Source: Phycisphaerae bacterium (lineage in GTDB: Bacteria; Planctomycetota; Phycisphaerae; Sedimentisphaerales; Anaerobacaceae). Taken from it: 64,000 nucleotides of DNA. Both the position numbers and the translations under genes were made by a program. A model generated the notes under the pieces. It was given only the letters and a program-made list of their open reading frames with translations. It made no database searches and was not told where the DNA came from. This document shows, in pieces, positions 1 through 64,000 of the stretch. The stretch's first letter is position 1. Each line of letters begins with the position of its first letter. The stretch covers positions 32,405 to 96,404 of the forward strand of contig JAUXAL010000002.1 of the NCBI GenBank assembly GCA_030619925.1, written 5' to 3'.

Positions 1-1
1 A

Positions 2-586
2 CCAACGGAACTATTTGACCTGTTGGACATCAAGCCAAAGCGTGCCCTTTGTACTCCTACCAGTGGATACGTCTTTGTCGCACAGCTCAGAGATTGGCTG
101 CCGGACACGGTTGGGAACTGCCTGTGGTTCGCCTACGGACCGGCCTACACGAGCTGCTTTGTCCCCATCTATGCCGGAGTGACCGATCTGCCGGATGCGT
201 GGGACCAGGCCCCGGACTATACCCGGATAAGCCAGAACCAGATGCAGTGGAACTTCCGGTTGGTGTTCAGTCTGGCTAACAACCTGAGATATCAAGACGC
301 GGTGCAGGATATTCAACGCGTTTTTAGACCTGCAGAAGCAGCATTTTTCAAGATCCAGACGCGCGTGGAAAAGACAGCCGCCGAGGTTCTCAGGAAAGAG
401 GGTGTCGGGGGTGTCGAACGTTTCTTAAACGCCTATGCGGAGCATTGCCTGACACAGGTGGGATATGCCTATCATGAACTGGTCGACTATCTGATGTTTC
501 GGTATTTACTGGACGATTCAGAGGTGGCACCGCCAAAACTACCTGCCATCAGTGCACCTATGATCCCCGCGGTGCCAGATAATTGA
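2..586 (+). CDS. C69-family dipeptidase, C-terminal part (5' end outside window)
   Basis: The frame is open from the first bases of the window, so this is the 3' part of a longer gene; 194 residues are visible. The stretch LRDWLPDTVGNCLWFAYGP followed by a short spacer and FVPIYAGVTDLPDAW resembles the C-terminal half of peptidase family C69 (PepD-type dipeptidases), where a conserved Arg-x-Leu-Pro and a Pro-x-Tyr segment occur. The N-terminal catalytic Cys of that family would lie upstream and cannot be checked. The last third is helical and ends in a Pro/Ala-rich tail. The next gene starts 57 bases downstream on the same strand with its own ribosome binding site. Family assignment is by pattern only. 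Confidence 0.6.
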   Translation, partial: PTELFDLLDIKPKRALCTPTSGYVFVAQLRDWLPDTVGNCLWFAYGPAYTSCFVPIYAGVTDLPDAWDQAPDYTRISQNQMQWNFRLVFSLANNLRYQDAVQDIQRVFRPAEAAFFKIQTRVEKTAAEVLRKEGVGGVERFLNAYAEHCLTQVGYAYHELVDYLMFRYLLDDSEVAPPKLPAISAPMIPAVPDN

Positions 587-643
587 ATGGCTCGAGGCTA
601 TGTCGGAAAACTCGCAACCGGCTTTTAATAAGGAGTTCAAGTG

Positions 644-2050
644 ATGCGTAAAGAACGAAATCTTAGCCGTCGGCAGTTCATCGCTAAATCGACGACACTG
701 GCCGCGGCCAGCATTGTTCCGAGACACGTCCTGGGCGGACCCGGGCACATATCACCGAGTGACCAATTGAATGTCGCGGTTATTGGTACGGGGGGCCAGG
801 GAATCACCAATATCAAGAAGCTACTGACACACAGTGATGTGAAGATCACGGCGATCTGTGATGTGGCCCGGTTTTGGGACAACAGCGATCTCTATTACCG
901 GCACAACGGCGGTCGCGGGCCCGCGATGAAGGCAATCGAAGAGCACTATCGCCAAGCCGGATCCGAGGGACATCACGGCTGCAAGGTGTATGTCGATTTT
1001 CGCTTGATGCTGGAGAGATCCGACAAAGACATCGACGCCGTGGTGGTGGCGACACCGAACCATGTGCACGCCGTGGCCAGCATGGCGGCGATCCGCGCGG
1101 GCAAGGGGGTGTACTGCGAGAAGCCTCTGACGTATTCTGTGTACGAGGCTCGCATGATCGCCCAAGCAGCGCGTGAGGCCAAGGTTGCTACGCAATTAGG
1201 CAATCAGGGCCATTCCTCGGATGATATTCGGCGGGCCGTGGAATGGGTTCGTGACGGAGCCATCGGAAAGATAAGCCGGGTGTACGCATGGGCCGGCGAG
1301 AATCGTATACCGACGTTTACTGAACGTCCCAAGGAGACACCACCGGTGCCGGAGGGTTTGAATTGGGATCTCTGGCTGGGGCCTGCCAAAGAGCGGCCGT
1401 ACCATCCCGCATACGCGCCCCTGCTCTGGCACTACTGGTGGGATTTCGGCGGCGGTAAGCTCGGCAATTTCGGATGTCACACGCTGGATACCGCTGTATG
1501 GGCGCTAAATTTGGAGCACCCTACCCTGATTGAGGCCAGTTCAACACAACTCAGCAAGGAGACGACTCCCATAGCCGCCACGTGTCACTACAAGTTCCCG
1601 GCACGCGGCACTCAGCCGCCGGTTGCTCTCTTTTGGTACGACGGCGGGATACGGCCGCCGCGGCCCGATTGCCTGGAGCTCAGACGGAATCTACCCCGTA
1701 ACGGTGGGTCACTGCTTGTCGGGGATCAGGGGGCCATTCTGTCGGGCGTATGGAGTGGGTCTCCGCGGATCATCCCCGAGAAAAAGATGCGGGATTACGA
1801 GCAGCCTCGGGCGACGATTCCTCGCTCCCTGGGCCATCATCGCGATTGGATCGACGCGTGCAAAGGTGGCCCACCGGCCAGCTCGAACTTCGAGTATGGC
1901 GCTCGCCTGACCGAGATCGTCCTGCTCGGAGTAGTCGCCTTGCGAACCGGCACCACACTCCACTGGGACGGGCCCAACATGAAGGCAACCAATGCACCCC
2001 AGGTGGAGCCGGTCATCCACGGTCATTTTCGCAAGGGATGGGAGATCTGA
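644..2050 (+). CDS. Gfo/Idh/MocA-family NAD(P)-dependent oxidoreductase, Tat-exported
   Basis: A 468-residue protein opening with a twin-arginine signal (SRRQFIAKSTTLAAASIV), then a Rossmann fold with the dinucleotide motif VAVIGTGGQG, and the family's EKP motif in YCEKPLTYS. The C-terminal half (WDLWLGPA, HYWWDFGGGKLGNFGCHTLD) matches the substrate-binding domain typical of planctomycete secreted Gfo/Idh/MocA proteins. These act on sugars, inositols or glycosidic bonds using tightly bound NAD(P); the substrate here is unknown. AAGGAG at 630-635 lies 8 bases before ATG 644, which is preferred to the adjacent GTG at 641. A sulfatase follows on the same strand after about 300 non-coding bases, so the pair may take part in polysaccharide breakdown. 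Confidence 0.88.
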   Translation: MRKERNLSRRQFIAKSTTLAAASIVPRHVLGGPGHISPSDQLNVAVIGTGGQGITNIKKLLTHSDVKITAICDVARFWDNSDLYYRHNGGRGPAMKAIEEHYRQAGSEGHHGCKVYVDFRLMLERSDKDIDAVVVATPNHVHAVASMAAIRAGKGVYCEKPLTYSVYEARMIAQAAREAKVATQLGNQGHSSDDIRRAVEWVRDGAIGKISRVYAWAGENRIPTFTERPKETPPVPEGLNWDLWLGPAKERPYHPAYAPLLWHYWWDFGGGKLGNFGCHTLDTAVWALNLEHPTLIEASSTQLSKETTPIAATCHYKFPARGTQPPVALFWYDGGIRPPRPDCLELRRNLPRNGGSLLVGDQGAILSGVWSGSPRIIPEKKMRDYEQPRATIPRSLGHHRDWIDACKGGPPASSNFEYGARLTEIVLLGVVALRTGTTLHWDGPNMKATNAPQVEPVIHGHFRKGWEI

Positions 2051-2353
2051 TCCTATTCCTTTCTATCCGATGCGATGAGAACCGGTCATCGGCCGTCCAA
2101 GGCTACGGCTGCGGGTTCCTCCAACAAACCGCCTCCCGGCTGTCGCGGGTCGGTTTGGGATGTTGGGGCTGGGGTGGTTGTTCCTTCTTTGCCGTCAGCT
2201 TCAGCTACTTCATGGTTGTCTTCCACAAAGCTGTTCATCCGGTTGCTTGTCGCTATGTGAAATACGTGACATCTACGGTGCAAGCATGTAAAATCTCTCC
2301 TAACGCTAATGTCCGGCTGTGCTGTGGGTTCTGTCGGAATCTGGAAAGGATGA
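2051..2353. other. Intergenic region, nothing recognised
   Basis: About 300 bases between the oxidoreductase and the sulfatase. Open frames here overlap or continue shadows of neighbouring genes and have no family-like sequence. A purine-rich ribosome binding site (GGAAAGGA, 2343-2350) precedes the sulfatase start. No convincing terminator or promoter was found. Confidence 0.5.
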
Positions 2354-3844
2354 ATGGATATGAGCCATTGGTGCACTAAACCGTATGGGATGTCCCGGCG
2401 TAGCTTCCTGAAGGCTGTAAGTGCAGGTCTTACGGCCGCAACATGGCGTGGACTTGCACGAGCCACAGGGGTACGTCCCGTCAGGGCATCAGACAAGAAA
2501 CCGAACTTCGTCATTTTCTTTACGGATGATCAGGGTTACAACGATGTTGGCTGTTTTGGTTCACCTTTTATTCGTACACCAAATTTCGACAACATGGCCA
2601 GAGAAGGAATGAAGTTCACAAGCTTCTACGTTCAGCCTGTTTGTGGTCCCTCACGTGCTGCCCTTATGACAGGGTGCTATCCGATACGAGTTGCCGAACC
2701 CAGAAACAAGAAGAATCAGCACACTATTCTACATCCAAGCGAAATCACCATTGCTGAAGTGCTTAAGAATGTCGGATATGCCACGGCTTCGATTGGCAAA
2801 TGGCACTTGGCCGGAGGACGTAAGAACAAGTACGAGTCAAGGTTGATGCCAAATGCCCAAGGTTTTGATTATTTCTTTGGGACGCCGTTACACAATGGGT
2901 ACACTCGAACGGTTGACCACAAATCCTTCAAGACTCAGCTAATGCGAAACGGCCGGATTCTGAAGGACGCTTTGGATCAAGACGGCATGGATTCGCTAAC
3001 AAAAACCTATACAGAGGAAGCTATCAAATTCATCCGTGATAACAAGAACGGTTCCTTTTTCCTTTATTTAGCACATAACATGCCACATGTGCCATTGGGA
3101 GCTTCCAAAGAATTCCGGGGCAGGTCCAGACGCGGCCTGTATGGAGATGTTATCGAAGAGCTTGACTGGAGTGCTGGGCAGATTCTCGGGACATTAAAGG
3201 ATCTGGGTCTGGATGACAATACTCTGATCGTATTCACTTCGGACAACGGTCCTTGGATAGAAGCACATCTCCGCGATTACGGGGGTAGTGCGTCACCTCT
3301 TCGCGGGTGGAAGATGTCTGCGTGGGAAGGAGGGCTGCGTGTGCCGTGTGTCATGCGTTGGCCCGGCAGAATTCCAGGCAATACGGTCTGTCATGAAATG
3401 GTCACTTCAATGGACTTGTTGCCCACCTGTGCAGAGTTGGCTCGGGCGACGTTGCCGGATGATCGAATTCTCGACGGCAAGAACATATTGTCGTTAATGA
3501 CCGGAGAACCTGGTGCCATGAGTCCCCACGAAGCGTTCTGTTTCTACAACTACCTTCGCTTGAATGCCGTTCGGAGCGGCAAGTGGAAGCTGGTGCTGCC
3601 CCGACCGGCAAATCCTCCGGGGACCGGCTGGTCCGGGCGAATGATAGACGCGGTTGACACGGTACAACTCTACAACTTGGAAACGGATATAGAAGAACGA
3701 TATGATCTGGCGGACCAACATCCAGAGGTCGTGTCTCGGTTGATGAAGATTATAGACGGAGCTCGCGAGAACCTTGGCGACCACGCCGGGATCGGTAAGG
3801 GTGCAAGATTCTTCGACGGTCCCAGGCCCACATCAAGAGGTTAG
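2354..3844 (+). CDS. Type I sulfatase (formylglycine-dependent), Tat-exported
   Basis: A 496-residue alkaline-phosphatase-superfamily sulfatase that hydrolyses sulfate esters, probably on sulfated polysaccharide. Metal-site signature FFTDDQGYNDVGCFGSP at about 55-71; active site C97-G-P-S-R101 followed by AALMTG, where Cys97 would be oxidised to formylglycine by a maturase not encoded here; later signatures GKWHLAGG and FTSDNGPW. The N-terminus carries a twin-arginine signal (MSRRSFLKAVSAGLTAA), so folded export is expected. ATG 2354 follows GGAAAGGA; an in-frame ATG at 2360 is an alternative. The bulk substrate cannot be named from sequence. Confidence 0.93.
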   Translation: MDMSHWCTKPYGMSRRSFLKAVSAGLTAATWRGLARATGVRPVRASDKKPNFVIFFTDDQGYNDVGCFGSPFIRTPNFDNMAREGMKFTSFYVQPVCGPSRAALMTGCYPIRVAEPRNKKNQHTILHPSEITIAEVLKNVGYATASIGKWHLAGGRKNKYESRLMPNAQGFDYFFGTPLHNGYTRTVDHKSFKTQLMRNGRILKDALDQDGMDSLTKTYTEEAIKFIRDNKNGSFFLYLAHNMPHVPLGASKEFRGRSRRGLYGDVIEELDWSAGQILGTLKDLGLDDNTLIVFTSDNGPWIEAHLRDYGGSASPLRGWKMSAWEGGLRVPCVMRWPGRIPGNTVCHEMVTSMDLLPTCAELARATLPDDRILDGKNILSLMTGEPGAMSPHEAFCFYNYLRLNAVRSGKWKLVLPRPANPPGTGWSGRMIDAVDTVQLYNLETDIEERYDLADQHPEVVSRLMKIIDGARENLGDHAGIGKGARFFDGPRPTSRG

Positions 3845-4225
3845 CACGTAACGTTCATTGAATCCGTCGCCAAATTTTGACTTTTTTATAAGGCACTGCG
3901 ATTAAGGCACTTACGAGACGGGTTTTTTTGGAAAATTGGCAGATAACGGGCTTTCGGGTTGTAGACTGGTTGTATTCATAAACTGACGAAAATGGGGCCA
4001 TTTTGGGGGCATCTGTGTGGGGCTCAGTGCACTCTGGTTGGCTGGTGGGACTGGTCCAAGAAATTGTGGAGATGTAGCGGGTTATGAGAAGCCCCCGCGG
4101 TGCGGGGCGGAGGAAAAAGTCAGATTTTGCAGGGCTTGCGGACTAGCGTAATATATTAATTCTCAAATGCCCTTGCTCTCGCACCCAAGCAATCCGATTT
4201 TGACTCTGTGTCCAAGACGGCGGAC
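3845..4225. other. Intergenic region with repeat copy and GC hairpin
   Basis: No gene recognised. It holds the first copy of an ~83-base direct repeat (listed separately) and a GC-rich inverted repeat at 4091-4108 (GCCCCCGCGGTGCGGGGC) without an adjoining T-run. The pseudopilin-like gene on the opposite strand ends at 4226, so the two genes converge here. Confidence 0.5.
3988..4070. repeat. Direct repeat copy 1, flanking the pseudopilin-like gene
   Basis: Starts CGAAAATGGGGCCATTTT and ends GACTGGTCCAAGAAATTG. The same start, order and end recur at 5175-5257, same orientation, with a diverged middle. The two copies bracket the gene at 4226-5005. Confidence 0.75.
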
Positions 4226-5005
4226 TTAGTACTCTTTATGTGGCTTATACTTTACGAGTTTGTCAAAGAACTTCTTCCAGACATACTCTTGACGACTGTG
4301 GTCCACATGATACGTCTTACCACCTCCAAATTCTTGTATCGCGTCTTGCAAATCCTTCACGAATTCGCTGTGTCCGTCTGTATAGGCAACATTGTACCCA
4401 TCCTTGTGGTGGTATTGCACACCGCGGCGTGGATCGGAAAACATATCCGCCATAAAAGCCATGCCGCCGGAGTCTTTAATGGAGTTCACAGCCCGCCACC
4501 TATCTTCATCCCATAGAGAGCGGTAATGGTAGGTCGTCTGAACCCACCTCTGATTGGGACCCAAATCCTCGGGAATACGCCCGCTGCTCGGCCATCCTCC
4601 GCCCGGATAAGAGGGATCTGGTGGCAGCTTTCCAAACTGAAGCGTCGGGTTGTTGTTGCCCGGGCAATAGAACAGCTTGGGATCGGCTATAAGTCGATGA
4701 TAGAAAAAAAGACCGTGAGCCATGTAGCCCTTGGTTTCGGGGTTGTTTTGACGACCGCTTACCCAGACGGCGTAGCTGCCGGACCCCGGTGAGACTTCCA
4801 TATGACAATACGGAAACTGACCCTCATTGTCATTGGAGTAGAGGACGCCAGCATACCCACAGGACTTTAAGTGGGCGGCACAGGCGGCTCGACGAGCCTG
4901 ATGTCTGGCCTTCTGCAATGAAGGCATCAGGATAGCCATCAAGAGCGCGATAATGGCGATGACCACCAAAAGCTCTATTAAAGTAAAGCCGTTTCGTTTG
5001 CGCAT
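4226..5005 (-). CDS. Type II secretion/pilin-like protein with H-x9-DG C-terminal motif
   Basis: A 259-residue protein starting MRKRN with a class III (prepilin) leader: [17 protein letters not shown], peptidase cleavage expected between Gly6 and Phe7, and Glu at position 5 of the mature form. The basic tail [18 protein letters not shown] follows the membrane helix. Near the C-terminus [17 protein letters not shown] is the H-x9-DG motif of the DUF1559-like family, which is greatly expanded in Planctomycetes and whose function is unknown. The frame stays open upstream to 5305, but only ATG 5005 gives an intact prepilin leader, with GAAGGG just upstream. It stands alone between two copies of a direct repeat. 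Confidence 0.85.
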
Positions 5006-5174
5006 GACGTTCTGCCCTTCTCTTTCAAAGAGAGATAATGAGCTTCGCTGGTATGCTTTTCTGCCATAATTATAACACACTCTGTAAAAGAATGTAGAAG
5101 AAAAACAAAAATAACCAAATTCTATGGCTTGACGAGGGTCGTTCCATATAAGGAGAGTTGTAGGCTTCAAGTCG

Positions 5175-5257
5175 CGAAAATGGGGCCATTTTGGGGGTGC
5201 TTGGTGCACGCGCACCGGGCTTGATAGGCTGGTGAGACTGGTCCAAGAAATTTTGGT
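5175..5257. repeat. Direct repeat copy 2
   Basis: Counterpart of 3988-4070: shares CGAAAATGGGGCCATTTTGG at the left and GACTGGTCCAAGAAATT at the right. The middle differs and holds a small palindrome, GGTGCACGCGCACC. It lies 170-250 bases upstream of the pseudopilin-like gene start. Confidence 0.75.
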
Positions 5258-5357
5258 AAGTCTTTTTAACAAGAAGGGGCTGGGCGTTCTGTCTTGTCTG
5301 GGCAAGGCGAGTAGGAAGCATGTGATGGTTCGACCTTAACGCTTATGAAGACAAACA

Positions 5358-5407
5358 GGGCCTATACCGAATCAATCAGTATAAGCCCCAAACTGATGCA
5401 AATCTGC
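5358..5407 (-). ncRNA. Conserved 3' hairpin element, copy A
   Basis: Lies 37 bases after the stop of the 5445-7799 gene on its coding strand. Read on the minus strand it is CAGATTTGCATCAGTTTGG, then a hairpin GGGCTTATAC / GTATAGGCCC in which every position pairs if one U-G is allowed. Copies B (7938-7987) and C (28585-28630) sit behind the other two discoidin genes. It may be a terminator-like, processing or regulatory RNA structure; no T-run follows. Confidence 0.55.
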
Positions 5408-5444
5408 TGTATCAGCCACGCAGCTAATTGCCGGTTAAATCGGC

Positions 5445-7799
5445 TTACGGCTCTCGAAGCGGATACAAACGAATGTCGTCAAAGTATACTATGCCCGAAC
5501 CGCCGGGTGTCAGATTCGTCTGGTCACCAAAGCCAATAGCAAGCTTCGTGACATTCTGCAGGTCCACGCCGAACAATGCAAGGTCGATATTCCACTCTTG
5601 CCATGATGCCTGCTTTATGTCATCAGCATTGCCGCCATATACAACCTTGGAGCCGTTGACCTTCACATACATCTGCTCAGCAGTATTGTTCGGATCGCCG
5701 TGGAACCATAGCGACAATGCTCCAACGCCATGCCTTGTCCAATCCTGCGGTGGGCTCAGCGGCCGCTCCGCTTCTGAATACTTGAGATTGTTGTCGTAGA
5801 AAAATGGCATCGACTGCAGGCCGCTGTGAACGATAACGGTCTCAGCCCAAGGCGCCTGGTCGTGGGCTATCATGGCACCGTTTGTCTGCGTGCCCCATCC
5901 GTCTATCCACGTATTGAATATCTCGTCGGGCGGATAGTCGTTGTAGTCCTCGAAATCGTCCACAACAAAATACTCGAATGTCGTGAAGTTCCAGACATCG
6001 CCATCCAACATTGTAGGCGTCTCAGCCATATTGACCTCGTTGACCTTCCAGTAGTAAGTCGTGCCCAAATCCAGCGATAAGGGACCATGGCGGGTCTCGA
6101 TCACCGTAGTAACAGGTGCAGTACCGTCTACCACGGCCTGTTCATCAGAGCCGACATACACATCGTGCTCGGCTGCTTCTCTGCCCGCTCTCCAGCTAAG
6201 CGTCACGTCCACGTCCACATCTGTTGCCCTCGAATCCGGGTAAGGCTCTCTTGCAAAGACCGGTATGTGGAAGAAGCGAACCTCACTGAGGCCATATTGG
6301 GGCAGCATTCCTCCCCAGTTGCTTTTAGCTGTGAGCTTCACATACTTCGCTGTGAGGCCACCGAAGTCAACAGTGCTATTGTGTGCGTAGTCGGGCGTGC
6401 CCGGCGCCCGGACAAATTCATAGTCACCCAGTACCATCCAGTCGTTGCCGTCAGTCGAATACTCTATGGTAGCATCCTGGACCCCGAAACCTACAAAAGA
6501 CTCAACGGAGCTATTATGGTTCCATACCAGCATCTCATACAGTTTATAAACCCTGTCGAACTCATACTGGATCCAGGTTGGCTGCGGCCCGGTTGTACTA
6601 CTGAGCCACATATCTGTAGTTTTTACCGAGTGAAGGTCATTAGCATCCAGTCCTGAGCCGTTGATGGTATTTTCAGGTCCTTCATTTGCGCTGCTGGAGC
6701 TGGAAGCGGTGGCGGCGATATTCTCAGAAGGCATGGGATGAGCGAACAGCTCAGCCGTGAAGCTCCAGACGCTACCTTTGTAGATTGTAAAGTCCGGCGG
6801 GGCGTTCACTTCATCGACACGCCAGTAGTAGGTCTGGCCGAATTGGAGAAGTTCAGCAGGACTATAGCTGTTAGCATCCTGGTTCCGGCTTACCAGCACA
6901 CCGAGCGGGTAATCTCTGTCAGCATCGTTGACATCGTCAAAATTAGTGCCGAAATACACATCATGTTTGTCGGCGTACTTGCCCGGCATCCAGCTAAGGA
7001 CCACATCCCGAGGCACATCTGTTGTCCCATCAGCAGGGTTCTGCCTAAAAGCAAAGTCACTTTCACCTATCACAAGGCTCATAACCTCGGCTTCTGAGAG
7101 CGCATTGTCGTAGATACGGATATCGTCAATCAGGCCGATGAAACTGTTGGAGAATGATGGATGTGAGACTCCGCCACCAATGCGTACCCGCTGGCCTCCG
7201 GCGTCAGGGCTGTTGTCGAGACTCTTTTTGGCGTCAGGATTGCCATCGATGTACAAGGTCCATCCCTCAGTTTCCGCAAAGCTGTGGCTCTGGACGAGCG
7301 CCACGTGATGCCACTCGCCGTCGTTGACCGTCGCCAAGCTATCTATGCTCGTGACAAAAACGTTGTCATAGCTCACTTTCCCGATGTGCACGTCGTCGCG
7401 GTTCACGCCCAGCGTAGGGGTTTGTTCCATGTCAATGGAGTGATGCCCACTATTTCGCACGTTCGTCAAGATGGTCATTTCCTTGGTGGCGGTTGTCTTA
7501 ATCCATACTGATATCGAGATATCAGTATCGCCAAATTCGATCGCTTGGGAGCCAGCAGCCTCAACATAGCTTCGAATCGCGACCCCGCCACTAAACTGCA
7601 GACATGTACCATACACTCCGTCGTTTGACCATTGCACATCACCGGTGAAAGTGCCGTCATAGTTGTTACCGGAGCTGTCAACTGTGGCTGTCCCTAAACC
7701 CTCATCAAACCTCCAGTGACCCACCAGATCACCTCTCGCACCGGCGGCCAAACCCAGCACAAGAATAAAAGAAACAAAAGAAATCGATTTTTTAGACAT
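5445..7799 (-). CDS. Secreted LamG / discoidin (F5/8 type C) modular protein
   Basis: A 784-residue exported protein. Order of parts: signal peptide (SFVSFILVLGLAAGARG); LamG/concanavalin-like domain about 24-240 (LVGHWRFDEG, GEWHHVALV, IDDIRIYDNALSEAEV); Fn3-like module about 245-345 (DVVLSWMPGKYADKHDVYFG, TYYWRVDEV); F5/8 type C discoidin domain about 350-505 (ENIAATASSS, MWLSS, YVKLTAKSNWGG, GLSEVRF); second Fn3-like module; C-terminal beta-sandwich about 610-784 (VDDFEDYND, YFDDIRLYPL). Such proteins bind carbohydrates outside the cell; no catalytic domain or PEP-CTERM tail is seen. ATG 7799 is preceded by AGGAGG. The core from the first Fn3-like module onward is closely shared with the next gene and with 28722-31145. 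Confidence 0.85.
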   Translation of the reverse strand: MSKKSISFVSFILVLGLAAGARGDLVGHWRFDEGLGTATVDSSGNNYDGTFTGDVQWSNDGVYGTCLQFSGGVAIRSYVEAAGSQAIEFGDTDISISVWIKTTATKEMTILTNVRNSGHHSIDMEQTPTLGVNRDDVHIGKVSYDNVFVTSIDSLATVNDGEWHHVALVQSHSFAETEGWTLYIDGNPDAKKSLDNSPDAGGQRVRIGGGVSHPSFSNSFIGLIDDIRIYDNALSEAEVMSLVIGESDFAFRQNPADGTTDVPRDVVLSWMPGKYADKHDVYFGTNFDDVNDADRDYPLGVLVSRNQDANSYSPAELLQFGQTYYWRVDEVNAPPDFTIYKGSVWSFTAELFAHPMPSENIAATASSSSSANEGPENTINGSGLDANDLHSVKTTDMWLSSTTGPQPTWIQYEFDRVYKLYEMLVWNHNSSVESFVGFGVQDATIEYSTDGNDWMVLGDYEFVRAPGTPDYAHNSTVDFGGLTAKYVKLTAKSNWGGMLPQYGLSEVRFFHIPVFAREPYPDSRATDVDVDVTLSWRAGREAAEHDVYVGSDEQAVVDGTAPVTTVIETRHGPLSLDLGTTYYWKVNEVNMAETPTMLDGDVWNFTTFEYFVVDDFEDYNDYPPDEIFNTWIDGWGTQTNGAMIAHDQAPWAETVIVHSGLQSMPFFYDNNLKYSEAERPLSPPQDWTRHGVGALSLWFHGDPNNTAEQMYVKVNGSKVVYGGNADDIKQASWQEWNIDLALFGVDLQNVTKLAIGFGDQTNLTPGGSGIVYFDDIRLYPLREP

Positions 7800-8042
7800 A
7801 ATAGCCCTCCTTTTAGAGCCATTGGAACTTGCCGTGCCTTGGCCAGAGGCCATAAGTTACCAATACTTAATTCCGAGGACCGACCTTTTATGCCGAGCAG
7901 CTATGAGACTCTGTCCTGCCGGACACACACTCCAAGGGGGCCCGCACCGAATCAATTGGTATGGGCCCCGAACTCATAGGAATCTGTCAGTGCAACGACA
8001 TAATTATTCGGTCGTTACTCGTTAACAACGTTTACATCCATG
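7800..8042. other. Intergenic region with hairpin element B
   Basis: Region between two discoidin genes on the minus strand. It contains the AGGAGG ribosome binding site of the downstream gene and hairpin element copy B. No other gene is seen. Confidence 0.5.
7938..7987 (-). ncRNA. Conserved 3' hairpin element, copy B
   Basis: Lies 55 bases after the stop of the 8043-11138 gene. Minus-strand hairpin GGGCCCATACC / GGTGCGGGCCC with loop AATTGATTC, preceded by ACAGATTCCTATGAGTTCG. It has the same length (50 nt) and layout as copy A. One A-C mismatch remains in the stem; the other changes keep pairing through G-U. Confidence 0.55.
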
Positions 8043-11000
8043 TCAAAACGGATTGTCAAACGGCTTAATCCTGCCGGCAAGCCACGCTACCTCAGCATCA
8101 GACAACGCACGCTCGTAGATGCGAACTTCGTCAATCAGACCACTGTACCATCTCTGGGCTGCAGAGTGGCGACGACCTATGGTGACATCATAGCCAGCTA
8201 CCACATTTAACGCATCCGGGTCTGTAGTTTTCCTGGTGTCATCCTGGCCGTTAAGGTAAAGTTTAACGTCCGGATATGAGATCGTGGCGTTCTCTTTTAC
8301 AGTTACCGCAACGTGGATCCATTCATTGTCAGGCAAAGTATTGTCACCTTGGACATTGCCTCCGCTCTCACAGCGCAATCTGTCTTCGTTAATCCGGAAT
8401 TCCACTCTTGAGACCCCGCCGGGGGTGCTGCCCCAGCCCATAATATCACCATTGCCACTGGTATTAACCCACGCAGTGATGCTGAACGCAGGCTGGACAC
8501 TATTCGGGTCATTGGGGTCAGCAATACAGATGCCCTTATAGCCGGTTATCTCTACATAGTCGCCAACACCATCAAGGCTAATGGCCTGGCCGAGCCTGCC
8601 AGCTACAAAATTGGGCTCGCCCATTATAGTGCCGTGGAGGCCGTTGACAGAGCTGTCGTTGGCAGTGCCTTCAAATTCGTAGTGTGCTACAAGAGAAGCG
8701 GTGTCGGGCTCAGTCGGCGTGACCAACTGACGGTCATAGGCATATAGCCGGATATCGTCAAGGTAAATCACTCCCTTACCACCAACTGCTCCGCTACGCT
8801 CAAGGCCAATACTTAACTCGGTAACATTGCTAAGGTTCACGCTAAAATCTGCCAGGTTAATATTCCACGGCTGCCACGTTGTTCGCGCTAAGTTAGCGGC
8901 TTCGCCATCGTATAGTACCTTAGAGGCGTTGAGCTTTACATACATCTGCTCTGTAATGGCATTGTTCGGATCGCCGCGGAACCATAGCGACAATGACTTA
9001 ATGCCGTGCCTAGTCCAATCCTGTGGTTGGCTCAGCGCCAGCTCTGCCTCTGAATATCTTGCCGTGCTGGAGTTGTCGTAGAACAGCGGCATCGACTGAC
9101 CGCCACTGTGAACGATAGTTTGCTCGGCAAAAGGCGCAGCAGAATAGCCGACGATAGAACCGTTTGCCGGCTGCTCATATCCGTCTATCCACGCGCTAAA
9201 TATCCTGTTGCTGTTGGGATCATCGGGGTCAAGGTCGTTATAACTCTCAAAATCGTCCACGACAAGATACTCCTGAGTCGCAAAGCTCCAGATATCCCCT
9301 GCCCAACTGGTGGGCGTTTCGGCCTCGTTGACCTCGTTAATCTTCCAGTAATAAGTCTGGCCTAATTCAAGCTCTCCGGTGTCATAGCTGGTCTCGGAAA
9401 CGCTAACAACAGGGGCAGTACCATCTATCACTGCCTGCTGGTCGGTGCTAAGCTGCACTTCGTGCAAAGCTGTCTCTCTTCCTGCTCGCCAGCTAAGAGT
9501 CACATTATCCACGTCCATATCTACCGTCCCGGAACTTGGTATAGGCTGACTTGCCAAAACGGGTACGTAGGAGAAGCGGACCTCACTCAGACCCTTCTGC
9601 GGGGCAACGCCGCCCCAGTTGCTATTGGCAGTGATCTTGACGTATTTCGATACCACACCGCTAAGATCAACCGTGGTATTGACTGCCGAACCAGCCGTAC
9701 CGGGAGCCCGGGCAAATTCAAAGTCACCCAGTGCCGTCCACTCGTTGCCGTCAGGCGAATACTCAATGGTAGCATCTTTGACGCCGAAACCGAGAACAGG
9801 CTCAAGGGAGGTATTATAGTTCCACACCCACATCTCATACAATTTATAAACGTCGTCGAGCTCATACTGGATCCAGGCCGCGTTAGGATCTGCTGCACTA
9901 CTGAGCCACATATCCGTCCCTTCCGCCGAGTGAAGGTCATCAGCATCCAATCCCGAGCCGTTCACGGTATTTTCAGGCCCTTCATCTGGGCTGTTGGAAC
10001 TGGAAGCTGTGGCGGTGATATTCTCAGAAGGCAGTGTATAAGCAAATGGCTCGACCGTGAATTGCCAGACCTTGCCTTTATAGACCGTAAAGTCAGGGGC
10101 AGGGCCGACCTCATCGATACGCCAGTAGTAAGTCTGGCCGAATTGGAGAACTTCAGCAGGACTATAGCTGGTAGAATCCTGGTTTTGACTTACGAGCACA
10201 CCGAGGGGGTTATCTCTGGTAGCATCGTTGACATCGTCAAAATTGCTGCCGAAATATACGTCGTGTTTATCGATATCCTTGCCCGGTGTCCAGCTAAGCG
10301 CTACATCCCGCTGCACACCTTTTGCCCCGTCGGCTGGCCCCAGGATGGCGGCTTCCGGCAGCATCTCGCCGATATAGACCGTGCAGCGGTCGTAGTTGGC
10401 GGTGCAGCCGTCTTCCTGCGCAAATGCTGAGACATAGCAGTCATTATCGAGCAGGTCACTCAGAAAGGTCTCCGCCAGGCCGGAACCGACCCAGGTATTC
10501 GATTCGGTAAAGATGGTGGGTGTGCCGCTGGGGTCGTTCAACCCAGTGACTTTGTATGACCAGCCCGTTTGGCTGATAGTGAATTCGGCGGTAAAGCCGT
10601 CGTTCCAAGAACTTGGCTCGTATGGTCGCTGGGTTGAAATGATCGTTCGCGCTATACCTCGGGGGGGATCTCTAAAACGCACCGCTAGCTGGTCAGTGCC
10701 GGCTTGGGCTCCGCTGAAATTCAGGCCGATATGGGGCAGAGTATTGAAGAATACAGTATCCGTCTGTATCATGTAGGTGTTGCCGTTAGCGTGGACGTCC
10801 GGCCCGATACTGGTGACGACCCACTTGACGGTCAGACCCTCGGTCAAGGCCGCCTCGCTGAGCGGATCGAAGCTGGCGTTACTGACGATGCCGGTATTGG
10901 CATTATTGGCGCCGAGGGTGCTCACCTCGGCATTAGAGCCGGTCTCGACGGCGGTGCTCTCGGCTGCTCCCAGTGCATTTGTAACGAGCGTGAACCCGCC

Positions 11001-11138
11001 GTTGACCGACGCGGCGTCGCCGATGTCCAAGCCTTCCCCGTTAAAGTCATCGTCGATCAGGATTTGCAACGACCACGCACTACCGGCCAGAGACAACACC
11101 AAAACAAAAGAAACCAAACAAATCAATTTTCTACACAT
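8043..11138 (-). CDS. Secreted discoidin / LamG modular protein
   Basis: A 1031-residue exported protein with signal peptide MCRKLICLVSFVLVLSLAG. Residues about 25-275 form a unique N-terminal beta-rich domain (LQILIDDDFNGEGLDIGD onward). Then follow the same modules as the neighbour: Fn3-like (DVALSWTPGKDIDKHDVYFG), discoidin (ENITATASSSN, GLSEVRFSYV), second Fn3-like (NVTLSWRAGRE), C-terminal sandwich (VDDFESYNDLD, YLDDIRLYAYD), and finally a LamG domain (LVAHYEFEGTANDSSVNG, IDEVRIYERALSDAEV). LamG is at the C-terminus here but at the N-terminus in 5445-7799, which shows module shuffling. The start has AAGGAGG ahead of ATG 11138, preferred to the in-frame TTG-type start at 11165. Likely surface carbohydrate binding; no catalytic residues recognised. 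Confidence 0.85.
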   Translation of the reverse strand: MCRKLICLVSFVLVLSLAGSAWSLQILIDDDFNGEGLDIGDAASVNGGFTLVTNALGAAESTAVETGSNAEVSTLGANNANTGIVSNASFDPLSEAALTEGLTVKWVVTSIGPDVHANGNTYMIQTDTVFFNTLPHIGLNFSGAQAGTDQLAVRFRDPPRGIARTIISTQRPYEPSSWNDGFTAEFTISQTGWSYKVTGLNDPSGTPTIFTESNTWVGSGLAETFLSDLLDNDCYVSAFAQEDGCTANYDRCTVYIGEMLPEAAILGPADGAKGVQRDVALSWTPGKDIDKHDVYFGSNFDDVNDATRDNPLGVLVSQNQDSTSYSPAEVLQFGQTYYWRIDEVGPAPDFTVYKGKVWQFTVEPFAYTLPSENITATASSSNSPDEGPENTVNGSGLDADDLHSAEGTDMWLSSAADPNAAWIQYELDDVYKLYEMWVWNYNTSLEPVLGFGVKDATIEYSPDGNEWTALGDFEFARAPGTAGSAVNTTVDLSGVVSKYVKITANSNWGGVAPQKGLSEVRFSYVPVLASQPIPSSGTVDMDVDNVTLSWRAGRETALHEVQLSTDQQAVIDGTAPVVSVSETSYDTGELELGQTYYWKINEVNEAETPTSWAGDIWSFATQEYLVVDDFESYNDLDPDDPNSNRIFSAWIDGYEQPANGSIVGYSAAPFAEQTIVHSGGQSMPLFYDNSSTARYSEAELALSQPQDWTRHGIKSLSLWFRGDPNNAITEQMYVKLNASKVLYDGEAANLARTTWQPWNINLADFSVNLSNVTELSIGLERSGAVGGKGVIYLDDIRLYAYDRQLVTPTEPDTASLVAHYEFEGTANDSSVNGLHGTIMGEPNFVAGRLGQAISLDGVGDYVEITGYKGICIADPNDPNSVQPAFSITAWVNTSGNGDIMGWGSTPGGVSRVEFRINEDRLRCESGGNVQGDNTLPDNEWIHVAVTVKENATISYPDVKLYLNGQDDTRKTTDPDALNVVAGYDVTIGRRHSAAQRWYSGLIDEVRIYERALSDAEVAWLAGRIKPFDNPF

Positions 11139-12199
11139 GATATGCCTCCTTAAAAAAGTTAACATAATTTAGGTTTTGCCTACACAACAAAAGCCTACTT
11201 GTCCAGGTCGTTTTCAACAAGCACCGAATACAGAAGGCAGAATACAGTATGTACGACACACGCTAATTTTCAATTCCGACTTCTGGCTTCTGACTTCTTT
11301 GATCTTATTTCGAGCCTGTCTCAAACACCCTCAACAAGACAACCGATAAAAACTTGCACCTTTAGTAAATTCCCTGCATGCCCAGGACAACTTTGATATG
11401 ACTTTGCTTAACCTCCTTCCTTACAAAAGCCCAATACGGGCGGTTACTTGAAATGCAAAAATCTTCACTCTCAGGCCCCAGCGACTCCCGTCGCAAGACG
11501 GGGCTGCGGGGCGGCACAAAGCCCCTATACAACTCTGTGCCTCGCATAATAACTCCTCCTCTATCGAAAAACTACAAAGACTTGTCTGACGTCGACAGTC
11601 AAGATTCCACAGGTTAGCGGGGCAAAATCCGCAAATACGTGCCTACGCAGGCACACGCTTACTCAATTTTATTTATATCAAATTAACCACCTTCTCGTCA
11701 ACGAAAATCTCAAAAATTTATGCAAGACGACTCCGACAACCAGCACCCTAACACAGAACGACCATCGTCAAGCTAACGACCGGTTAACAAATAATTAAGA
11801 TGTCGTACAAAAGACTCATTCTTAGCTGAAAAAGGACACCTATGAAGAGCTCAAAGTCAAATAGTAAAATGCTCGTTGCCACAAGAGTTTTCTTTGAGGC
11901 ATCCTCGTTACGACACATCAGCAAGCCACCAACCGAGAACGGTCATTGAATCCATTATCCAAAAACCTGCATTTTTTCGCCAAAATCAAGGGGGGACAAA
12001 TTCAACTTACTGCCCAATATAGCGGACACTAACCTTATGTATTACAAACCTGAGGTCATCAGAGAAACAAATTCCGCTGAGCTGGTTTGGCTTGGCTTTC
12101 CCTCACTGCGGTATCATATTAAGGTGGTTTCACGAGAGTTGGTGATTGTACATAAACAAGAATGGAATTTTCGATAGGGACAGCCCTTTGAAAGGACAG
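11139..12199. other. Gene-poor region of about 1 kb
   Basis: No convincing gene. A 61-codon minus-strand frame (11362-11547) has a GAGGAG-like site but no recognisable family. An inverted repeat (CTCCCGTCGCAAGACGGGG, around 11489-11507) and GTGCCTACGCAGGCAC (around 11640-11655) could form small hairpins. The region probably includes the promoter of the discoidin gene, but no clear -35/-10 pair is visible. Confidence 0.4.
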
Positions 12200-12202
12200 A
12201 TG

Positions 12203-12345
12203 ATGGCGAAGAAAAAGAAAAAAAAGCAGCAAAAAAGAAAACGGCAAAGAAAAAAGTCGCTAAGAAGAAAGTAGTGAAAAAGAAAGCCAAGAAAAAAACA
12301 AAGAAGAAAAAAGCTAAGAAGAAAAAGAAGAAAGCCAAAAAGTAA
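12203..12345 (+). CDS. Lys/Ala-rich histone-H1-like small protein, requires -1 frameshift
   Basis: ATG 12203 (or 12200), with AAAGG upstream, opens a frame that stops at 12272-12274 after 23 residues. In the -1 frame from 12226 the sequence continues as an uninterrupted lysine/alanine-rich tail (AAKKKTAKKKVAKKKVVKKK and onward) to TAA 12343-12345, giving about 47 residues with the shift. The switch falls on A AAA AAG (12220-12226), in phase. Such AKKK-repeat proteins resemble bacterial histone-H1-like (Hc1/KdgA-type) DNA-binding proteins. Either the 8-A run has lost one A (mutation or sequencing) or slippage makes the long form. A strong terminator follows at 12372. Confidence 0.55.
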
Positions 12346-12371
12346 AGAAACGACAGCCTAACATAAAACCG

Positions 12372-12412
12372 ACTGAAGGTTTTCACAATATTGTAGAACC
12401 TTCAGTTTTTTT
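12372..12412 (+). terminator. Rho-independent terminator
   Basis: Perfect 10-bp stem ACTGAAGGTT / AACCTTCAGT (12372-12381 and 12397-12406) with a 15-base loop, directly followed by a run of seven T (12406-12412). It lies 27 bases after the Lys/Ala-rich gene on the same strand. Confidence 0.85.
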
Positions 12413-12574
12413 GTGTACACATGGATAGTATATAAATCCCACCAAAACCGAGTATGCAATAGACCTTATTATAAGACGACGTATGGTCATAGAACGGTTA
12501 TCTATTGTTGTAAAGACACGCAGCCTGATTCGTATTCGGTGATATTTGGCTATGCTGTAAATCAAAGATTAGCT

Positions 12575-13702
12575 TCATTCGATATCCATCTCAAGAGAAT
12601 TCACCTGGCAATAATCTTTAATAGCACCAAGCACAACTTCGCCATACTGCTGAAGCTTTTTCTCGCCAACACCTTTGACTTCGAGAAAGTCCTGGGAGGT
12701 AGAAGGTCTTCTGCGAGCCATGTCTCGCAGGGCAGCATCACCAAAAACTATGTAAGCTGGAACCCCCTTTTTGCGCGCAATAATCGCCCGCAACCTTCGC
12801 AAAGCCTCAAACAAGCCCTTATCAACTCCTTCCCATGAATCTTCAACAACTTTGGACACCTTAGCCAGCTTCTGGGCAGGTTTGAGCAGACGCGGTGCTT
12901 CTTCGCCTTTTAAGACACTCCATCCCTTTTCTGTTACGTTCAGTACGTTGTATTCACCTGTTTTTTCAAGGTAGTCCTGTCCTGTAAGTTGTTCGATCCA
13001 GTCATGCACAGTCTGTTTTGAATAATCGCTAAGCAAACCATATGTACTCAGTTTATTATGGTTGTTTTCTATTATTCGCTTCTCTTCTGAGCCGGTCAAT
13101 ACCAAAGCGGTATAACCACCGCCGAACCGCTGGTCAAGACGGAGTACGCATGACAGGATTTTCTGGGCAGTTACTAACGCATCGCCGATGCAGTCCAGTT
13201 CTCCGAGACAAACATCACAACCATCACAGTTATCTTTGCCGAGATCCTGGCCAAAGTAGCGAAGAATCGCTTTATGTCTGCACACTCCGCCTGTGCAGTA
13301 GTTATACATCCCCCTTAGTTTAATCATAGCAATCTCTTGAGCTTCCGGCTCCATATCACTCATCAGACTTTTCCAGATTCCGTAGTCACCTCCTGAATAA
13401 AACAGATAACATTCAGCTTCAAGGCCGTCGCGACCAGCCCGGCTGCTTTCCTGCTGATAATGCTCAAGAGATTTAGGCATGCCGGTGTGAATGACATAAC
13501 GGACATTTGATTTGTCGATACCCATACCAAACGCAATAGTAGCAACAATAGTGTTGACTTTCTCAGCGATAAACGCTTCCTGATTCCTTCTACGTTCTTC
13601 ATCTGCCATGCCGGCATGGTATGGCGCTACACTGTAGTACCTTATGACACTATAATTTGTGGATAGATGGGTTTCCAATTTGATGCGGAATTCAACATTC
13701 AA
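12575..13702 (-). pseudogene. recQ: RecQ-type DNA helicase lacking the N-terminal ATPase half
   Basis: 375 codons that match only the second half of RecQ: helicase C-terminal motifs from APYHAGMADEERRRNQEAF, ATIAFGMGIDK (motif V) and QESSRAGRDG (motif VI); the zinc-binding cluster YCTGGVCRHK plus DNCDGCDVC; the RQC winged helix; and an HRDC domain (FEALRRLRAIIARKKG, FLEVKGVGEKKLQQYG). Full RecQ has about 600 or more residues; the Walker A, DEAH and other motifs I-III are absent, and no matching sequence lies upstream. The first ~25 residues look non-homologous. The break lies near a small inverted repeat (ATTCCCG-atcg-CGGGAAT, about 13720). Without the ATPase lobe it cannot unwind DNA. A truncated, possibly still translated, remnant is the best reading. 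Confidence 0.8.
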
Positions 13703-13816
13703 CCCAGTAACAAACTGGATTCCCGATCGCGGGAATAACAGCTCACAAAATTAAATGTCATAGAGTACTAGTTCTGTACCACAGGTTTTGGTATCAATCT
13801 GAGGCGCAAGGCAAAT

Positions 13817-14320
13817 ATGAAACAGAGAAGACCAAACACTACGACAAAACTGAAGGCCCTAAAAGCCTTCGATTACGAAGATAAAATGCTCTGGGCGGCT
13901 GCGAACTGCTTGTACGAGCAGACAAGAGGCGGTGAAAAGTACCCAGAGCCGGTTGTCAATGCTTTGGTAGAATCATTCGCGGCGCACAGCCGTGTGCTTA
14001 TTGAGTTTCTCTACCCCTCGAAGAACGTCCATCCTGATACTATCTTAGCTCGACATTTTTTCTCGCCCAACGAGAGGTGGTTGAGAATCTGCCCTAAAGA
14101 ATCTCTGTTAATGAGAAGCACGAGGAAGCTTGCCAACAATCATCTTGCTCATCTGACTTATACACGGTCTGAAAGTAAACTGAACAAAAGATGGCTTTTT
14201 GTCAAGATCGCGAAAGAACTTGGAGCAGTTCTGAAGATCTTCAATGAAACTACCGAGATTCAGGCACTGCGTCAGGCTGTAGGCCGAAGAAGGCAACGGG
14301 GAAATAAATTTGGGGGGTAA
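13817..14320 (+). CDS. Hypothetical protein, basic and helical
   Basis: 167 residues, family not recognised. The sequence is rich in Lys/Arg at both ends and mostly helical in the middle (NALVESFAAHSRVLIEFLYP, KRWLFVKIAKELGAVLKIF). There is no signal peptide and no clear catalytic motif. Natural-looking composition and an uninterrupted frame argue that it is or was a real gene, but the ribosome binding site before ATG 13817 is weak. It sits head-to-head with the truncated recQ, so it may be part of whatever replaced the missing recQ sequence. Confidence 0.5.
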   Translation: MKQRRPNTTTKLKALKAFDYEDKMLWAAANCLYEQTRGGEKYPEPVVNALVESFAAHSRVLIEFLYPSKNVHPDTILARHFFSPNERWLRICPKESLLMRSTRKLANNHLAHLTYTRSESKLNKRWLFVKIAKELGAVLKIFNETTEIQALRQAVGRRRQRGNKFGG

Positions 14321-14354
14321 ATTAGCTTTTAGTTTTGAATTTTGAGCTGGAGGC

Positions 14355-14387
14355 CCCAGTGAGATAGATGGAAATCATCTCACTGGG
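14355..14387. repeat. Perfect inverted repeat
   Basis: CCCAGTGAGAT and ATCTCACTGGG, 11 bp each, separated by 11 bases. No T-run follows on either side, so a simple terminator is not supported. Confidence 0.7.
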
Positions 14388-14594
14388 TAAGGGCGGCCAA
14401 AATGAGATTGAGGTCCTTCGACCCGTTCGGCCCGTAAGGGGTCCTCCGTGAGGAGTCCCTAGGACTGTCTAAAAAAGATCTTTTCATCATAGCCAGCAGA
14501 GCTGCACCATCCTACCAAAGAATTTGCCCAGGCTACCCGAATATTTCTCAATACCAACTGAATACTTTCAATATTTTCTGATTGATTTTCAAAG

Positions 14595-14617
14595 AATACC
14601 TAAGTATCTTAGGTATT
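14595..14617. promoter_or_regulatory. Palindromic site 1 (possible regulator-binding site)
   Basis: AATACCTAAG-TAT-CTTAGGTATT: two perfect 10-bp arms around a 3-base centre. A near-identical site lies 77 bases away at 14672. The symmetry and the repetition suggest a dimeric DNA-binding protein; no promoter was identified. Confidence 0.45.
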
Positions 14618-14671
14618 ATATAGAACATAGAAATTAAACGTGCTGACTTTTTGATGGATTGGTACCGGCAC

Positions 14672-14694
14672 AATACCTAAATATCTTAGGTATT
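14672..14694. promoter_or_regulatory. Palindromic site 2
   Basis: AATACCTAA-ATATC-TTAGGTATT, one base different from site 1. Same length, same orientation-independent symmetry; the surrounding bases are unrelated, so only the palindrome is shared. Confidence 0.45.
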
Positions 14695-14842
14695 ATTTTA
14701 TATACAGCCTTCAATTATAATGAATTAAAGGTGTCCGGCCATAATTATTTCAACTAACGATTACCCAACCCCGCACTTGCCGTCAAAAAAATTTCTGTCT
14801 TCCGCCGCCTGTTATTTACGTGCCTAAGGCACCGCTATTTAT

Positions 14843-14863
14843 GTGCTTATAAAGCACTTTTTT
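14843..14863 (+). terminator. Possible weak Rho-independent terminator
   Basis: Short stem GTGCTT / AAGCAC followed by a T-run. The 6-bp stem is weak, and no gene is clearly served by it. Confidence 0.3.
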
Positions 14864-15134
14864 GGTCGTTTTTTGTTGATTTTTGTTTGAAAATGTGTTA
14901 AAATAGCCGCTTGTTTGTCAGCAGGCAAACATAAACCGCCAGCAGGCGAAAGATAACCGCTAGAAAGCCCAGCCAAATAACCAATTAACCACTTAACCAA
15001 ATTAACCATATTAACTAAATTAACCAATGAACCATCACAACCATCGAGAATCCAGTATCGAGTATCCAGAATCGAGTATCCAGAATCGAGTATTAAGAAT
15101 CGAGAATCCAGAATCGAGTATCGAGCAACGAATT

Positions 15135-15478
15135 ATGCAAAACAAACCCAATTTCCGAAAAAGTCAAATGAACGTAAGTATCTTTTCAAAAAAGGCTTAT
15201 GAAAATAAATCCAATTGGACACTTGGTGAAAACAAACCCAATTCAAAGCCAATCAAAGCCAATTTCCGAAAAGCCCAAATGAATGTAAACTCACTTATAA
15301 CAAAGGATTACAGAAAAAAAGATGATTTCGCAGTCCAAAAAAACAAACCCAATTCAAACCCAATTTCTGTAAAGCCCAAAATGAGCGCAAACTCACTTTT
15401 AACAAAGGATTATGAAAATGAAACCGCCTTCGGACTCCGGGAAAACAAACCCAATCAAACCCAATTTCAAACGCGACG
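15135..15478 (+). repeat. ENKPNSNPI repeat element, copy 1
   Basis: Begins ATGCAAAACAAACCCAATTT and runs through about three units of roughly 100-110 bases, each opening with tandem CAAACCCAATTC-like steps. In the plus frame the units read NWTLGENKPNS, KAQMNVNSLITKDYRKKDDF and KDYENETAFGLRENKPN. The same start and unit order recur on the other strand at 62815-63279. Peptides of this type recur in planctomycete genomes (my recollection); whether the element is translated is unknown. Here its frame runs on into a heparinase remnant. Confidence 0.7.
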
Positions 15479-15539
15479 ATGGTTTTTCTGCTTATTACAC
15501 AAGAGATTGCCACGATCCTTCGGCGGCAGTTCCTTAGCA

Positions 15540-16295
15540 ATGCCCGCCGGCGCGCGCTACCCACAACACAGCTCGGCTTTTCATACTGAGTACACCCGGC
15601 TCACTGTCGCGCACAACGCCCTGCTAATCAACGGAAAAGGGCAGATTGACCGAGACGAAAAGGCCAACGGAGTACTGACTAAATTTCAGACCATGCCCCA
15701 TATCGGTTATGCGGCCGGGGAAGCGCAGAACTGCTACGGAAAGCCCGTCACTCGGTACGTACGGCACATGGTGCTCGTGCGTCCCTGGCTCGTGTTGGTC
15801 GCCGATGATATCGAAGCATCAGAACCGGTGCAGGTCGAGTGGCTGATGCATGCGAAGGAAAGATTCGACTTGAACGAAAAGGAACAAACCTTTGTCTCCC
15901 ATAGAAATGATGCTTTCATGAAAGTCCATCTCCTCACGCCCGGGGGATCCGATTTCCGCCAGGACGATGCTTGGCCGGTCGACCCCAAACAAGGCTATCC
16001 CATGGTAACCACGAAGCCCCCAGCGAAACAGTGGCACTTTAACGCCCAGCGGCGCCAACGGAGCCAAAAAATCCGGATCGCGGCGATCATGGCCATCGGA
16101 AATAGTGGTGATCAGCTGGAATGGAAGGTGCGGCGGACTACGAACGGCACGGCGGAGGTCATTGCCACCTTCGCCGGCATCGGCCAGGCGAAAATAACGG
16201 TGGACTTGTCGGCGGACCGCGCACCGGCTCAACCAACAATTGAGATTCATTATGAACTGCAAGGGGGTCAGACGGAATATCTGTCAATTCCCTAA
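15540..16295 (+). pseudogene. Heparinase II/III-like C-terminal remnant fused in frame to the repeat element
   Basis: The last 251 codons of a 422-codon frame starting at 15027. From about residue 180 the sequence matches the C-terminal beta-sandwich of heparinase II/III-type lyases: VAHNALLINGKGQ (compare SHNTILVDGLGQ in the intact gene at 36365-38878), then RYVRHMVLVRPWLVLVADDI. The N-terminal alpha/alpha toroid and catalytic residues are missing. The preceding 115 codons are ENKPNSNPI repeat peptide, AT-rich, and the join to the GC-rich lyase part is abrupt near 15480-15540. It has no ribosome binding site. It reads as a gene truncated by arrival of the repeat or by deletion. Confidence 0.7.
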
Positions 16296-16578
16296 TTGAC
16301 GCGTGGGGTACAAAAATACATACGCGGCTTAGATTATATGAAGACCAATACCATTTAATACTTGAAAAGTCAATGATTTATGCTAATCCGTCTGTATGGA
16401 TATTAGAGACTACCTGTCGATAGGAATTAAAATACATCTGAGTTTCCATTCCACCGACATGCGGATAAGAAGAGTGTCCTAACAAACCGATTTTCATGGC
16501 GCAATTTTTTCTTCCTCAAGAATAAGGTGGGGCAGACACTGCGAATAATAATTGCTGAGCCAAATCATCAGCCATTTT

Positions 16579-19071
16579 TCACATCGGTCTTTCGAGAAGG
16601 TTGGTAGTCATCATTTCTCCTGTTCGAAGTTTGATTCTCAAAGTCCTTATCTCAAAGCCTCCCAGGGCAACCGGTATTTTTCTATTCATAAAAGGCAAAG
16701 ACAGCACGGTTGTTCTGCTCTTGCCTGTAGGCTCAAAGAGCCTGATAATTAGGTCGTTGTTGCTTTGGGCACGTTTGATGGCGGTAATCTGAATTACGTC
16801 ATCACTCAAAACTGCTAAACGATTTGGCTTCTTACCTTTTCCCGAAGGAAAGAACGGCACAACGAAGGGCTTTTCGTTTTTCACCAAAGCCTCGCGGTCA
16901 ATTCTCTCAAGTCTTTCTCTGACTCTACCGCCATTAAACCAGAACCTGAACAAGCTTTGGCCCTGCTCCATTCTCGGCAGAAAGCGGTCCTGAGATATAT
17001 TTGGCCACTGGTCTGAGGCATAAGCAGCAGACCGAAGCAGCGTCAATCGCAGGCCGTCCTTAGAAAAATCTGACCCGTATATGCTGTCGTTTATGCAGGT
17101 TAAAGCAAAATCCCGCTTTTGGGATATGACAGCAATCCACTTCTGTGCTACTGCTTCATCACCGTTACAAGGAAATTCACCGACGCCATACGCCACCTGA
17201 CCGATATATTTATTATCGTCGCCGATAGTCGGAACTGAGAGTTTGAGCATTCGCGTTTTCTCGTTCCAGTAAACTCGTGTCTGGACCTCAATTTCCGTCC
17301 CGAATTTCGGCAGCTTGTAATGTTGACAAATAGACGACTGTCCGTATGCGAGAACCGCTTCAATGATACTTCTTACCGGGCCGTCTTCAATTACGCGGAC
17401 AGAATCAAGTTTCATTCCAGGCCCATCCAAAGGCAGACCGGAAAATTTCGAACCTTGCTGTCTGTCCATAAGCTTGAATCTACCCGCGACATCTCTGAAT
17501 TTCTTTTCCTCTTTCGCCCAGGAATCTTCAATGTCCCCGATTACAATCGGCTCGAAAGCTTTTTTCCCGATACAATCACGGCCGCGCACTTTGTACCTGT
17601 CAACAAAGCCTGTCCTCGTATTGACAACGACTTCAAGGTCTTTAGTTTTGAAAACAATCTTGCCCTTTTTTGCTCTTAGAGCAGAGACAGGCTTCTTGCC
17701 GGTAACTTCGGGTTGACAGTCAAATCTGTTCATTTGGCTCGGTTCAAGCTCAGCTACAAAAGCCACGCCCTTACGCCAATCGACAGGAAGATTGCTGGCT
17801 TCCTGCTCCACCTGGGAAGGTATGAGCCTGTTCTTGTGGAAGACCTTCACATCGGTAAACTTGGCCGATATGTCCGCAAGGTTGAACTCACACTCAAGGA
17901 GCGTCTTTACTCTGAAAGGATGGGGGTTATAAACCAAAACAGGGATTTTGCCTTTTTGAGCTCTCTGTTGCCCACTGGCCAACGCAAAGAAGGCCCGAGT
18001 TTTTTCTCTGGCAGCTATCTCGAGACCATGGTCAAGCATTCTTAAAGAAGTTTCTTCAACAGCTTCAATAGAAGAACCCGGCAGAATGTCGTGGAACTGG
18101 CTTGTCATAAGGTCACAAAGCGCCTCATGGATTTGTTCGTAAGGATAATTCATCAATCCCTGAACGGCTGCTGCTGAGGCCATTTTCTCCAAGCTGTAAA
18201 TCTCATTTTCGAGCTGCCGATGTTTTTGTTTGATGCGAATATGTGATGTGTAACAGCCCACCGCCCAGGGATTAATATCTTTACTGTGCCTGGGCAGCTC
18301 GTTTCTGAGGCGCTTCAGCTGCTTAAAGTAAGCTTCAGGCGTGGAGTGACATATATTATAGTCTTGTGTGCGGGCGATAAGCTTGTTAACATTGCGCAGG
18401 TCTATTTTCGACGGACCGCCGCCGTGATTGCCGACACCCCACAAGACCATGCCAAGTTCTTTATCGTTGTTACTCTCAAGCCATTTTTCGATTTTTTCCC
18501 GTGCTTTACCGGCTCTAGAGATGTAGGGAAACTCAAAACGATGAGCAGATATTTCCGAGCCGTCATAGCCGACCCAGGTGAAATTGTCCGAAGGCAAAGA
18601 ACAATTCCTGGGCTCCGGTCGGCCGAACAGGTACGAGTCGTACCCTGACTTCACAAGTATTTGCACAAGCCCGCGGGTGTGTCCGAAGGAGTCGAAATTT
18701 ATTGCCGTTGTAGGTGTGACATTGAAATATTTCTTAAAATAAGCCCTGCCCAACAGAATCTGGCGAACAAAGGATTCGCCGCTGGGCATATTGCAGTCTG
18801 GCTGAAGATACCAGCCGCCCATAATATGCCACCTACCGGCCTTGACTAACTTTTGAATCCGCTTAAAAAGCTCCGGCTCATATTTCTGCACCCATTTATA
18901 GAGGATTACTTCATTGTGGTTAAAAACAAATGCCTCTTCGCTGTGGCAAAGTTCGGCTGCCGTGCGAAACGTTGATAGCGCCTCAGCCGCTCCTTCCTGC
19001 CATTCCCAAAGCCAGGCAGGGTCGATGTGGGCATTACAAATAAGATGCAGGGTTTTATTCTTCCCGGACAT
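16579..19071 (-). CDS. GH38-family alpha-mannosidase, canonical active site
   Basis: 830 residues. The N-terminal catalytic domain has the GH38 zinc and nucleophile residues: His15 and Asp17 in NAHIDPAW, Asp127 in INFDSFGHTRG (nucleophile and zinc ligand), and a later GNHGGGPSKID with a candidate zinc His. The middle and C-terminal beta domains follow (VLVYNPHPFRVKTLLECEF). The enzyme cleaves terminal alpha-mannose residues. No signal peptide is visible, so it probably acts in the cytoplasm on imported oligosaccharides. It is the last gene of a minus-strand series; the gap to the previous gene is 121 bases and its ribosome binding site is weak. Confidence 0.93.
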   Translation of the reverse strand: MSGKNKTLHLICNAHIDPAWLWEWQEGAAEALSTFRTAAELCHSEEAFVFNHNEVILYKWVQKYEPELFKRIQKLVKAGRWHIMGGWYLQPDCNMPSGESFVRQILLGRAYFKKYFNVTPTTAINFDSFGHTRGLVQILVKSGYDSYLFGRPEPRNCSLPSDNFTWVGYDGSEISAHRFEFPYISRAGKAREKIEKWLESNNDKELGMVLWGVGNHGGGPSKIDLRNVNKLIARTQDYNICHSTPEAYFKQLKRLRNELPRHSKDINPWAVGCYTSHIRIKQKHRQLENEIYSLEKMASAAAVQGLMNYPYEQIHEALCDLMTSQFHDILPGSSIEAVEETSLRMLDHGLEIAAREKTRAFFALASGQQRAQKGKIPVLVYNPHPFRVKTLLECEFNLADISAKFTDVKVFHKNRLIPSQVEQEASNLPVDWRKGVAFVAELEPSQMNRFDCQPEVTGKKPVSALRAKKGKIVFKTKDLEVVVNTRTGFVDRYKVRGRDCIGKKAFEPIVIGDIEDSWAKEEKKFRDVAGRFKLMDRQQGSKFSGLPLDGPGMKLDSVRVIEDGPVRSIIEAVLAYGQSSICQHYKLPKFGTEIEVQTRVYWNEKTRMLKLSVPTIGDDNKYIGQVAYGVGEFPCNGDEAVAQKWIAVISQKRDFALTCINDSIYGSDFSKDGLRLTLLRSAAYASDQWPNISQDRFLPRMEQGQSLFRFWFNGGRVRERLERIDREALVKNEKPFVVPFFPSGKGKKPNRLAVLSDDVIQITAIKRAQSNNDLIIRLFEPTGKSRTTVLSLPFMNRKIPVALGGFEIRTLRIKLRTGEMMTTNLLERPM

Positions 19072-19192
19072 AGTTGGCGCAATCTACAGTAAAGAAGTGG
19101 AAAAATCAAGAGATTAGCGCCCTGTTACGGTTCGGCCGGTGTCCGTGAAGCGACATATTTGTCGGCAGATATGAATTTTACACCCTACGCGG

Positions 19193-20533
19193 TCATTTTC
19201 TATCAGGCTGTTTTTCTGTAACGGGAATATCACCTCTAATAAGCTTACCGCCCTGGCCAACCAGCCAGAGATAGTGGTCACTTGGCAAGCCTTCGTAGGT
19301 AAGGAACTTTGATTGGCCCACGGGTGGGTTATTCGTACATTTGTAAATCGCGGTTGCCTCATCGGCCTCGTCAAACATAGCAACATAAACCATTTTGGCG
19401 CCTACGCTTTTGGCGGCGAGAAATTGTTTCCAGAAGAAATCACCTTTTAGTCTTGGAATTTGATTGAATGACCGACCGTACATATTGTACCAGCTGAAAC
19501 CAGGAAATATAACGGGGAGATAATCAAGTTTGTTTTCATTACACCATTTAATGTCCTCAGACCACATCGGTCTTGAAAGGTTGTAAGTGTCATCGACCGT
19601 TCTTATCCTGCCGATCGTCCATGGGCTTATAATATCAGCCATTTTCATAACACGTTTCAGGTTTTTATCTTCGAGAGCATCATTTATCCCCTGACGCCAA
19701 TAGGTGGGAATGCCAAGCATGACAGTAAAAGGGCCATATTTTTTATCTGTCTTAAGGAACTTGATAAGTCTTGCGCAATCCAGCGAGTCATATTGACGCT
19801 TATTAAAACCTACTCCCCATATAGCAATAACAGGTTTTCCATTGTGATGGAGGTACGCAGGGTCTTTTGCGAGTCCCATTTTATCTACGAGCAATTTGAT
19901 ATCTTCTATCACGTGGTCTATCTGCTCAGCAGTGGTTCCGGTAAGGTCATACATCAAAACATAAGTTCGCCCATGTTTGTTAGCGGCGGCTCTGCAGTTA
20001 GTCAGTACGATATTAACGTTATTAAACTCAAAGGGCTTGAAGGTCTGGGCGGCGAATCTCTGGACGAAGGCGCCATCGATGCCGTATTCTTTCATCCATT
20101 TAAAGTGCAGGTCGGCTACGCCTGGAGTCATAGCGCTATAGACGTAAGCGGCACTTCCGTCAGCGTGTTTGAAAGATGTTACGAACTTATCTTCATCATT
20201 ATATTCATCCATTTCGGGCCAAATATCGATAGAGCAAACACCTGGTTCGAATTTGTCGGCTGGGGCGGCAAATGGTTTACCCCAGTGGAACCATCCCATA
20301 CCGGAGCCATCTCCAGGGCAAGTGAACCAGCCCTGATAACCACACATGACCTTTCCGTGAAGAGTTGAGGTATCAACTCCCGGATTAGACCGGCCGGTGA
20401 AAGGGTGCATGGTTCTTTCAATGACCTGGTCGTAAGTAAGATCAAATTTCTCTATCTTATTATCAGCCACAGAAACACAACCAACAAAAAAAACGAGACC
20501 TGTGAGTAGAACTTTAGAAATTGAATTTTTCAT
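19193..20533 (-). CDS. GH71/GH99-like glycoside hydrolase lipoprotein
   Basis: 446 residues starting MKNSISKVLLTGLVFFVGC; the Cys at 19 fits a lipobox. The fold-level pattern KVMCGYQGWFTCPGDGSGMGW, then MKEYGIDGAFVQRF, KPVIAIWGVGF and, near the end, VAMFDEADEATAIYK, matches the GH99/GH71-like group (endo-alpha-mannosidase relatives; some members are annotated as xylosidase/arabinosidase). Acidic residues in the MFDEADE segment are in the place where this clan carries functional carboxylates. ATG 20533 has AAGGAAGG upstream; the frame is open to 20701 but that part overlaps the HAD gene. Between GH38, HAD and sulfatase genes, a role in alpha-mannan trimming at the cell envelope is likely but inferred. 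Confidence 0.78.
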   Translation of the reverse strand: MKNSISKVLLTGLVFFVGCVSVADNKIEKFDLTYDQVIERTMHPFTGRSNPGVDTSTLHGKVMCGYQGWFTCPGDGSGMGWFHWGKPFAAPADKFEPGVCSIDIWPEMDEYNDEDKFVTSFKHADGSAAYVYSAMTPGVADLHFKWMKEYGIDGAFVQRFAAQTFKPFEFNNVNIVLTNCRAAANKHGRTYVLMYDLTGTTAEQIDHVIEDIKLLVDKMGLAKDPAYLHHNGKPVIAIWGVGFNKRQYDSLDCARLIKFLKTDKKYGPFTVMLGIPTYWRQGINDALEDKNLKRVMKMADIISPWTIGRIRTVDDTYNLSRPMWSEDIKWCNENKLDYLPVIFPGFSWYNMYGRSFNQIPRLKGDFFWKQFLAAKSVGAKMVYVAMFDEADEATAIYKCTNNPPVGQSKFLTYEGLPSDHYLWLVGQGGKLIRGDIPVTEKQPDRK

Positions 20534-20549
20534 TGTATCCTTCCTTTGC

Positions 20550-21554
20550 TCAGAAAAGAATCTTAAGAACTTCTTCAAAGTTATTGCAGAAATGGTTACA
20601 GAGACCCAGGGCCCCACCCTCGATAATGTTGCCATCTTTGATGCCAATCGCAGCAAATCCAGCAAGCCTGATAGAAGCGATACCCGCACTGCTGTCTTCA
20701 ATGCCTATAACATGATGCCTCCATTCAAAATCAAGGCCCAGTCCAACCCGGCAGACCTCGGCATACAACCATGGATGTGGTTTAGGTGAGAGTTCCCCTA
20801 ATGTTCCACAATGGCCTTGCCGAAGAGGGAAGCCGGCAGTGATGATCGCATCATAGAAGTCTTCAGGTTTGCCCAGGTCCAGAGTCTGGAAAGCCGAGAG
20901 AATTTCGGGATATGCTTTTTCATACAAACCGGAAGTGACAAGTCCGATCTTTAGACCTTTTTCTTTTAGTTCGAGAAGGAACTCTTTTATTCCCGGCGAG
21001 GGTACAAAAGCGTTTCTCCTCCCCTTGCCATCCATGATAGCCTGCATTTCTCTGTGAGTGTGCTCAAAGTAGAACTTTCTTGCCTCTTCGACCGTTTTGT
21101 CGGGACAGTATTTTTTTATACAGTGTTTTAAGTGCTCTGAGACGCTATGTCCCGATACGAACGGTAGGTCGGCGTCTTCGAGTTCGAACGAGGGATTGTC
21201 GAGTAATGAGGCGGTGGTCTGTTGTATTATCCATATCCAGAATTCCTCGCTTCTAACTGTTGTGCCATCGAGGTCCATCAGCACCGCTTTTAGAGGCTTT
21301 TGGATTCTAACATCATGAACCGGGTAATATGCGGGATACCCCATAGAGCTTTTAACATAAGCGAGGGTCTTGTCTTCAAAGACAATGAATTCGACCTTTT
21401 TATCGCCTGTTGCAAGTATCCGGACAACTCCATTTTCACCAGTTTTATAAAAACCATCACTGCAATTATCAATTTTGATAAAACCTGAGTTTTCTTTGAT
21501 CTGGCCAAGGCCAGGTATAGAACTACCCTCAAATGTTTCAGCGGTGCTGCTCAT
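20550..21554 (-). CDS. HAD-superfamily hydrolase (beta-phosphoglucomutase-like) with N-terminal extension
   Basis: 334 residues. The HAD core begins at about 88: motif I LMDLDGTTV (Asp94, Asp96), a helical cap domain, motif II LVTSGL, motif III Lys in SPKPHPW, motif IV IGIEDSSAGI. This order fits beta-phosphoglucomutase or sugar-phosphate phosphatases. About 85 residues precede the core (GENGVVRILATGDKKVEFIV), which is unusual and of unknown function. Its start is 47 bases after the sulfatase stop and its stop is 16 bases before the GH71/99-like gene, so the genes are probably co-transcribed. A likely job is processing a phosphorylated sugar released by the cluster; substrate not determinable. 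Confidence 0.82.
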   Translation of the reverse strand: MSSTAETFEGSSIPGLGQIKENSGFIKIDNCSDGFYKTGENGVVRILATGDKKVEFIVFEDKTLAYVKSSMGYPAYYPVHDVRIQKPLKAVLMDLDGTTVRSEEFWIWIIQQTTASLLDNPSFELEDADLPFVSGHSVSEHLKHCIKKYCPDKTVEEARKFYFEHTHREMQAIMDGKGRRNAFVPSPGIKEFLLELKEKGLKIGLVTSGLYEKAYPEILSAFQTLDLGKPEDFYDAIITAGFPLRQGHCGTLGELSPKPHPWLYAEVCRVGLGLDFEWRHHVIGIEDSSAGIASIRLAGFAAIGIKDGNIIEGGALGLCNHFCNNFEEVLKILF

Positions 21555-21601
21555 TGTTCAAAGAATTCCGTAATAATTTTTTCCCAGTCGCATTTACAAA
21601 A

Positions 21602-23035
21602 TCATTCAAATTTGTTCATGCCATTTTTCAAAATGTCACTCATTTCGGCGCAGACATCAGCAAATTCAGGCAGTTCAGCAAGGTTGCGATATTCTCCGGG
21701 ATCGCTTTCGTGGTCATAGAGTTCTCTTGCTACGAGCTTGCCATCATCCCACTCGATGTACCGCCAGCGTTTTGTACGAATACTCATACCATTTAGGTTG
21801 CCGCGTCTTCTAACCTGAGTGAAAGCAGCTTTCTTCCATCTTTGCTCAGGCTTACTCAGTAGAGGCCTGAAACTGATACCTTCCAGGTTATCAGGAACTT
21901 TCAGGCCACAAAGGTCTGCGAAAGTCGGGTAGAGGTCAACCAGCTCAACAAATTTATCGCATACAGAATTAGGTTTAGTTTCACCTTCTACTACGGCGAT
22001 CATTGGTACCCTTGTGGAATCTTCAAATAATACATTCTTATTCCACCAGTGGTGTTCACCAAGATTGTAACCATGGTCTCCAACAAACAAGACTATGGTA
22101 TCTTGCCATAGTTTTTGTCTGTCTAACTCATCAAGTACCCGGCCTACCTGTGCATCCATGAAGGACACACAAGCATAGTATGCTCTTAAGTATTCCCGTT
22201 TATCCTGTAGAGTAAATTTGTCAAAGGATCTCTTCCATGCACTTGCGATCGTATATTCGGCCTCAGGAGTTCTGTTTTCCGGAACCACAGGCGGCATCAG
22301 TTCGTTCAGTGGATACAGATCAAAATATTTCTTCGGAGCATCAAATGGATCATGAGGCTTGGCAAATCCTAATGCTACAAAGAAGGGTTTATCTCTGTTT
22401 TCTCTCATAACCTCTATCGCTTTTGTTGCTAACAATCCGTCCTGATGGTCTTCGTCGGCACCCTCAGCGGCAAGCCAGCTACACCATTTAACTTCTCCTC
22501 CGGTCATATTTCTTCCTTCGCCTGTTGTGCCGATAGGTTTTGTTCCCATATCAAAAGTTTCGCTCCACGCCTCAACATCATCGTGTTTGTTTATGCCATG
22601 GAATACCTTGTTCAGGCGTGCCGTGTAATATCCATTTTCTTTGAATAATTTTGGTAGAGTTGTGCATCCTGACAGGTTTGTTGACCATGGCATAACATTG
22701 TCATAAATGCCTATTGTATCAACTCTTAATCCGGTCATAAAGGAAGACCTGCTTGGGTTACATACAGGGTACTGGCAGTAAGCACGGTCAAATCTTAGAC
22801 CTTTACGGGCCAGCCTGTCGATATTAGGAGTTTTGACGAGCGGATTTCCATAACAGCATAATACATTTTTCAGGTCTTCGACGATAATAAATAAGACATT
22901 CTTCCTTTTGCTATTACCGGCTAAGGAATTCCTGGATAGTGCAGGTTTTGTCTGAGTCATAGCAGTTGCCGAATAATTGCCGGCAACAATTCCTCCAAGC
23001 GACCATTTAACAAAATCTCGTCTGTTTGCCTTCAT
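21602..23035 (-). CDS. Type I sulfatase, iduronate-2-sulfatase-like, Tat-exported
   Basis: 477 residues. Signal-like N-terminus MKANRRDFVKWSLGGIV with RRDF; metal-binding segment LFIIVEDLKNVLCCYGNP; active site C92-N-P-S-R96 with SSFMTG following; later HDPFDAPKKYFDLYP and VLFVGDHGYNLGEHHWWNKN. The V-E-D-L and GEHHWW segments are typical of iduronate-2-sulfatase-like (S1) enzymes, but the actual substrate is unknown. The symporter stop codon (23037-23039) is one base upstream of this ATG, so translational coupling is likely. A formylglycine-generating enzyme must be supplied from elsewhere in the genome. Confidence 0.92.
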   Translation of the reverse strand: MKANRRDFVKWSLGGIVAGNYSATAMTQTKPALSRNSLAGNSKRKNVLFIIVEDLKNVLCCYGNPLVKTPNIDRLARKGLRFDRAYCQYPVCNPSRSSFMTGLRVDTIGIYDNVMPWSTNLSGCTTLPKLFKENGYYTARLNKVFHGINKHDDVEAWSETFDMGTKPIGTTGEGRNMTGGEVKWCSWLAAEGADEDHQDGLLATKAIEVMRENRDKPFFVALGFAKPHDPFDAPKKYFDLYPLNELMPPVVPENRTPEAEYTIASAWKRSFDKFTLQDKREYLRAYYACVSFMDAQVGRVLDELDRQKLWQDTIVLFVGDHGYNLGEHHWWNKNVLFEDSTRVPMIAVVEGETKPNSVCDKFVELVDLYPTFADLCGLKVPDNLEGISFRPLLSKPEQRWKKAAFTQVRRRGNLNGMSIRTKRWRYIEWDDGKLVARELYDHESDPGEYRNLAELPEFADVCAEMSDILKNGMNKFE

Positions 23036-23036
23036 T

Positions 23037-25079
23037 TTATCGCCCTTGAAAAATTATAGTTTTCTCATATTCTTCTTCGTAGTTTGTCTCCGGTAATTGT
23101 TTATACCAGAACAGATACAGCCCGATCAGGCTGATAATAAAGATCGGTAGCGTGACAAAGAACGCGTGCCATGAACGAATGATAAGCTGCATAGGCAGCA
23201 AAAAGAGCGTCACCTGCCACACGATCGCAAATGGCAGCGAGAGCACATCGTAGAAATGCTCCTTCTTCATTCTTTGCTGCACGTCCTCGGGTAGGCAATC
23301 CTTCAAAGGTTTCCACCACCCGAACGGGCGCGTGGTCTGATAGAAGTGCTCCAGCACCTTCCTGTCAGTAGGCTTGGTGACATATGTCCCAAAGATAGAG
23401 CCAGCAAAGCCAATTGTCATCGTAAGGAGGAATTGCCCCCTTGGATCGACAAGGAACCAGACAAGATCGATACCCGCGAACATATATTGCGCATCTTCCG
23501 GAAGATTGCCAGTTACGATCCTGATCAGGACGGCTCCGATCATTCCGATTGCGGTTCCTATCGCGAAGGCTCCGCCGTTGAATCGCCACCAGTAAAATCT
23601 AAGAGTCATGCCGACAACGAGTCCCCCGCCGAGCGCCATGATGAACCAGTCCCATATCTCGTTAATGCTTTTAACGCTGTAGCCGAACAAAAAGCCCGTG
23701 CCCACGAGAGCAAAGATAAATATCCATGTTGCGTAGATCAGTTCCTTGTTGGTTGCTTTTGGCCTGATGTATCTTTGATAGATGTCACGTGTGAAGTAGC
23801 CTGCGGTCATGTTTACTATGAAGTCGAAAGTCGACATGGAGGCGGCGATCAATGCTACCAGTATTAGACCTCTGCATCCTGCGGGGATGTTGAAGAGGAT
23901 AACCGCGGGGAGAATTCTTTCGGGGTTTACCGTTCCTTCGAAGCTGACCAGGTGCAGTTTATTCTGCCAATCGTCCTGCAGTATTGCTTTTAGGCCATCC
24001 ACGAGTTGGGGAGAATAATTTTCCGGGTTTAGTGTTATCCCGGCGGTGATATCGGCCCAGCGGCTTTGTTCGATATCTGGGAAATGGGTTTTTATAAGTT
24101 CCGCCGCCTGGGTCAGTACGCTTTGGTCGGGGAAAATATCTTTAACCAGAAATAAGCCAAGGATCGCAAACGCCATCATCATGGGCCAGCGGAACATCAT
24201 CAGCCAGGTCCACAGGAATGTGAGCGTGCCGCATTCACGGTCGTTTTTTGCGCCGAAATATTTCGGCTCGCCACCTGAACCCATCCCGAAAAAGATGTTC
24301 CTCATCAGATAGAACATCGCGAAGATCATCAGGTGCCTGTACATCTCGTAGCCCTTGGGCATCTGGGTTTCCCAGCTTAGCTTCGATGTGATCCATCCCG
24401 AGTTGCCCGTTACTTCCTGGGACAGTGCGACAAGTTCCTCGGAGCTGCCCAGTTTAAGTATCGCCATCGTGGTTATACCGATGACCGCGCCCAGGATGAT
24501 AAGCGACTGGAAGAGGTCGGTGTAAACGACGCCGTAGAAACCTGAGATAACGGTGTATAGTGTCGCGACGCCGATCATGATCAGCGAGCACTGCAGGGGC
24601 GTAAACGGAAAGAACATCGAAAGGAACAAACCCACACCTTTTACCAGGTATGCCAGCATGCCGAGCGTTGATACAATGCCTGCTATCGCGCCGACCGTTC
24701 TAGCGAATTGCCCGCCGAAGCCGTCACCGAAGCGGTAAACCATCCATTCGGCGTTGGTGATGCACCTGCTTCTTCGGTGCCACTTACCTGACCATAGCAG
24801 CATCACGGTAAGTATCAGGACGGCCCCTCCTCTAAACTCAATAAACAATCCTCTTGGGCCAAGCATGTAAAGGAAGGAAACTATGATCATTGTCCCTGTG
24901 ATATCGAGGAACTGAGCCATTCCCGTTATGCCGAGAGCCCACCATGGAAGTTTGCGTCCACCAAGAAAATAATCTTCAAGGCTTTCAGATGCTTTCTTTC
25001 TAAGATACAAACCCAGACCAACCAGAAATCCAAAATAAACAAGAATTACTGTATAGTCGATAGTGTTGAGACCGCCCAT
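23037..25079 (-). CDS. Sodium:solute symporter (SSF family)
   Basis: 680 residues, strongly hydrophobic with many transmembrane helices. The N-terminus TIDYTVILVYFGFLVGLGLY and the segment DYFLGGRKLPWWALGITGMA are the SSF family signature; GFYGVVYTDLFQSLIILGAV is also typical. SSF proteins import sugars, sugar acids or other solutes with sodium. ATG 25079 has AAGGAG five bases upstream; the TTG just before it is too close to that site. In this cluster it is the only visible importer and probably brings in products of extracellular desulfation and cleavage. Compared with usual members (about 500-550 residues) it is long, with extra helices at the C-terminus. Confidence 0.9.
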   Translation of the reverse strand: MGGLNTIDYTVILVYFGFLVGLGLYLRKKASESLEDYFLGGRKLPWWALGITGMAQFLDITGTMIIVSFLYMLGPRGLFIEFRGGAVLILTVMLLWSGKWHRRSRCITNAEWMVYRFGDGFGGQFARTVGAIAGIVSTLGMLAYLVKGVGLFLSMFFPFTPLQCSLIMIGVATLYTVISGFYGVVYTDLFQSLIILGAVIGITTMAILKLGSSEELVALSQEVTGNSGWITSKLSWETQMPKGYEMYRHLMIFAMFYLMRNIFFGMGSGGEPKYFGAKNDRECGTLTFLWTWLMMFRWPMMMAFAILGLFLVKDIFPDQSVLTQAAELIKTHFPDIEQSRWADITAGITLNPENYSPQLVDGLKAILQDDWQNKLHLVSFEGTVNPERILPAVILFNIPAGCRGLILVALIAASMSTFDFIVNMTAGYFTRDIYQRYIRPKATNKELIYATWIFIFALVGTGFLFGYSVKSINEIWDWFIMALGGGLVVGMTLRFYWWRFNGGAFAIGTAIGMIGAVLIRIVTGNLPEDAQYMFAGIDLVWFLVDPRGQFLLTMTIGFAGSIFGTYVTKPTDRKVLEHFYQTTRPFGWWKPLKDCLPEDVQQRMKKEHFYDVLSLPFAIVWQVTLFLLPMQLIIRSWHAFFVTLPIFIISLIGLYLFWYKQLPETNYEEEYEKTIIFQGR

Positions 25080-25127
25080 CAATTCTCCTTAATTTATGAA
25101 TAATCCTGATTAGCCGATTTTAACGTC

Positions 25128-28022
25128 TTACGGCAGAAACTCAATGGTCAAAATCTGCTTTGGCTTGATTTCAAAGTCCACCCAACCGTCACTGCTAAGC
25201 TGCAAATCTTTTACCGGGACTTCTTCTAATGTTACCTCTTTGACCTTCGTCCATTTTCTCGTTGATGCAGGAAGTGAGTATTCATTTTGAATAGCTTCGA
25301 CAGGTGACATTGTCTTGTCTGGATTGGCAAGACCTCCATTTAGCCTTAGTTTGTTTGTGATAACACTGTCAAATGGATTGAACAGGCGAACTATCCAGCC
25401 GTTGCCGTCCTCACCTTTCTTAATTGCGCTGACATGCAATTGCTCTTTTTCAAGTTCAAGGAAGGATTTCTCAAGCGGCTCAGTGCCGTGGCTTGTAGGG
25501 GCTATCTGGGCTACCAGCATCCCAAGATTAAATTTCTCTGATTGGTTCCACAGGTTTGCTTTTGCCCAGTCTCCACTATGCGGCATAACAGCATAACGGA
25601 AACTGTGCCTGCCAATGCACTGTGAACTCTTATCTATATCACTGTAATCAGTCATTTCCTGGGTCACACAGATTCGCAGCGGGAAACATCTCAGCAAAGT
25701 CAGACATAAGGTTCTTTCAGGGTCGTTAAGCACTTCGTATGCTTTGAGTCCCTCATTTAAAAGAGCAAGTCCTGCCTTGCCGTCACTTAAGTCCACGAAA
25801 GAGTTCATTGGCTGTTCTGGTTGTGGGGCCTCATCAAATATGGAGTAGTCGATATCCTTAAGAGACCTTTCGACAACATCAAACTGTCCCTGAGCAAATA
25901 CTCTGTCTGTTTTGACCTCTGAGGGAAAGCATACCTGCAGGTAATGATCTTCTGCGCAGTTGTCGATTTCAGTTGATATCTCAACCCATGGCTGGGCCTT
26001 TCTCAGAGTGACAGTGTTAATTATCCTGTAATCTTTGAGATGCTTGCTTCTGTTCTTATCATCCTTTGTCCTGCCCTCAGGAAGCTGCCAGTCAATAATA
26101 ACTCTGTAAGATGCTTCAAGGGCCGTGTCTTTAACAAGCTCTGCCCTGGCATTGGTATTGCCTGTTGTGAAAACCTCCTCATTCTCAACAGCCTGGTGCT
26201 CCCATGGATTGCCAATTTCACTGGAATCCTTAAAATATCCCTGGTTTTTGAAAGTTCTGCCTGTTTCTTTGTGATAGAGGTTTAATGTTCCGTTTGGATT
26301 CACTTTTACAGACAAATACTCGTTCTCCATGGTTTGTGGGGCTGTGATCATCGAAATCTTGTTGCTCTGCTTTTCTTCTTCTACAGGTTTTGCGAAGAAT
26401 GTTCGATACCCCATGCCCGGCACATCTTCAAAGTATACATCAACAAGATACCTGACCATCTCAAACATATTCGTACAGTCATTAGGCGACTGAACTATCT
26501 GATAGAAGGAATCGTCTTTTTCTATGGTCGCAAATGGAACCTTATTGCCTCCCTCATCTACGATATCAATTGTTTCGCATTCCCACTCTCTCGGTATTTG
26601 GAGATATACCTGCATTGTTTCAGAACGCTTAAACGCAGTAGGATTATATGCGACTATAGCAACTGGGCCATGTTTGTCTGTATCGACCTTGATTGAGCCT
26701 GCGATCTCTTTGAGGGCATTTTCCATTACGCATGAAGATATTTCTCTTGACTGTCTGCTTCTGAAGATCATATCTTCGCTGATGATTTCTCTGCTGCATC
26801 CGCCAATTGAGTCATGTCCGTGATTTTGAAGAAGCCAGTTATATGCCTTGTCAATAAAGCCTTGAGGATAGACAGAGCCCAGAAGTGAGGAAAATACTGC
26901 AAGTGGTTCAGCCAAAGATATTAGGTCACGCTCAGTGCGGAAATTGTCCTGCTTGACGTCCATCCTGGCTGAAATTATCCATCCAAATAATGGACTTGTG
27001 CTTCCTTCGGTAAATAAGTGTCTCATCTCTCCCTTGGCAATTGGCAGATCATCTGGAACAGACCGGCAGACTGATTCCTGGAAGTCATAGAAATTGCTGT
27101 GGAATACTTCGGCCACGCCGTCAAGGGCAGCATTGGCGTCTTTGATCATCTCAATTTCTCTGATGTCAGGACAGGATGAGTCGTGCCCGCAGGACCAGAA
27201 GCGATGCGGGGTTGTCCAGTCATTGTCCTGTTCGGCTATAGCTTGTTTTGCTCTTTCTGGTACAGTCTCTTTGTTGTAGTTGAATGCCGGATGACAGTAT
27301 TGAGCGTCCAGAAGGTGGTGTTGCGGATCGATCATCTTAAACCCACCGTGTCCGTTGAACCAAGACACCATTCTGTTTCCGACATTCCGTTCGTTCCAGT
27401 ATGCCGGTCTTTGTAATACATACCACACATTATATCTTGGCCTGTGCCCGAGTCTTGATGCGATAACTTGTGTGCCGTCAGCACCTTCCCAGATTATTTC
27501 TGAGCGAGGAGCAACTAAAGTATTGATACCCCTGTAAAAAGCGGTGAAGTTGATACCAAAGCCTTTATATATCTGAGGCATCTGGGATATCTGGCCCCAG
27601 GAGAAAGGAGAATAGCCGGTCTTAGTCACATGACCAAATTCTTTGCCTATCTTGTGCCCTAATAATAAGTTGCGTATGAGCGACTCACCAGATACACAGT
27701 ATTCATCAGGAAGGCAGAACCACGGTCCGATGTATAGCCTTTTTTCTTTTACCATATCCTTTATTGTTTGCTCTTTTTCCGGCCTGACCTCCAGATAATC
27801 ACGTATAGGCACTGTCTGGGAGTCCAGATGAAAAGAGCAGAACTGCGGATATTTTTCGAGGATATCAAGCAGCATATCCATCATGTGCACCAGCATGTGG
27901 CGGGTTCGCTGCATTGAGAATCGCCATTCACGGTCCCAGTGAGTATTAGAGATGAAGTGGCATTGAATCACCTTCTTGTCCTGCCCCTGTTTTTTGCACC
28001 TGTATGTTTGAGAGTCTCTCAC
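25128..28022 (-). CDS. GH38-like protein with Phe at the nucleophile position
   Basis: 964 residues. The N-terminal HFISNTHWDREWRF carries the zinc pair His28/Asp30, and the general GH38 layout continues (SGESLIRNLLLGHKIG, WGQISQMPQIYKGFGI). In active GH38 enzymes the segment reads like GYxPDxFGxxxQxPQ, with Asp as nucleophile and zinc ligand; here it is GYSPFSWGQISQMPQ, so Phe140 replaces Asp. The protein may be catalytically altered, a binding protein, or use another residue. C-terminal beta domains typical of the family follow. GTG 28022 is chosen because GGAG lies 7 bases before it; TTG 28076 and GTG 27971 are in-frame alternatives. First gene of the minus-strand cluster, 48 bases before the symporter. 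Confidence 0.82.
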   Translation of the reverse strand: MRDSQTYRCKKQGQDKKVIQCHFISNTHWDREWRFSMQRTRHMLVHMMDMLLDILEKYPQFCSFHLDSQTVPIRDYLEVRPEKEQTIKDMVKEKRLYIGPWFCLPDEYCVSGESLIRNLLLGHKIGKEFGHVTKTGYSPFSWGQISQMPQIYKGFGINFTAFYRGINTLVAPRSEIIWEGADGTQVIASRLGHRPRYNVWYVLQRPAYWNERNVGNRMVSWFNGHGGFKMIDPQHHLLDAQYCHPAFNYNKETVPERAKQAIAEQDNDWTTPHRFWSCGHDSSCPDIREIEMIKDANAALDGVAEVFHSNFYDFQESVCRSVPDDLPIAKGEMRHLFTEGSTSPLFGWIISARMDVKQDNFRTERDLISLAEPLAVFSSLLGSVYPQGFIDKAYNWLLQNHGHDSIGGCSREIISEDMIFRSRQSREISSCVMENALKEIAGSIKVDTDKHGPVAIVAYNPTAFKRSETMQVYLQIPREWECETIDIVDEGGNKVPFATIEKDDSFYQIVQSPNDCTNMFEMVRYLVDVYFEDVPGMGYRTFFAKPVEEEKQSNKISMITAPQTMENEYLSVKVNPNGTLNLYHKETGRTFKNQGYFKDSSEIGNPWEHQAVENEEVFTTGNTNARAELVKDTALEASYRVIIDWQLPEGRTKDDKNRSKHLKDYRIINTVTLRKAQPWVEISTEIDNCAEDHYLQVCFPSEVKTDRVFAQGQFDVVERSLKDIDYSIFDEAPQPEQPMNSFVDLSDGKAGLALLNEGLKAYEVLNDPERTLCLTLLRCFPLRICVTQEMTDYSDIDKSSQCIGRHSFRYAVMPHSGDWAKANLWNQSEKFNLGMLVAQIAPTSHGTEPLEKSFLELEKEQLHVSAIKKGEDGNGWIVRLFNPFDSVITNKLRLNGGLANPDKTMSPVEAIQNEYSLPASTRKWTKVKEVTLEEVPVKDLQLSSDGWVDFEIKPKQILTIEFLP

Positions 28023-28157
28023 TGTTCTTCTCCATGTCTTGATTGAAACCGAGCATAGGATAACGCACCGCCGCAAACGCAGCCGAGGTCAGAAATCTGA
28101 GGCTGCTGTGCTGGCGATAATGATTATAATCCATCCGTCAGCGATCTGCAACATATC

Positions 28158-28433
28158 TCAATTCACCAATACGGCTGGTCTTTTTGCGCGTCCACTTTTG
28201 CTTTCATATGAGGCTTGGCGGTTTTTCCGGCGTATGGTTTTTTTATCATCACGCCCAGCGTTGTTTTGCTTAGAGGCTTCCTCATTTTGAGTTTTGCGTC
28301 TGGGGATTTTCGGTTCAGGCTCTGGAGCGAGTTGATAGGCCTCAATGAAAAATATGATTGCTTCTTCATGTTTCCTGGAACCGAGCGTGCTACGACCTTT
28401 TTGTTCGTACAGAACCGCAAGCTGCTTTTGCAA
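28158..28433 (-). pseudogene. Possible small gene remnant, TPR-like start and Lys-rich tail
   Basis: A 91-codon minus-strand frame reading LAVLYEQKGR, HEEAIIFFIEAYQLAPEPEP, then a basic tail (KKTIRRKNRQ). The middle resembles one half of a TPR helix pair, but nothing firm can be concluded. There is no ATG or ribosome binding site; upstream, the frame hits a stop inside the 35-bp dispersed repeat. Two other frames are also open across the same bases, so it may not be coding at all. Confidence 0.25.
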
Positions 28434-28465
28434 TTGTCGCTCGGTCCTGAGCGTCCGGTAAAGTT

Positions 28466-28500
28466 ACCCTTCCCATGAGTTGCAAAATGTCAATATTCTT
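28466..28500. repeat. 35-bp dispersed repeat, copy 1
   Basis: Begins ACCCTTCCCATGAGTTGC and ends TGTCAATATTCTT. The same sequence, with one extra A, is at 43216-43251. The flanks are unrelated. Confidence 0.7.
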
Positions 28501-28584
28501 CGATAAATTCATGTCACCAAAATGTCTCCAGAGATGTTGATTTTGCTCAGATCGCCCACAAACGAACATCATTACAAACAAACG

Positions 28585-28630
28585 GAGCCCATACCGAATC
28601 GGCATAGGCCCCAAACTGACGCAAATCTGT
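28585..28630 (-). ncRNA. Conserved 3' hairpin element, copy C
   Basis: Lies 91 bases after the stop of the 28722-31145 gene. On the minus strand: ACAGATTTGCGTCAGTTTGG, then stem GGGCCTATGCC / GGTATGGGCTC with a loop 4 bases shorter than in copies A and B. All 11 stem positions pair when G-U is allowed on this strand; on the plus strand several would be C-A mismatches. Confidence 0.55.
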
Positions 28631-28642
28631 CTTATGAACCAC

Positions 28643-28717
28643 GCCCCCATATCTTGCTTCGCCAGCTCCCGCGTCTCCCGATGCGAGTTGGGGCGGCGGG
28701 CAAGAAGCAATGGGGGC
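28643..28717. repeat. Long GC-rich stem-loop next to discoidin gene stop
   Basis: Outer arms GCCCCCAT (28643-28650) and ATGGGGGC (28710-28717), with additional partial pairing inside (CTTGCTTCGCC against GGCGGGCAAGAAG). It starts 5 bases after the end of the discoidin gene on its coding strand, so it may help termination or protect the mRNA end; no T-run is present. Confidence 0.45.
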
Positions 28718-28721
28718 CACC

Positions 28722-31145
28722 TTAATTGGCTTGTGGTGCCAACCGATACAGCCGAATGTCGTCTAAGTACAATGTACCACTGGCACCATTGCCGTCAATC
28801 CCAATACTCAGCTTCGTGACATTCAGCAGGCTAGCACCAAGCGATGCAAGGTCGATATTCCACTGCTTCCATTCTACTTTCGCTATGTCAGCGGCATCAC
28901 CGTCATAGACCATCTTGGAGCCGTCGACCTTCACATACAACTGCCCGGTGCTGCCCTCAGCGCCGTGGAAGTACAGCGCCAATGTCGCAGCGCCGGCTTG
29001 CGTCCAATTCTGCGGTGGACTCAGCGGCAGTTCGGCCTCTGAATATGCTGCACCACCAGTGTTGTTGTAGAAGAACGGCATCGACTGGTTGCCACTGTGA
29101 ACGATAGTTTGCTCACAAAAAGGAGCATTTTCATAACCAACAAGAGAGCCGTTTGTCGGCACCTCGTATCCATCTATCCACACGTTAAATATCCTTTTGC
29201 TCTCGGGGTCAGTGGGGTCAAGGTCATTGTAGAGCTCAAAATCGTCCACGACAAGAAACTCTTGCGTCGTGAAGTCCCAGATATCGCCTTGCCACATTGT
29301 GTGGGGCTCGGCCATATTGATTTCGTTAACCTTCCAGTAGTAAGTCGTGCCTAAATCGAGCGATAAGGGACCATAACTGGTCTGGCTCCCGGTAGTAACA
29401 AGCACGGTGCCGTCTATCACCGCCTGCTCGTCAGAGCTGAAGTACACATTGTGCTTGGCTGCCTCTCTCCCTGCTCTGAAGCTGAGGACCACATCCAGGC
29501 CCACATCTGTGGCCCCCGAGTCCGGGGAAGGCTTTCTCGCACGCATTGGTATGTGCAAAAAGCGGACCTCACTCAGACCGTACTGGTCCGTTATGCCATT
29601 ACTCCAGTTACTGTTGGCGGTAATCTTGACGTACTTTGCCACCACACCGCCAAAATCGACAGTTGTATTGCGTGCGTAATCATTTTCGCCTGGAGCTATG
29701 AGAAATTCATGAGTAGCGCCCAAAGTCGTATAGTTGGTGTCATCGGTTGAATACTCAATGGTAACATTGTTCAGCCCATAAGCAACATTCAAGCCAGCTC
29801 CATTATAGTTCCATACCCACATCTGGTCGAGTTTGTACGCCTTGTCAAACTCATATTCAATCCAGGCCCCGTCCGGTTCGCTACTGCTCAGCCACATATT
29901 ATCGTCACCATCTTTGCCGTGCAATAAACCACTGTCATCCAGTCCCGAGCCGTTGACGGTATTTTCAGGCCCTTTAGCTACAGCGCTGCTGGATGCCGTG
30001 GCTGCTATGTTCTCGACAGCCACGGGATAAGCAAAGGGCTCGGCTGTAAATTGCCACACATCACCTCGGTCCAACCGGGAAGTGGAGACATCGGCCTCAT
30101 CGACGCGCCAGTAGTAAGTCTGCCCAAAATCCAGGGTTTCGGGAACAACATAGCTGCTAATATCCTGGCGGGCTCTGTACACCTTATCCGGCCCCATCGG
30201 ATCCAGGTTGGTGGCAGCGTTCACATCGTCAAAACTCGTTCCGAAGTACACATCATGTTGGCCGGCAGACTCTCCCGGTGTCCAGCTAAGCACTACATCG
30301 GGAAGCACATCCTTTTCCCCATGAGCGGGACTTGGGTTAGAGGCCACTGCCGCTTCAGCAGCAGCTACCGTCGTGATACCAGCGTCTGCATTGTACGTTA
30401 CTGACACAGGCATTGCTCCGCCGTAGCCGACTATCTTACCGAGGTTGATATACCCGGTGAGAACATCTCTTGCGTCGGCATTTATTACCAGCGTACCCCC
30501 CTGGAGGTCTAATAAGCCCGTGCCACCTTCCGTTGCTATTTCAATCGCGCCGGTGTTAATAGTTCCGCCATATAGATTTGCTACTCCGTTAGTGTCGGTA
30601 TCTTGAGGAGCTATTTGAAAATCGCCGCAGCTAAGAGTGCCACCGTACATATTAAAGGTGGCTACCGCCCCGCCTTTCCTCGCCACGATTAAGCTACTGG
30701 AAGCATTAACCACACCGCCGGTCATATTGAAAGTCATCTCTCCGGCCTTAGGGCCTATGTTCAAGTCGTCACCGATGTCTATAGTGCCGCCGCCGACATT
30801 TACTATGGCAGAACCTTTTTTGGCGATGCTCCAGTCACCAACGATGGTGAAGTTGCCGCCGGTGATATCCATTGAGTTGTTGCCCTGCGACTCATGCCCG
30901 GGGCCGTTTACCGCGGCACAGACCGCCGCGACCGTCCCATCAATGACCGGCCCCTGTTCCGGGGGCGATGCGATTGTTACCACATCAGCCTCATCGGGAA
31001 CACCATCGCTCCAGTTAGCCGCTGTACTCCAAAGGTCGTCGGCGCCCGCACCGGTCCAGTTTGTGTCGGCGTTCACAACCGTGACATCACTGACTAAACC
31101 AAACACCATAATAAGGGATGCCAGAGAGATCAGTTTCTTACACAT
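28722..31145 (-). CDS. Secreted discoidin protein with beta-repeat passenger domain
   Basis: 807 residues. Signal peptide MCKKLISLASLIMVFGLVS. Residues about 27-265 form short beta repeats with GGT/GGN turns (TNWTGAGADDLWSTAANWSD, DITGGNFTIVGDWSIAKKG, FNMYGGTLSCGDFQIAP), as in autotransporter- or passenger-type beta-helices of planctomycetes. Then the core shared with the other two discoidin genes: Fn3-like (DVVLSWTPGESAGQHDVYFG), discoidin (NIAATASSSAVAKGPENTVN, YVKITANSNWSNG), second Fn3-like, and C-terminal sandwich (VDDFELYNDLD, YLDDIRLYRL). No catalytic domain is seen. ATG 31145 follows AGGAGG. Likely extracellular, binding polysaccharide or other surfaces. Confidence 0.85.
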   Translation of the reverse strand: MCKKLISLASLIMVFGLVSDVTVVNADTNWTGAGADDLWSTAANWSDGVPDEADVVTIASPPEQGPVIDGTVAAVCAAVNGPGHESQGNNSMDITGGNFTIVGDWSIAKKGSAIVNVGGGTIDIGDDLNIGPKAGEMTFNMTGGVVNASSSLIVARKGGAVATFNMYGGTLSCGDFQIAPQDTDTNGVANLYGGTINTGAIEIATEGGTGLLDLQGGTLVINADARDVLTGYINLGKIVGYGGAMPVSVTYNADAGITTVAAAEAAVASNPSPAHGEKDVLPDVVLSWTPGESAGQHDVYFGTSFDDVNAATNLDPMGPDKVYRARQDISSYVVPETLDFGQTYYWRVDEADVSTSRLDRGDVWQFTAEPFAYPVAVENIAATASSSAVAKGPENTVNGSGLDDSGLLHGKDGDDNMWLSSSEPDGAWIEYEFDKAYKLDQMWVWNYNGAGLNVAYGLNNVTIEYSTDDTNYTTLGATHEFLIAPGENDYARNTTVDFGGVVAKYVKITANSNWSNGITDQYGLSEVRFLHIPMRARKPSPDSGATDVGLDVVLSFRAGREAAKHNVYFSSDEQAVIDGTVLVTTGSQTSYGPLSLDLGTTYYWKVNEINMAEPHTMWQGDIWDFTTQEFLVVDDFELYNDLDPTDPESKRIFNVWIDGYEVPTNGSLVGYENAPFCEQTIVHSGNQSMPFFYNNTGGAAYSEAELPLSPPQNWTQAGAATLALYFHGAEGSTGQLYVKVDGSKMVYDGDAADIAKVEWKQWNIDLASLGASLLNVTKLSIGIDGNGASGTLYLDDIRLYRLAPQAN

Positions 31146-31561
31146 AATCGCCCTCCTTCGAACAAAATGACCGATAGTAGTTTTTCACACCCACTATATT
31201 CTATACGTCCGCGCAGGACGATTTTCCACGACTTGGCAATACTTCCTTCGCCAAAAACTCCTCTATCAGAGAGCACAAGCATTCTGTTGACCAGAAGGCC
31301 ACAATCCGCAGAACACACCAACTATTTTATACCAAATTAGCCATTTAACTTCAAGAAAAACTTTTGCGAAACTGCTGTCTAATACGCATTCACCCTCAGT
31401 AGATTAGCAGGCCCGAACCAATCGCAAACAGCCTGCACACGTCTGGAGTATTGGCTATTTTCATTTGTGTCGAATTCTCTAATATCACCGGCAGTCCCTA
31501 ATAGAGAGCTCAGATGGCCTCCGGCTGAACGACCCCATGCGCCTATTCGATAAGGGTCAAG
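31146..31561. other. Intergenic region, nothing recognised
   Basis: About 415 bases between the discoidin gene start and the stop of the PQQ-propeller gene. Probably includes the promoter of the discoidin gene; no conserved box or hairpin stands out. Confidence 0.5.
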
Positions 31562-34500
31562 CTAGTACCTCTTTGCATGATCAATTTGACGCTGTGTTCG
31601 CTCTGGATTGTATTCTTTTCTTCTTCCATTCACGAATATTTTCGCGAGTGGAATAGGTGCCGTCTGTTCCATATAAAGGGACCAGCGGGGTGTATTATAC
31701 CACGACTGAAAATAGAGAAACAACTCATGGTTCATGTGCAAACTTTTAACAAGGTTGAACATCGCTTCATCATCCCGGCCTTGTTTGATGAACTCTTGAA
31801 TCTTCATTAGATCATCCATAAAGTTCTCAACATACCAATGTTCAAGCCGTTCATATTTGGCGACAAGCGGATCAATAATTTTCGCCTGCTCTGTTGTGAG
31901 TTCCAATCGTTCCCTGGTTTTCTTTACAGTGCCTTCAATTTCGGCTTCCAATTCATCCGGAGATAATCGCTTCCAGGATGAATTAGTATACTTTTTTAGC
32001 ATGTTGCCAAAGATGCATTTTCCCCAAAGCGTACCTAATTGAAGTGGGGTCAGCACATCGGCTAAAGGTCCGGCATCGTACCAATTGGCTTCGCGAATGT
32101 ATTCCCAATAAAGGAGACGTTTTCGCACGTTTTTCAGAATATCCCGCGCAGCTTTTTCATCGCCTTTGGGAATGAACGTATCCAACCGGACAATATACTC
32201 TGTCAGGGGAACGCGACAGTTGGGCATAAGCATTTCACCCCTTACAGTCACATCATAATAATAGATTATTTTCGCCTGTTCGCGAGTCATGTTACATTCT
32301 TTGGTCCAGCGGACATAGCGATTATCTGCCTCAGCAAGCCATTTATCAAATACAGCGTCCGAGGGCGGAAACATATGTTTTCGTTTCTTACGAACCTGTT
32401 TTTCCGTTTCAATTCTTGGCTTACCAGGCGTACCTTCAATCACCAACTGCGGTCCCTTACCTGAGGAGTGCTCACTCGAGTAAAAATAAACATGATCGCC
32501 CCATTCCATCTTTTCATTCATCGGCTTAATATAAAGCCCCGAATTCTGCTCAGGATGATCGAGCCATCGCTGTACTAACTCAATTGGAATATCGAATTCC
32601 ATCCACTGACCGCAGTCATCCGGAGCTGTTTGAATATCGAGGACCGGCGTTAAGAAATCAACCCCTTTCCGGGAACATCCCTTAGCACCAGCCCAGGACT
32701 TTTCTTTTCTCAGATGAGACCAGCAACTCGCCGTAGCTTCTTCTTCACATAGCGAGGCGCCTTCCGTCCAATCGGTATTCGCTGAGGTAAGCTCATAAAT
32801 GCCAATTTTGGCCGACCTCATTTGGACAGTGCACTTCGGTTTATAAAGCCGGACTTTTGCAGCTTGAACCTTTTCACATGGCAGCCGTGACAAGTCAAAA
32901 CGCAATAGGCTAACACAATGATGTTCTTCATACAGCCCTGGCATAAATCCCGCTTCAAGCACGATGCCGCCGCCAAAATTCCAATCTGCAAATTCACGGT
33001 CACGTAACGCAACATCTTCTATATCCTGAGGATCAGAAATGACATATGTCTTGGCATGACCAGGGGCCTTTTCGCTGCTCATTGCAGGCGCTGCTGCAGG
33101 TTCCGCTACCTGCATGACATCTCCCATCTCTCCGTTCGACGCAAAACAGATCACCTTGCCGGTTTTCATTGCCACGAATACGCGTCCCTCGGTAACAGCC
33201 ATTCCGTCGTAGACCGGGGAACCTTCCAGGTGGTATTCACTCAGTTTCCGTCCGTCTTTGCCGTTAACCGCCCACAGCTTAGAGTCGGCACGTCCTTCGA
33301 ACGGGGCAAGAGGATCTGCCGGGTCAATGGTATCAATCGCCCCGGCGGCAAAGAGGATTTCACCGGCGGCTGCTAAAGCATTGAAGCGTACTGACACATT
33401 CTCTGACCAGAGTTCCTTGACCTTATTTTTGGAATCTGAATCTCTTAGCGGGGCCAAACTTGTCTGACGACAGTCAAGATTCCACTCTCCAGCCCACAGT
33501 CCGTGGCCCTTGTTCCCACGCTGGAAGCTTTTTGCCAAGCGTTTGCCCAGGTACGCCCGAACTCCGTAAGCCCTCTTGCCGGTGAACACCAGGAGCTGGG
33601 ACTTCCCTACCGGGCCTACCTCCCAGCTCACGCGATTGAACCAGTTCTCATCGCGGAATCCACCGCCCGCGAAGAGATAAGGCATGGGATTCGTGTCGTC
33701 GCCAAATACTCTTTCCCGGCGCATGAAGATGCCTGAGCCAGCACTCACCAGAATGTCGGATTTCGTGCCTTGAAGGGTTTTTCTGTCGACAAATATGTCC
33801 GGCGGGATCATCTCGTCGGTTTCGGGATCGGGGCTGTAAAGGGTCCGTTTCTTGAGGATCTTGCCGGTCACCGGGTCCAGCTCGTAGAGGAATATCCCCG
33901 AATCCAGATATGAAGACCTCCCGGCAGCCGCGTAGGCGATGTCGTCTTTGACCAGGATGCTGCCGTGAACGGGCCAGGCTGATTCCAGCTGGTCGCGAGC
34001 TCCGATCAGGCGTGCTTCCGGTGCCAGTCGTCGGCGCCACACAAGCCGGCCATCCGATTCACGCAGGCAATACACCCACCCGTCTGCGGATCCGAACAAC
34101 ACCAATCCCTTGTAGATGGTCGGAGGCGTATCAACGCGTCCTCCTGCGGTGAAATCCCAAACTTGCCCGCCCAACCCACGGCGGACTTGCCTGCCATTGC
34201 TTTCGGTCAGTGCAACAACCCTGTGCTCGTCAATCGACGCGACGAATACCTTGCCCCCGGCGACAACCGGCGGGGTGAGTTTTCCGCCCACAGCAGCTTC
34301 CCAGCATAACTTGAGGTTGTGTGACACAGAAGCTCTCGTCGAGCCACTGCGGGAAGCGTCGTGACGGAAGGTCGGCCAGTCATTCGCATTTGCTGCCTCG
34401 CCGTTGCCTGCGTAGGCTTGCCCATATGCTGGACCGAGTTCGAAGGCTGCGCTGTCAGTTGTCTGCGCCGAAGCGACGCGATCCGATTTGGGGGCCAATG

Positions 34501-36340
34501 CGTAGTAACCGTTGAGTTTGGTATTAAGATAGCATATGCATGGGTGCGGAGTCAGGTAGAGCATCCCGTTGCAGGGCACAAATCCGTGCAGACATGCACC
34601 GCGCGCCCAGTGATTGAGGCTGTTATGCCCCGTCTCGTAGTTGATGAATTCCGCCCCGCGACGTGAAGCTATGAAAAACCGCTCCGTTGCCTTTGCGCGA
34701 TAACAGCGATGGTGGTGATCGGTTTGGAGTGTCTTATTGGTGGAGAATCTTCGTCTGATTTTGCCGGTCTGCAGATCAAGCCCGATGAGGAAGTAGTCGA
34801 TGTTTGATTTGTCCAGGCGGTGTCCCGTCCTCCAGTCATTATCCTCGACAACCGTATACTCGTGAATCCAGACCTTGCCATCGACCACAAACACATCAGG
34901 TTGCCAGTTGTGAGCCCACCCGCCGTAGGGGTACTTCCAGAGCAGTTTGCCGTGCGCAGCACTGAAGGCGTACAGGGTACCAGGGAAGCTGTGCCAACCC
35001 CTCTTCGGTTCCCAAGTGGGCTGTGCCAGCAGAATCACACCATCCTGGTATACAAGCACGCATTGATCGCTGTAGCGGATGAAATAACTGGTTATCAGGT
35101 ATTCCTTGGCCTTAGGACGGGCAATCCGCCAGTTCTGCCGGCCTGTACCCAGATCCAGGCTCACGATTGCACTTTGATCCATCAGAAACACCTGCTTCTT
35201 GCCGGCGACCAGTTCCAGACGCCCAAACGGTGCGGCACCATCGGTCTTTGCCTGAAGCCCGGAGTATGCTCCCTTATCCCAGAGTTTCTTCCCTGACTCC
35301 AAATCGATCACGCAGACACTTCTTCTGACGGCCTCCCTTCTGTCTTCGCTCGGTTTGGGGGCTTCATGGCCTATCGACAGGACGAGTCTACCGTCCTGAT
35401 GGATAATCTCATCGGTGCGCTCCGTGCCCTTTAGAACCCTTAGAACCTTGCCCGTGGCAGCATCGATTTCAGACACCGGAGCACTGAATCCCAAAGTGAC
35501 GTAGACGCGATCTCCCGCAGCAACAAGACGCTTGGGCAACTGCGGCGGCTGATTAAAACGTCCCTCCCATGCGGTATTCCAGGTTTTCCACCCCCACTCC
35601 TTGATGGCTATTTTCCACAGCAGAACTCCGCTGAAGGCATCCCGGGCCACCAGGTACCAGTTATCAGGCAGTTCCCCGGCATTTGCGCTCGTCTGTGCCG
35701 CATCCTCGATAATGAACATCCGACCTCGGGAAGAAACCATCGCGCTGGTGCTCGGCACCAAATTGTGATGGCGCTGCCAGACCGGATCAGCAACCCACTG
35801 GATGCGACGAGGGGAGTCGACCACTTTGTCGCGTGCAACTGCATTCCCATCGGCGGAATGCTGCCAGTGCGTCCACTCGTCGATATCGTCAGGCCAGGGC
35901 TTGGTTGTTTTTATCCATTTGCCACCGGACTTGACATAGGCCACTCCCAGCGGTCGCAGCACGCGTATGACTTCGTTCATGGAAACACGATTAGGCTTAT
36001 CCACAACCACAAGGCCGGCCAGATTGTCGGTGTAAGGAAGGGCCAGCCCATTCCACGGCTGGACAGACACGGGGCCGTAAAGGCCGAGCGATTGAATATA
36101 GCGGCGAGCGGTTTCGATGTCCTTCGTGTCGGTATCTAAGCCGTGAACGATATACCGTTCATTGTCCCGCAAGGCGGCCGTCAGCCGGCCGTCGCCACAA
36201 TCAATGTGGACAATCAGTCCACCCTTGACGCCGGTTTGCTCCAGAATTTCCCGGCCGGATTGGCCATGAGCTTCAAGCAATGAATTCGAAGCCAAAATCA
36301 ACAGCAATATTACGAGTCTACTGAACTGGTCTTTTTTCAT
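31562..36340 (-). CDS. Methyltransferase-like / PQQ beta-propeller / DNRLRE giant secreted protein
   Basis: 1592 residues with an N-terminal signal (LVILLLILASNSLLEAHG). About 30-150: a Rossmann methyltransferase-like segment (GGLIVHIDCGDGRLTAALRD, EVIRVLRPLGVAYVK). About 160-1080: PQQ-like beta-propeller repeats (VYVTLGFSAPVSEIDAATGK, LYAFSAAHGKLLWKYPYGGW, VWDFTAGGRVDTPPTIYKG). About 1100-1300: a DNRLRE-type beta-sandwich (RFDLSRLPCEKVQAAKVRLY, DWTEGASLCEE, LVIEGTPGKP). The last ~270 residues are helical and unrecognised. ATG 36340 is chosen because AGGA lies 9 bases upstream; ATG 36349 is an alternative but the site is too close. It is 24 bases from the heparinase gene, so probably the same transcript. 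Function unknown; possibly a surface dehydrogenase-like or binding scaffold. Confidence 0.8.
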   Translation of the reverse strand: MKKDQFSRLVILLLILASNSLLEAHGQSGREILEQTGVKGGLIVHIDCGDGRLTAALRDNERYIVHGLDTDTKDIETARRYIQSLGLYGPVSVQPWNGLALPYTDNLAGLVVVDKPNRVSMNEVIRVLRPLGVAYVKSGGKWIKTTKPWPDDIDEWTHWQHSADGNAVARDKVVDSPRRIQWVADPVWQRHHNLVPSTSAMVSSRGRMFIIEDAAQTSANAGELPDNWYLVARDAFSGVLLWKIAIKEWGWKTWNTAWEGRFNQPPQLPKRLVAAGDRVYVTLGFSAPVSEIDAATGKVLRVLKGTERTDEIIHQDGRLVLSIGHEAPKPSEDRREAVRRSVCVIDLESGKKLWDKGAYSGLQAKTDGAAPFGRLELVAGKKQVFLMDQSAIVSLDLGTGRQNWRIARPKAKEYLITSYFIRYSDQCVLVYQDGVILLAQPTWEPKRGWHSFPGTLYAFSAAHGKLLWKYPYGGWAHNWQPDVFVVDGKVWIHEYTVVEDNDWRTGHRLDKSNIDYFLIGLDLQTGKIRRRFSTNKTLQTDHHHRCYRAKATERFFIASRRGAEFINYETGHNSLNHWARGACLHGFVPCNGMLYLTPHPCICYLNTKLNGYYALAPKSDRVASAQTTDSAAFELGPAYGQAYAGNGEAANANDWPTFRHDASRSGSTRASVSHNLKLCWEAAVGGKLTPPVVAGGKVFVASIDEHRVVALTESNGRQVRRGLGGQVWDFTAGGRVDTPPTIYKGLVLFGSADGWVYCLRESDGRLVWRRRLAPEARLIGARDQLESAWPVHGSILVKDDIAYAAAGRSSYLDSGIFLYELDPVTGKILKKRTLYSPDPETDEMIPPDIFVDRKTLQGTKSDILVSAGSGIFMRRERVFGDDTNPMPYLFAGGGFRDENWFNRVSWEVGPVGKSQLLVFTGKRAYGVRAYLGKRLAKSFQRGNKGHGLWAGEWNLDCRQTSLAPLRDSDSKNKVKELWSENVSVRFNALAAAGEILFAAGAIDTIDPADPLAPFEGRADSKLWAVNGKDGRKLSEYHLEGSPVYDGMAVTEGRVFVAMKTGKVICFASNGEMGDVMQVAEPAAAPAMSSEKAPGHAKTYVISDPQDIEDVALRDREFADWNFGGGIVLEAGFMPGLYEEHHCVSLLRFDLSRLPCEKVQAAKVRLYKPKCTVQMRSAKIGIYELTSANTDWTEGASLCEEEATASCWSHLRKEKSWAGAKGCSRKGVDFLTPVLDIQTAPDDCGQWMEFDIPIELVQRWLDHPEQNSGLYIKPMNEKMEWGDHVYFYSSEHSSGKGPQLVIEGTPGKPRIETEKQVRKKRKHMFPPSDAVFDKWLAEADNRYVRWTKECNMTREQAKIIYYYDVTVRGEMLMPNCRVPLTEYIVRLDTFIPKGDEKAARDILKNVRKRLLYWEYIREANWYDAGPLADVLTPLQLGTLWGKCIFGNMLKKYTNSSWKRLSPDELEAEIEGTVKKTRERLELTTEQAKIIDPLVAKYERLEHWYVENFMDDLMKIQEFIKQGRDDEAMFNLVKSLHMNHELFLYFQSWYNTPRWSLYMEQTAPIPLAKIFVNGRRKEYNPERTQRQIDHAKRY

Positions 36341-36364
36341 CTTATCCATTCCTGGACAGAGGTT

Positions 36365-38878
36365 TTATTCTGGACGTATCGCCGGTACATCCACAACAAA
36401 ATCCGCGTCCCGCGCGTACGGCGAATTCGGGTTGAAACTGATGACTTCATCGGCCACACGGACGGTGAAATCATCGAGACGTTCAATAGCAACGACCGCC
36501 TCTCCCGGCTGTGCAGGATATATAACCGCAAGGAAACGCCACTGCTGGGTAGGAACGGTATTACTAATCCACAGGTTATGGGCGCAGAGGATATCGCCTC
36601 TTCGCCATTGACGATAATCTTCGCCGGTAAACGGATTCACAAAGGCTTCGGTCCCAATACGGTCGTCAAGGTTGAGTCTTTCCGGATGGGCCAAGTGTCG
36701 CAGGCGCACCCTTACGTCGCCGACAGCATAATCAATTGTAAAGGTGCTTTCATCAAAGTCAAATGGCTCTTGCGGCAAAATATGATATAGCCAGGTATAA
36801 GTGGCCGGCTGAGAGCAGCTCAGGTCGTCATAGATTACGAAATATCGGCCGCGCAGAAAAAGGACATGCCGGATGAAGTAATCCAGATAGGGCAAGGCTC
36901 TCTTCTGATATACATCGTCCAACGGCAGCGACCATCGTGAATACTTGCCCGGCGCGCGAGGATAGCAGCGGGTGGCGTCACCGGCGAAATAGACGTAATC
37001 TTCGCCGCGAGAAAAGGCGGCGATGCGTCCGTAGGTGGGATAGAGCTGGCCGGCTGACGGTTGCGCCTGTCCCAGGCCGTCCACCAAGATTGTGTTATGA
37101 CTCATAGTGTGATACGCATAGGCATCACGATTGGCCGAACTCCCGCCGCCGTGATTCAGCATTTGCCCGTAAGCATGCAGCTGGAAAGACCCGTCGGAGT
37201 TAAATGAGTGGCCGTAACCGCCGCGAGGACGACACTGAAAGATAATACCCAGGCCGTTCTCGTAGGTGGAGCGCAGGCTCGGAGGACCGGTGGCGGCCAT
37301 GACCCAACCGGCGATGGGAAACAGACCAACGGTATCATTTTCGGGTTCGCCCTGGGGCTCATCATAGTACGCAGGCAGTACGTACTCGATCCAGGGACGG
37401 AATGTGGAGAACTCTTCGCCGCCGTATTGCTGCCAATTCAGCAGGAAGCGGCCGTCACCGGTTAAGTAGGCGAATTTGCGAAAGTGCGCCAGGTGATTGC
37501 GCTGGGAAGCGTCCGCCTGGTTGCCCCAGGCATGATGGCCCATACCGACCGGAATGATGCGGCGGAAAAATTCTCCAATGCGTATGTAGTACGGATTGCG
37601 TCCGAGGTGGGCTTGAGACAGTGACGTGTCAAAATACATTGTGGCATTCATCAACCACTTGCATTTTGAGGTGCCGTAGCCGGCGCCTTCATTCCATGCC
37701 TCGTCGAAACCATGTCCGCAGGTTACGCCAATCAAATAATTGAGGATTAGGTCGAACCATTCGCGCCCGACCTGGCTGTGTTCGTAAAGCGCCAGACCAC
37801 ATACGGCGGTGTCCATGGCAGCTTCGTAACCATGACTACTAAGCATCCCGGACATCCCACCGGCCCTTACCAGGGGCTGGCCCGTTTCTTTGTCTCTGCG
37901 GTTTTGGTTCTTCCAGGAAAAGTCATTCATAATGTGATTGACGCGCCATTCGAGAGAGCTAATCATGATCTGTCGTTCTGTTAAAGTAAGATCAGGATAG
38001 AGCCAATCGAACAGCAGGGCCAGGAACTCATTTCCCTGAGTGGCGTCTTCGCTGCCGTCGCCTCCCAAACCTTCTGGTGAGGCCCGCCCGCCGGGTGGGT
38101 AGCTCGCCCAGGTTACGGCACGAGATTTTACCCCAGCATACCGGTCGTCGCCGGTCATTCGCCAGACAAAACACACCGTCACCAAATCGCGGGCGATGGT
38201 ATAGAACTCCTGTGCGGGGTTGGCTGCGCGATCTGTTGCAGGAAAATTGCTCCACCAGCGCTTTTGCATGATCTGGTCCGCCTGAAGGCGCATAGAACGT
38301 AGAGCAGCTCTGGAACCACCGTCTGTTTCGGCCAATTGACGGATACGATTTATATTCCCGGCGTTGAACAGGATGCGAGGATGCCCGAGCCGGGCCAGAG
38401 GGAGGTAGGCTAATGCCGAACGGTCCCAGGCCGTCGCATCCTCGGAGATGATGAACGAGCGGATTTTGCTCCATTGTACACGGCCGGGTCCAACGTCATA
38501 ACCTACGCGCCAGTACCAGCGATTCTGCTCCTGGGTCGGGCCTTTGACTAAGGCCGGTAGGATGTTGTGAAAGTTGTAAGGGCAGGTAACGTTTACAACA
38601 GGATTTGAGCAATCCGGATTCGACGATATCTGGAGATTAAACATATGCAACGCATCGCGGAAATTATTGGGCCGACCCGGCCAATACGGCCAGCTCATCC
38701 GTGGAGGATTTAGGCGGACCGTCTCGCCGTCCGCCGGGCGCCAGTTTACATACCTACTGTAATGACTGCGGGGATTCTCTGGCACAATGGCTTCGGAGCC
38801 GATATGTACAGACTGGGCAAGCCCTTGTCCCTGTACAATCAACAATTGCAGCATTATAAGACCGATAGAGTTTCTCAT
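36365..38878 (-). CDS. Heparinase II/III-family polysaccharide lyase (DUF4962-type)
   Basis: 837 residues with a signal peptide (MRNSIGLIMLQLLIVQGQGLA). N-terminal Fn3/DUF4962-like part (PPRMSWPYWPGRPNNF), helical toroid with GHPRILFN, SSHGYEAAMDTAVCGLALYE and HGFDEAWNEGAGYG, then the C-terminal beta-sandwich with the family segment YHTMSHNTILVDGLGQ. Family members are secreted lyases that break uronic-acid-containing polysaccharides by beta-elimination; the Tyr and His residues in these segments are candidates for the catalytic pair. AAAGG precedes ATG 38878. It lies between the PQQ-propeller gene and a sugar-esterase gene, all in one direction, consistent with a polysaccharide-degrading group. 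Confidence 0.87.
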   Translation of the reverse strand: MRNSIGLIMLQLLIVQGQGLAQSVHIGSEAIVPENPRSHYSRYVNWRPADGETVRLNPPRMSWPYWPGRPNNFRDALHMFNLQISSNPDCSNPVVNVTCPYNFHNILPALVKGPTQEQNRWYWRVGYDVGPGRVQWSKIRSFIISEDATAWDRSALAYLPLARLGHPRILFNAGNINRIRQLAETDGGSRAALRSMRLQADQIMQKRWWSNFPATDRAANPAQEFYTIARDLVTVCFVWRMTGDDRYAGVKSRAVTWASYPPGGRASPEGLGGDGSEDATQGNEFLALLFDWLYPDLTLTERQIMISSLEWRVNHIMNDFSWKNQNRRDKETGQPLVRAGGMSGMLSSHGYEAAMDTAVCGLALYEHSQVGREWFDLILNYLIGVTCGHGFDEAWNEGAGYGTSKCKWLMNATMYFDTSLSQAHLGRNPYYIRIGEFFRRIIPVGMGHHAWGNQADASQRNHLAHFRKFAYLTGDGRFLLNWQQYGGEEFSTFRPWIEYVLPAYYDEPQGEPENDTVGLFPIAGWVMAATGPPSLRSTYENGLGIIFQCRPRGGYGHSFNSDGSFQLHAYGQMLNHGGGSSANRDAYAYHTMSHNTILVDGLGQAQPSAGQLYPTYGRIAAFSRGEDYVYFAGDATRCYPRAPGKYSRWSLPLDDVYQKRALPYLDYFIRHVLFLRGRYFVIYDDLSCSQPATYTWLYHILPQEPFDFDESTFTIDYAVGDVRVRLRHLAHPERLNLDDRIGTEAFVNPFTGEDYRQWRRGDILCAHNLWISNTVPTQQWRFLAVIYPAQPGEAVVAIERLDDFTVRVADEVISFNPNSPYARDADFVVDVPAIRPE

Positions 38879-38964
38879 AACTAACCTTTCATGTAGTCTT
38901 CATCGAACTGTTTTATCTTAAGATAAATCCGCCGATGCGTGTGGCGGATAAATCTGTACCTTCC

Positions 38965-40698
38965 TCAATCCAATTTTGATTGTCGCCAACGCGTTGATTG
39001 CAGAAGAAATCCTTCGGCCCGCATCCACTCAAGCCACCGCTGGCACCACGCTGAAACGGGCCGGCCACGTTGACGCATGCCAAAACCGTGTCCACCCTTT
39101 GAGTACACGTGCAGTTCGGCAGGCACATCTGCCTTTCGCAAGGCAAGATAAAAGCGAATACTGTGCTCGACCGACAAACCGTCGTCGTGCGCATGAACCA
39201 GAAACGTCGGCGGCGTTTGCGAGGTGACTCTCGTCTCGAGCGAGTACTCGGTGACCAGTCTGTCGTTCAGGTCCTCACCCAGCATCCGCTCCAAGAGCCC
39301 TGCGGGCCGATTGCCTTGGAGTGCGAGTGATATGAGCGGATAAATGGGCGCGATGAAATCAGGCCGGCAACTAACGCGGCGGATCGGATCGTCCGCGTTT
39401 GGATCGCCTTCATCGAACAGCGTGCCGGCAGCGGCGGCCAAATATCCGCCTGCCGAGAATCCCATCACGCCAATTTGCTTTGGGTCAATATTCCACTCGC
39501 CCGCGTTATGGCGCACCATACGGATCGCACGCTGCATGTCCGGAATCGACCCGTTGGGCACGTACAATCGAACATCCGGATCCGGCAGTCGGTATTTGAC
39601 GACGGCTCCAGCGACGCCGTGCGACCGCAACCAGCGCGCCACGTCATGCCCTTCCTTGTCGATAGCCAGGTGGCTAAAGCCGCCACCCGGACAGATAACA
39701 ACCGCGATCCCAGTGGCCTTGCGTTGATCCGGCAGATAAACCCTCAGCGTCGGCCTGGTTACACCGCGTACCGACCGGTCACGGATCGTGTCCGTACCAT
39801 CGGTGACCGTTCGGTCGCGATACTCTTCCTTGAGCGTACTGCCGGCCGAACCGGGAGCAACACTCGGCCAAATCGGAATCTCAAGCTCCTCAGCAATCGC
39901 GACATGGCTGGCCGGCAACAATCTGTATATCTTCAGATGCCCATACTCGCAGCGCAAGGTGTGTCCCATCTGTCGCAGGCCGATCCAGCCGGAGTGCTGG
40001 TGAATGGGTCCGAACTTTTCCCCATCGTCATCAAATGCAAGCGCGACCAAGCCGTCGACCATTACACGGATCTTTCCGCCACGTTTGTAGATATGAACCG
40101 TTTGAAACGCATCCGGGTCACCCGCAACGATATAGTCTTTGCCCGATGATACCAGGTGAAAACCTCGGTTCTTACGCAGGTTCGAGAAGCCTCGCTCCGC
40201 CGCCCAATAGGAGACGTGATAGTTGTTTAAATCACCGCTGTGGTACTGCTTGAAGATTCCGTTGCGTTTCTGCAAAGACGGATCGAAGATACTCTTGCCG
40301 TTGACACCACGGGCATTGAAGAAAACAATGTTCAGTCCTTGCTTGCGATCCTGTGGTCGGACCGTAAACTCAAGCAGGAAATCGGCTGGAACTTCCTTCG
40401 TCAGCCAGCAGACCAGATGATTCCGGTCGTCGGACGTCGGCTCGCTTTGCAGCACCAGGTTGCCATCGGCGATGCTCATTCCCTTGCCGCCTTCAAGCCG
40501 CCAGTCGCGCAGTACCGCCTCATCGTCAAACGAGGCTTCGTACACGGGATTGGTGTAATCGACGTCTGCTGGCTTGTACGGCTTACCCACCAGAGGATGT
40601 TGCTGCGCGGCGTTCTCCACCGTGACTGCCGTTCTAACCAGAAGCGCGACAACCATGGTTACAATCCAATAACAGAAACGGTGACTTGCCATTTTCAT
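38965..40698 (-). CDS. DUF1961 / alpha-beta hydrolase (sugar esterase-like) fusion
   Basis: 577 residues, exported (signal about 3-30). Residues about 50-250 match a DUF1961-type concanavalin-like domain (YEASFDDEAVLRDWRLEGGK, LEFTVRPQDRKQGLNIVFFN, GWIGLRQMGHTLRCEYGHLK). The second half is an alpha/beta hydrolase of the acetylxylan-esterase/BD-FAE kind: oxyanion HGGG-like ICPGGGFSHLA, nucleophile elbow GFSAGGYLAA, Asp in HAHDDGLS and His in KGGHGFG. It would remove ester groups from polysaccharide while the first domain binds. GGAGGAA lies just before ATG 40698, so this start is preferred to the upstream in-frame ATG 40713. Head of the heparinase/PQQ gene run. Confidence 0.87.
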   Translation of the reverse strand: MKMASHRFCYWIVTMVVALLVRTAVTVENAAQQHPLVGKPYKPADVDYTNPVYEASFDDEAVLRDWRLEGGKGMSIADGNLVLQSEPTSDDRNHLVCWLTKEVPADFLLEFTVRPQDRKQGLNIVFFNARGVNGKSIFDPSLQKRNGIFKQYHSGDLNNYHVSYWAAERGFSNLRKNRGFHLVSSGKDYIVAGDPDAFQTVHIYKRGGKIRVMVDGLVALAFDDDGEKFGPIHQHSGWIGLRQMGHTLRCEYGHLKIYRLLPASHVAIAEELEIPIWPSVAPGSAGSTLKEEYRDRTVTDGTDTIRDRSVRGVTRPTLRVYLPDQRKATGIAVVICPGGGFSHLAIDKEGHDVARWLRSHGVAGAVVKYRLPDPDVRLYVPNGSIPDMQRAIRMVRHNAGEWNIDPKQIGVMGFSAGGYLAAAAGTLFDEGDPNADDPIRRVSCRPDFIAPIYPLISLALQGNRPAGLLERMLGEDLNDRLVTEYSLETRVTSQTPPTFLVHAHDDGLSVEHSIRFYLALRKADVPAELHVYSKGGHGFGMRQRGRPVSAWCQRWLEWMRAEGFLLQSTRWRQSKLD

Positions 40699-40864
40699 AG
40701 AACTTCCTCCCATCAAGACTCTTTATCAATCCACTGTATGGTCATGGTGCGATTTCTTGAGGAAATCGCCTCCCGGTCCGTGGCGGGTAAGAAAAAAACG
40801 TTAAACGTTACGGTCACTCTTGTCAGCATTGTTCTGTAGTTTCTCGAACAATTATGTCTTCAAA

Positions 40865-42637
40865 TCACTCATCGAGCCGCCTGACGACAACATCGCCGAT
40901 AGTGTCTTCTTGGCTGCGAGGCACGTATGGCTTTGCTTGCTCCTGTACCCAGACATTCAGCTTTGCTTTGCCGGCGACTAATGGGAATATGGCTCGGTTC
41001 TGCCCTTGGCTAAGCGGCCTACTCATAGTCTTGTCATTGATTTTCACATAGATTCGGCCAGCTTCGGTCGACAGCCCTCTGTTGATGGTGAACTCGTATT
41101 TTCCGCCGCGCTCGATGTAAACGGGCCATCCGGTTGGTTTTTGGTCGATATAGGTTGAATCCTGATAACGGCACAGATACGTCGGGTTCTCAGCATCGGA
41201 GCCCAGATGGATATAACCGGGGGTGAACTGCCGTGAGCTTCTAACATCATCGAACCAGGCGTCATAATCGGTCTTCAGTTCTGCCAAGACTTCCGGGTAG
41301 CGCTTAGCGACATTGTTTTGTTCGCCAGGGTCAGTCGCCAGGTCGTAAAGCTCAAGAACAGGATTATCTTTGGAAGTCTCAAGTTTTCTATCGTTGAATG
41401 TGTCTGGGTAACCGACCATTTTGAACCTCTGTGTTACCACGGCGCAGTTCTGATAGCGATGTGGCGTCAGACCGCGATGACACTGGAAGAACAACTTACG
41501 CTGTGGCCAGTGTATGTTCTCAGCTTCCAGTAAGGGCAGCAAGCTGACGCCATCGGCTGCAGGTTCGGCTGGGAGTCTTAGGCCGCAGACGTCCATCAGC
41601 GTCGGCAGGATGTCAATGTGGGAGGCAATTGGGTCGATTTTCAGGCCCTTCGCTGGAAAGCGAGCTTGCCATTGCACGAAACACGGCACGCGCAGACCAC
41701 CTTCATATACCGATGGCTGCCCCCGCCCCCGAAAGCCGGCTGTGTTTATTCGCACATTCCCATCGTCAGTGAGGAAAATAATCAGGGTGTTTTTTCTCAG
41801 ACCTAATTCATCGAGTTTATGGAGTAGGCGGGCGAAGTTTTCATCAAGGTTGGTTATCATTCCGTATACGGTCGCAGTTCTATCGTCCAGGCCCATTGCC
41901 TTGTATGGCTCGCTGTATTTGGAATGGATCTCGAGGCCGACCTCCCGTGAAGTGTGAGCCACGTTGGTAGGCAAGTATACAAAGAACCGGCGGTTGCGAT
42001 TGTCGGCGATGAACTCCATGGCAGCCTGAAAGAATATGTCCGTGCAGTATCCCCGTTTCTTTACCCGTCGGCCATTGCTCCGCAACACAGGGTCGAAATA
42101 GCTGTTGGGCTTATCGGGCACCTGTCCCAGCCGGCCCGATTTATGAATGAGGATACTGTCGAAGCCCTGGTCCTGAGGGCGCATTGGATAATTGTCACCT
42201 AAGTGCCACTTGCCGAAGACGCCGGTAACATAGCCCGCCGTCTTGAGATATTCGGCAACAGTGATCTCGTCACCGTGCATCTTGGCGCCGCCGCGGGAAG
42301 TGTGGATGACACCCGTGCGATAGGGGTAGCGGCCGGTCATCAAACTGGCGCGTGTTGGCGCGCACATCGGATTGCAATAGAAACGGCTAAATCGCACACC
42401 TTCTCGGGCAAACCGGTCAAGATGCGGGGTCCTAATCTTGTCATTGCCGTTGATTCCAAATTCTGTAAAGCCCACATTGTCGGCCATTACCAAGATGATA
42501 TTCGGTCTATCCTTCCGCATGAGCAGTGCAAACAGCCGCTTGGATTGCGTGCATCCCTGCAGACCGACAGACGCCATCGCAAAAGCCGCTGTCTTTTTAA
42601 GAAGGACCCGGCGGGTTATTCTATCTAACTCGTTCAT
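40865..42637 (-). CDS. Type I sulfatase, lipoprotein-like
   Basis: 590 residues. N-terminal ITRRVLLKKTAAFAMASVGLQGC has both a twin-arginine-like start and a lipobox Cys at 29. Metal-site segment ILVMADNVGFTEFG; active site C92-A-P-T-R96 with ASLMTG; later GKWHLGDNYPMRPQDQGFD and FLTDDGNVRINTAGFRG. A C-terminal extension after about residue 500 (YEFTINRGLSTEAGRIYVKI) resembles the arylsulfatase tail also found in 48378-50141. The ribosome binding site is GAGGT. The gap to the DUF1961-esterase gene is about 165 bases. It desulfates an unidentified substrate; the Cys needs conversion to formylglycine. Confidence 0.92.
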   Translation of the reverse strand: MNELDRITRRVLLKKTAAFAMASVGLQGCTQSKRLFALLMRKDRPNIILVMADNVGFTEFGINGNDKIRTPHLDRFAREGVRFSRFYCNPMCAPTRASLMTGRYPYRTGVIHTSRGGAKMHGDEITVAEYLKTAGYVTGVFGKWHLGDNYPMRPQDQGFDSILIHKSGRLGQVPDKPNSYFDPVLRSNGRRVKKRGYCTDIFFQAAMEFIADNRNRRFFVYLPTNVAHTSREVGLEIHSKYSEPYKAMGLDDRTATVYGMITNLDENFARLLHKLDELGLRKNTLIIFLTDDGNVRINTAGFRGRGQPSVYEGGLRVPCFVQWQARFPAKGLKIDPIASHIDILPTLMDVCGLRLPAEPAADGVSLLPLLEAENIHWPQRKLFFQCHRGLTPHRYQNCAVVTQRFKMVGYPDTFNDRKLETSKDNPVLELYDLATDPGEQNNVAKRYPEVLAELKTDYDAWFDDVRSSRQFTPGYIHLGSDAENPTYLCRYQDSTYIDQKPTGWPVYIERGGKYEFTINRGLSTEAGRIYVKINDKTMSRPLSQGQNRAIFPLVAGKAKLNVWVQEQAKPYVPRSQEDTIGDVVVRRLDE

Positions 42638-43266
42638 TACCTCATCTTTGAAGCGATCTCACGTGACCGCAAAACGTCAGCCGTCCTCCATCCCAAATAG
42701 AAATGGCGACGAGACGCAAACACCAAGTCTTCTCATGCCAACGTTAGGGCGGGGTACTTGCACTCCGTCCCCGTAGGCCGCTCAAAATTTCAAATGCAAC
42801 CTTCCTCAAGGACGCGCGGGTGTACACCGGTAGTTTATTTGAAGACCAGTATAGGTTTTTGCCGACTTCCAATCAAACTATTATTTCTGACCCTGATTTT
42901 CAGATATGGTCGAAAAAGTTACCGCTCGCACCGAAAAACAATCATCACCGTTATAGCTTGAGGGCCGCCCCTCTGCAGCAAGCCCCGCAATGACTTTTTC
43001 CTGCACCTCTTATTTACCGATAGCGGTTCATGCCAGACCCTTTTGTCAGCAGCGGCCCCGGAACAGCCCAGCCGTCGATGCTCGAGTAATGCGATAGTCT
43101 TGCGGTCATAATAAAGAAGGCCGCCCGAGCATAACAAGTAGATCGCCTGCAAAAATTGCAAGCTTGTTCTTCAAAAAACTCTTGCACAAATCTTACACGA
43201 TTTGTATCACATGTCACCCTTCCCATGAAGTTGCAAAATGTCAATATTCTTGAGATTGTAGCAAAT
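42638..43266. other. Gene-poor region
   Basis: No intact gene. Several 60-80 codon minus-strand frames (for example 42919-43161) have no recognisable family. Near the right end lies copy 2 of the 35-bp dispersed repeat. Confidence 0.45.
43216..43251. repeat. 35-bp dispersed repeat, copy 2
   Basis: Matches 28466-28500 with one additional A (CCCATGAAGTTGC). On the minus strand it contains TTGACATTTTGCAACTTCAT. It lies between the LEPR-XLL remnant and the gene-poor region. Confidence 0.7.
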
Positions 43267-43321
43267 TTACCGGCATAGCAGTCCTCTCTTTCTCGTATGA
43301 TGAAGTACGTTCACAGTTTCG

Positions 43322-43548
43322 TTACGCAACCTCTTCGTGCGTTTCCAGCAATTCCGTGTATTGTGCAACCTCCTGCATACTATCCAGGAACGTATCCCGG
43401 CCTTGGTCAGGTATGACAACATTAAGCAGACTATCCGCTGAAAGTAGGATTCGCGGGGTTCCAGTACCTCCAGTAGTATGGGCTTGAGCGGCTCGGAACT
43501 TGTATTCCGAGATGCCCTCCACTCTTTGATGTGCTTAAATATTCCCAA
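43322..43548 (-). pseudogene. Decayed N-terminus of a LEPR-XLL surface protein
   Basis: A TTG start (43548) with GAGGAG a few bases upstream opens MGIFKHIKEW and leads to PILLEVLEPR; in the next frame the sequence continues as TPRILLSADSLLNVVIPDQG and stops at 43322. LEPR followed by x-L-L-S-A is the leader motif of very large planctomycete surface proteins (LEPR-XLL domain). Here the motif is split by a frame change inside the Arg-Ile step (equivalent to a 2-base gain or a 1-base loss), and the body of the protein is missing. The intact ribosome binding site and start argue for recent decay rather than chance resemblance. Confidence 0.6.
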
Positions 43549-44014
43549 CAGGTCTCCTCATAAGCAACAAGGTTTGGGCAGAATCGCCTGTTTGTGCAGG
43601 TTCTTTTTACTATCGCGAATCAACAAAACACAATAACTTTTAGGTGACAAACAACTGTTCAAACAGGCAAATTCTTCAGATATGTTTTGATTGGTTTTCC
43701 TCCTTGTTCCTGTCATTCGCACACCTTTCCCTTGAAAAACCTACGAAGATATGCAAATATGAACAGAACACCTGCATGATTAACGAAATACGATTCTATC
43801 CTCGCAGGCAGATGATAGCATCCGTGTCGCCTTTTATCCCTAACCCTTTATAATAGTTGAAAATATTTACTTTGTCAAACAAAATCTTTTGAAGAAATTA
43901 TTATGTGTACTTGACCAATCATATTAACCGATGGTCGTTTGTTAGGCACTATATGACATTGGTATGCGCAAATAAAACGGAGGGGGCGGGATTCCAGGCT
44001 TCGCCTTAGAACCC
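43549..44014. other. AT-rich intergenic region, nothing recognised
   Basis: About 465 bases, AT-rich, with no family-like reading frame and no clear terminator. It may hold the former promoter of the LEPR-XLL remnant. Confidence 0.45.
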
Positions 44015-44207
44015 AAATTTGCCTTTGGCAAAGTATGTGTTAAGCCAGGGAAAAACCATCCCCAAAGCCTTCGGCTTTGAGGCTGCCACCCAATAAAATT
44101 AATAAAGAATGTGTGGCAGCCTCAAGCTTGGACTCCAGCAAAGCGGAGACCAAGCTTTGGGATGGCCATTTAAGCCACACATGGCTAAACACGTACTTGG
44201 CAAATTT
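44015..44207. repeat. Long imperfect inverted repeat (MITE-like)
   Basis: Left arm 44015-44090 starts AAATTTGCC and ends GAGGCTGCCAC; the right arm 44111-44207 is its imperfect complement (GTGGCAGCCTC ... GGCAAATTT). About 20 AT-rich bases separate the arms. The ends are mirror-image AAATTTGCC/GGCAAATTT. A 66-codon frame across it is low-quality. Candidate for a miniature inverted-repeat element or a long structured RNA; no target duplication was found. Confidence 0.6.
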
Positions 44208-44373
44208 CCATAGGGGCTCCGCCCCTCTGGCGTTGCTCACTACGTTCGCTCCTGTGACCCCAACGACCTGGGGAAATTCTTTCCCCAGACCCCTTTAGGC
44301 TTTGAATCCCCAGAGAAGCTTACGAGATAAGCTTGTCTCTGTGACTTCGTGCTTCCAGCGACAAATTAACCAC

Positions 44374-44464
44374 CGGAGAGGGCGGGATTCGAACCCGCGG
44401 TACGGGTGTATACCCATACGACGGTTTAGCAAACCGTTGCCTTAAGCCACTCGGCCACCTCTCC
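44374..44464 (-). tRNA. tRNA-Ser (anticodon GCU)
   Basis: A 91-nt class II tRNA. Acceptor stem GGAGAGG / CCTCTCC with G discriminator, D-arm GGCCGAGTGGCTTAAGGC, anticodon loop in GGTTTGCTAAACC (anticodon GCT), long variable arm TATGGGTATACACCCGTA typical of tRNA-Ser, and T-arm GCGGGTTCGAATCCCGC. CCA is not encoded. It reads AGC/AGU codons. A series of hairpin-forming bases (AGGGGCTCCGCCCCT, GGGGAAATTCTTTCCCC) lies just beyond its 3' side. Confidence 0.96.
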
Positions 44465-44566
44465 AAATAATTTTATAGCAATCTACAGCGCCCAAGCCCA
44501 CATTGCAAGAAAATAAGGTTCTCGATCCTCGATACCGGATACTCGTCGAGTATCGAGATTCGAACA

Positions 44567-45100
44567 TCAAGCATCAAGACGCTCGCACAACTGTTCAATA
44601 TCTCTTGCCACAATCTCTGCGATGATCTGTTCTTGTTCTGCTAACGTCGGTGGCGGCTGAACAGTATAGCTAATTGATTCAGCTCCACTCTCCGGGCCTG
44701 GAGCTTGTGTTCTTTTACCGGGGCCGGCGACGCGGCTCGACTGAGCTCGCCGAAGTCCGGCCTCGATCATACCCACCCCGTTAGAGCCTTTGTCCTTGGG
44801 CACAAGGTCCTTCGGGTCTCTAACGGGGCCCGTCTTCGGCGGGGCCTTTCGTCTTATTGCAGTGATTTTTCGCTGCTCGGCCATAATCTCTTCGGCCAGG
44901 TCAAATTTCGGTATTTTGCTTTTCTTCTGCTCCACGTCTGCGCCTTCCGCCGGCATATCACTGTCACGTTCCACCTTTTTCTCGGCAGGTGGTGAAGTTA
45001 TGTTTTCCGAAGACTGAATTCTCTTGTTATATGGTGGTACTATGTCTTGCGCACGAAGAACATCAGCACCACCCTGCTTATCACTATTGGCTTTGCTCAC
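44567..45100 (-). CDS. Hypothetical charged, low-complexity protein
   Basis: 177 residues, family not recognised. Composition is dominated by Lys, Glu, Pro and Ala, without signal peptide or membrane helix; it is probably largely disordered, with two short helical segments (FDLAEEIMAEQRKITAIRRK and LAEQEQIIAEIVARDIEQLC). GTG 45100 is chosen because GAGGAGG ends 8 bases upstream; ATG 45121 in the same frame overlaps that site. It lies alone between tRNA-Ser and the sulfatase operon. Codon use looks like the neighbours, so a real gene is likely; the role is unknown. Confidence 0.65.
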   Translation of the reverse strand: MSKANSDKQGGADVLRAQDIVPPYNKRIQSSENITSPPAEKKVERDSDMPAEGADVEQKKSKIPKFDLAEEIMAEQRKITAIRRKAPPKTGPVRDPKDLVPKDKGSNGVGMIEAGLRRAQSSRVAGPGKRTQAPGPESGAESISYTVQPPPTLAEQEQIIAEIVARDIEQLCERLDA

Positions 45101-45242
45101 TGCCACAACCTCCTCTAACATCCACTTAGTCTAACGAAACTGCCGGGATTAACCAAGAATAAATTATGACCCTTCCAGCCGTCCGGGTAACGAACCGAGC
45201 ACCTATGGAGAGGCGTCACAGCCCTGCGAAGCAAAGCTTGAT

Positions 45243-46763
45243 CTAACCCCACGTTGTGGGGTCCTGCCAGAACTCACTTTTGTCGTCCATTTCCTCTTTC
45301 CATCTTAGCAGCTCCCTGCGCAGCCGCTGTAGATGTTCGACGTGGTTCGGACTCTCGGCGATATTGTCGACCTCCCAGGGATCCGATTGCAGGTCGAAGA
45401 GCTGGGTCGTCCTCTTGCCGCTCACGGCATATTCGATGAGCTTGTAGCGCTCGTCGCGGACGCCCCGATGAATATCCTTAAAGGCAAAGAACAGCGTGTC
45501 CCGGATCTTCCGCCTCCGGCCCAGGATGACCGGAGCAAGACTGCGTCCCTCCACGGAACCGGGAATCGATAAGCCCGTCAACTCGCAGAGGGTGGGGAAT
45601 ATATCCAGCAGATAGCAGAAAGCATCGCGTTTTTGACCTTTGCCGATACCGGGCCCACCTATAATCAAGGGCACGTGAACACTATGCTCGTAGATGTTCT
45701 GCTTACCCATCAAGCCGTGACGGCCCACAGCCAGGCCGTTGTCAGCGGAAAAAACAATAATCGTATTCTCTGCCTGCCCCGTTTCCTTAAGTGCCGCCAG
45801 CACCCGTCCGATCTGTACATCCACGTGTGTAATCATAGCGTAGTAAGCTCTCTTATGCCTGCGGATTTTCTCCGGCGTACGAGGCCACGAAGCTAATTTC
45901 TCGTCGCGGGTTTTCATATCGCCATTGTCGAACGGATGCTCGGGCATGAAACTCTTCGGCAGAACAATCTTTTCAAGGTCGTACATATCCAGGTACTTTT
46001 GGGGCATATCGCGTGGGTCATGGGGCGCCGTGTAGGAAATATATACGAAGAAGGGCTTATCATCCTTGTACTCGCGCAGGAACCGGATAGCTGCGTCGCT
46101 GAACAGCTCGCTCGAGTGCTTTCCTTCATCGCTGTAAATCTTTTCCTTGGGATACTTGCCTGCCGGGTCGAAATCACGGACAGGAACCTTGTAGTGGTCG
46201 CTCATACCGCCGAAAAAGATCTTATCAGCAGCCGAGAAACACCGCGCGAATGTTTTTGAATCCTGGTGCCACTTGCCCGTCTGGAAGGTCGTGTAGCCGG
46301 CCCTTTGCAGAACTTCCGGCAGCGTTACGTGCTCGGGCCGAATTACTTTTCCTGTGCCCTCAAGATGAAACAGGGTTCGGCCGGTCATTAGCATAGCGCG
46401 GCTGGGCATACACACCGCCCCGCTCATCGAGCCCATAATGTAGGCGTTGGTGAAAGTTGTGCCGTTGCGCACCAGCCAGTCCATGTTTGGCGTAATGATA
46501 TTCTTGTTGCCCAGGGCCCCAATCGTGTCAAAACGCTGGTCGTCGGTGAAGAAGAATATGATGTTAGGGCGTTTTTTTTGCACACCAGCCATTTGGCCCA
46601 TACCGCCACAGCCCGGCAATATCGATAACGCCCCCGCCGAAGCTGCCGCAAAACCTATCGCCTCAAGAAAACTCCGGCGGTTCAGCCGGATGTCTGTTTG
46701 GTTGCCGCTCCGGGCGGGTTTGCTGTGTCTTCCAGGAGATTCTCTGCCCGTTTGATTGGACAT
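45243..46763 (-). CDS. Type I sulfatase, lipoprotein/Tat signal (third of three)
   Basis: 506 residues. A ~25-residue hydrophilic stretch precedes RLNRRSFLEAIGFAAASAGA and the lipobox-like LSILPGCGG (Cys52). Metal-site FFFTDDQRFDTIGALGNK; active site C118-M-P-S-R122; FSADNGLAVGRHGLMGKQN is the later signature. ATG 46763 has AAGGAAAAAGAT upstream; the frame is open further but overlaps the preceding gene. The preceding sulfatase stops 11 bases upstream. The signal region is nearly identical to that of 48378-50141, suggesting a duplication. Substrate unknown; likely a surface-anchored enzyme acting on sulfated glycans. Confidence 0.92.
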   Translation of the reverse strand: MSNQTGRESPGRHSKPARSGNQTDIRLNRRSFLEAIGFAAASAGALSILPGCGGMGQMAGVQKKRPNIIFFFTDDQRFDTIGALGNKNIITPNMDWLVRNGTTFTNAYIMGSMSGAVCMPSRAMLMTGRTLFHLEGTGKVIRPEHVTLPEVLQRAGYTTFQTGKWHQDSKTFARCFSAADKIFFGGMSDHYKVPVRDFDPAGKYPKEKIYSDEGKHSSELFSDAAIRFLREYKDDKPFFVYISYTAPHDPRDMPQKYLDMYDLEKIVLPKSFMPEHPFDNGDMKTRDEKLASWPRTPEKIRRHKRAYYAMITHVDVQIGRVLAALKETGQAENTIIVFSADNGLAVGRHGLMGKQNIYEHSVHVPLIIGGPGIGKGQKRDAFCYLLDIFPTLCELTGLSIPGSVEGRSLAPVILGRRRKIRDTLFFAFKDIHRGVRDERYKLIEYAVSGKRTTQLFDLQSDPWEVDNIAESPNHVEHLQRLRRELLRWKEEMDDKSEFWQDPTTWG

Positions 46764-46773
46764 ATCTTTTTCC

Positions 46774-48381
46774 TTAGGTCTTTTTCCCTTCTTTCTTTTT
46801 TTCGTCGCCCCGCGAATATCCGCGGGCGTAGTCGGCGCGGCACCGCCGCTCGGTCTTGTCCGGGTGCTCGCCGATTTCCTTGACCAAAGCAGCATGCATC
46901 GCACGGACACGCTTCTTGTACTTTCTCCTGCCCGCAAGGTTGTCGAATTCACCCGGGTCGGCCTGGAGGTCATACAGTTCCCGCTCAGCTGCGTGGTCTG
47001 CGTCAGCCGCAGTGTGATATACGTACTTGTACTTGCCCATACGGATCATCGCAATACCGGAGGCTATATTATGGGCGTAGTATTCGCTGACGGCAATGTC
47101 CCTCCACCCGGTCCTCGGGTTGTCCAGCCATCGAACCATGGACTCGCCGTTCCAGTCGCCGGGTACATCAGCCCCGCCGAGCTCGGCAATGGTCTGCACC
47201 ACATCCACCAGTGAGCAGGCCTTCGTTCGCCGCTGCCCGCCCTTCCACCGCGCAGGCCAGCTGACAATCAGCGGCACGCGGCTGGCGTGCTGGTACATGC
47301 AGTTCTTCCACCACAGGCCGTGCTCGCCCATGTTCTCGCCGTGGTCGGTAGTATAGATGACGACCGTATTGTCGGCCGCTTCACTGTCGGCTAAGGACTT
47401 CAGAACTTTGCCGACCTCCTCGTCCACCCACTGCGTCAGGCCGTAATAGAGCTCACGGCCCTTCCGCACGATCTCGTCCGGCGCATCCTCGACATTAAAG
47501 CCGATGCGGTGATGTTTGTAGTTTCGCACCTGCGATTCGAGGTGACCTTTGGGAATCACAGGCATAGGGACCTTACCCTTGTACGGCTTCCAGTACTTTT
47601 CCGGTACAATCAGCGGAAAATGTGGCGCAACGAAGCCGGCTATCATGAAAAACGGCTTGTCAGAAGCCCTGCGATTACTGAGGAACTCCACCGTCCCGGC
47701 TGTAACCGCCCGGTCATGAGTGAGTATCCTCGAATCATCCCCGGTGTGAAAGTCCTCGAAGCGTTTGGAAATCCCCGGCTTGGGCGCAAGGTCGTCGGCT
47801 TTCCTGCGACTTCCTTTGCCCTTTTTGTCCGAATTGTTCATATTGCCGCCAATCTCTTTAAAGCCGTAGCGGCGGGTGCGGTCATAGTGCATCTTACCGC
47901 AGAGTATCGACTCGTAACCGGCTGCGTTCATAATACGCGGCAGCGACGGATAATCGGCGCTTGGCAGCCAGCAGTTGTTATTCCAGGCCCCCACGCGCGA
48001 GGCGTATTTGCCCGATGTGAACGCAAGACGCGAGGGTACACAGATCGGCGAGTTACAGTAGCAGCTCTCGAAAGTCACGCCTCGTCGAGCCAGGCCATCC
48101 AGGTGCGGGGTCTGGACAATATTGTTGCCATAGCAGCCTAACACGCCCGCGTTGTGCTCGTCCGACATAATAACCATGATGTTCGGCTTGCTCGCCGGCT
48201 TCTCCTTGCCGAACACAAACCGCGGCATCAAAAATGAGCCGGCAACAATTCCTGTGCTTTTAAGAAAACTCCGGCGATTTAGCCGGACGTCTGTTTCCAC
48301 GTGTCTTTCGGGCAATTCTCTTCTTGTTTGTTTACCCACAATCTTTTCCTCAATTTCTAACTGAACTTTTTCAGAACTCAC
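46774..48381 (-). CDS. Type I sulfatase (second of three)
   Basis: 535 residues with a Tat-like signal RLNRRSFLKSTGIVAGSFLM. Metal-site VIMSDEHNAGVLGCYGN; active site C114-V-P-S-R118; later TTDHGENMGEHGLWWKN, typical of choline-sulfatase-like members (S1). GTG 48381 overlaps the TGA of the upstream sulfatase by three bases (GTGA), so translation is probably coupled. The C-terminal tail is Lys-rich (GDEKKKEGKKT). Substrate not determinable from sequence. Confidence 0.92.
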   Translation of the reverse strand: MSSEKVQLEIEEKIVGKQTRRELPERHVETDVRLNRRSFLKSTGIVAGSFLMPRFVFGKEKPASKPNIMVIMSDEHNAGVLGCYGNNIVQTPHLDGLARRGVTFESCYCNSPICVPSRLAFTSGKYASRVGAWNNNCWLPSADYPSLPRIMNAAGYESILCGKMHYDRTRRYGFKEIGGNMNNSDKKGKGSRRKADDLAPKPGISKRFEDFHTGDDSRILTHDRAVTAGTVEFLSNRRASDKPFFMIAGFVAPHFPLIVPEKYWKPYKGKVPMPVIPKGHLESQVRNYKHHRIGFNVEDAPDEIVRKGRELYYGLTQWVDEEVGKVLKSLADSEAADNTVVIYTTDHGENMGEHGLWWKNCMYQHASRVPLIVSWPARWKGGQRRTKACSLVDVVQTIAELGGADVPGDWNGESMVRWLDNPRTGWRDIAVSEYYAHNIASGIAMIRMGKYKYVYHTAADADHAAERELYDLQADPGEFDNLAGRRKYKKRVRAMHAALVKEIGEHPDKTERRCRADYARGYSRGDEKKKEGKKT

Positions 48382-50141
48382 AAACGTTTCGCATAGACAT
48401 AGTATGCCCCGCGGGACTCGCCTGTGTCATCTATAAACCAACTCTGCAGGCGCCCCTTGCCGGCTTTGAGCTCTACCTCGAACGTCACGGCGCGCGCGTC
48501 CTTAAAAACCCGCTTGGTCGCATCCACCTCTGCAATCGTGAGCCGGGCCTCCGTAGCGCTAATGGCCTTGCCGCCGGGAACCGCTGCGTTGATAGCCGCA
48601 TCCAATTCCTTCGGCCAGCGCCGCAGCTCGAACTGGTACGTACCGTCGCGTTTAATCTCCACCGCCCAGAAGCCGTTGGCCTGCATCCCGCTGCGGACGG
48701 CGCCCTGGTTCCACGGCACTTTCGCAGTGTGCCAATCGTGGGACATTAATCTTGTCGGATTCTGTTTGTCCGAGCCGATAATGATTTCACAATACTCATC
48801 GAAACGCTCTGAAACATCGGCCCACCACTCTTCGTAAGCTTCGCGCAGCTCTTCAACAACGGCAGGGTTTCCGCCGGCGATGTTGTTCTTCTGGCCCGGG
48901 TCGACCTTTATGTCGTAAAGCTCCGTGCCATTTACCAGGCGCCAGCGGTCGGTCATAACCGCGCTCTTACGCCACTTCTCCGGGTGTTCGATTCGTTGAG
49001 AGTCCGTAATCAGCGTACGGTCAGGCCAGTTGTTATCTCGGCCCATCAACAACGGTACAAGACTGTCGCCGTCGAACTTCACTCCGTGAGGCCTCTTTAG
49101 CCTGCACAACTCGATAAGTGTCGGCAACAGGTCGACGTGGGCTGTGAGCCGGTCAATGTCACCGGGGCCTGTCAGACCGCCGCGGGGCCAGCGGATCAAG
49201 CACGGCACACGGTGACCACCATCGTATTCTGAGCCCTTTTTGCCGCGCATCCCCGCACTGTAACCGCCGCCCGAGGTCCCGTTGTCGGTCATAAAGATGA
49301 GAATGGTATTTTCCTTCAGGCCCAGTTCCCCTAATCGATGCATCAGCCAAGCCATATTATCATCTATATTGGTTATCATACCGTAAAACCTGGCCTGCTT
49401 CTCCGGCAGACCTTTGTCAAGGTACGGCTTAATGTATTCGTCGGCAATATTGTATGGGCCGTGCGGCGCGTTGGTTGGTATGTAACAGAAGAAAGGCCGA
49501 TTTTTATTGGCTTCGATGAATTCCACCGCCCCGTCGAACCACACGTCGGTACAGTAGCCCCCAAATTTTTCCGTCTCGCCGTTGTGGAAGTACGTATCGC
49601 CGAAGTAGTCGTTGCCCCAGTAGTCGGGACCCTGGCCGACTCCACCCCCGCCATGGATTAGCACTTCGCCAAACCCGCGGTCCTGCGGCCGGAACGGGTA
49701 GTTGTCGCCCAAGTGCCACTTGCCGAAGATGCCCGTGCGATAGCCGCTCGCTGAGAAGACATCGCCCATCGTTACTTCGTCCTTGCGCAATAGTGATCGA
49801 CCCATAATCGTATGCCACACGCCCGTCCGGTTGCAGTAGTGCCCTGTCATCAGCGCCGCACGCGTGGGCGAACAGGTAGGCCCAACGTGAAAGTCCGTCA
49901 AACGCACGCTTTGCGTATACAGCTTGTCCAGATTGGGCGTTTGAATAACCGGGTTGCCGTGGCAGCCTAAGTCCCCATAGCCCTGGTCGTCGGTCATAAT
50001 CAAGATGACGTTGGGCCGTTTTCTCTCCGCTCCTGTTGTTCGGCCCATACCGCCACAGCCCGGCAATATCGACAGTGCCCCCGTCGAAGCTGCTGCAAAG
50101 CCAATTGTTTTTAGAAACTGTCTTCTTGTTTGATTGTCCAT
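48378..50141 (-). CDS. Type I sulfatase, arylsulfatase-like lipoprotein (first of three)
   Basis: 587 residues. Signal MDNQTRRQFLKTIGFAAAST followed by LSILPGCGG (Cys29). Metal-site LIMTDDQGYGDLGCHGNP; active site C90-S-P-T-R94 with AALMTGHY; then GKWHLGDNYPFRPQDRGF and FMTDNGTSGGG. The C-terminal ~100 residues form an extra beta domain (YQFELRRWPKELDAAINAAV), shared in kind with 40865-42637. GAGGAG precedes ATG 50141 by 8 bases. First gene of the three-sulfatase set, which reads toward 45243. Confidence 0.93.
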   Translation of the reverse strand: MDNQTRRQFLKTIGFAAASTGALSILPGCGGMGRTTGAERKRPNVILIMTDDQGYGDLGCHGNPVIQTPNLDKLYTQSVRLTDFHVGPTCSPTRAALMTGHYCNRTGVWHTIMGRSLLRKDEVTMGDVFSASGYRTGIFGKWHLGDNYPFRPQDRGFGEVLIHGGGGVGQGPDYWGNDYFGDTYFHNGETEKFGGYCTDVWFDGAVEFIEANKNRPFFCYIPTNAPHGPYNIADEYIKPYLDKGLPEKQARFYGMITNIDDNMAWLMHRLGELGLKENTILIFMTDNGTSGGGYSAGMRGKKGSEYDGGHRVPCLIRWPRGGLTGPGDIDRLTAHVDLLPTLIELCRLKRPHGVKFDGDSLVPLLMGRDNNWPDRTLITDSQRIEHPEKWRKSAVMTDRWRLVNGTELYDIKVDPGQKNNIAGGNPAVVEELREAYEEWWADVSERFDEYCEIIIGSDKQNPTRLMSHDWHTAKVPWNQGAVRSGMQANGFWAVEIKRDGTYQFELRRWPKELDAAINAAVPGGKAISATEARLTIAEVDATKRVFKDARAVTFEVELKAGKGRLQSWFIDDTGESRGAYYVYAKRL

Positions 50142-50210
50142 ATCTTTATCTCCTCATTGTCTGGTAACCGGTGACTGGTAAATGGTAAATAACCAATAAC
50201 CAACTACCAA

Positions 50211-51431
50211 TTACCCCGCAGGTCCAATGGAAAGTTGTGTAAAATCGCCCGGGTTAAACTGCTCTATCAGCGAATGAATATCGTCAATGGTAACGGCCTT
50301 GACAGCACTAATATCGTCTTCGACAGTACGATACTGCTCCAGATATATCCAGTTAGAACCCAGGTCGACCAGCCGACCCATCGGCAGCTCATTTTTAATG
50401 ACCAATGCGCTCAATATCTTATTTTTTGCCTTTCTTAATTCATCTTCGGTTATGCCGTCTTTAGAGAGACTATCGAAAATGTTTCTGACCGTATCGAGCA
50501 CTTTGCAAACATTCTCACTGCCGCAGCGGATATAACTGTAAAACGTCCCTGTGCCGTCCATAGCCACGGATTGCATTGCTGCAGCTTCCGCTAATGCCTT
50601 ATCGACCAGCTCCCAGAAAAATCGTGACCCGACATCATCGCCGACAATAATGCCCAAAAGTGAAGCGGCAAACCTCCTCGGGTCCTGAGCCGACACACCG
50701 GCACTCATCAGACATATATGTTCGCGAGCCAGATTCGACTTTTCGATTCTCTCTTTCTTTTTGCTGCCCCCGCAGTCTTCCAGCTTTCTGGTGGCAACCT
50801 GCTGTTGCCACCTGCCGCATGGTACTTCCACAACCGAGCAGATTTGGTCCCAATCAAAATTGCCTGCACAGGCCAACACCATATTGTTCGGTGCATAACG
50901 CCTGGCGAAATAGTCCCGCATCTGCTCAGCAGTCAGATTACCGACGCTCTTTTCGCTGCCAAGTACGCTGTTGCCGCACGGATGACCGTCAAAGTGCAGA
51001 CGTCTGCACCTGTCCATAACGTCAAAGCTCGGCAGGTCCTTATACATCGCAATTTCTTCTTTGATTACGCTTTTTTCAATATTGAAATCTTCATTTCTAA
51101 GGGCCGGCCTCATCAGCTCTATCCACAACTTTGTTACCTCGACTAAATATTCCGGAAGAACAGCGGCATAAAAGACAGTATTTTCCTCACTGGTACAGGC
51201 GTTGAATTGTGCCCCCGTCCTGTCGAATGCCTTATTGACTTCGAGTGCACTTAGCTTTTCAGTACCTTTGAACAGCATATGTTCCAGGTAATGTGACACG
51301 CCGTTTATCTGTTCGGTCTCATCCCGGGAGCCGGTTTTGACGAAAAAACCCACCGCTGCCGATTTGGCGGATTTGTTAATCTCGCCAATTAAGCATAAGC
51401 CGTTTGCCAATTCCTTCTTCTTAAATTCCAT
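50211..51431 (-). CDS. M16-family zinc protease, catalytic subunit
   Basis: 406 residues. The inverzincin motif is intact: His47-Tyr-Leu-Glu50-His51, with the third ligand Glu126 in SVIKEEIAMYKD about 75 residues later. The layout (GVSHYLEHMLFKGTEK, FDRTGAQFNACTSEENT, YAPNNMVLACAGNFD) matches the catalytic half of processing-peptidase/PqqL-like M16B proteases. The partner gene ends 8 bases upstream and encodes a related protein without the zinc motif, as in two-subunit M16B enzymes. No signal peptide. Its physiological substrate is unknown. Confidence 0.92.
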   Translation of the reverse strand: MEFKKKELANGLCLIGEINKSAKSAAVGFFVKTGSRDETEQINGVSHYLEHMLFKGTEKLSALEVNKAFDRTGAQFNACTSEENTVFYAAVLPEYLVEVTKLWIELMRPALRNEDFNIEKSVIKEEIAMYKDLPSFDVMDRCRRLHFDGHPCGNSVLGSEKSVGNLTAEQMRDYFARRYAPNNMVLACAGNFDWDQICSVVEVPCGRWQQQVATRKLEDCGGSKKKERIEKSNLAREHICLMSAGVSAQDPRRFAASLLGIIVGDDVGSRFFWELVDKALAEAAAMQSVAMDGTGTFYSYIRCGSENVCKVLDTVRNIFDSLSKDGITEDELRKAKNKILSALVIKNELPMGRLVDLGSNWIYLEQYRTVEDDISAVKAVTIDDIHSLIEQFNPGDFTQLSIGPAG

Positions 51432-51439
51432 ACTTTGCT

Positions 51440-52675
51440 CTACTTAACAGTTACTTTCTTTGGACCGATTGTCACTACCGTAAAGTCTTTGAACTTATTA
51501 TTTCGCAAAAACCCTAAAACCGAATCGACCGTAGTCTGCTCGATTTTATTTTTAATTTCATCCAGGCTTCGAACTCTGCCTAACATATAATAATCGGCTC
51601 CGATTGCGCCGGCTCGACTGCTGGACGATTCGCTCTGCAGTATCAACGCACTTTTCAACCGGACTTCGGCTCTGGCGATTTCTTCTTCACTGATACCTTC
51701 GGCGAGCCGATTAAACTCGCCGATTATCACGTCCAGTGTTTCTTGACCTTTTTGCGGCATCGTGCCTGCATAGCACATTATACCAGCCGCTTCTTTTAGT
51801 CCGTGATACCTCGCTCCGATTGCGTAGCACAGACCTCGCTTTTCTCTTACCTCTGTAAATAATCTGGCACTCATCCCACCCGAAAGAACCGACACCGCCA
51901 CTCTGGCATTGTAGTAGTCCTCATCGGTTGGCTTGACCGTCTCGGTCATAAGGGCGATATGCACCTGCGCACTGTCATCGTCTATGTGCGTATATTTCCC
52001 GGCTTTGTCCCGCACCGAAACCGCCGCACCGCCGGGCGCAGGTTTCGTGCGGGAAAACAATTTTTCCATCTGTCCGCAAATTGCATCGAAGTCATATTTG
52101 CCAGCAACCGTAAAAATCGTCTGCGAAAGATTGAAATTGTTCTTTATAATCCGCCTTGTTGTCTCAACCATCAAGGCCTCTAATTCTGCGACTTCCCCCA
52201 CAGTACTACGCCCCAGGGGACTCGGATAAAACTGTTCTCGCAGTTTGAGCATAACCTTTTGCCGGGGATCATCGTCCAGGGAGTGTACCCCATCAATTGC
52301 CAATTGCCTGGCCAATTCAAACTGGTCCTCTTGCAGGCTGGGTCTAAGTATAATATCCGCATACAGCTCCAAAGCTTCTGCCAGGTTGCCGGCTTCCAGG
52401 GCCACTCCAATACCGATATGCGAGCTGCCGACCGAGCAGCCGCGTACCAGCCCCAGCCCGTCAAGTGCGTCACCAAGCTGTCTGCTGCTTTTATCGCCGG
52501 CACCTCTGAAAATCCAATCGGCGATAACGCTTCCAGCCCCGCAGCAACCCTCCGGCAGCAACGCCGCCCCCGCCGGCAGCATAAAACCAAACGCCACCGA
52601 CTCAACCGCCTCCATCGGCTCGCCAAGAAGCACCATCCCGTTATTCAGTACGTGCTTATCAAAACTTTCTGCCAT
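51440..52675 (-). CDS. M16-family protein, non-catalytic partner
   Basis: 411 residues with the M16 fold (FDKHVLNNGMVLLGEPMEAV, FTVAGKYDFD, KRGLCYAIGARYHGLKEAAG), but where the HxxEH motif should be the sequence is GAGSVIADWIFRG, so zinc ligands are absent. Such subunits form the second half of a clamshell with the active one and bind substrate; R and Y in the C-terminal domain are characteristic. It is followed by the catalytic partner after 8 bases. ATG 52675 or 52678 both possible; GAGAGG upstream fits 52675 better. Confidence 0.88.
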   Translation of the reverse strand: MAESFDKHVLNNGMVLLGEPMEAVESVAFGFMLPAGAALLPEGCCGAGSVIADWIFRGAGDKSSRQLGDALDGLGLVRGCSVGSSHIGIGVALEAGNLAEALELYADIILRPSLQEDQFELARQLAIDGVHSLDDDPRQKVMLKLREQFYPSPLGRSTVGEVAELEALMVETTRRIIKNNFNLSQTIFTVAGKYDFDAICGQMEKLFSRTKPAPGGAAVSVRDKAGKYTHIDDDSAQVHIALMTETVKPTDEDYYNARVAVSVLSGGMSARLFTEVREKRGLCYAIGARYHGLKEAAGIMCYAGTMPQKGQETLDVIIGEFNRLAEGISEEEIARAEVRLKSALILQSESSSSRAGAIGADYYMLGRVRSLDEIKNKIEQTTVDSVLGFLRNNKFKDFTVVTIGPKKVTVK

Positions 52676-52819
52676 CATTACCTCTCGTAATCTTCACGAA
52701 AAGAGAACGGATTCTACCACTAAACTGGGATACCTTCAAGTTCGGGATTGAATTTTCCAGCCATTCAACGCGCTGCGAAGAACAAGATAAACCGGCAGCG
52801 TACACGACGCAATACGAAG

Positions 52820-53131
52820 TTAATGAACCCCAAGTGCCTGTATCTGTTCTGTTAAATTACGGTACATGGAAACTACAAGGTAAGAAAACAGAATAGTGAG
52901 TGCAATAACAATAACAGTGACAACCACCTTGGTAATTATTTTATAACGCGGGTTGAACCATACTAACGGCAGGCCAAGTGGGCCCAGGCACAATAGAGCA
53001 ATTACGACAGCAGACGTGGCAAAATACCATTTTGTTCCTGGCTTGCGCGATTTATCAAGAAACTCCCCGCAAAAACGGCACTTTATCGCCTCATCCTGAA
53101 TTTCCTCTGCGCAAAAGGGACACTTCTTCAT
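52820..53131 (-). CDS. Zinc-ribbon small membrane protein
   Basis: 103 residues. The N-terminus [20 protein letters not shown] is a double CxxC zinc ribbon; after a short basic linker two hydrophobic helices follow ([20 protein letters not shown] and [20 protein letters not shown]). Proteins of this shape are frequent small inner-membrane proteins of unknown role. ATG 53131 puts the zinc ribbon at the N-terminus; 53143 is an in-frame alternative; the ribosome binding site is weak for both. Confidence 0.7.
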
Positions 53132-53185
53132 AACTCTGTGCACTAATACTCAACGCAATACGAAATACGCGCAGCGCAATACGAG

Positions 53186-56100
53186 CTAAGCCACTGCAAC
53201 CGTTTCCTCTGCAACCGTTTCCTTTTCTTCGGCGTACTGGCCGAATCTCACGCTTATCTTCTTGCTGACCCCTCGCGTCTGCATCGTTACCCCGACCAGC
53301 ACATCGGCAATGCTCATCGTTCGCTTGGCGTGAGTGATTACTATGAATTGCGAATCCTTTTGAAATTCCCGCAGCAGCATATTGAAACGCTCATTATTCG
53401 CCTCATCCAGAGCCGCGTCAACTTCGTCAAGGAAACAGAATGGTGATGGCTTTGTCTTGAAAACCGCAAATAGCAGAGCAATTGCCGTCAGCGACTTTTC
53501 ACCGCCGCTCAGCAAAGAAATACTCCTTGTTTCCTTGCCGGGCGGCCGGGCTATTACTTCTATACCCGCTTCGAGGATGTCTTCGGCATCTTCAAGTACT
53601 ATGTCGGCCCTGCCTCCGCCAAACAGCTTGCGGAAAATCTCCTGGAAATGACCTCTTATTTCCTCAAAGGTCTCTGCGAATTTCTCCCGGCTTTTCTTGT
53701 TAAGACGATTTATCAATTGCTGCAGTTGAGCTTTACTCTTGTTGAGGTCTCCAACCTGGTCACTCAAAAAGTTATGTCGCTTTTCGAGGTTTTCCTGCTC
53801 ATCTATCGCGTCAACGTTTACATTGCCGAGCCGCTCAATCTTACCCCTAAGTTCAACTATTTCTTCTTTTATTTTCTCCCAGTTGACCTCCTGGCCCTTG
53901 TAACTCTTGTAGGCCTCGGCCAAATCAATCTGCAATTCGTCCTGCACTCTCTCAACCAAATCCTGCTGCTTTACCTCCAACTGGCTCAATTCTATTTTAA
54001 GCTCATTGATTTTTTGCCCAGTCTCGTTCTTCTCGGCGCATCTGATCCCGACAAGCTCTTCCGCTTGTTTTCGTTCTTCGAGCAGCTTTTCTATTTCTTT
54101 ATGCAGCAGCTGGCTGTTCTCCTGGTTCTTTTCTTTTTCGACAAACAGCTCCGATACCGCCGCTTCACAGTTAAGAATATCCCTTTGAGCTTCTGTCAAT
54201 TGCCCGCTGCAGCTTTGAATTTCCTCATGCGCCGTCTCACCGGCCGTCCGGTTTTCCTGGATCTGGCTTTTCAGACTCCCAATTATTTGCTTCAATGATT
54301 TGCTTTGTTCTGCAATCTGACCCAGAGCAATCTTCAAATCAGTAAGTCTGTTCGCCAGTGTTTGCTGTTGTTGTTTTTGTTCGGCGTACTTTACTTCAAG
54401 TTCTTCTATGCGCGCCGAGCGCTGGCTGTTTACCACCTCCAGCTCCTGCAATTTTTGTTTCGAGTCGTATTCTTTTTGCACCGACTCAAGCTTCTGTGCT
54501 TCCAGCAGGTCAATTTCACTGGCTATCAACGGCTCCTCTTCTCTCAGCCGCTTGATATTTTGTTCTATCACGCTAAGCTTTGAGCCTACCTGCATCTTTT
54601 GTGTATTCGCTTCATAAATAGCCGTTCGCAGGTCTTTACACAACTGGGCCAAATGCGCGTTGGTCTGATTGTTTTTTTCAGTTTGTTCTTCGAGCACCGC
54701 GATTTCAGACGCTATGTTGGCGATAGTCTCCTCCAATTGGCGCAGTCGGCTCTTGCGTGATATCAGACCCGTTGCCTTGCCTAAAGGCCCGAGTTTTATC
54801 ACCCCGTCGCCGCTTAAGAATTCACCCTTCAAAGTTACAAATTCGTATTCATTTCCTATATTCTCATCCAGCTCGATCGCATCTTTTAGAGAGTCAACAA
54901 TCAGCGTTTTGCCGAGCAATTTCCAGGCCAGCGGCGCGTATCTGCTGTCGAACTTTACAAATTCAACAAGCCTGCCCTTTACACAGGCAAATTCCGACAA
55001 ATCATTTTTGTCCACAAACGGCTCTATTCTATCAAGGCATATAAAATTCACTCTGCCGTCAAGCTTCTGAATCGTTTCCGTATCAGCCAACATTCTGCTT
55101 GTGTCGTTGATTACCAGAGCGTCGGTCTGGCCCTCAAGGGCGGCTTCAACGGCATTTGCATATTCGACATCAGCCCTGATAATGTCCGCCGGTATTCCTT
55201 CAACGTAATCGAATTTGTTGTTTTCAACCGACCGGCTCAGCAAAATGCTCTTGACCGCTGTTCTAAGCCCCTGGCGCCTTTTCTCCATATCGGTCAATAT
55301 CGTCAGCTCACCGCTCAGGGCACTTCGCGCCTCTTTGCTGTGAACTAACCGCTTATTGACCACCGCGATAAGAGCGTCGGTTTCTTCTGCTTTTTTGCGT
55401 TTGGATTCTAAGCTCTCGTTTAATTCATCCAGCACTGTTTCGATGTCGCTTAAACGAGCTTTGTGTTGTGCTTTGTCGGTAAGTAGTTTCTCAAGTTCTG
55501 CGCGGGCGCGTTCTGCACGGCCGGCAAGACGGTCCTTCTGGTTTGATAGATTGTTGCGATAGACTGAAATGCTCTGGATTTCGTTATGAAGTTGCGCCGT
55601 CCTTCTGACTATATCGATAATGCCTGACTTCTCATCTTCCAGGTGCGCCTCGAGCGAAGCACATTCGGTATTTATTTCGCCGATGGCCTTTTGGACCTGC
55701 TCAGCAGCCCGGCTTTTCTCTTCGAGCATTTTTTCACAGCTTGCCAGCTCGGTCTCATATTGCGCCGAATCTTTTTCAAAAACCTTCTTCAGCTCCTGCA
55801 GTTTTTCAATTTTCTCTCCCGCTGACTTCTTCCTCTGCTGCAGTTCCGAAATTCTCGCTCTCAAAAATTCAATTCTTTGAAGCCGCTGCTCAATTTTGCT
55901 CTGAACAGACACAAGCTGATTTCCCGTCCGGTTTAGCTCGTGCTCGGTTTCTATTATCTCCTCGCCCAACCTGCTTATCAGACTGTCTTGTCTTGCTACT
56001 TCCGCCGCCAGCCGCTCGAACTGTTCGGTCACCTTGTCAAGAGCGGTTCCTCTGTCTGTTAACCGCGTGTGATACTTCGCATATTCAACCAGCGAGTAGT

Positions 56101-56794
56101 TGACCTGCAGCTCCTTGAGCCTTTGAGTGTAATGCAGATAATTCCTTGCTTTGCCGGCCTGCAGCTTCACACTCCGCAGCCTCTTTGTAACTTCGCCTAA
56201 AATATCTGCAAGCCGCAGCAGATTTTGTTCCGTTCGTTCCAGTTTACGAAGTGCCTCTTTTCTGTGCGCTTTATACTTGCTTATACCAGCGGCTTCTTCA
56301 AATATGAACCTTCTGTCCGTCTTCGATGCGCTTACTAAATGCTCAATTTGCCCCTGTTCAAGAATCGAATAGGCCCTGGTACCTATGCCGGTGTCCATAA
56401 ATAATTCCCGGACATCTTTCAACCGGCAGATTTTGTTGTTTATCCGGTACTCACTCTCTCCGCTCTTATAAATCTTTCGTGACACCTGCACCTGCTCGGC
56501 GTCGATTGGCAGCTGTGGCGTGCCGGTTCCATTAAGGTTGCCTATAAACAGGCCCACTTCAGCCGCTCCGAGAGACTTTCTGCTGCTGCTGCCGCTAAAT
56601 ATCACATCGGCCATCTGCCCGCTTCGCAGGCTCTTGACGCTCTGCTCCCCAAGTACCCACTTTACCGCATCGACGATATTGCTCTTACCGCAGCCGTTCG
56701 GTCCCACAATGGCGGTTATTGGCGAATCGAAAATGAATTCCGTTTTGTCAGCGAAACTTTTGAAGCCGTTAAGAACAATTTTTTCAAGTTTCAT
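53186..56794 (-). CDS. smc: Chromosome segregation protein SMC
   Basis: 1202 residues, the normal size for bacterial SMC. N-terminal MKLEKIVLNGFKSFADKTEF with Walker A GPNGCGKSN (31-39); long coiled coil (about 170-500 and 670-1020) around a hinge near 520-640 (VEGIPADIIRADVEYANAVE, ALEGQTDALVINDTSRML); C-terminal signature LLSGGEKSLTAIALLFAVFK and Walker B FCFLDEVDAALDEAN. SMC dimers with ScpA/ScpB compact and organise the chromosome. Its neighbours (FlgI-like lipoprotein and M16 pair) do not suggest co-function. The ribosome binding site is weak. Identification is secure. Confidence 0.97.
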   Translation of the reverse strand: MKLEKIVLNGFKSFADKTEFIFDSPITAIVGPNGCGKSNIVDAVKWVLGEQSVKSLRSGQMADVIFSGSSSRKSLGAAEVGLFIGNLNGTGTPQLPIDAEQVQVSRKIYKSGESEYRINNKICRLKDVRELFMDTGIGTRAYSILEQGQIEHLVSASKTDRRFIFEEAAGISKYKAHRKEALRKLERTEQNLLRLADILGEVTKRLRSVKLQAGKARNYLHYTQRLKELQVNYSLVEYAKYHTRLTDRGTALDKVTEQFERLAAEVARQDSLISRLGEEIIETEHELNRTGNQLVSVQSKIEQRLQRIEFLRARISELQQRKKSAGEKIEKLQELKKVFEKDSAQYETELASCEKMLEEKSRAAEQVQKAIGEINTECASLEAHLEDEKSGIIDIVRRTAQLHNEIQSISVYRNNLSNQKDRLAGRAERARAELEKLLTDKAQHKARLSDIETVLDELNESLESKRKKAEETDALIAVVNKRLVHSKEARSALSGELTILTDMEKRRQGLRTAVKSILLSRSVENNKFDYVEGIPADIIRADVEYANAVEAALEGQTDALVINDTSRMLADTETIQKLDGRVNFICLDRIEPFVDKNDLSEFACVKGRLVEFVKFDSRYAPLAWKLLGKTLIVDSLKDAIELDENIGNEYEFVTLKGEFLSGDGVIKLGPLGKATGLISRKSRLRQLEETIANIASEIAVLEEQTEKNNQTNAHLAQLCKDLRTAIYEANTQKMQVGSKLSVIEQNIKRLREEEPLIASEIDLLEAQKLESVQKEYDSKQKLQELEVVNSQRSARIEELEVKYAEQKQQQQTLANRLTDLKIALGQIAEQSKSLKQIIGSLKSQIQENRTAGETAHEEIQSCSGQLTEAQRDILNCEAAVSELFVEKEKNQENSQLLHKEIEKLLEERKQAEELVGIRCAEKNETGQKINELKIELSQLEVKQQDLVERVQDELQIDLAEAYKSYKGQEVNWEKIKEEIVELRGKIERLGNVNVDAIDEQENLEKRHNFLSDQVGDLNKSKAQLQQLINRLNKKSREKFAETFEEIRGHFQEIFRKLFGGGRADIVLEDAEDILEAGIEVIARPPGKETRSISLLSGGEKSLTAIALLFAVFKTKPSPFCFLDEVDAALDEANNERFNMLLREFQKDSQFIVITHAKRTMSIADVLVGVTMQTRGVSKKISVRFGQYAEEKETVAEETVAVA

Positions 56795-56906
56795 TTCGTA
56801 TCCCGTTGTTAACGTCCGGTAACTATTGCTGCAAAGCTCGCGCAGTCCTTCTTAAACCAAAATATGCAATATTGTTATCGGCCGAGGGTCTGTTTTCTCT
56901 TGACAA

Positions 56907-58508
56907 TTAGCCGATTTTGGGTAAGGGTCCGGCCCAAAACTCTGCTTTTACAGCACCTTTGTCGCACATCTGCTTCAAAATAGCTATCATTTCGGCATAT
57001 GAAACGCCCAAGCCTCCGCGCCCTTGCTCAGTACGGGGCTCTTCGCAGAGTGTTCGAATAATATCGGCAAGCTCGAAGGAGCTTGTCAACTGCGCTATTG
57101 CGCCGGGCCGTGTGGGGACTTTGCGCATTATTGAGACATATCTTTGACCAGTCGGAGCGTTTATTGTTATATTACCGTCGGCTGACTGCACAAAAATATT
57201 GCCACGGCAACGTATCGGCGTACCGAATAACACAACCCGTGGCTGACCGCTGCGAGAAACGAAAATCGCCTCGTGTTCGGTTTGCTCTATTTGTTCCAGA
57301 AAAAAATTACGCCCGATGAACTCTCGTGCTATGGCAGCATCATCCAATTTTCGCAATTGCTCGTACGCTGCCAGTCTGATGTAAAAATCATCGTCACGCA
57401 GCAATCTCCGTGATATCGCAGCCGCATCATCGCTCCTCGCCGCTGTAGTTATTGCCTCCAATGCCTCGACTCGGTACGTCGAACCTCTATCTAACGCTAT
57501 TTCTCTAAGAGTCCCCAAACCTTCGTCACTGCCGAGATTCAGCATACATCTGGCTGCCCGCAGACGCACCTGCTCGTTAGATACATTCAGCAAAAAGCCC
57601 AGCCTGCCAAGACTTTCATTGCCTATGGTCTCAAGAGCAATTTCACTTTGCTCTTTATCCTGCGAACCGGCAAGTCTTCTAACAAATGTTTTTATTCTTT
57701 CCCTGGTAATTTCCGGGCCCTCGGCCAGATACATTGCTTTAACTATTGAAATGAATCTCTGCTTTCGTTCTTTATATTCAGCCGGCACTGTCAATTCAAT
57801 CTGGCCAGGCAGAACCGCCTTAGCTGTGCCGACGCCGAAACGTTCGATTAAGCGGTTGCGAATACTGCTTGCGATTCTAAAATCAGGCTCGTGAAGTACC
57901 AGACTTGCTTTGTACTCATTAAGGACCCTTCCCCCGGCCAGGATATACCCGACCCTTTTACTTGTTGCCGAACTGCCGATTTTATCTATAAAGACCGGCC
58001 CTTTTACATCGGCTATAACTCTTGTAGCTATGCCGAAGCTCCCTGCCGTCTTAAGCTCAGCACCAAACAGCCGGCCGTTTTCCAGAGAAGTGGTTTGTGT
58101 GCCCCTCAATGCGGTTACTCTTACATCGAAGTACTGGTTTTTTGAAGCTATTGTCGGCAATATCCCCTCTACCAGTACTACCGCCGTATCAGGATTGTTA
58201 ATAAGCTTTTCAACATTTACCTTGCGCTCAGGCAATTGCGTCAGGATATATCGTCTAAGATATGCTCTAATCTGCGGCGAACATTGCGCCGAGCCTGTCT
58301 CCTTCAATCCACCTACCAGGCCGTACCCTTCGAGCCGAATCGATTCGGGCAGGACCACCTCGACCAACGACCCTATTGTGGGGCCCAAATCCACATCAGG
58401 TACAAGTCCTTTTGTCTTTTTTTGGCCCAGCTCGCCACAGCCACCCATAAAGCGAGCGATAAATAATATCGCTATTATACAAATCGTCTTTCGACCGGTA
58501 ATATTCAT
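56907..58508 (-). CDS. FlgI-like (flagellar P-ring related) lipoprotein with HEAT repeats
   Basis: 533 residues with a lipobox (FMGGC, Cys24). Residues about 45-235 follow the FlgI pattern: LEGYGLVGGLKETGS, TAVVLVEGILPTIASKNQYF (like FlgI's region on P-ring assembly), DVRVTALRGTQTTSLENGRL. After about 285 the protein turns to alpha-helical HEAT-like repeats (EIALETIGNESLGRLGFLLN, VRLRAARCMLNLGSDEGLGT), then a C-terminal segment returns to the FlgI-like fold (RYVSIMRKVPTRPGAIAQLT). True FlgI lacks such an insertion. It may be a planctomycete paralogue working in a non-flagellar complex; no other flagellar gene is in the window. Confidence 0.75.
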   Translation of the reverse strand: MNITGRKTICIIAILFIARFMGGCGELGQKKTKGLVPDVDLGPTIGSLVEVVLPESIRLEGYGLVGGLKETGSAQCSPQIRAYLRRYILTQLPERKVNVEKLINNPDTAVVLVEGILPTIASKNQYFDVRVTALRGTQTTSLENGRLFGAELKTAGSFGIATRVIADVKGPVFIDKIGSSATSKRVGYILAGGRVLNEYKASLVLHEPDFRIASSIRNRLIERFGVGTAKAVLPGQIELTVPAEYKERKQRFISIVKAMYLAEGPEITRERIKTFVRRLAGSQDKEQSEIALETIGNESLGRLGFLLNVSNEQVRLRAARCMLNLGSDEGLGTLREIALDRGSTYRVEALEAITTAARSDDAAAISRRLLRDDDFYIRLAAYEQLRKLDDAAIAREFIGRNFFLEQIEQTEHEAIFVSRSGQPRVVLFGTPIRCRGNIFVQSADGNITINAPTGQRYVSIMRKVPTRPGAIAQLTSSFELADIIRTLCEEPRTEQGRGGLGVSYAEMIAILKQMCDKGAVKAEFWAGPLPKIG

Positions 58509-58793
58509 CTTGCTGAACCCTAAAACAAGCTAAGTTTGTACCTGGAAACTCCTGCTCAATACTACCCTTTCCAATCACACTCGTCAAGCTGAACGTGCAA
58601 TATTCTTTATTCGACATTCTACATTCGAATTTGTACGAGATACGCTTCACGCTTCACGAGATGCGAACTGCGACTCCTCCGTCCTCCTTGCTTCGACATT
58701 CGACATTCCTTGTTCGATATTCGTTATTCTATTTATCTTGGGCGTTACATTTACCCCCCCTGCTCTGCGTTTTGGGCCTGGGGTTACGATTAT
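58509..58793. other. Intergenic region with short repeated words
   Basis: 285 bases without a gene. It contains repeated words such as TTCGACATTCGACATTC and GATACGCTTCACGCTTCACG, typical of simple-sequence intergenic regions seen elsewhere in this window (for example around 15030-15130 and 44520). Confidence 0.5.
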
Positions 58794-59213
58794 TTACTCG
58801 CCGAGTATCTGGCAAATAACCGTTCTTGTTCTTGGCCTGGTATCGAAATCTACAAGTATGATTTGCTGCCACGTTCCGAGCGTCAGTCGGCCGCCAACCA
58901 CGGGCACGCTCAGAGAAGGCCCCAGCAGCGAAGCCCGCACGTGGGCGTGGCCGTTATCATCGTGCCAGGTCTCTTCGTGCTCATACCTGGCGTTTTCAGG
59001 TGCGATTTTCTCAAACGCCGCTTTTATATCGTAATTAACCAGTCCCGGCTCATATTCGGTAGTTGTAATTCCCGCCGTCGAGCCGACATTGAAAAGTGTA
59101 ACGGTCCCATCTCTCACAGCCGATTCGGCCACGACCTCGCCGACCTGCTCGGTGATATTAACGATATCACAATTGCCCTTCGTCTTGACTTTTATCTTTT
59201 CCGTTTTGACCAT
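58794..59213 (-). CDS. yjbQ: YjbQ/UPF0047 family protein
   Basis: 139 residues, a normal length for the family. Characteristic segments: NVGSTAGITTTEYEPGLVND-like NVGSTAGITTTEYEPG, HDDNGHAHVRASLLGPSLSV, and GRLTLGTWQQIILVDFDTR. The conserved His residues in HDDNGHAHVRA may bind metal. Family members have been reported to have weak thiamine-phosphate synthase activity, but their physiological role is unsettled. ATG 59213 has no clear ribosome binding site; the frame runs up to 59297 but the shorter start matches the family. It is divergent from the amylase gene (59318), so 105 bases hold both promoters. Confidence 0.9.
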   Translation of the reverse strand: MVKTEKIKVKTKGNCDIVNITEQVGEVVAESAVRDGTVTLFNVGSTAGITTTEYEPGLVNYDIKAAFEKIAPENARYEHEETWHDDNGHAHVRASLLGPSLSVPVVGGRLTLGTWQQIILVDFDTRPRTRTVICQILGE

Positions 59214-59317
59214 AGAGGTATAATAAGGCAGGATTCGGTTATATGCAAGAGGCCACCCTGCCGGCCGAGTATACAGTTTTCGATTACACCAACGCAATCG
59301 CTTATTAGGAGCCCAAA

Positions 59318-60874
59318 ATGAAAAAAGGCGTCATCGGATGTATTCTCTCTTGCCCGCTTCTTACTGCCGGTGCCTTTGGTAATTCGTGGTTAAAAGATGC
59401 TGTTTTCTACGAAGTTTTTGTAAGAAGCTATTATGATTCAAACGCAGATGGCATTGGCGATTTAAAGGGCCTGGAGATGAAGCTGGACTATATTAAGCAG
59501 CTGGGCGCCAATGCCTTATGGCTAATGCCCATCTTTAAATCCCCTTCTTATCACGGATATGATACGGTTGATTATTATCAGGTAAACGAAGATTACGGCA
59601 CCATGGAGGACTTTGATTCTTTGCTCGCCGCAGCCAACGAACGCGGCATCCGTATTATTCTGGATTTGGTGGTCAATCATACCTCTTCGGAGCATCCCTG
59701 GTTTCAAAAGTCCGTAGAGAATATCCCTCCCTATAACCACTGGTATATATGGGAAAAGACCAGGCCCCGTGGCAAACAGTCTGTATATGGAAAGAGCAAG
59801 CCGGTCGAAGGTGGCGGCTGGCGTTACAATGACAAACGAAAACAGTTCTACTATGCCCATTTCTCTAAAAAAATGCCCGACCTCAATCTCCGGAACGCTG
59901 CCGTGCGCCGGGAGGTCAAAAAAATCGCGAAATTCTGGCTGGACAAGGGCATTGCCGGTTTTCGTTTGGATGCGGCGAAACTTATAATTGAGGAAGGCCC
60001 CGGAAAAATGCGGGCCAACACACCCGCCACGATACAGTGGTGGGTCGAGTTTAGTCAATATGTCAAGTCGCTCAATCCGCAAGCGATTCTGATAGGTGAA
60101 GTGTGGGCCGAGCACTCCCAGATAAGCAAATATTATGCTAAGGGCAAAGGCTTAGATATTTGTTTCGACTTTCCCTTCCAGAGTAACACCCTCAATACCG
60201 TTGGCTCCGGCATCGTCAAGAGCTTCATTGACATGGTCGCGACAAAAAAGAAACTGCCGGCCCCTCTTTCATTTTATGCCCCTTTTCTCGCCAATCACGA
60301 CCAGGACCGTTACATGACCTCATTGGACAACGATTTTGTCAAAGCACGCATGGCCGCTATAATCCTTCTCACCGCGCCAGGGACGCCATTTATCTATTAC
60401 GGCGAGGAAATTGGCATGTACCACCCCACCAAAAAGGCCGATCATCTCTTGATACGCACCCCAATGCAATGGGACCAAACCGAAGTGACCGCCGGTTTTA
60501 CCCGCAGTAGCACCCCCTGGCAAAAAATCAACGATAATAAGACGCCCTATAATGTGCGGCACCAGCAGCGGTCGCCCGACTCACTTTTGAAGCTCTATCA
60601 AAAATTGATACGGCTGAGGCTGGAACATCCGGAACTGCGGTATGGTGATTACAAATTTCATTCCGTCGGTAAAAATGTTTTGGCCTATGAAAGGGTATAC
60701 GAAAAGAGCAGAGTTCTGGTACTGATTAATCCTTCCGGGAAGGAACAAACCATCCGCAGCCAAAGGATTTCCGGCAGCTACCGTAATCTGCTGGATGGCA
60801 AAACAATCGAAATTACCCACAAATATGTCATGCTTGCCGGCGCTCATTACCTCCTCGAGCCGATGGAAGAATGA
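59318..60874 (+). CDS. GH13 alpha-amylase-family enzyme, exported
   Basis: 518 residues with a signal peptide (MKKGVIGCILSCPLLTAGAF). Standard GH13 regions: region I DLVVNHTS (116-123), region II GFRLDAAK with nucleophile Asp218, region III GEVW with acid/base Glu261, region IV LANHDQDR with Asp328. The layout (GDLKGLEMKLDYIKQLGANA, GTPFIYYGEEIGM) resembles oligo-1,6-glucosidase/neopullulanase-like subfamilies that act on alpha-glucans or related oligosaccharides. AGGAG precedes ATG 59318. It is the first plus-strand gene after a long minus-strand stretch and stands alone; a role in starch- or glycogen-type substrate use is likely. Confidence 0.92.
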   Translation: MKKGVIGCILSCPLLTAGAFGNSWLKDAVFYEVFVRSYYDSNADGIGDLKGLEMKLDYIKQLGANALWLMPIFKSPSYHGYDTVDYYQVNEDYGTMEDFDSLLAAANERGIRIILDLVVNHTSSEHPWFQKSVENIPPYNHWYIWEKTRPRGKQSVYGKSKPVEGGGWRYNDKRKQFYYAHFSKKMPDLNLRNAAVRREVKKIAKFWLDKGIAGFRLDAAKLIIEEGPGKMRANTPATIQWWVEFSQYVKSLNPQAILIGEVWAEHSQISKYYAKGKGLDICFDFPFQSNTLNTVGSGIVKSFIDMVATKKKLPAPLSFYAPFLANHDQDRYMTSLDNDFVKARMAAIILLTAPGTPFIYYGEEIGMYHPTKKADHLLIRTPMQWDQTEVTAGFTRSSTPWQKINDNKTPYNVRHQQRSPDSLLKLYQKLIRLRLEHPELRYGDYKFHSVGKNVLAYERVYEKSRVLVLINPSGKEQTIRSQRISGSYRNLLDGKTIEITHKYVMLAGAHYLLEPMEE

Positions 60875-61066
60875 GCTCCTGAGCCGTAAAATCCTTGGCC
60901 GGCCCTGCGAAGCAGAATGGCCAAGCACGGGGCCGCCATCCCCTATCCGCTGTTTTTCTCATTCATAAAAAAAATAATTTGGCATTCGAATTTTTATTTC
61001 TTATGTTTTACTCAGTGTCGTTAAGGTATCAAAACAAACTTATTATTTAATTATGGGGGTCAAACG

Positions 61067-61447
61067 ATGGAACCTGAAAACGAAAATTGGTCACAGCCGT
61101 ACGAAGGTCAAACCGAGCCGAGCACACCTCAACAGCCTGAAAAAAAGTCCTTTTTCCAGCAGGAACGGCTCCAACGAACCTGGCTCAATGTTAAGCTGGC
61201 AACCTGGCTCAAATGTCTCATTATTATCGCTGCTTTGTCTATCACTGCTGTTTTAGTTGCTCCTAAGTTCACCACAGCACAGTCCCAACAGCAAGAAACC
61301 TCCACGTACTACTCTGAATTCCAAGAAGATTGGTATGATGATTGTGAAGAAGGCTGGTACGATGAGGGTGAAGAAGATTGGTATGATGGTGAAGATGATT
61401 GGTACGATGATGATTGTTATGATGAGTATTATGGTTATGAGGACTAA
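61067..61447 (+). CDS. Small membrane protein with acidic WYD-repeat tail
   Basis: 126 residues, family not recognised. Residues 1-45 are polar and Gln/Pro-rich; 48-66 form one membrane helix (CLIIIAALSITAVLVAP); the tail, about residues 85-126, is extremely acidic and built on the repeated word EDWYDD/EGWYDE (five W-Y-D units), ending YDEYYGYED. The tail is probably on the outside or in a periplasmic space and could bind cations or basic partners. GGGGGTC lies before ATG 61067. A strong terminator follows the stop. Repetition of the motif at the DNA level (GATTGGTATGATGAT) suggests expansion by slippage. Confidence 0.7.
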   Translation: MEPENENWSQPYEGQTEPSTPQQPEKKSFFQQERLQRTWLNVKLATWLKCLIIIAALSITAVLVAPKFTTAQSQQQETSTYYSEFQEDWYDDCEEGWYDEGEEDWYDGEDDWYDDDCYDEYYGYED

Positions 61448-61489
61448 CATCTTCGCTCCGGACTAAACGCTAAGAAATTTCGCGTCTAA

Positions 61490-61521
61490 CCCTCAAAAGT
61501 CTCTTTTGGGGGTTTTTTTTA
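61490..61521. terminator. Rho-independent terminator, strong
   Basis: Stem CCCTCAAAAG / CTTTTGGGGG with 3-base loop followed by eight T. It closes the WYD gene on the plus strand. The neighbouring gene on the minus strand ends at 61519, so the same structure may serve both. Confidence 0.8.
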
Positions 61522-62718
61522 TTTAGCCTCGCCGCCCCTCACGCACCGGACATAGTTATAGATCCGGATCTCGTCCGATTGGGGCCCAAGGCCACCCGGC
61601 CAATCAGAGGGGTCCCCGGATTTTGGATCACTCCGCACAGCACCGGCACCGTGTGCGTTTATCGGCTCGCCGCCGAATGTCCTTGCCGAAAAGCCTTGCC
61701 CGAAGCACACGTAATAACCGAAGTAGTTCTCGATATGGGTCGTGCTCGTCCAGAACCATGACTCCTCGGCCGTCAGGCCAAAGACCGGGTCGATCGCTGC
61801 ACCCCGATACGCCGGATCGAGGGCATCGGGTGCTCGGCTGTAGTCCACGATGCTCTGCAGTTCTTTGACGTTTGGCAGGCGCCAGTCATCGTGACCCCCA
61901 TATTCGAGGTTCTCGGCATATTCGAGCGCCTCCTGCCAGTTCATGGTCCTGTCGCTGTCGGCTTTCATCCACATCAGGCTGGTGGCGCGGTCCGTGATTG
62001 TCCCGTCGCCGTTGTCAACAAAATCGTTTTCCCCGTAGGCCGGGCCGCGAACACACCGCACATATTGGCGCCCGGCGCGGCGCCCGGCAACGGGATAACT
62101 CTTGATGCGCCCGTCGGCAAAGTTGAAACCGAAAGCGCTCCTGTCGCCCCGCATCGTCGTCCCAACATAGCGATTGCCGGACCTGTACTGGGCATCGATA
62201 ATACGCCATCCCTCCGCTGTGTTCGGATACTCGAAATCGAAGTAGTAGCTGTTGATATACGGCGTCCTGGTCCGGATGTTTCCGCGGAAATCAACTATCG
62301 AGAACAGCTCCTTGATCGTCGGCAGGCGCCAGTCGCCATACCCGGCCAGGCCCAGGGATTCGGCGTAAGCCTCCGCCTCCACAAGGGTCCGCTTCACAAA
62401 ATCCGGGGTCTTCTGCCACATCAGCCCGGTATTGAGGTCCGTGACTGTCCCGTCGCCATTGTCCCTGTACGCCATGGCAAATCCCTGATACTGAGCATCC
62501 TGACCGTAGAAAGACCAGCCGGGCCTGGGGCAGACGATTTCTTTCGAGTTGTCGTAACATTTCTCTTGGCCCGTATCGACAATTCGATATTTGCCGCCGT
62601 GCTGCTGCTCTGCAGAAACACTAAGTCCGCGCGCATCCTGCCGTGTGTTTACCACGCTGCCGAGAATAAGGCCGCACAACATGACACTGATTCTCCGGAT
62701 TGACTTTGATTCGTTCAT
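61519..62718 (-). CDS. DUF1566 (Lcl C-terminal-type) exported protein
   Basis: 399 residues. After a signal-like N-terminus (RRISVMLCGLILGSVVNTRQ) there are two DUF1566 repeats: DNGDGTVTDLNTGLMWQKTP with GDWRLPTIKELFSIVDF, and DNGDGTITDRATSLMWMKAD with DDWRLPNVKELQSIVDYS; each ends in a C-rich YVRCVRG segment. These domains are usually extracellular and may bind carbohydrate or protein ligands; no catalytic function is known. ATG 62718 has GGAG 8 bases upstream and is preferred to the farther start at 62778. It converges with the WYD gene. Confidence 0.85.
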   Translation of the reverse strand: MNESKSIRRISVMLCGLILGSVVNTRQDARGLSVSAEQQHGGKYRIVDTGQEKCYDNSKEIVCPRPGWSFYGQDAQYQGFAMAYRDNGDGTVTDLNTGLMWQKTPDFVKRTLVEAEAYAESLGLAGYGDWRLPTIKELFSIVDFRGNIRTRTPYINSYYFDFEYPNTAEGWRIIDAQYRSGNRYVGTTMRGDRSAFGFNFADGRIKSYPVAGRRAGRQYVRCVRGPAYGENDFVDNGDGTITDRATSLMWMKADSDRTMNWQEALEYAENLEYGGHDDWRLPNVKELQSIVDYSRAPDALDPAYRGAAIDPVFGLTAEESWFWTSTTHIENYFGYYVCFGQGFSARTFGGEPINAHGAGAVRSDPKSGDPSDWPGGLGPQSDEIRIYNYVRCVRGGEAK

Positions 62719-62814
62719 CTGGTCATCTCCAATTTTGCCTAACATCGTCGCTAAGCCGCGGCCCCGATAATTTGTCATTGCGAGCCCCGAAGGTCCGTAC
62801 TCTGCCTTCTGTCT

Positions 62815-63279
62815 TCCGATTTGAAAATTGGCTTTGTTTGGGTTTGAATTGGGTTTGAATTGGGTTTGTTTTTTTGGACTGCGAAAGCGTCATTTTTTCT
62901 GTAATCCTTTGTTATAAGTGAGTTTACATTCATTTGGGCTTTTTGGAAATTGGCTTTGATTGGGTTTGTTTTGTTCGAGCCTGGAGGCGGTTTCATTTTC
63001 ATAATCCTCTATAACATATAAGTTTACGTTCATTTTGGACTTTTCGGAAATTGGGTTTGAATTGGGTTTGTTTTTTCGGACTGCGAAATCATCGTATTTT
63101 ATGTAATCCTTTGTTATAAGCGAGTTTACATTCATTTGGGCTTTTCGGAAATTGGCTTTGATTGGGTTTGAATTGGGTTTGTTTTCACCAAGTGTCCAAT
63201 TGCTTATTTTTTCATAATCCTCTATTACTAATGGGTTTACGTTCATTTGACTTTTTCGGAAATTGGCTTTGTTTTGCAT
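62815..63279 (-). repeat. ENKPNSNPI repeat element, copy 2
   Basis: Starts ATGCAAAACAAAGCCAATTT and repeats the unit series of copy 1 on the opposite strand: NWTLGENKPNSNPIKANF, MNVNSLITKDYIKYDDFAV, VIEDYENETASRLEQNKPN. After the third unit the frame shifts and a further KAQMNVNSLITKDYRKNDAF unit follows. It is not in frame with any known gene. With copy 1 it shows a defined 5' end and a fixed unit order. Confidence 0.7.
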
Positions 63280-63600
63280 AATTTATAGTGAAACTCACTC
63301 TCTATTTCTCTATTTCTCCGCTATTTCGGACTGATATGACAAAAAAGCCCTGTTTTCCGGCGTTTTGTAAAACGATGACCATTGGGAACCCCCCTTTCTG
63401 ATTGACGATTGACGATGGATGATTGACGATCCTTCGACTTCGCTCAGGACAGGTTTGCTATTTTCTATGAACAACGAACTATGAACTATGAACTATGAAC
63501 TATGAACTATCCATAGTTAAACATACATTATACCATAAAACAGATTAGAATTCAAGTTCATTCCTGCGATTTACCATAAAAGAGTTTCGACTGTGAGGGC
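63280..63600. other. Intergenic region with simple tandem words
   Basis: 320 bases without a gene. It contains GATTGACGATT-type words near 63401-63433 and a 7-base tandem GAACTAT repeated about five times near 63476-63511. Confidence 0.55.
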
Positions 63601-63741
63601 GGATAGTCAAATGACTACGAGCTTTTTCATGCTCCGGCCAGCGAAAGGTCGTGAAATGAACCATAGTCAAATGACTACGAGCTTCTTCATGCTCTGTCCA
63701 TCGACAGGTTGTGAAATGACCCATAGTCAAATGACTACGGG
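63601..63741. repeat. 60-bp tandem repeat (two full units plus partial)
   Basis: Units 63601-63660 and 63661-63720 are exactly 60 bases and share ATAGTCAAATGACTACGAGC, TTCATGCTC and GTGAAATGA; a partial third unit begins at 63721. The left part is nearly palindromic. In the minus frame each unit reads as 20 residues, HFTTCRWTEHEEARSHLT, so the period is a multiple of three. Confidence 0.75.
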
Positions 63742-63826
63742 CATTTGGGTGTTTTGATCTACAGAAACCTCTTCTTAACCCAACAGCTTAAACCGACAGA
63801 TATTAAGCAGCGACAAAGTGCCAGGC

Positions 63827-63886
63827 GGATAGTCATATGACTACGAGCTTTTTCATTCTCCGTCCGGCGACAGGTAGTGAAATGAC
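63827..63886. repeat. 60-bp repeat, isolated fourth copy
   Basis: Same 60-base unit about 85 bases beyond the tandem, with the perfect palindrome TAGTCATATGACTA at its start. In the same minus frame it reads HFTTCRRTENEKARSHMT. The 85 bases between are unrelated. Confidence 0.7.
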
Positions 63887-64000
63887 CCCTTTGAGGGCAG
63901 GTCTACAGAAAATCCTGAGCCGGTCTAACCGCTTTTTTGTCCAGAACTTCCCGAAAATCCATCTTGGGTCCAAGGTGGGGATGGCTGCTGGTTGTCGGGT
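63887..64000. other. Window edge, nothing recognised
   Basis: The last 114 bases after the fourth 60-bp repeat copy show no convincing gene or structure. Confidence 0.4.

What the first reader, a model, noticed from the sequence alone, without database searches (positions are those of the whole stretch)
5358..28630. A shared 46-50 nt hairpin element sits 3' of all three discoidin genes and keeps its pairing only as minus-strand RNA
Copies at 5358-5407, 7938-7987 and 28585-28630 lie 37, 55 and 91 bases after the stops of the three discoidin genes and nowhere else that I saw. They share CAGATT, CAGTTTGG-like and GATTCGGTA-like blocks. Stem substitutions keep pairing through G-U on the coding (minus) strand, while the plus strand would have C-A mismatches. 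That is what a selected RNA structure looks like; there is no T-run, so it is not a plain terminator. Alternatively the genes were duplicated together with their 3' flank.
Basis: partly seen in the sequence, partly recalled or inferred. Interest (0 to 1): 0.72.

Follow-up and report, generated by a model that had tools for sequence, protein, structure and literature searches.

The report
Conserved terminator-like element behind secreted-protein genes
A short RNA hairpin found behind three surface-protein genes belongs to a family with up to dozens of copies per genome in one group of uncultured planctomycete bacteria, nearly always just after genes for large, probably secreted proteins, where it most likely ends transcription and carries an extra conserved tag of unknown role.

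Summary
The three copies are real but not confined to three discoidin genes. A covariance model finds 39 places (E up to 0.001, echoes removed) in the 4.0-Mb source genome, and matches in 26 of 37 genomes of the same GTDB family but 1 of 24 from other families of the order. Layout: 5' box (near GATTTGCAYCAATTC), 14-bp hairpin, T-rich tail. Of 109 copies, 96 lie sense-strand downstream of coding sequence, 2 antisense, 11 undecided. With one copy per genome (27), 10 of 14 pairs change on both sides; 0 of 500 shuffles match this. G-U outnumbers A-C 122 to 12. The element is 73-79% identical between copies within genomes, the adjoining coding ends 26-46%, so plain co-duplication does not suffice. 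A terminator score (recalled formula) is positive in 96 of 103 sense, 11 of 103 antisense and 45% of random-tail draws. Best reading: a sequence-conserved intrinsic terminator with an extra box, serving mainly one class of modular, probably secreted proteins. Termination and the box's role are untested. Many of these genes also share a conserved start region.

The parts
5341..5414 (-). Copy 1, whole model match: box 5390-5406, hairpin 5357-5389, T-rich tail from 5356 downwards
   Evidence: R1 87.0 bits; RNA fold z -5.07; terminator-like site
7921..7994 (-). Copy 2: box about 7970-7986, hairpin 7937-7969, tail from 7936 downwards (weakest tail of the three)
   Evidence: R1 62.0 bits; fold z -2.18 on minus, -2.80 on plus; not flagged by the terminator scan
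28568..28637 (-). Copy 3: box 28613-28629, hairpin with shorter loop 28584-28612, tail TTTGTTTGTA
   Evidence: R1 63.3 bits; fold z -4.55; terminator-like site with 14 pairs
5445..7853 (-). Gene before copy 1: LamG + F5/8 type C protein; likely true start at 7799 (MSKKSISFVSFILVLGLAAGARG), preceded by AGGAGG
   Evidence: ORF; Pfam; start context
8043..11165 (-). Gene before copy 2: F5/8 type C + C-terminal LamG; a Met 9 codons in starts the signal-peptide-like MCRKLICLVSFVLVLSL
28722..31145 (-). Gene before copy 3: F5/8 type C protein starting MCKKLISLASLIMVFGL
31140..31162 (-). Start module of gene 3: match to TTTGAAGGAGGAYTATTATGTGY with 3 mismatches
   Evidence: C129:63544-63566

Best explanation
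The element is the transcribed 3' end of mRNAs for one class of large modular, probably secreted proteins in one family of uncultured Phycisphaerae. RNA polymerase copies the gene, then an unpaired box (near GATTTGCAYCAATTC), then a 14-bp hairpin with a G+C-rich base, then a U-rich stretch (such as GGUUGUUUUU or GUUUGUUUU). Hairpin plus U-rich tail releases the polymerase, so the element acts as an intrinsic terminator and leaves a 3' end closed by a stable stem. Shown by comparison: position, orientation, sense-strand structure with covariation, T-rich tail, association with these genes, near restriction to the family. Inferred: that it really terminates. Inferred more weakly: that the conserved box and the near-invariant stem base are recognised in trans (by an RNA-binding protein, a termination factor or a small RNA), which would make these genes a regulon marked at its 3' end.
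For: Sense-downstream placement: 96 same, 2 opposite, 3 mixed, 8 without data, of 109; random positions 867 same, 810 opposite. Independent hairpin-only pattern scan: 25 same, 2 opposite, 5 without data, of 32; box matches at least 12 of 15 letters in 18 of 32, against 1 of 640 control sites. Covariation: 97.9% of 378 cells paired, 10 of 14 pairs changed on both sides, 0 of 500 shuffles as high; slid versions at most 47.4% paired. G-U 122 vs A-C 12 over 103 copies. Terminator score (recalled formula, same two registers for all): positive in 96 of 103 sense, 11 of 103 antisense, 923 of 2060 random-tail draws; 6 or more T in the first 12 in 82 of 103; sense hairpin more stable in 86 of 103, equal in 7. 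Mean identity within genomes: element 0.73-0.79, coding end 0.26-0.46, spacer 0.37-0.54, after the element 0.13-0.20 (71 copies). Upstream proteins: LamG in 30 and F5/8 type C in 19 of 72; downstream genes: LamG in 5 of 95, F5/8 not among the 25 families shown. In G058, another family without the element, 3 of 6 flanks examined show an ordinary hairpin with poly-T 16-30 nt after the stop, with no shared sequence found.
Against: No RNA data: neither transcription nor 3' ends were seen. The U-tract is interrupted and short in many copies (longest T run 3 or less in 47 of 103). The score is positive for 45% of random tails, and with one fixed register only 75 of 103 sense copies are positive; my first version gave the sense strand two registers and the controls one, which overstated the contrast. 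Most copies outside the source genome were found with a model that already holds box and structure. No partner for the box was found. Only 21 of 77 LamG matches in the source genome have a copy within 3.5 kb downstream on the same strand. G006 and G031, family members with many LamG matches, gave no match. Some copies follow other genes (a sulfatase; TatC at a borderline match).
Confidence: 0.68

Rival explanations
1. Passive co-duplication: the genes multiplied with their 3' flank, and the element is alike only because the copies are young.
For: Element and coding-end similarity correlate weakly in the source genome (Mantel 0.23, 0 of 300 permutations as high), element and spacer too (0.14, p 0.017). 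Spacers look homologous within a genome: in G036 9 of 14 copies have 47-48 nt from stop to stem. A shared start region points to common descent.
Against: Coding ends, spacers and downstream flanks have diverged far more than the element; the coding correlation is not significant in G017 (p 0.32), G036 (0.08) and G001 (0.09). The same box and hairpin recur across 27 genomes with compensatory changes and behind C-termini of unrelated kinds.
Confidence: 0.11
2. Mobile palindrome (REP or MITE type), spread by a Y1/RAYT transposase and tolerated behind genes.
For: About 40 dispersed copies with a directional hairpin and conserved 5' letters; four Y1_Tnp genes in the genome; some copies carry inserts in the loop.
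Against: Orientation is fixed relative to the gene, 96 to 2. Nearest copies to the Y1_Tnp genes are 15.5 kb (C75) and about 32 kb (C50) away; C33 and C9 hold none, though there the genes lie near contig ends. G-U over A-C bias and covariation indicate function as RNA.
Confidence: 0.07
3. 3' end-derived small RNA: the box is a seed released with the terminator hairpin and acts in trans on other mRNAs, or the box is a docking site for one small RNA.
For: Conserved unpaired box directly 5' of a terminator-like hairpin; an optional extra hairpin before the box (z below -2 in 24 of 107, against 4 of 109 stretches after the element and 8 of 97 coding stretches). The exact box pattern is nearly specific to the element: 15 of 17 genome matches lie at copies, though only 15 of the 41 copies have it exactly.
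Against: No target or partner identified; the two other box matches were not examined; no expression data. Dozens of near-identical seeds per genome would be unusual.
Confidence: 0.2
4. DNA-level function: an inverted-repeat operator, recombination or uptake site.
For: Near-perfect palindrome, dispersed, with the inner stem base (GGGCC/GGCCC) 96-99% conserved.
Against: Substitutions favour sense G-U over A-C ten to one; strict 3' sense orientation; T-rich tail on one side.
Confidence: 0.04

Closest known systems
Intrinsic (Rho-independent) transcription terminators
   Same: Position after the stop, G+C-rich stem, U-rich tail, sense strand only
   Different: Ordinary terminators are not conserved in sequence between non-homologous genes (recalled; none shared in the flanks). 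Here stem sequence and an upstream box are conserved across genera and the copies follow mainly one class of genes
L17 downstream element, RF01708 (Weinberg et al. 2010, PMC2864571; passages seen)
   Same: Structured RNA in the potential 3' UTR of particular genes; strand assigned there too from G-U pairs. The paper calls regulation from a 3' UTR structure highly unusual in bacteria
   Different: That one follows ribosomal protein L17 genes in Lactobacillales and Listeria; this one follows up to dozens of modular-protein genes per genome and includes the terminator-like hairpin
Uptake-sequence hairpins used as terminators (passage in PMC2267715; listing)
   Same: A repeated sequence recurs inside terminators across a genome
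   Different: There the repeat is a DNA uptake signal paired with its own complement; here orientation to the gene is fixed and the box lies outside the stem
REP elements with RAYT transposases (recalled)
   Same: Directional hairpin with conserved 5' letters, dispersed in tens of copies
   Different: Fixed gene orientation, no RAYT next to copies
Rhodopirellula-1 motif (named in a table of PMC2864571)
   Same: A candidate structured RNA listed for Proteobacteria and Planctomycetes
   Different: Cannot tell: the table gives it no Rfam number and I saw neither its sequence nor its structure

Membership tests
Intrinsic transcription terminator | Stable G+C-rich hairpin on the transcribed strand | tested here: met
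   Median -25.1 kcal/mol over 103 copies; 97.9% of cells paired, covariation
Intrinsic transcription terminator | U-rich tract directly after the stem | tested here: met
   6 or more T in the first 12 in 82 of 103; score positive in 96 of 103 with two registers, 75 of 103 with one, against 45% of random tails; interrupted in many copies
Intrinsic transcription terminator | Lies downstream of, and on the strand of, a gene | tested here: met
   96 of 109 examined; 2 opposite, 3 mixed, 8 without data
Intrinsic transcription terminator | Ends transcripts in the cell | not testable with these tools
   No RNA data
Any Rfam family | Match at or near the gathering score | tested here: not met
   Window at gathering score: one tRNA only; five loci at E up to 1: a tRNA and a sub-threshold Thr_leader elsewhere in the locus
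REP/RAYT elements | Copies flank a RAYT gene | tested here: not met
   Four Y1_Tnp genes, none near a copy; two of them near contig ends
REP/RAYT elements | No fixed orientation to neighbouring genes (recalled) | tested here: not met
   96 same, 2 opposite, of 109
3' UTR-derived small RNA | Stable short RNA from the mRNA 3' end with trans targets | not testable with these tools
   No expression data; no target found

The most novel reading that the evidence does not exclude
The box plus terminator is the 3' half of a standard frame around an interchangeable coding middle: many of these genes also share, across genera, a ribosome-binding-site and signal-peptide start (MCKKLIYLVSFVLVLGL type), and about half of those examined have a leader hairpin of the form GGY..GCCRR. 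The bacterium would then keep dozens of adhesin- or lectin-like genes in a common 5'/3' chassis, read by one trans-acting factor at the 3' box, and could gain new surface proteins by recombining new middles into the frame.
Probability: 0.2. Interest if true: 0.75.

Novelty: new variant of a known kind. Interest (0 to 1): 0.5.

Why it matters
Intrinsic terminators are usually treated as interchangeable hairpins without sequence memory. Here a terminator-like element is conserved in sequence across genera, carries an upstream box, and marks mainly one class of genes (large modular, probably secreted proteins), up to several dozen times per genome. If the box is read in trans, it would be a gene-class tag at the 3' end of bacterial mRNAs; at the least it is a practical marker for a set of secreted-protein genes in bacteria that have not been cultured.

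Tried and rejected
Box-loop pseudoknot (box ATCAAT with loop ATTGAT in some copies): mean longest pairing 4.89, above shuffled loops (4.22) but within the range of loops swapped between copies (mean 4.71, highest 4.95); 19 of 103 copies have loops of 4-5 nt; rejected. Box-tail pairing (5.04) is slightly above swapped tails (highest 4.97) but equal to shuffled tails (5.02); not pursued. A universal second hairpin before the box: only a modest excess; kept as optional. Element as a general property of LamG genes: rejected, since several genomes of other families with over 50 LamG matches have none. A second 3' hairpin family: 4 copies in the genome, not pursued. Literature: the listings of searches showed no description of this element; one search returned no paper at all, and most subscription papers are not in the library. 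I read only passages of two papers; the others were seen as listings with the starts of abstracts.

Limits of the counts. Model R1: 24 copies; of the 30 loci, two were reverse-strand echoes and five were left out (loop inserts L017, L024, L028; broken L021; shortened L027), and window copy 2 was added. Context test: 41 own copies, of which 39 reach E 0.001, one has E 0.31 (C20) and one (C118:8293) rests on BLAST; C8:23653 is borderline and matches on both strands. The other 68 come from the 73 rows (3 echoes and 2 of G055 left out). The 103-copy set is what remains of the 135 matches after 29 echoes and 3 identical sequences were dropped; one search was given 96 sources, so only 10 of the own copies are in it. 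One search used 71 copies with an ORF within 260 nt; its identity measure depends on length (random 55-mers 0.16, 80-mers 0.12, 240-mers 0.04). The 72 proteins are those with a same-strand ORF within 260 nt, cut to the last 520 codons, from a simple ORF caller; single-contig genomes such as G017 look frame-shifted, so the strand test used codon bias. 'Secreted' rests on a loose N-terminal heuristic (59 of 68 upstream genes, but also 45 of 83 downstream genes) and on domain types; the starts were chosen by a similar rule (56 genes), so one search is no test of secretion. Dockerin-like and most C-terminal labels are by eye; Pfam gives Dockerin_1 in 1 and PEP-CTERM in 1 of 72. The structure string was off by one column; one search is the corrected count. 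Of the 20 loci, four gave no ORF and several flanks were cut.
Full report
Observation. They are the only window matches to a model of the family at E up to 0.01, and the shared blocks are there. Two details fail: copy 2 folds as well on the plus strand, and the tails are T-rich, so the terminator scan flags copies 1 and 3, though not copy 2.

Family. BLAST of copy 1 against the source genome (4.02 Mb, 141 contigs) gave many further places. From 24 copies I built a covariance model R1 with 74 positions and 12 pairs. R1 finds 39 distinct places at E up to 0.001 in the source genome, my count after removing reverse-strand echoes of the palindrome. In 61 genomes (own and relatives) it matches in 27: 26 of 37 of the same family and 1 of 24 from other families of the order, with up to 49 matches per genome, echoes included. 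In an even sample of 299 genomes of the class it matches in 15: 14 of the 25 family members listed plus the same outlier (stricter filters). An exact hairpin pattern scanned over 84,980 species gave 32 stretches, all titled MAG: 30 Planctomycetota, Planctomycetes, Phycisphaerae or Phycisphaerales, one 'bacterium', one 'Anaerolineales'; the last may be mis-binned (inference).

Anatomy. Alignments within genomes and one copy per genome give: a box near GATTTGCAYCAATTC, then about GGGGCCTATRCYGA, a loop (4-15 nt in the 103-copy set), about TCGGYATRGGCCCC, then a T-rich tail. Nine box columns are 79-92% conserved and four 53-61%; the inner stem base is 96-99%; the outer flanks are 29-53%. Because R1 contains the box, I checked it on the hairpin-only scan: 18 of 32 have at least 12 of 15 box letters and 28 of 32 at least 9, against 1 of 640 control sites with at least 12. 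In the source genome 15 of 17 exact matches to a 13-letter box pattern lie at copies.

Selected as sense RNA. With one copy per genome, 97.9% of 378 cells pair, 10 of 14 pairs have a change on both sides, and none of 500 shuffles reaches the observed value on any of five measures; slid structures pair at most 47.4%. G-U pairs outnumber A-C 122 to 12 in 103 copies; counted once per genome and pair, 55 to 12; in the 24 source-genome copies 29 to 3. A mutational strand bias could add to this asymmetry but would not produce double changes.

Where it sits. Codon-bias reading of the 900 bp before each of 109 copies (41 own, 68 in four single-contig relatives) gives 96 same strand, 2 opposite, 3 mixed, 8 without data (contig ends, masked stretches or no clear signal); random positions give 867 same and 810 opposite. 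In the 32 loci of the pattern scan: 25 same, 2 opposite, 5 without data; for one of the opposite cases (L112) and one without data (L103) the printed flank shows the box on the other strand. By eye the C-termini before it are of several kinds: dockerin-like, LamG ends, DDIRLY ends, TLEIARREDG ends, PEP-CTERM (L222, L080, L095). Pfam gives LamG in 30, F5/8 type C in 19, and CBM9, PEP-CTERM, sulfatase and TatC in 1 each, of 72 upstream proteins; among 95 downstream genes LamG is in 5.

Not just duplication. Within four genomes (31, 16, 14 and 10 copies) the element is 0.73-0.79 identical on average, the last 240 nt of the gene 0.26-0.46, the spacer 0.37-0.54, the 80 nt after it 0.13-0.20; random sequences of like length give 0.16 (55 nt), 0.04 (240 nt) and 0.12 (80 nt). 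Element and coding similarity correlate significantly only in the source genome, weakly.

Terminator. With the d'Aubenton Carafa score, whose formula I recalled, and the same two registers for all, 96 of 103 copies are positive in sense, 11 of 103 in antisense, and 923 of 2060 random-tail draws. My first run treated the controls less generously and is superseded. With one register 75 of 103 sense copies are positive. So the hairpin alone carries much of the score and the tail adds to it. In G058, another family without the element, 3 of 6 LamG-gene flanks show an ordinary hairpin with poly-T soon after the stop, and no sequence shared among the flanks was found. The element thus seems to fill the terminator's place; what is unusual is its conserved sequence, its box and its gene class. 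LamG genes are everywhere in the order (61 of 61 genomes), and in the source genome only 21 of 77 LamG matches have a copy within 3.5 kb downstream, so the element is neither a trait of all LamG genes nor limited to them.

What stays open. Why the box is conserved. I found no convincing pairing partner in the element, no Rfam relative, and no transposase next to copies. The Rhodopirellula-1 motif named in PMC2864571 could not be compared. I think a trans-acting reader is the most likely cause, but nothing here shows it.

A lead beyond the finding. The same genes often share their 5' ends across genera: a TTTGAAGGAGGAYTATTATG start and a MCKKLIYLVSFVLVLGL-type signal peptide (56 genes whose starts were chosen for a signal-like N-terminus). 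A 23-nt pattern has 51 matches with up to 3 mismatches (20 exact) in the source genome and none for the reversed control; part of it is ordinary Shine-Dalgarno sequence. Of the 51, 18 have the 3' element 0.5-7 kb downstream on the same strand, 3 the second hairpin family, 14 run into a contig end within 2.5 kb and 16 have neither; a rough chance estimate is 3%. A leader hairpin of the form GGY..GCCRR occurs in 26 of 56 leaders, against 4.4% of shuffles.

Verdict. A real 3' RNA element that I found neither in Rfam nor in my literature searches: a sequence-conserved, terminator-like hairpin with a 5' box, marking mainly modular, probably secreted protein genes in one Phycisphaerae family. A new variant of a known kind.

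Noticed in passing
Own genome C92:7931-8004, C41:31153-31217, C41:33779-33852, C38:7714-7788: A second shared hairpin (GGGCCCACGCC..GGCGTGGGCCC, then GTATT); the C92 and C41:31153 copies lie behind LamG genes, the other two were not examined.
   Followed up: partly
5' ends of the element-bearing genes, e.g. window 31140-31162 and about 7799-7815: Conserved ribosome-binding-site and signal-peptide start, plus a leader hairpin in about half, shared across genera.
   Followed up: partly
G000 C80:27966-28081, C70:7804-7918, C39:5741-5854: Copies about 40 nt longer than the rest; in the first two a second hairpin (CCCATTTTGC..GCAAAATGGG) sits inside the loop.
   Followed up: no
L010, L011, L015, L016, L226: A different recurrent repeat (around CCCCGCACCGTGATGCGGGG..GGCGGGAATGACAT) just before several copies, suggesting mosaic intergenic repeats.
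   Followed up: no
G006 and G031: Family members with many LamG matches but no match to the element; the five G031 flanks read have hairpins, the three readable G006 flanks weaker ones, with no shared sequence found.
   Followed up: partly
G036 copies (L175-L184, L217-L224): In 9 of 14 copies with a called gene the stem starts 47-48 nt after the stop, and an AGGCT..AGCC hairpin often precedes the box.
   Followed up: no
L115 (SOIH01000181.1): One copy on a contig labelled Anaerolineales, behind a gene of the usual type; mis-binning or transfer.
   Followed up: no
window 15029-15140 and 62820-63286: Tandem and near-tandem repeats (ATCGAGTATCCAGA units; units with TTTGGGTTTGAATTGG).
   Followed up: no
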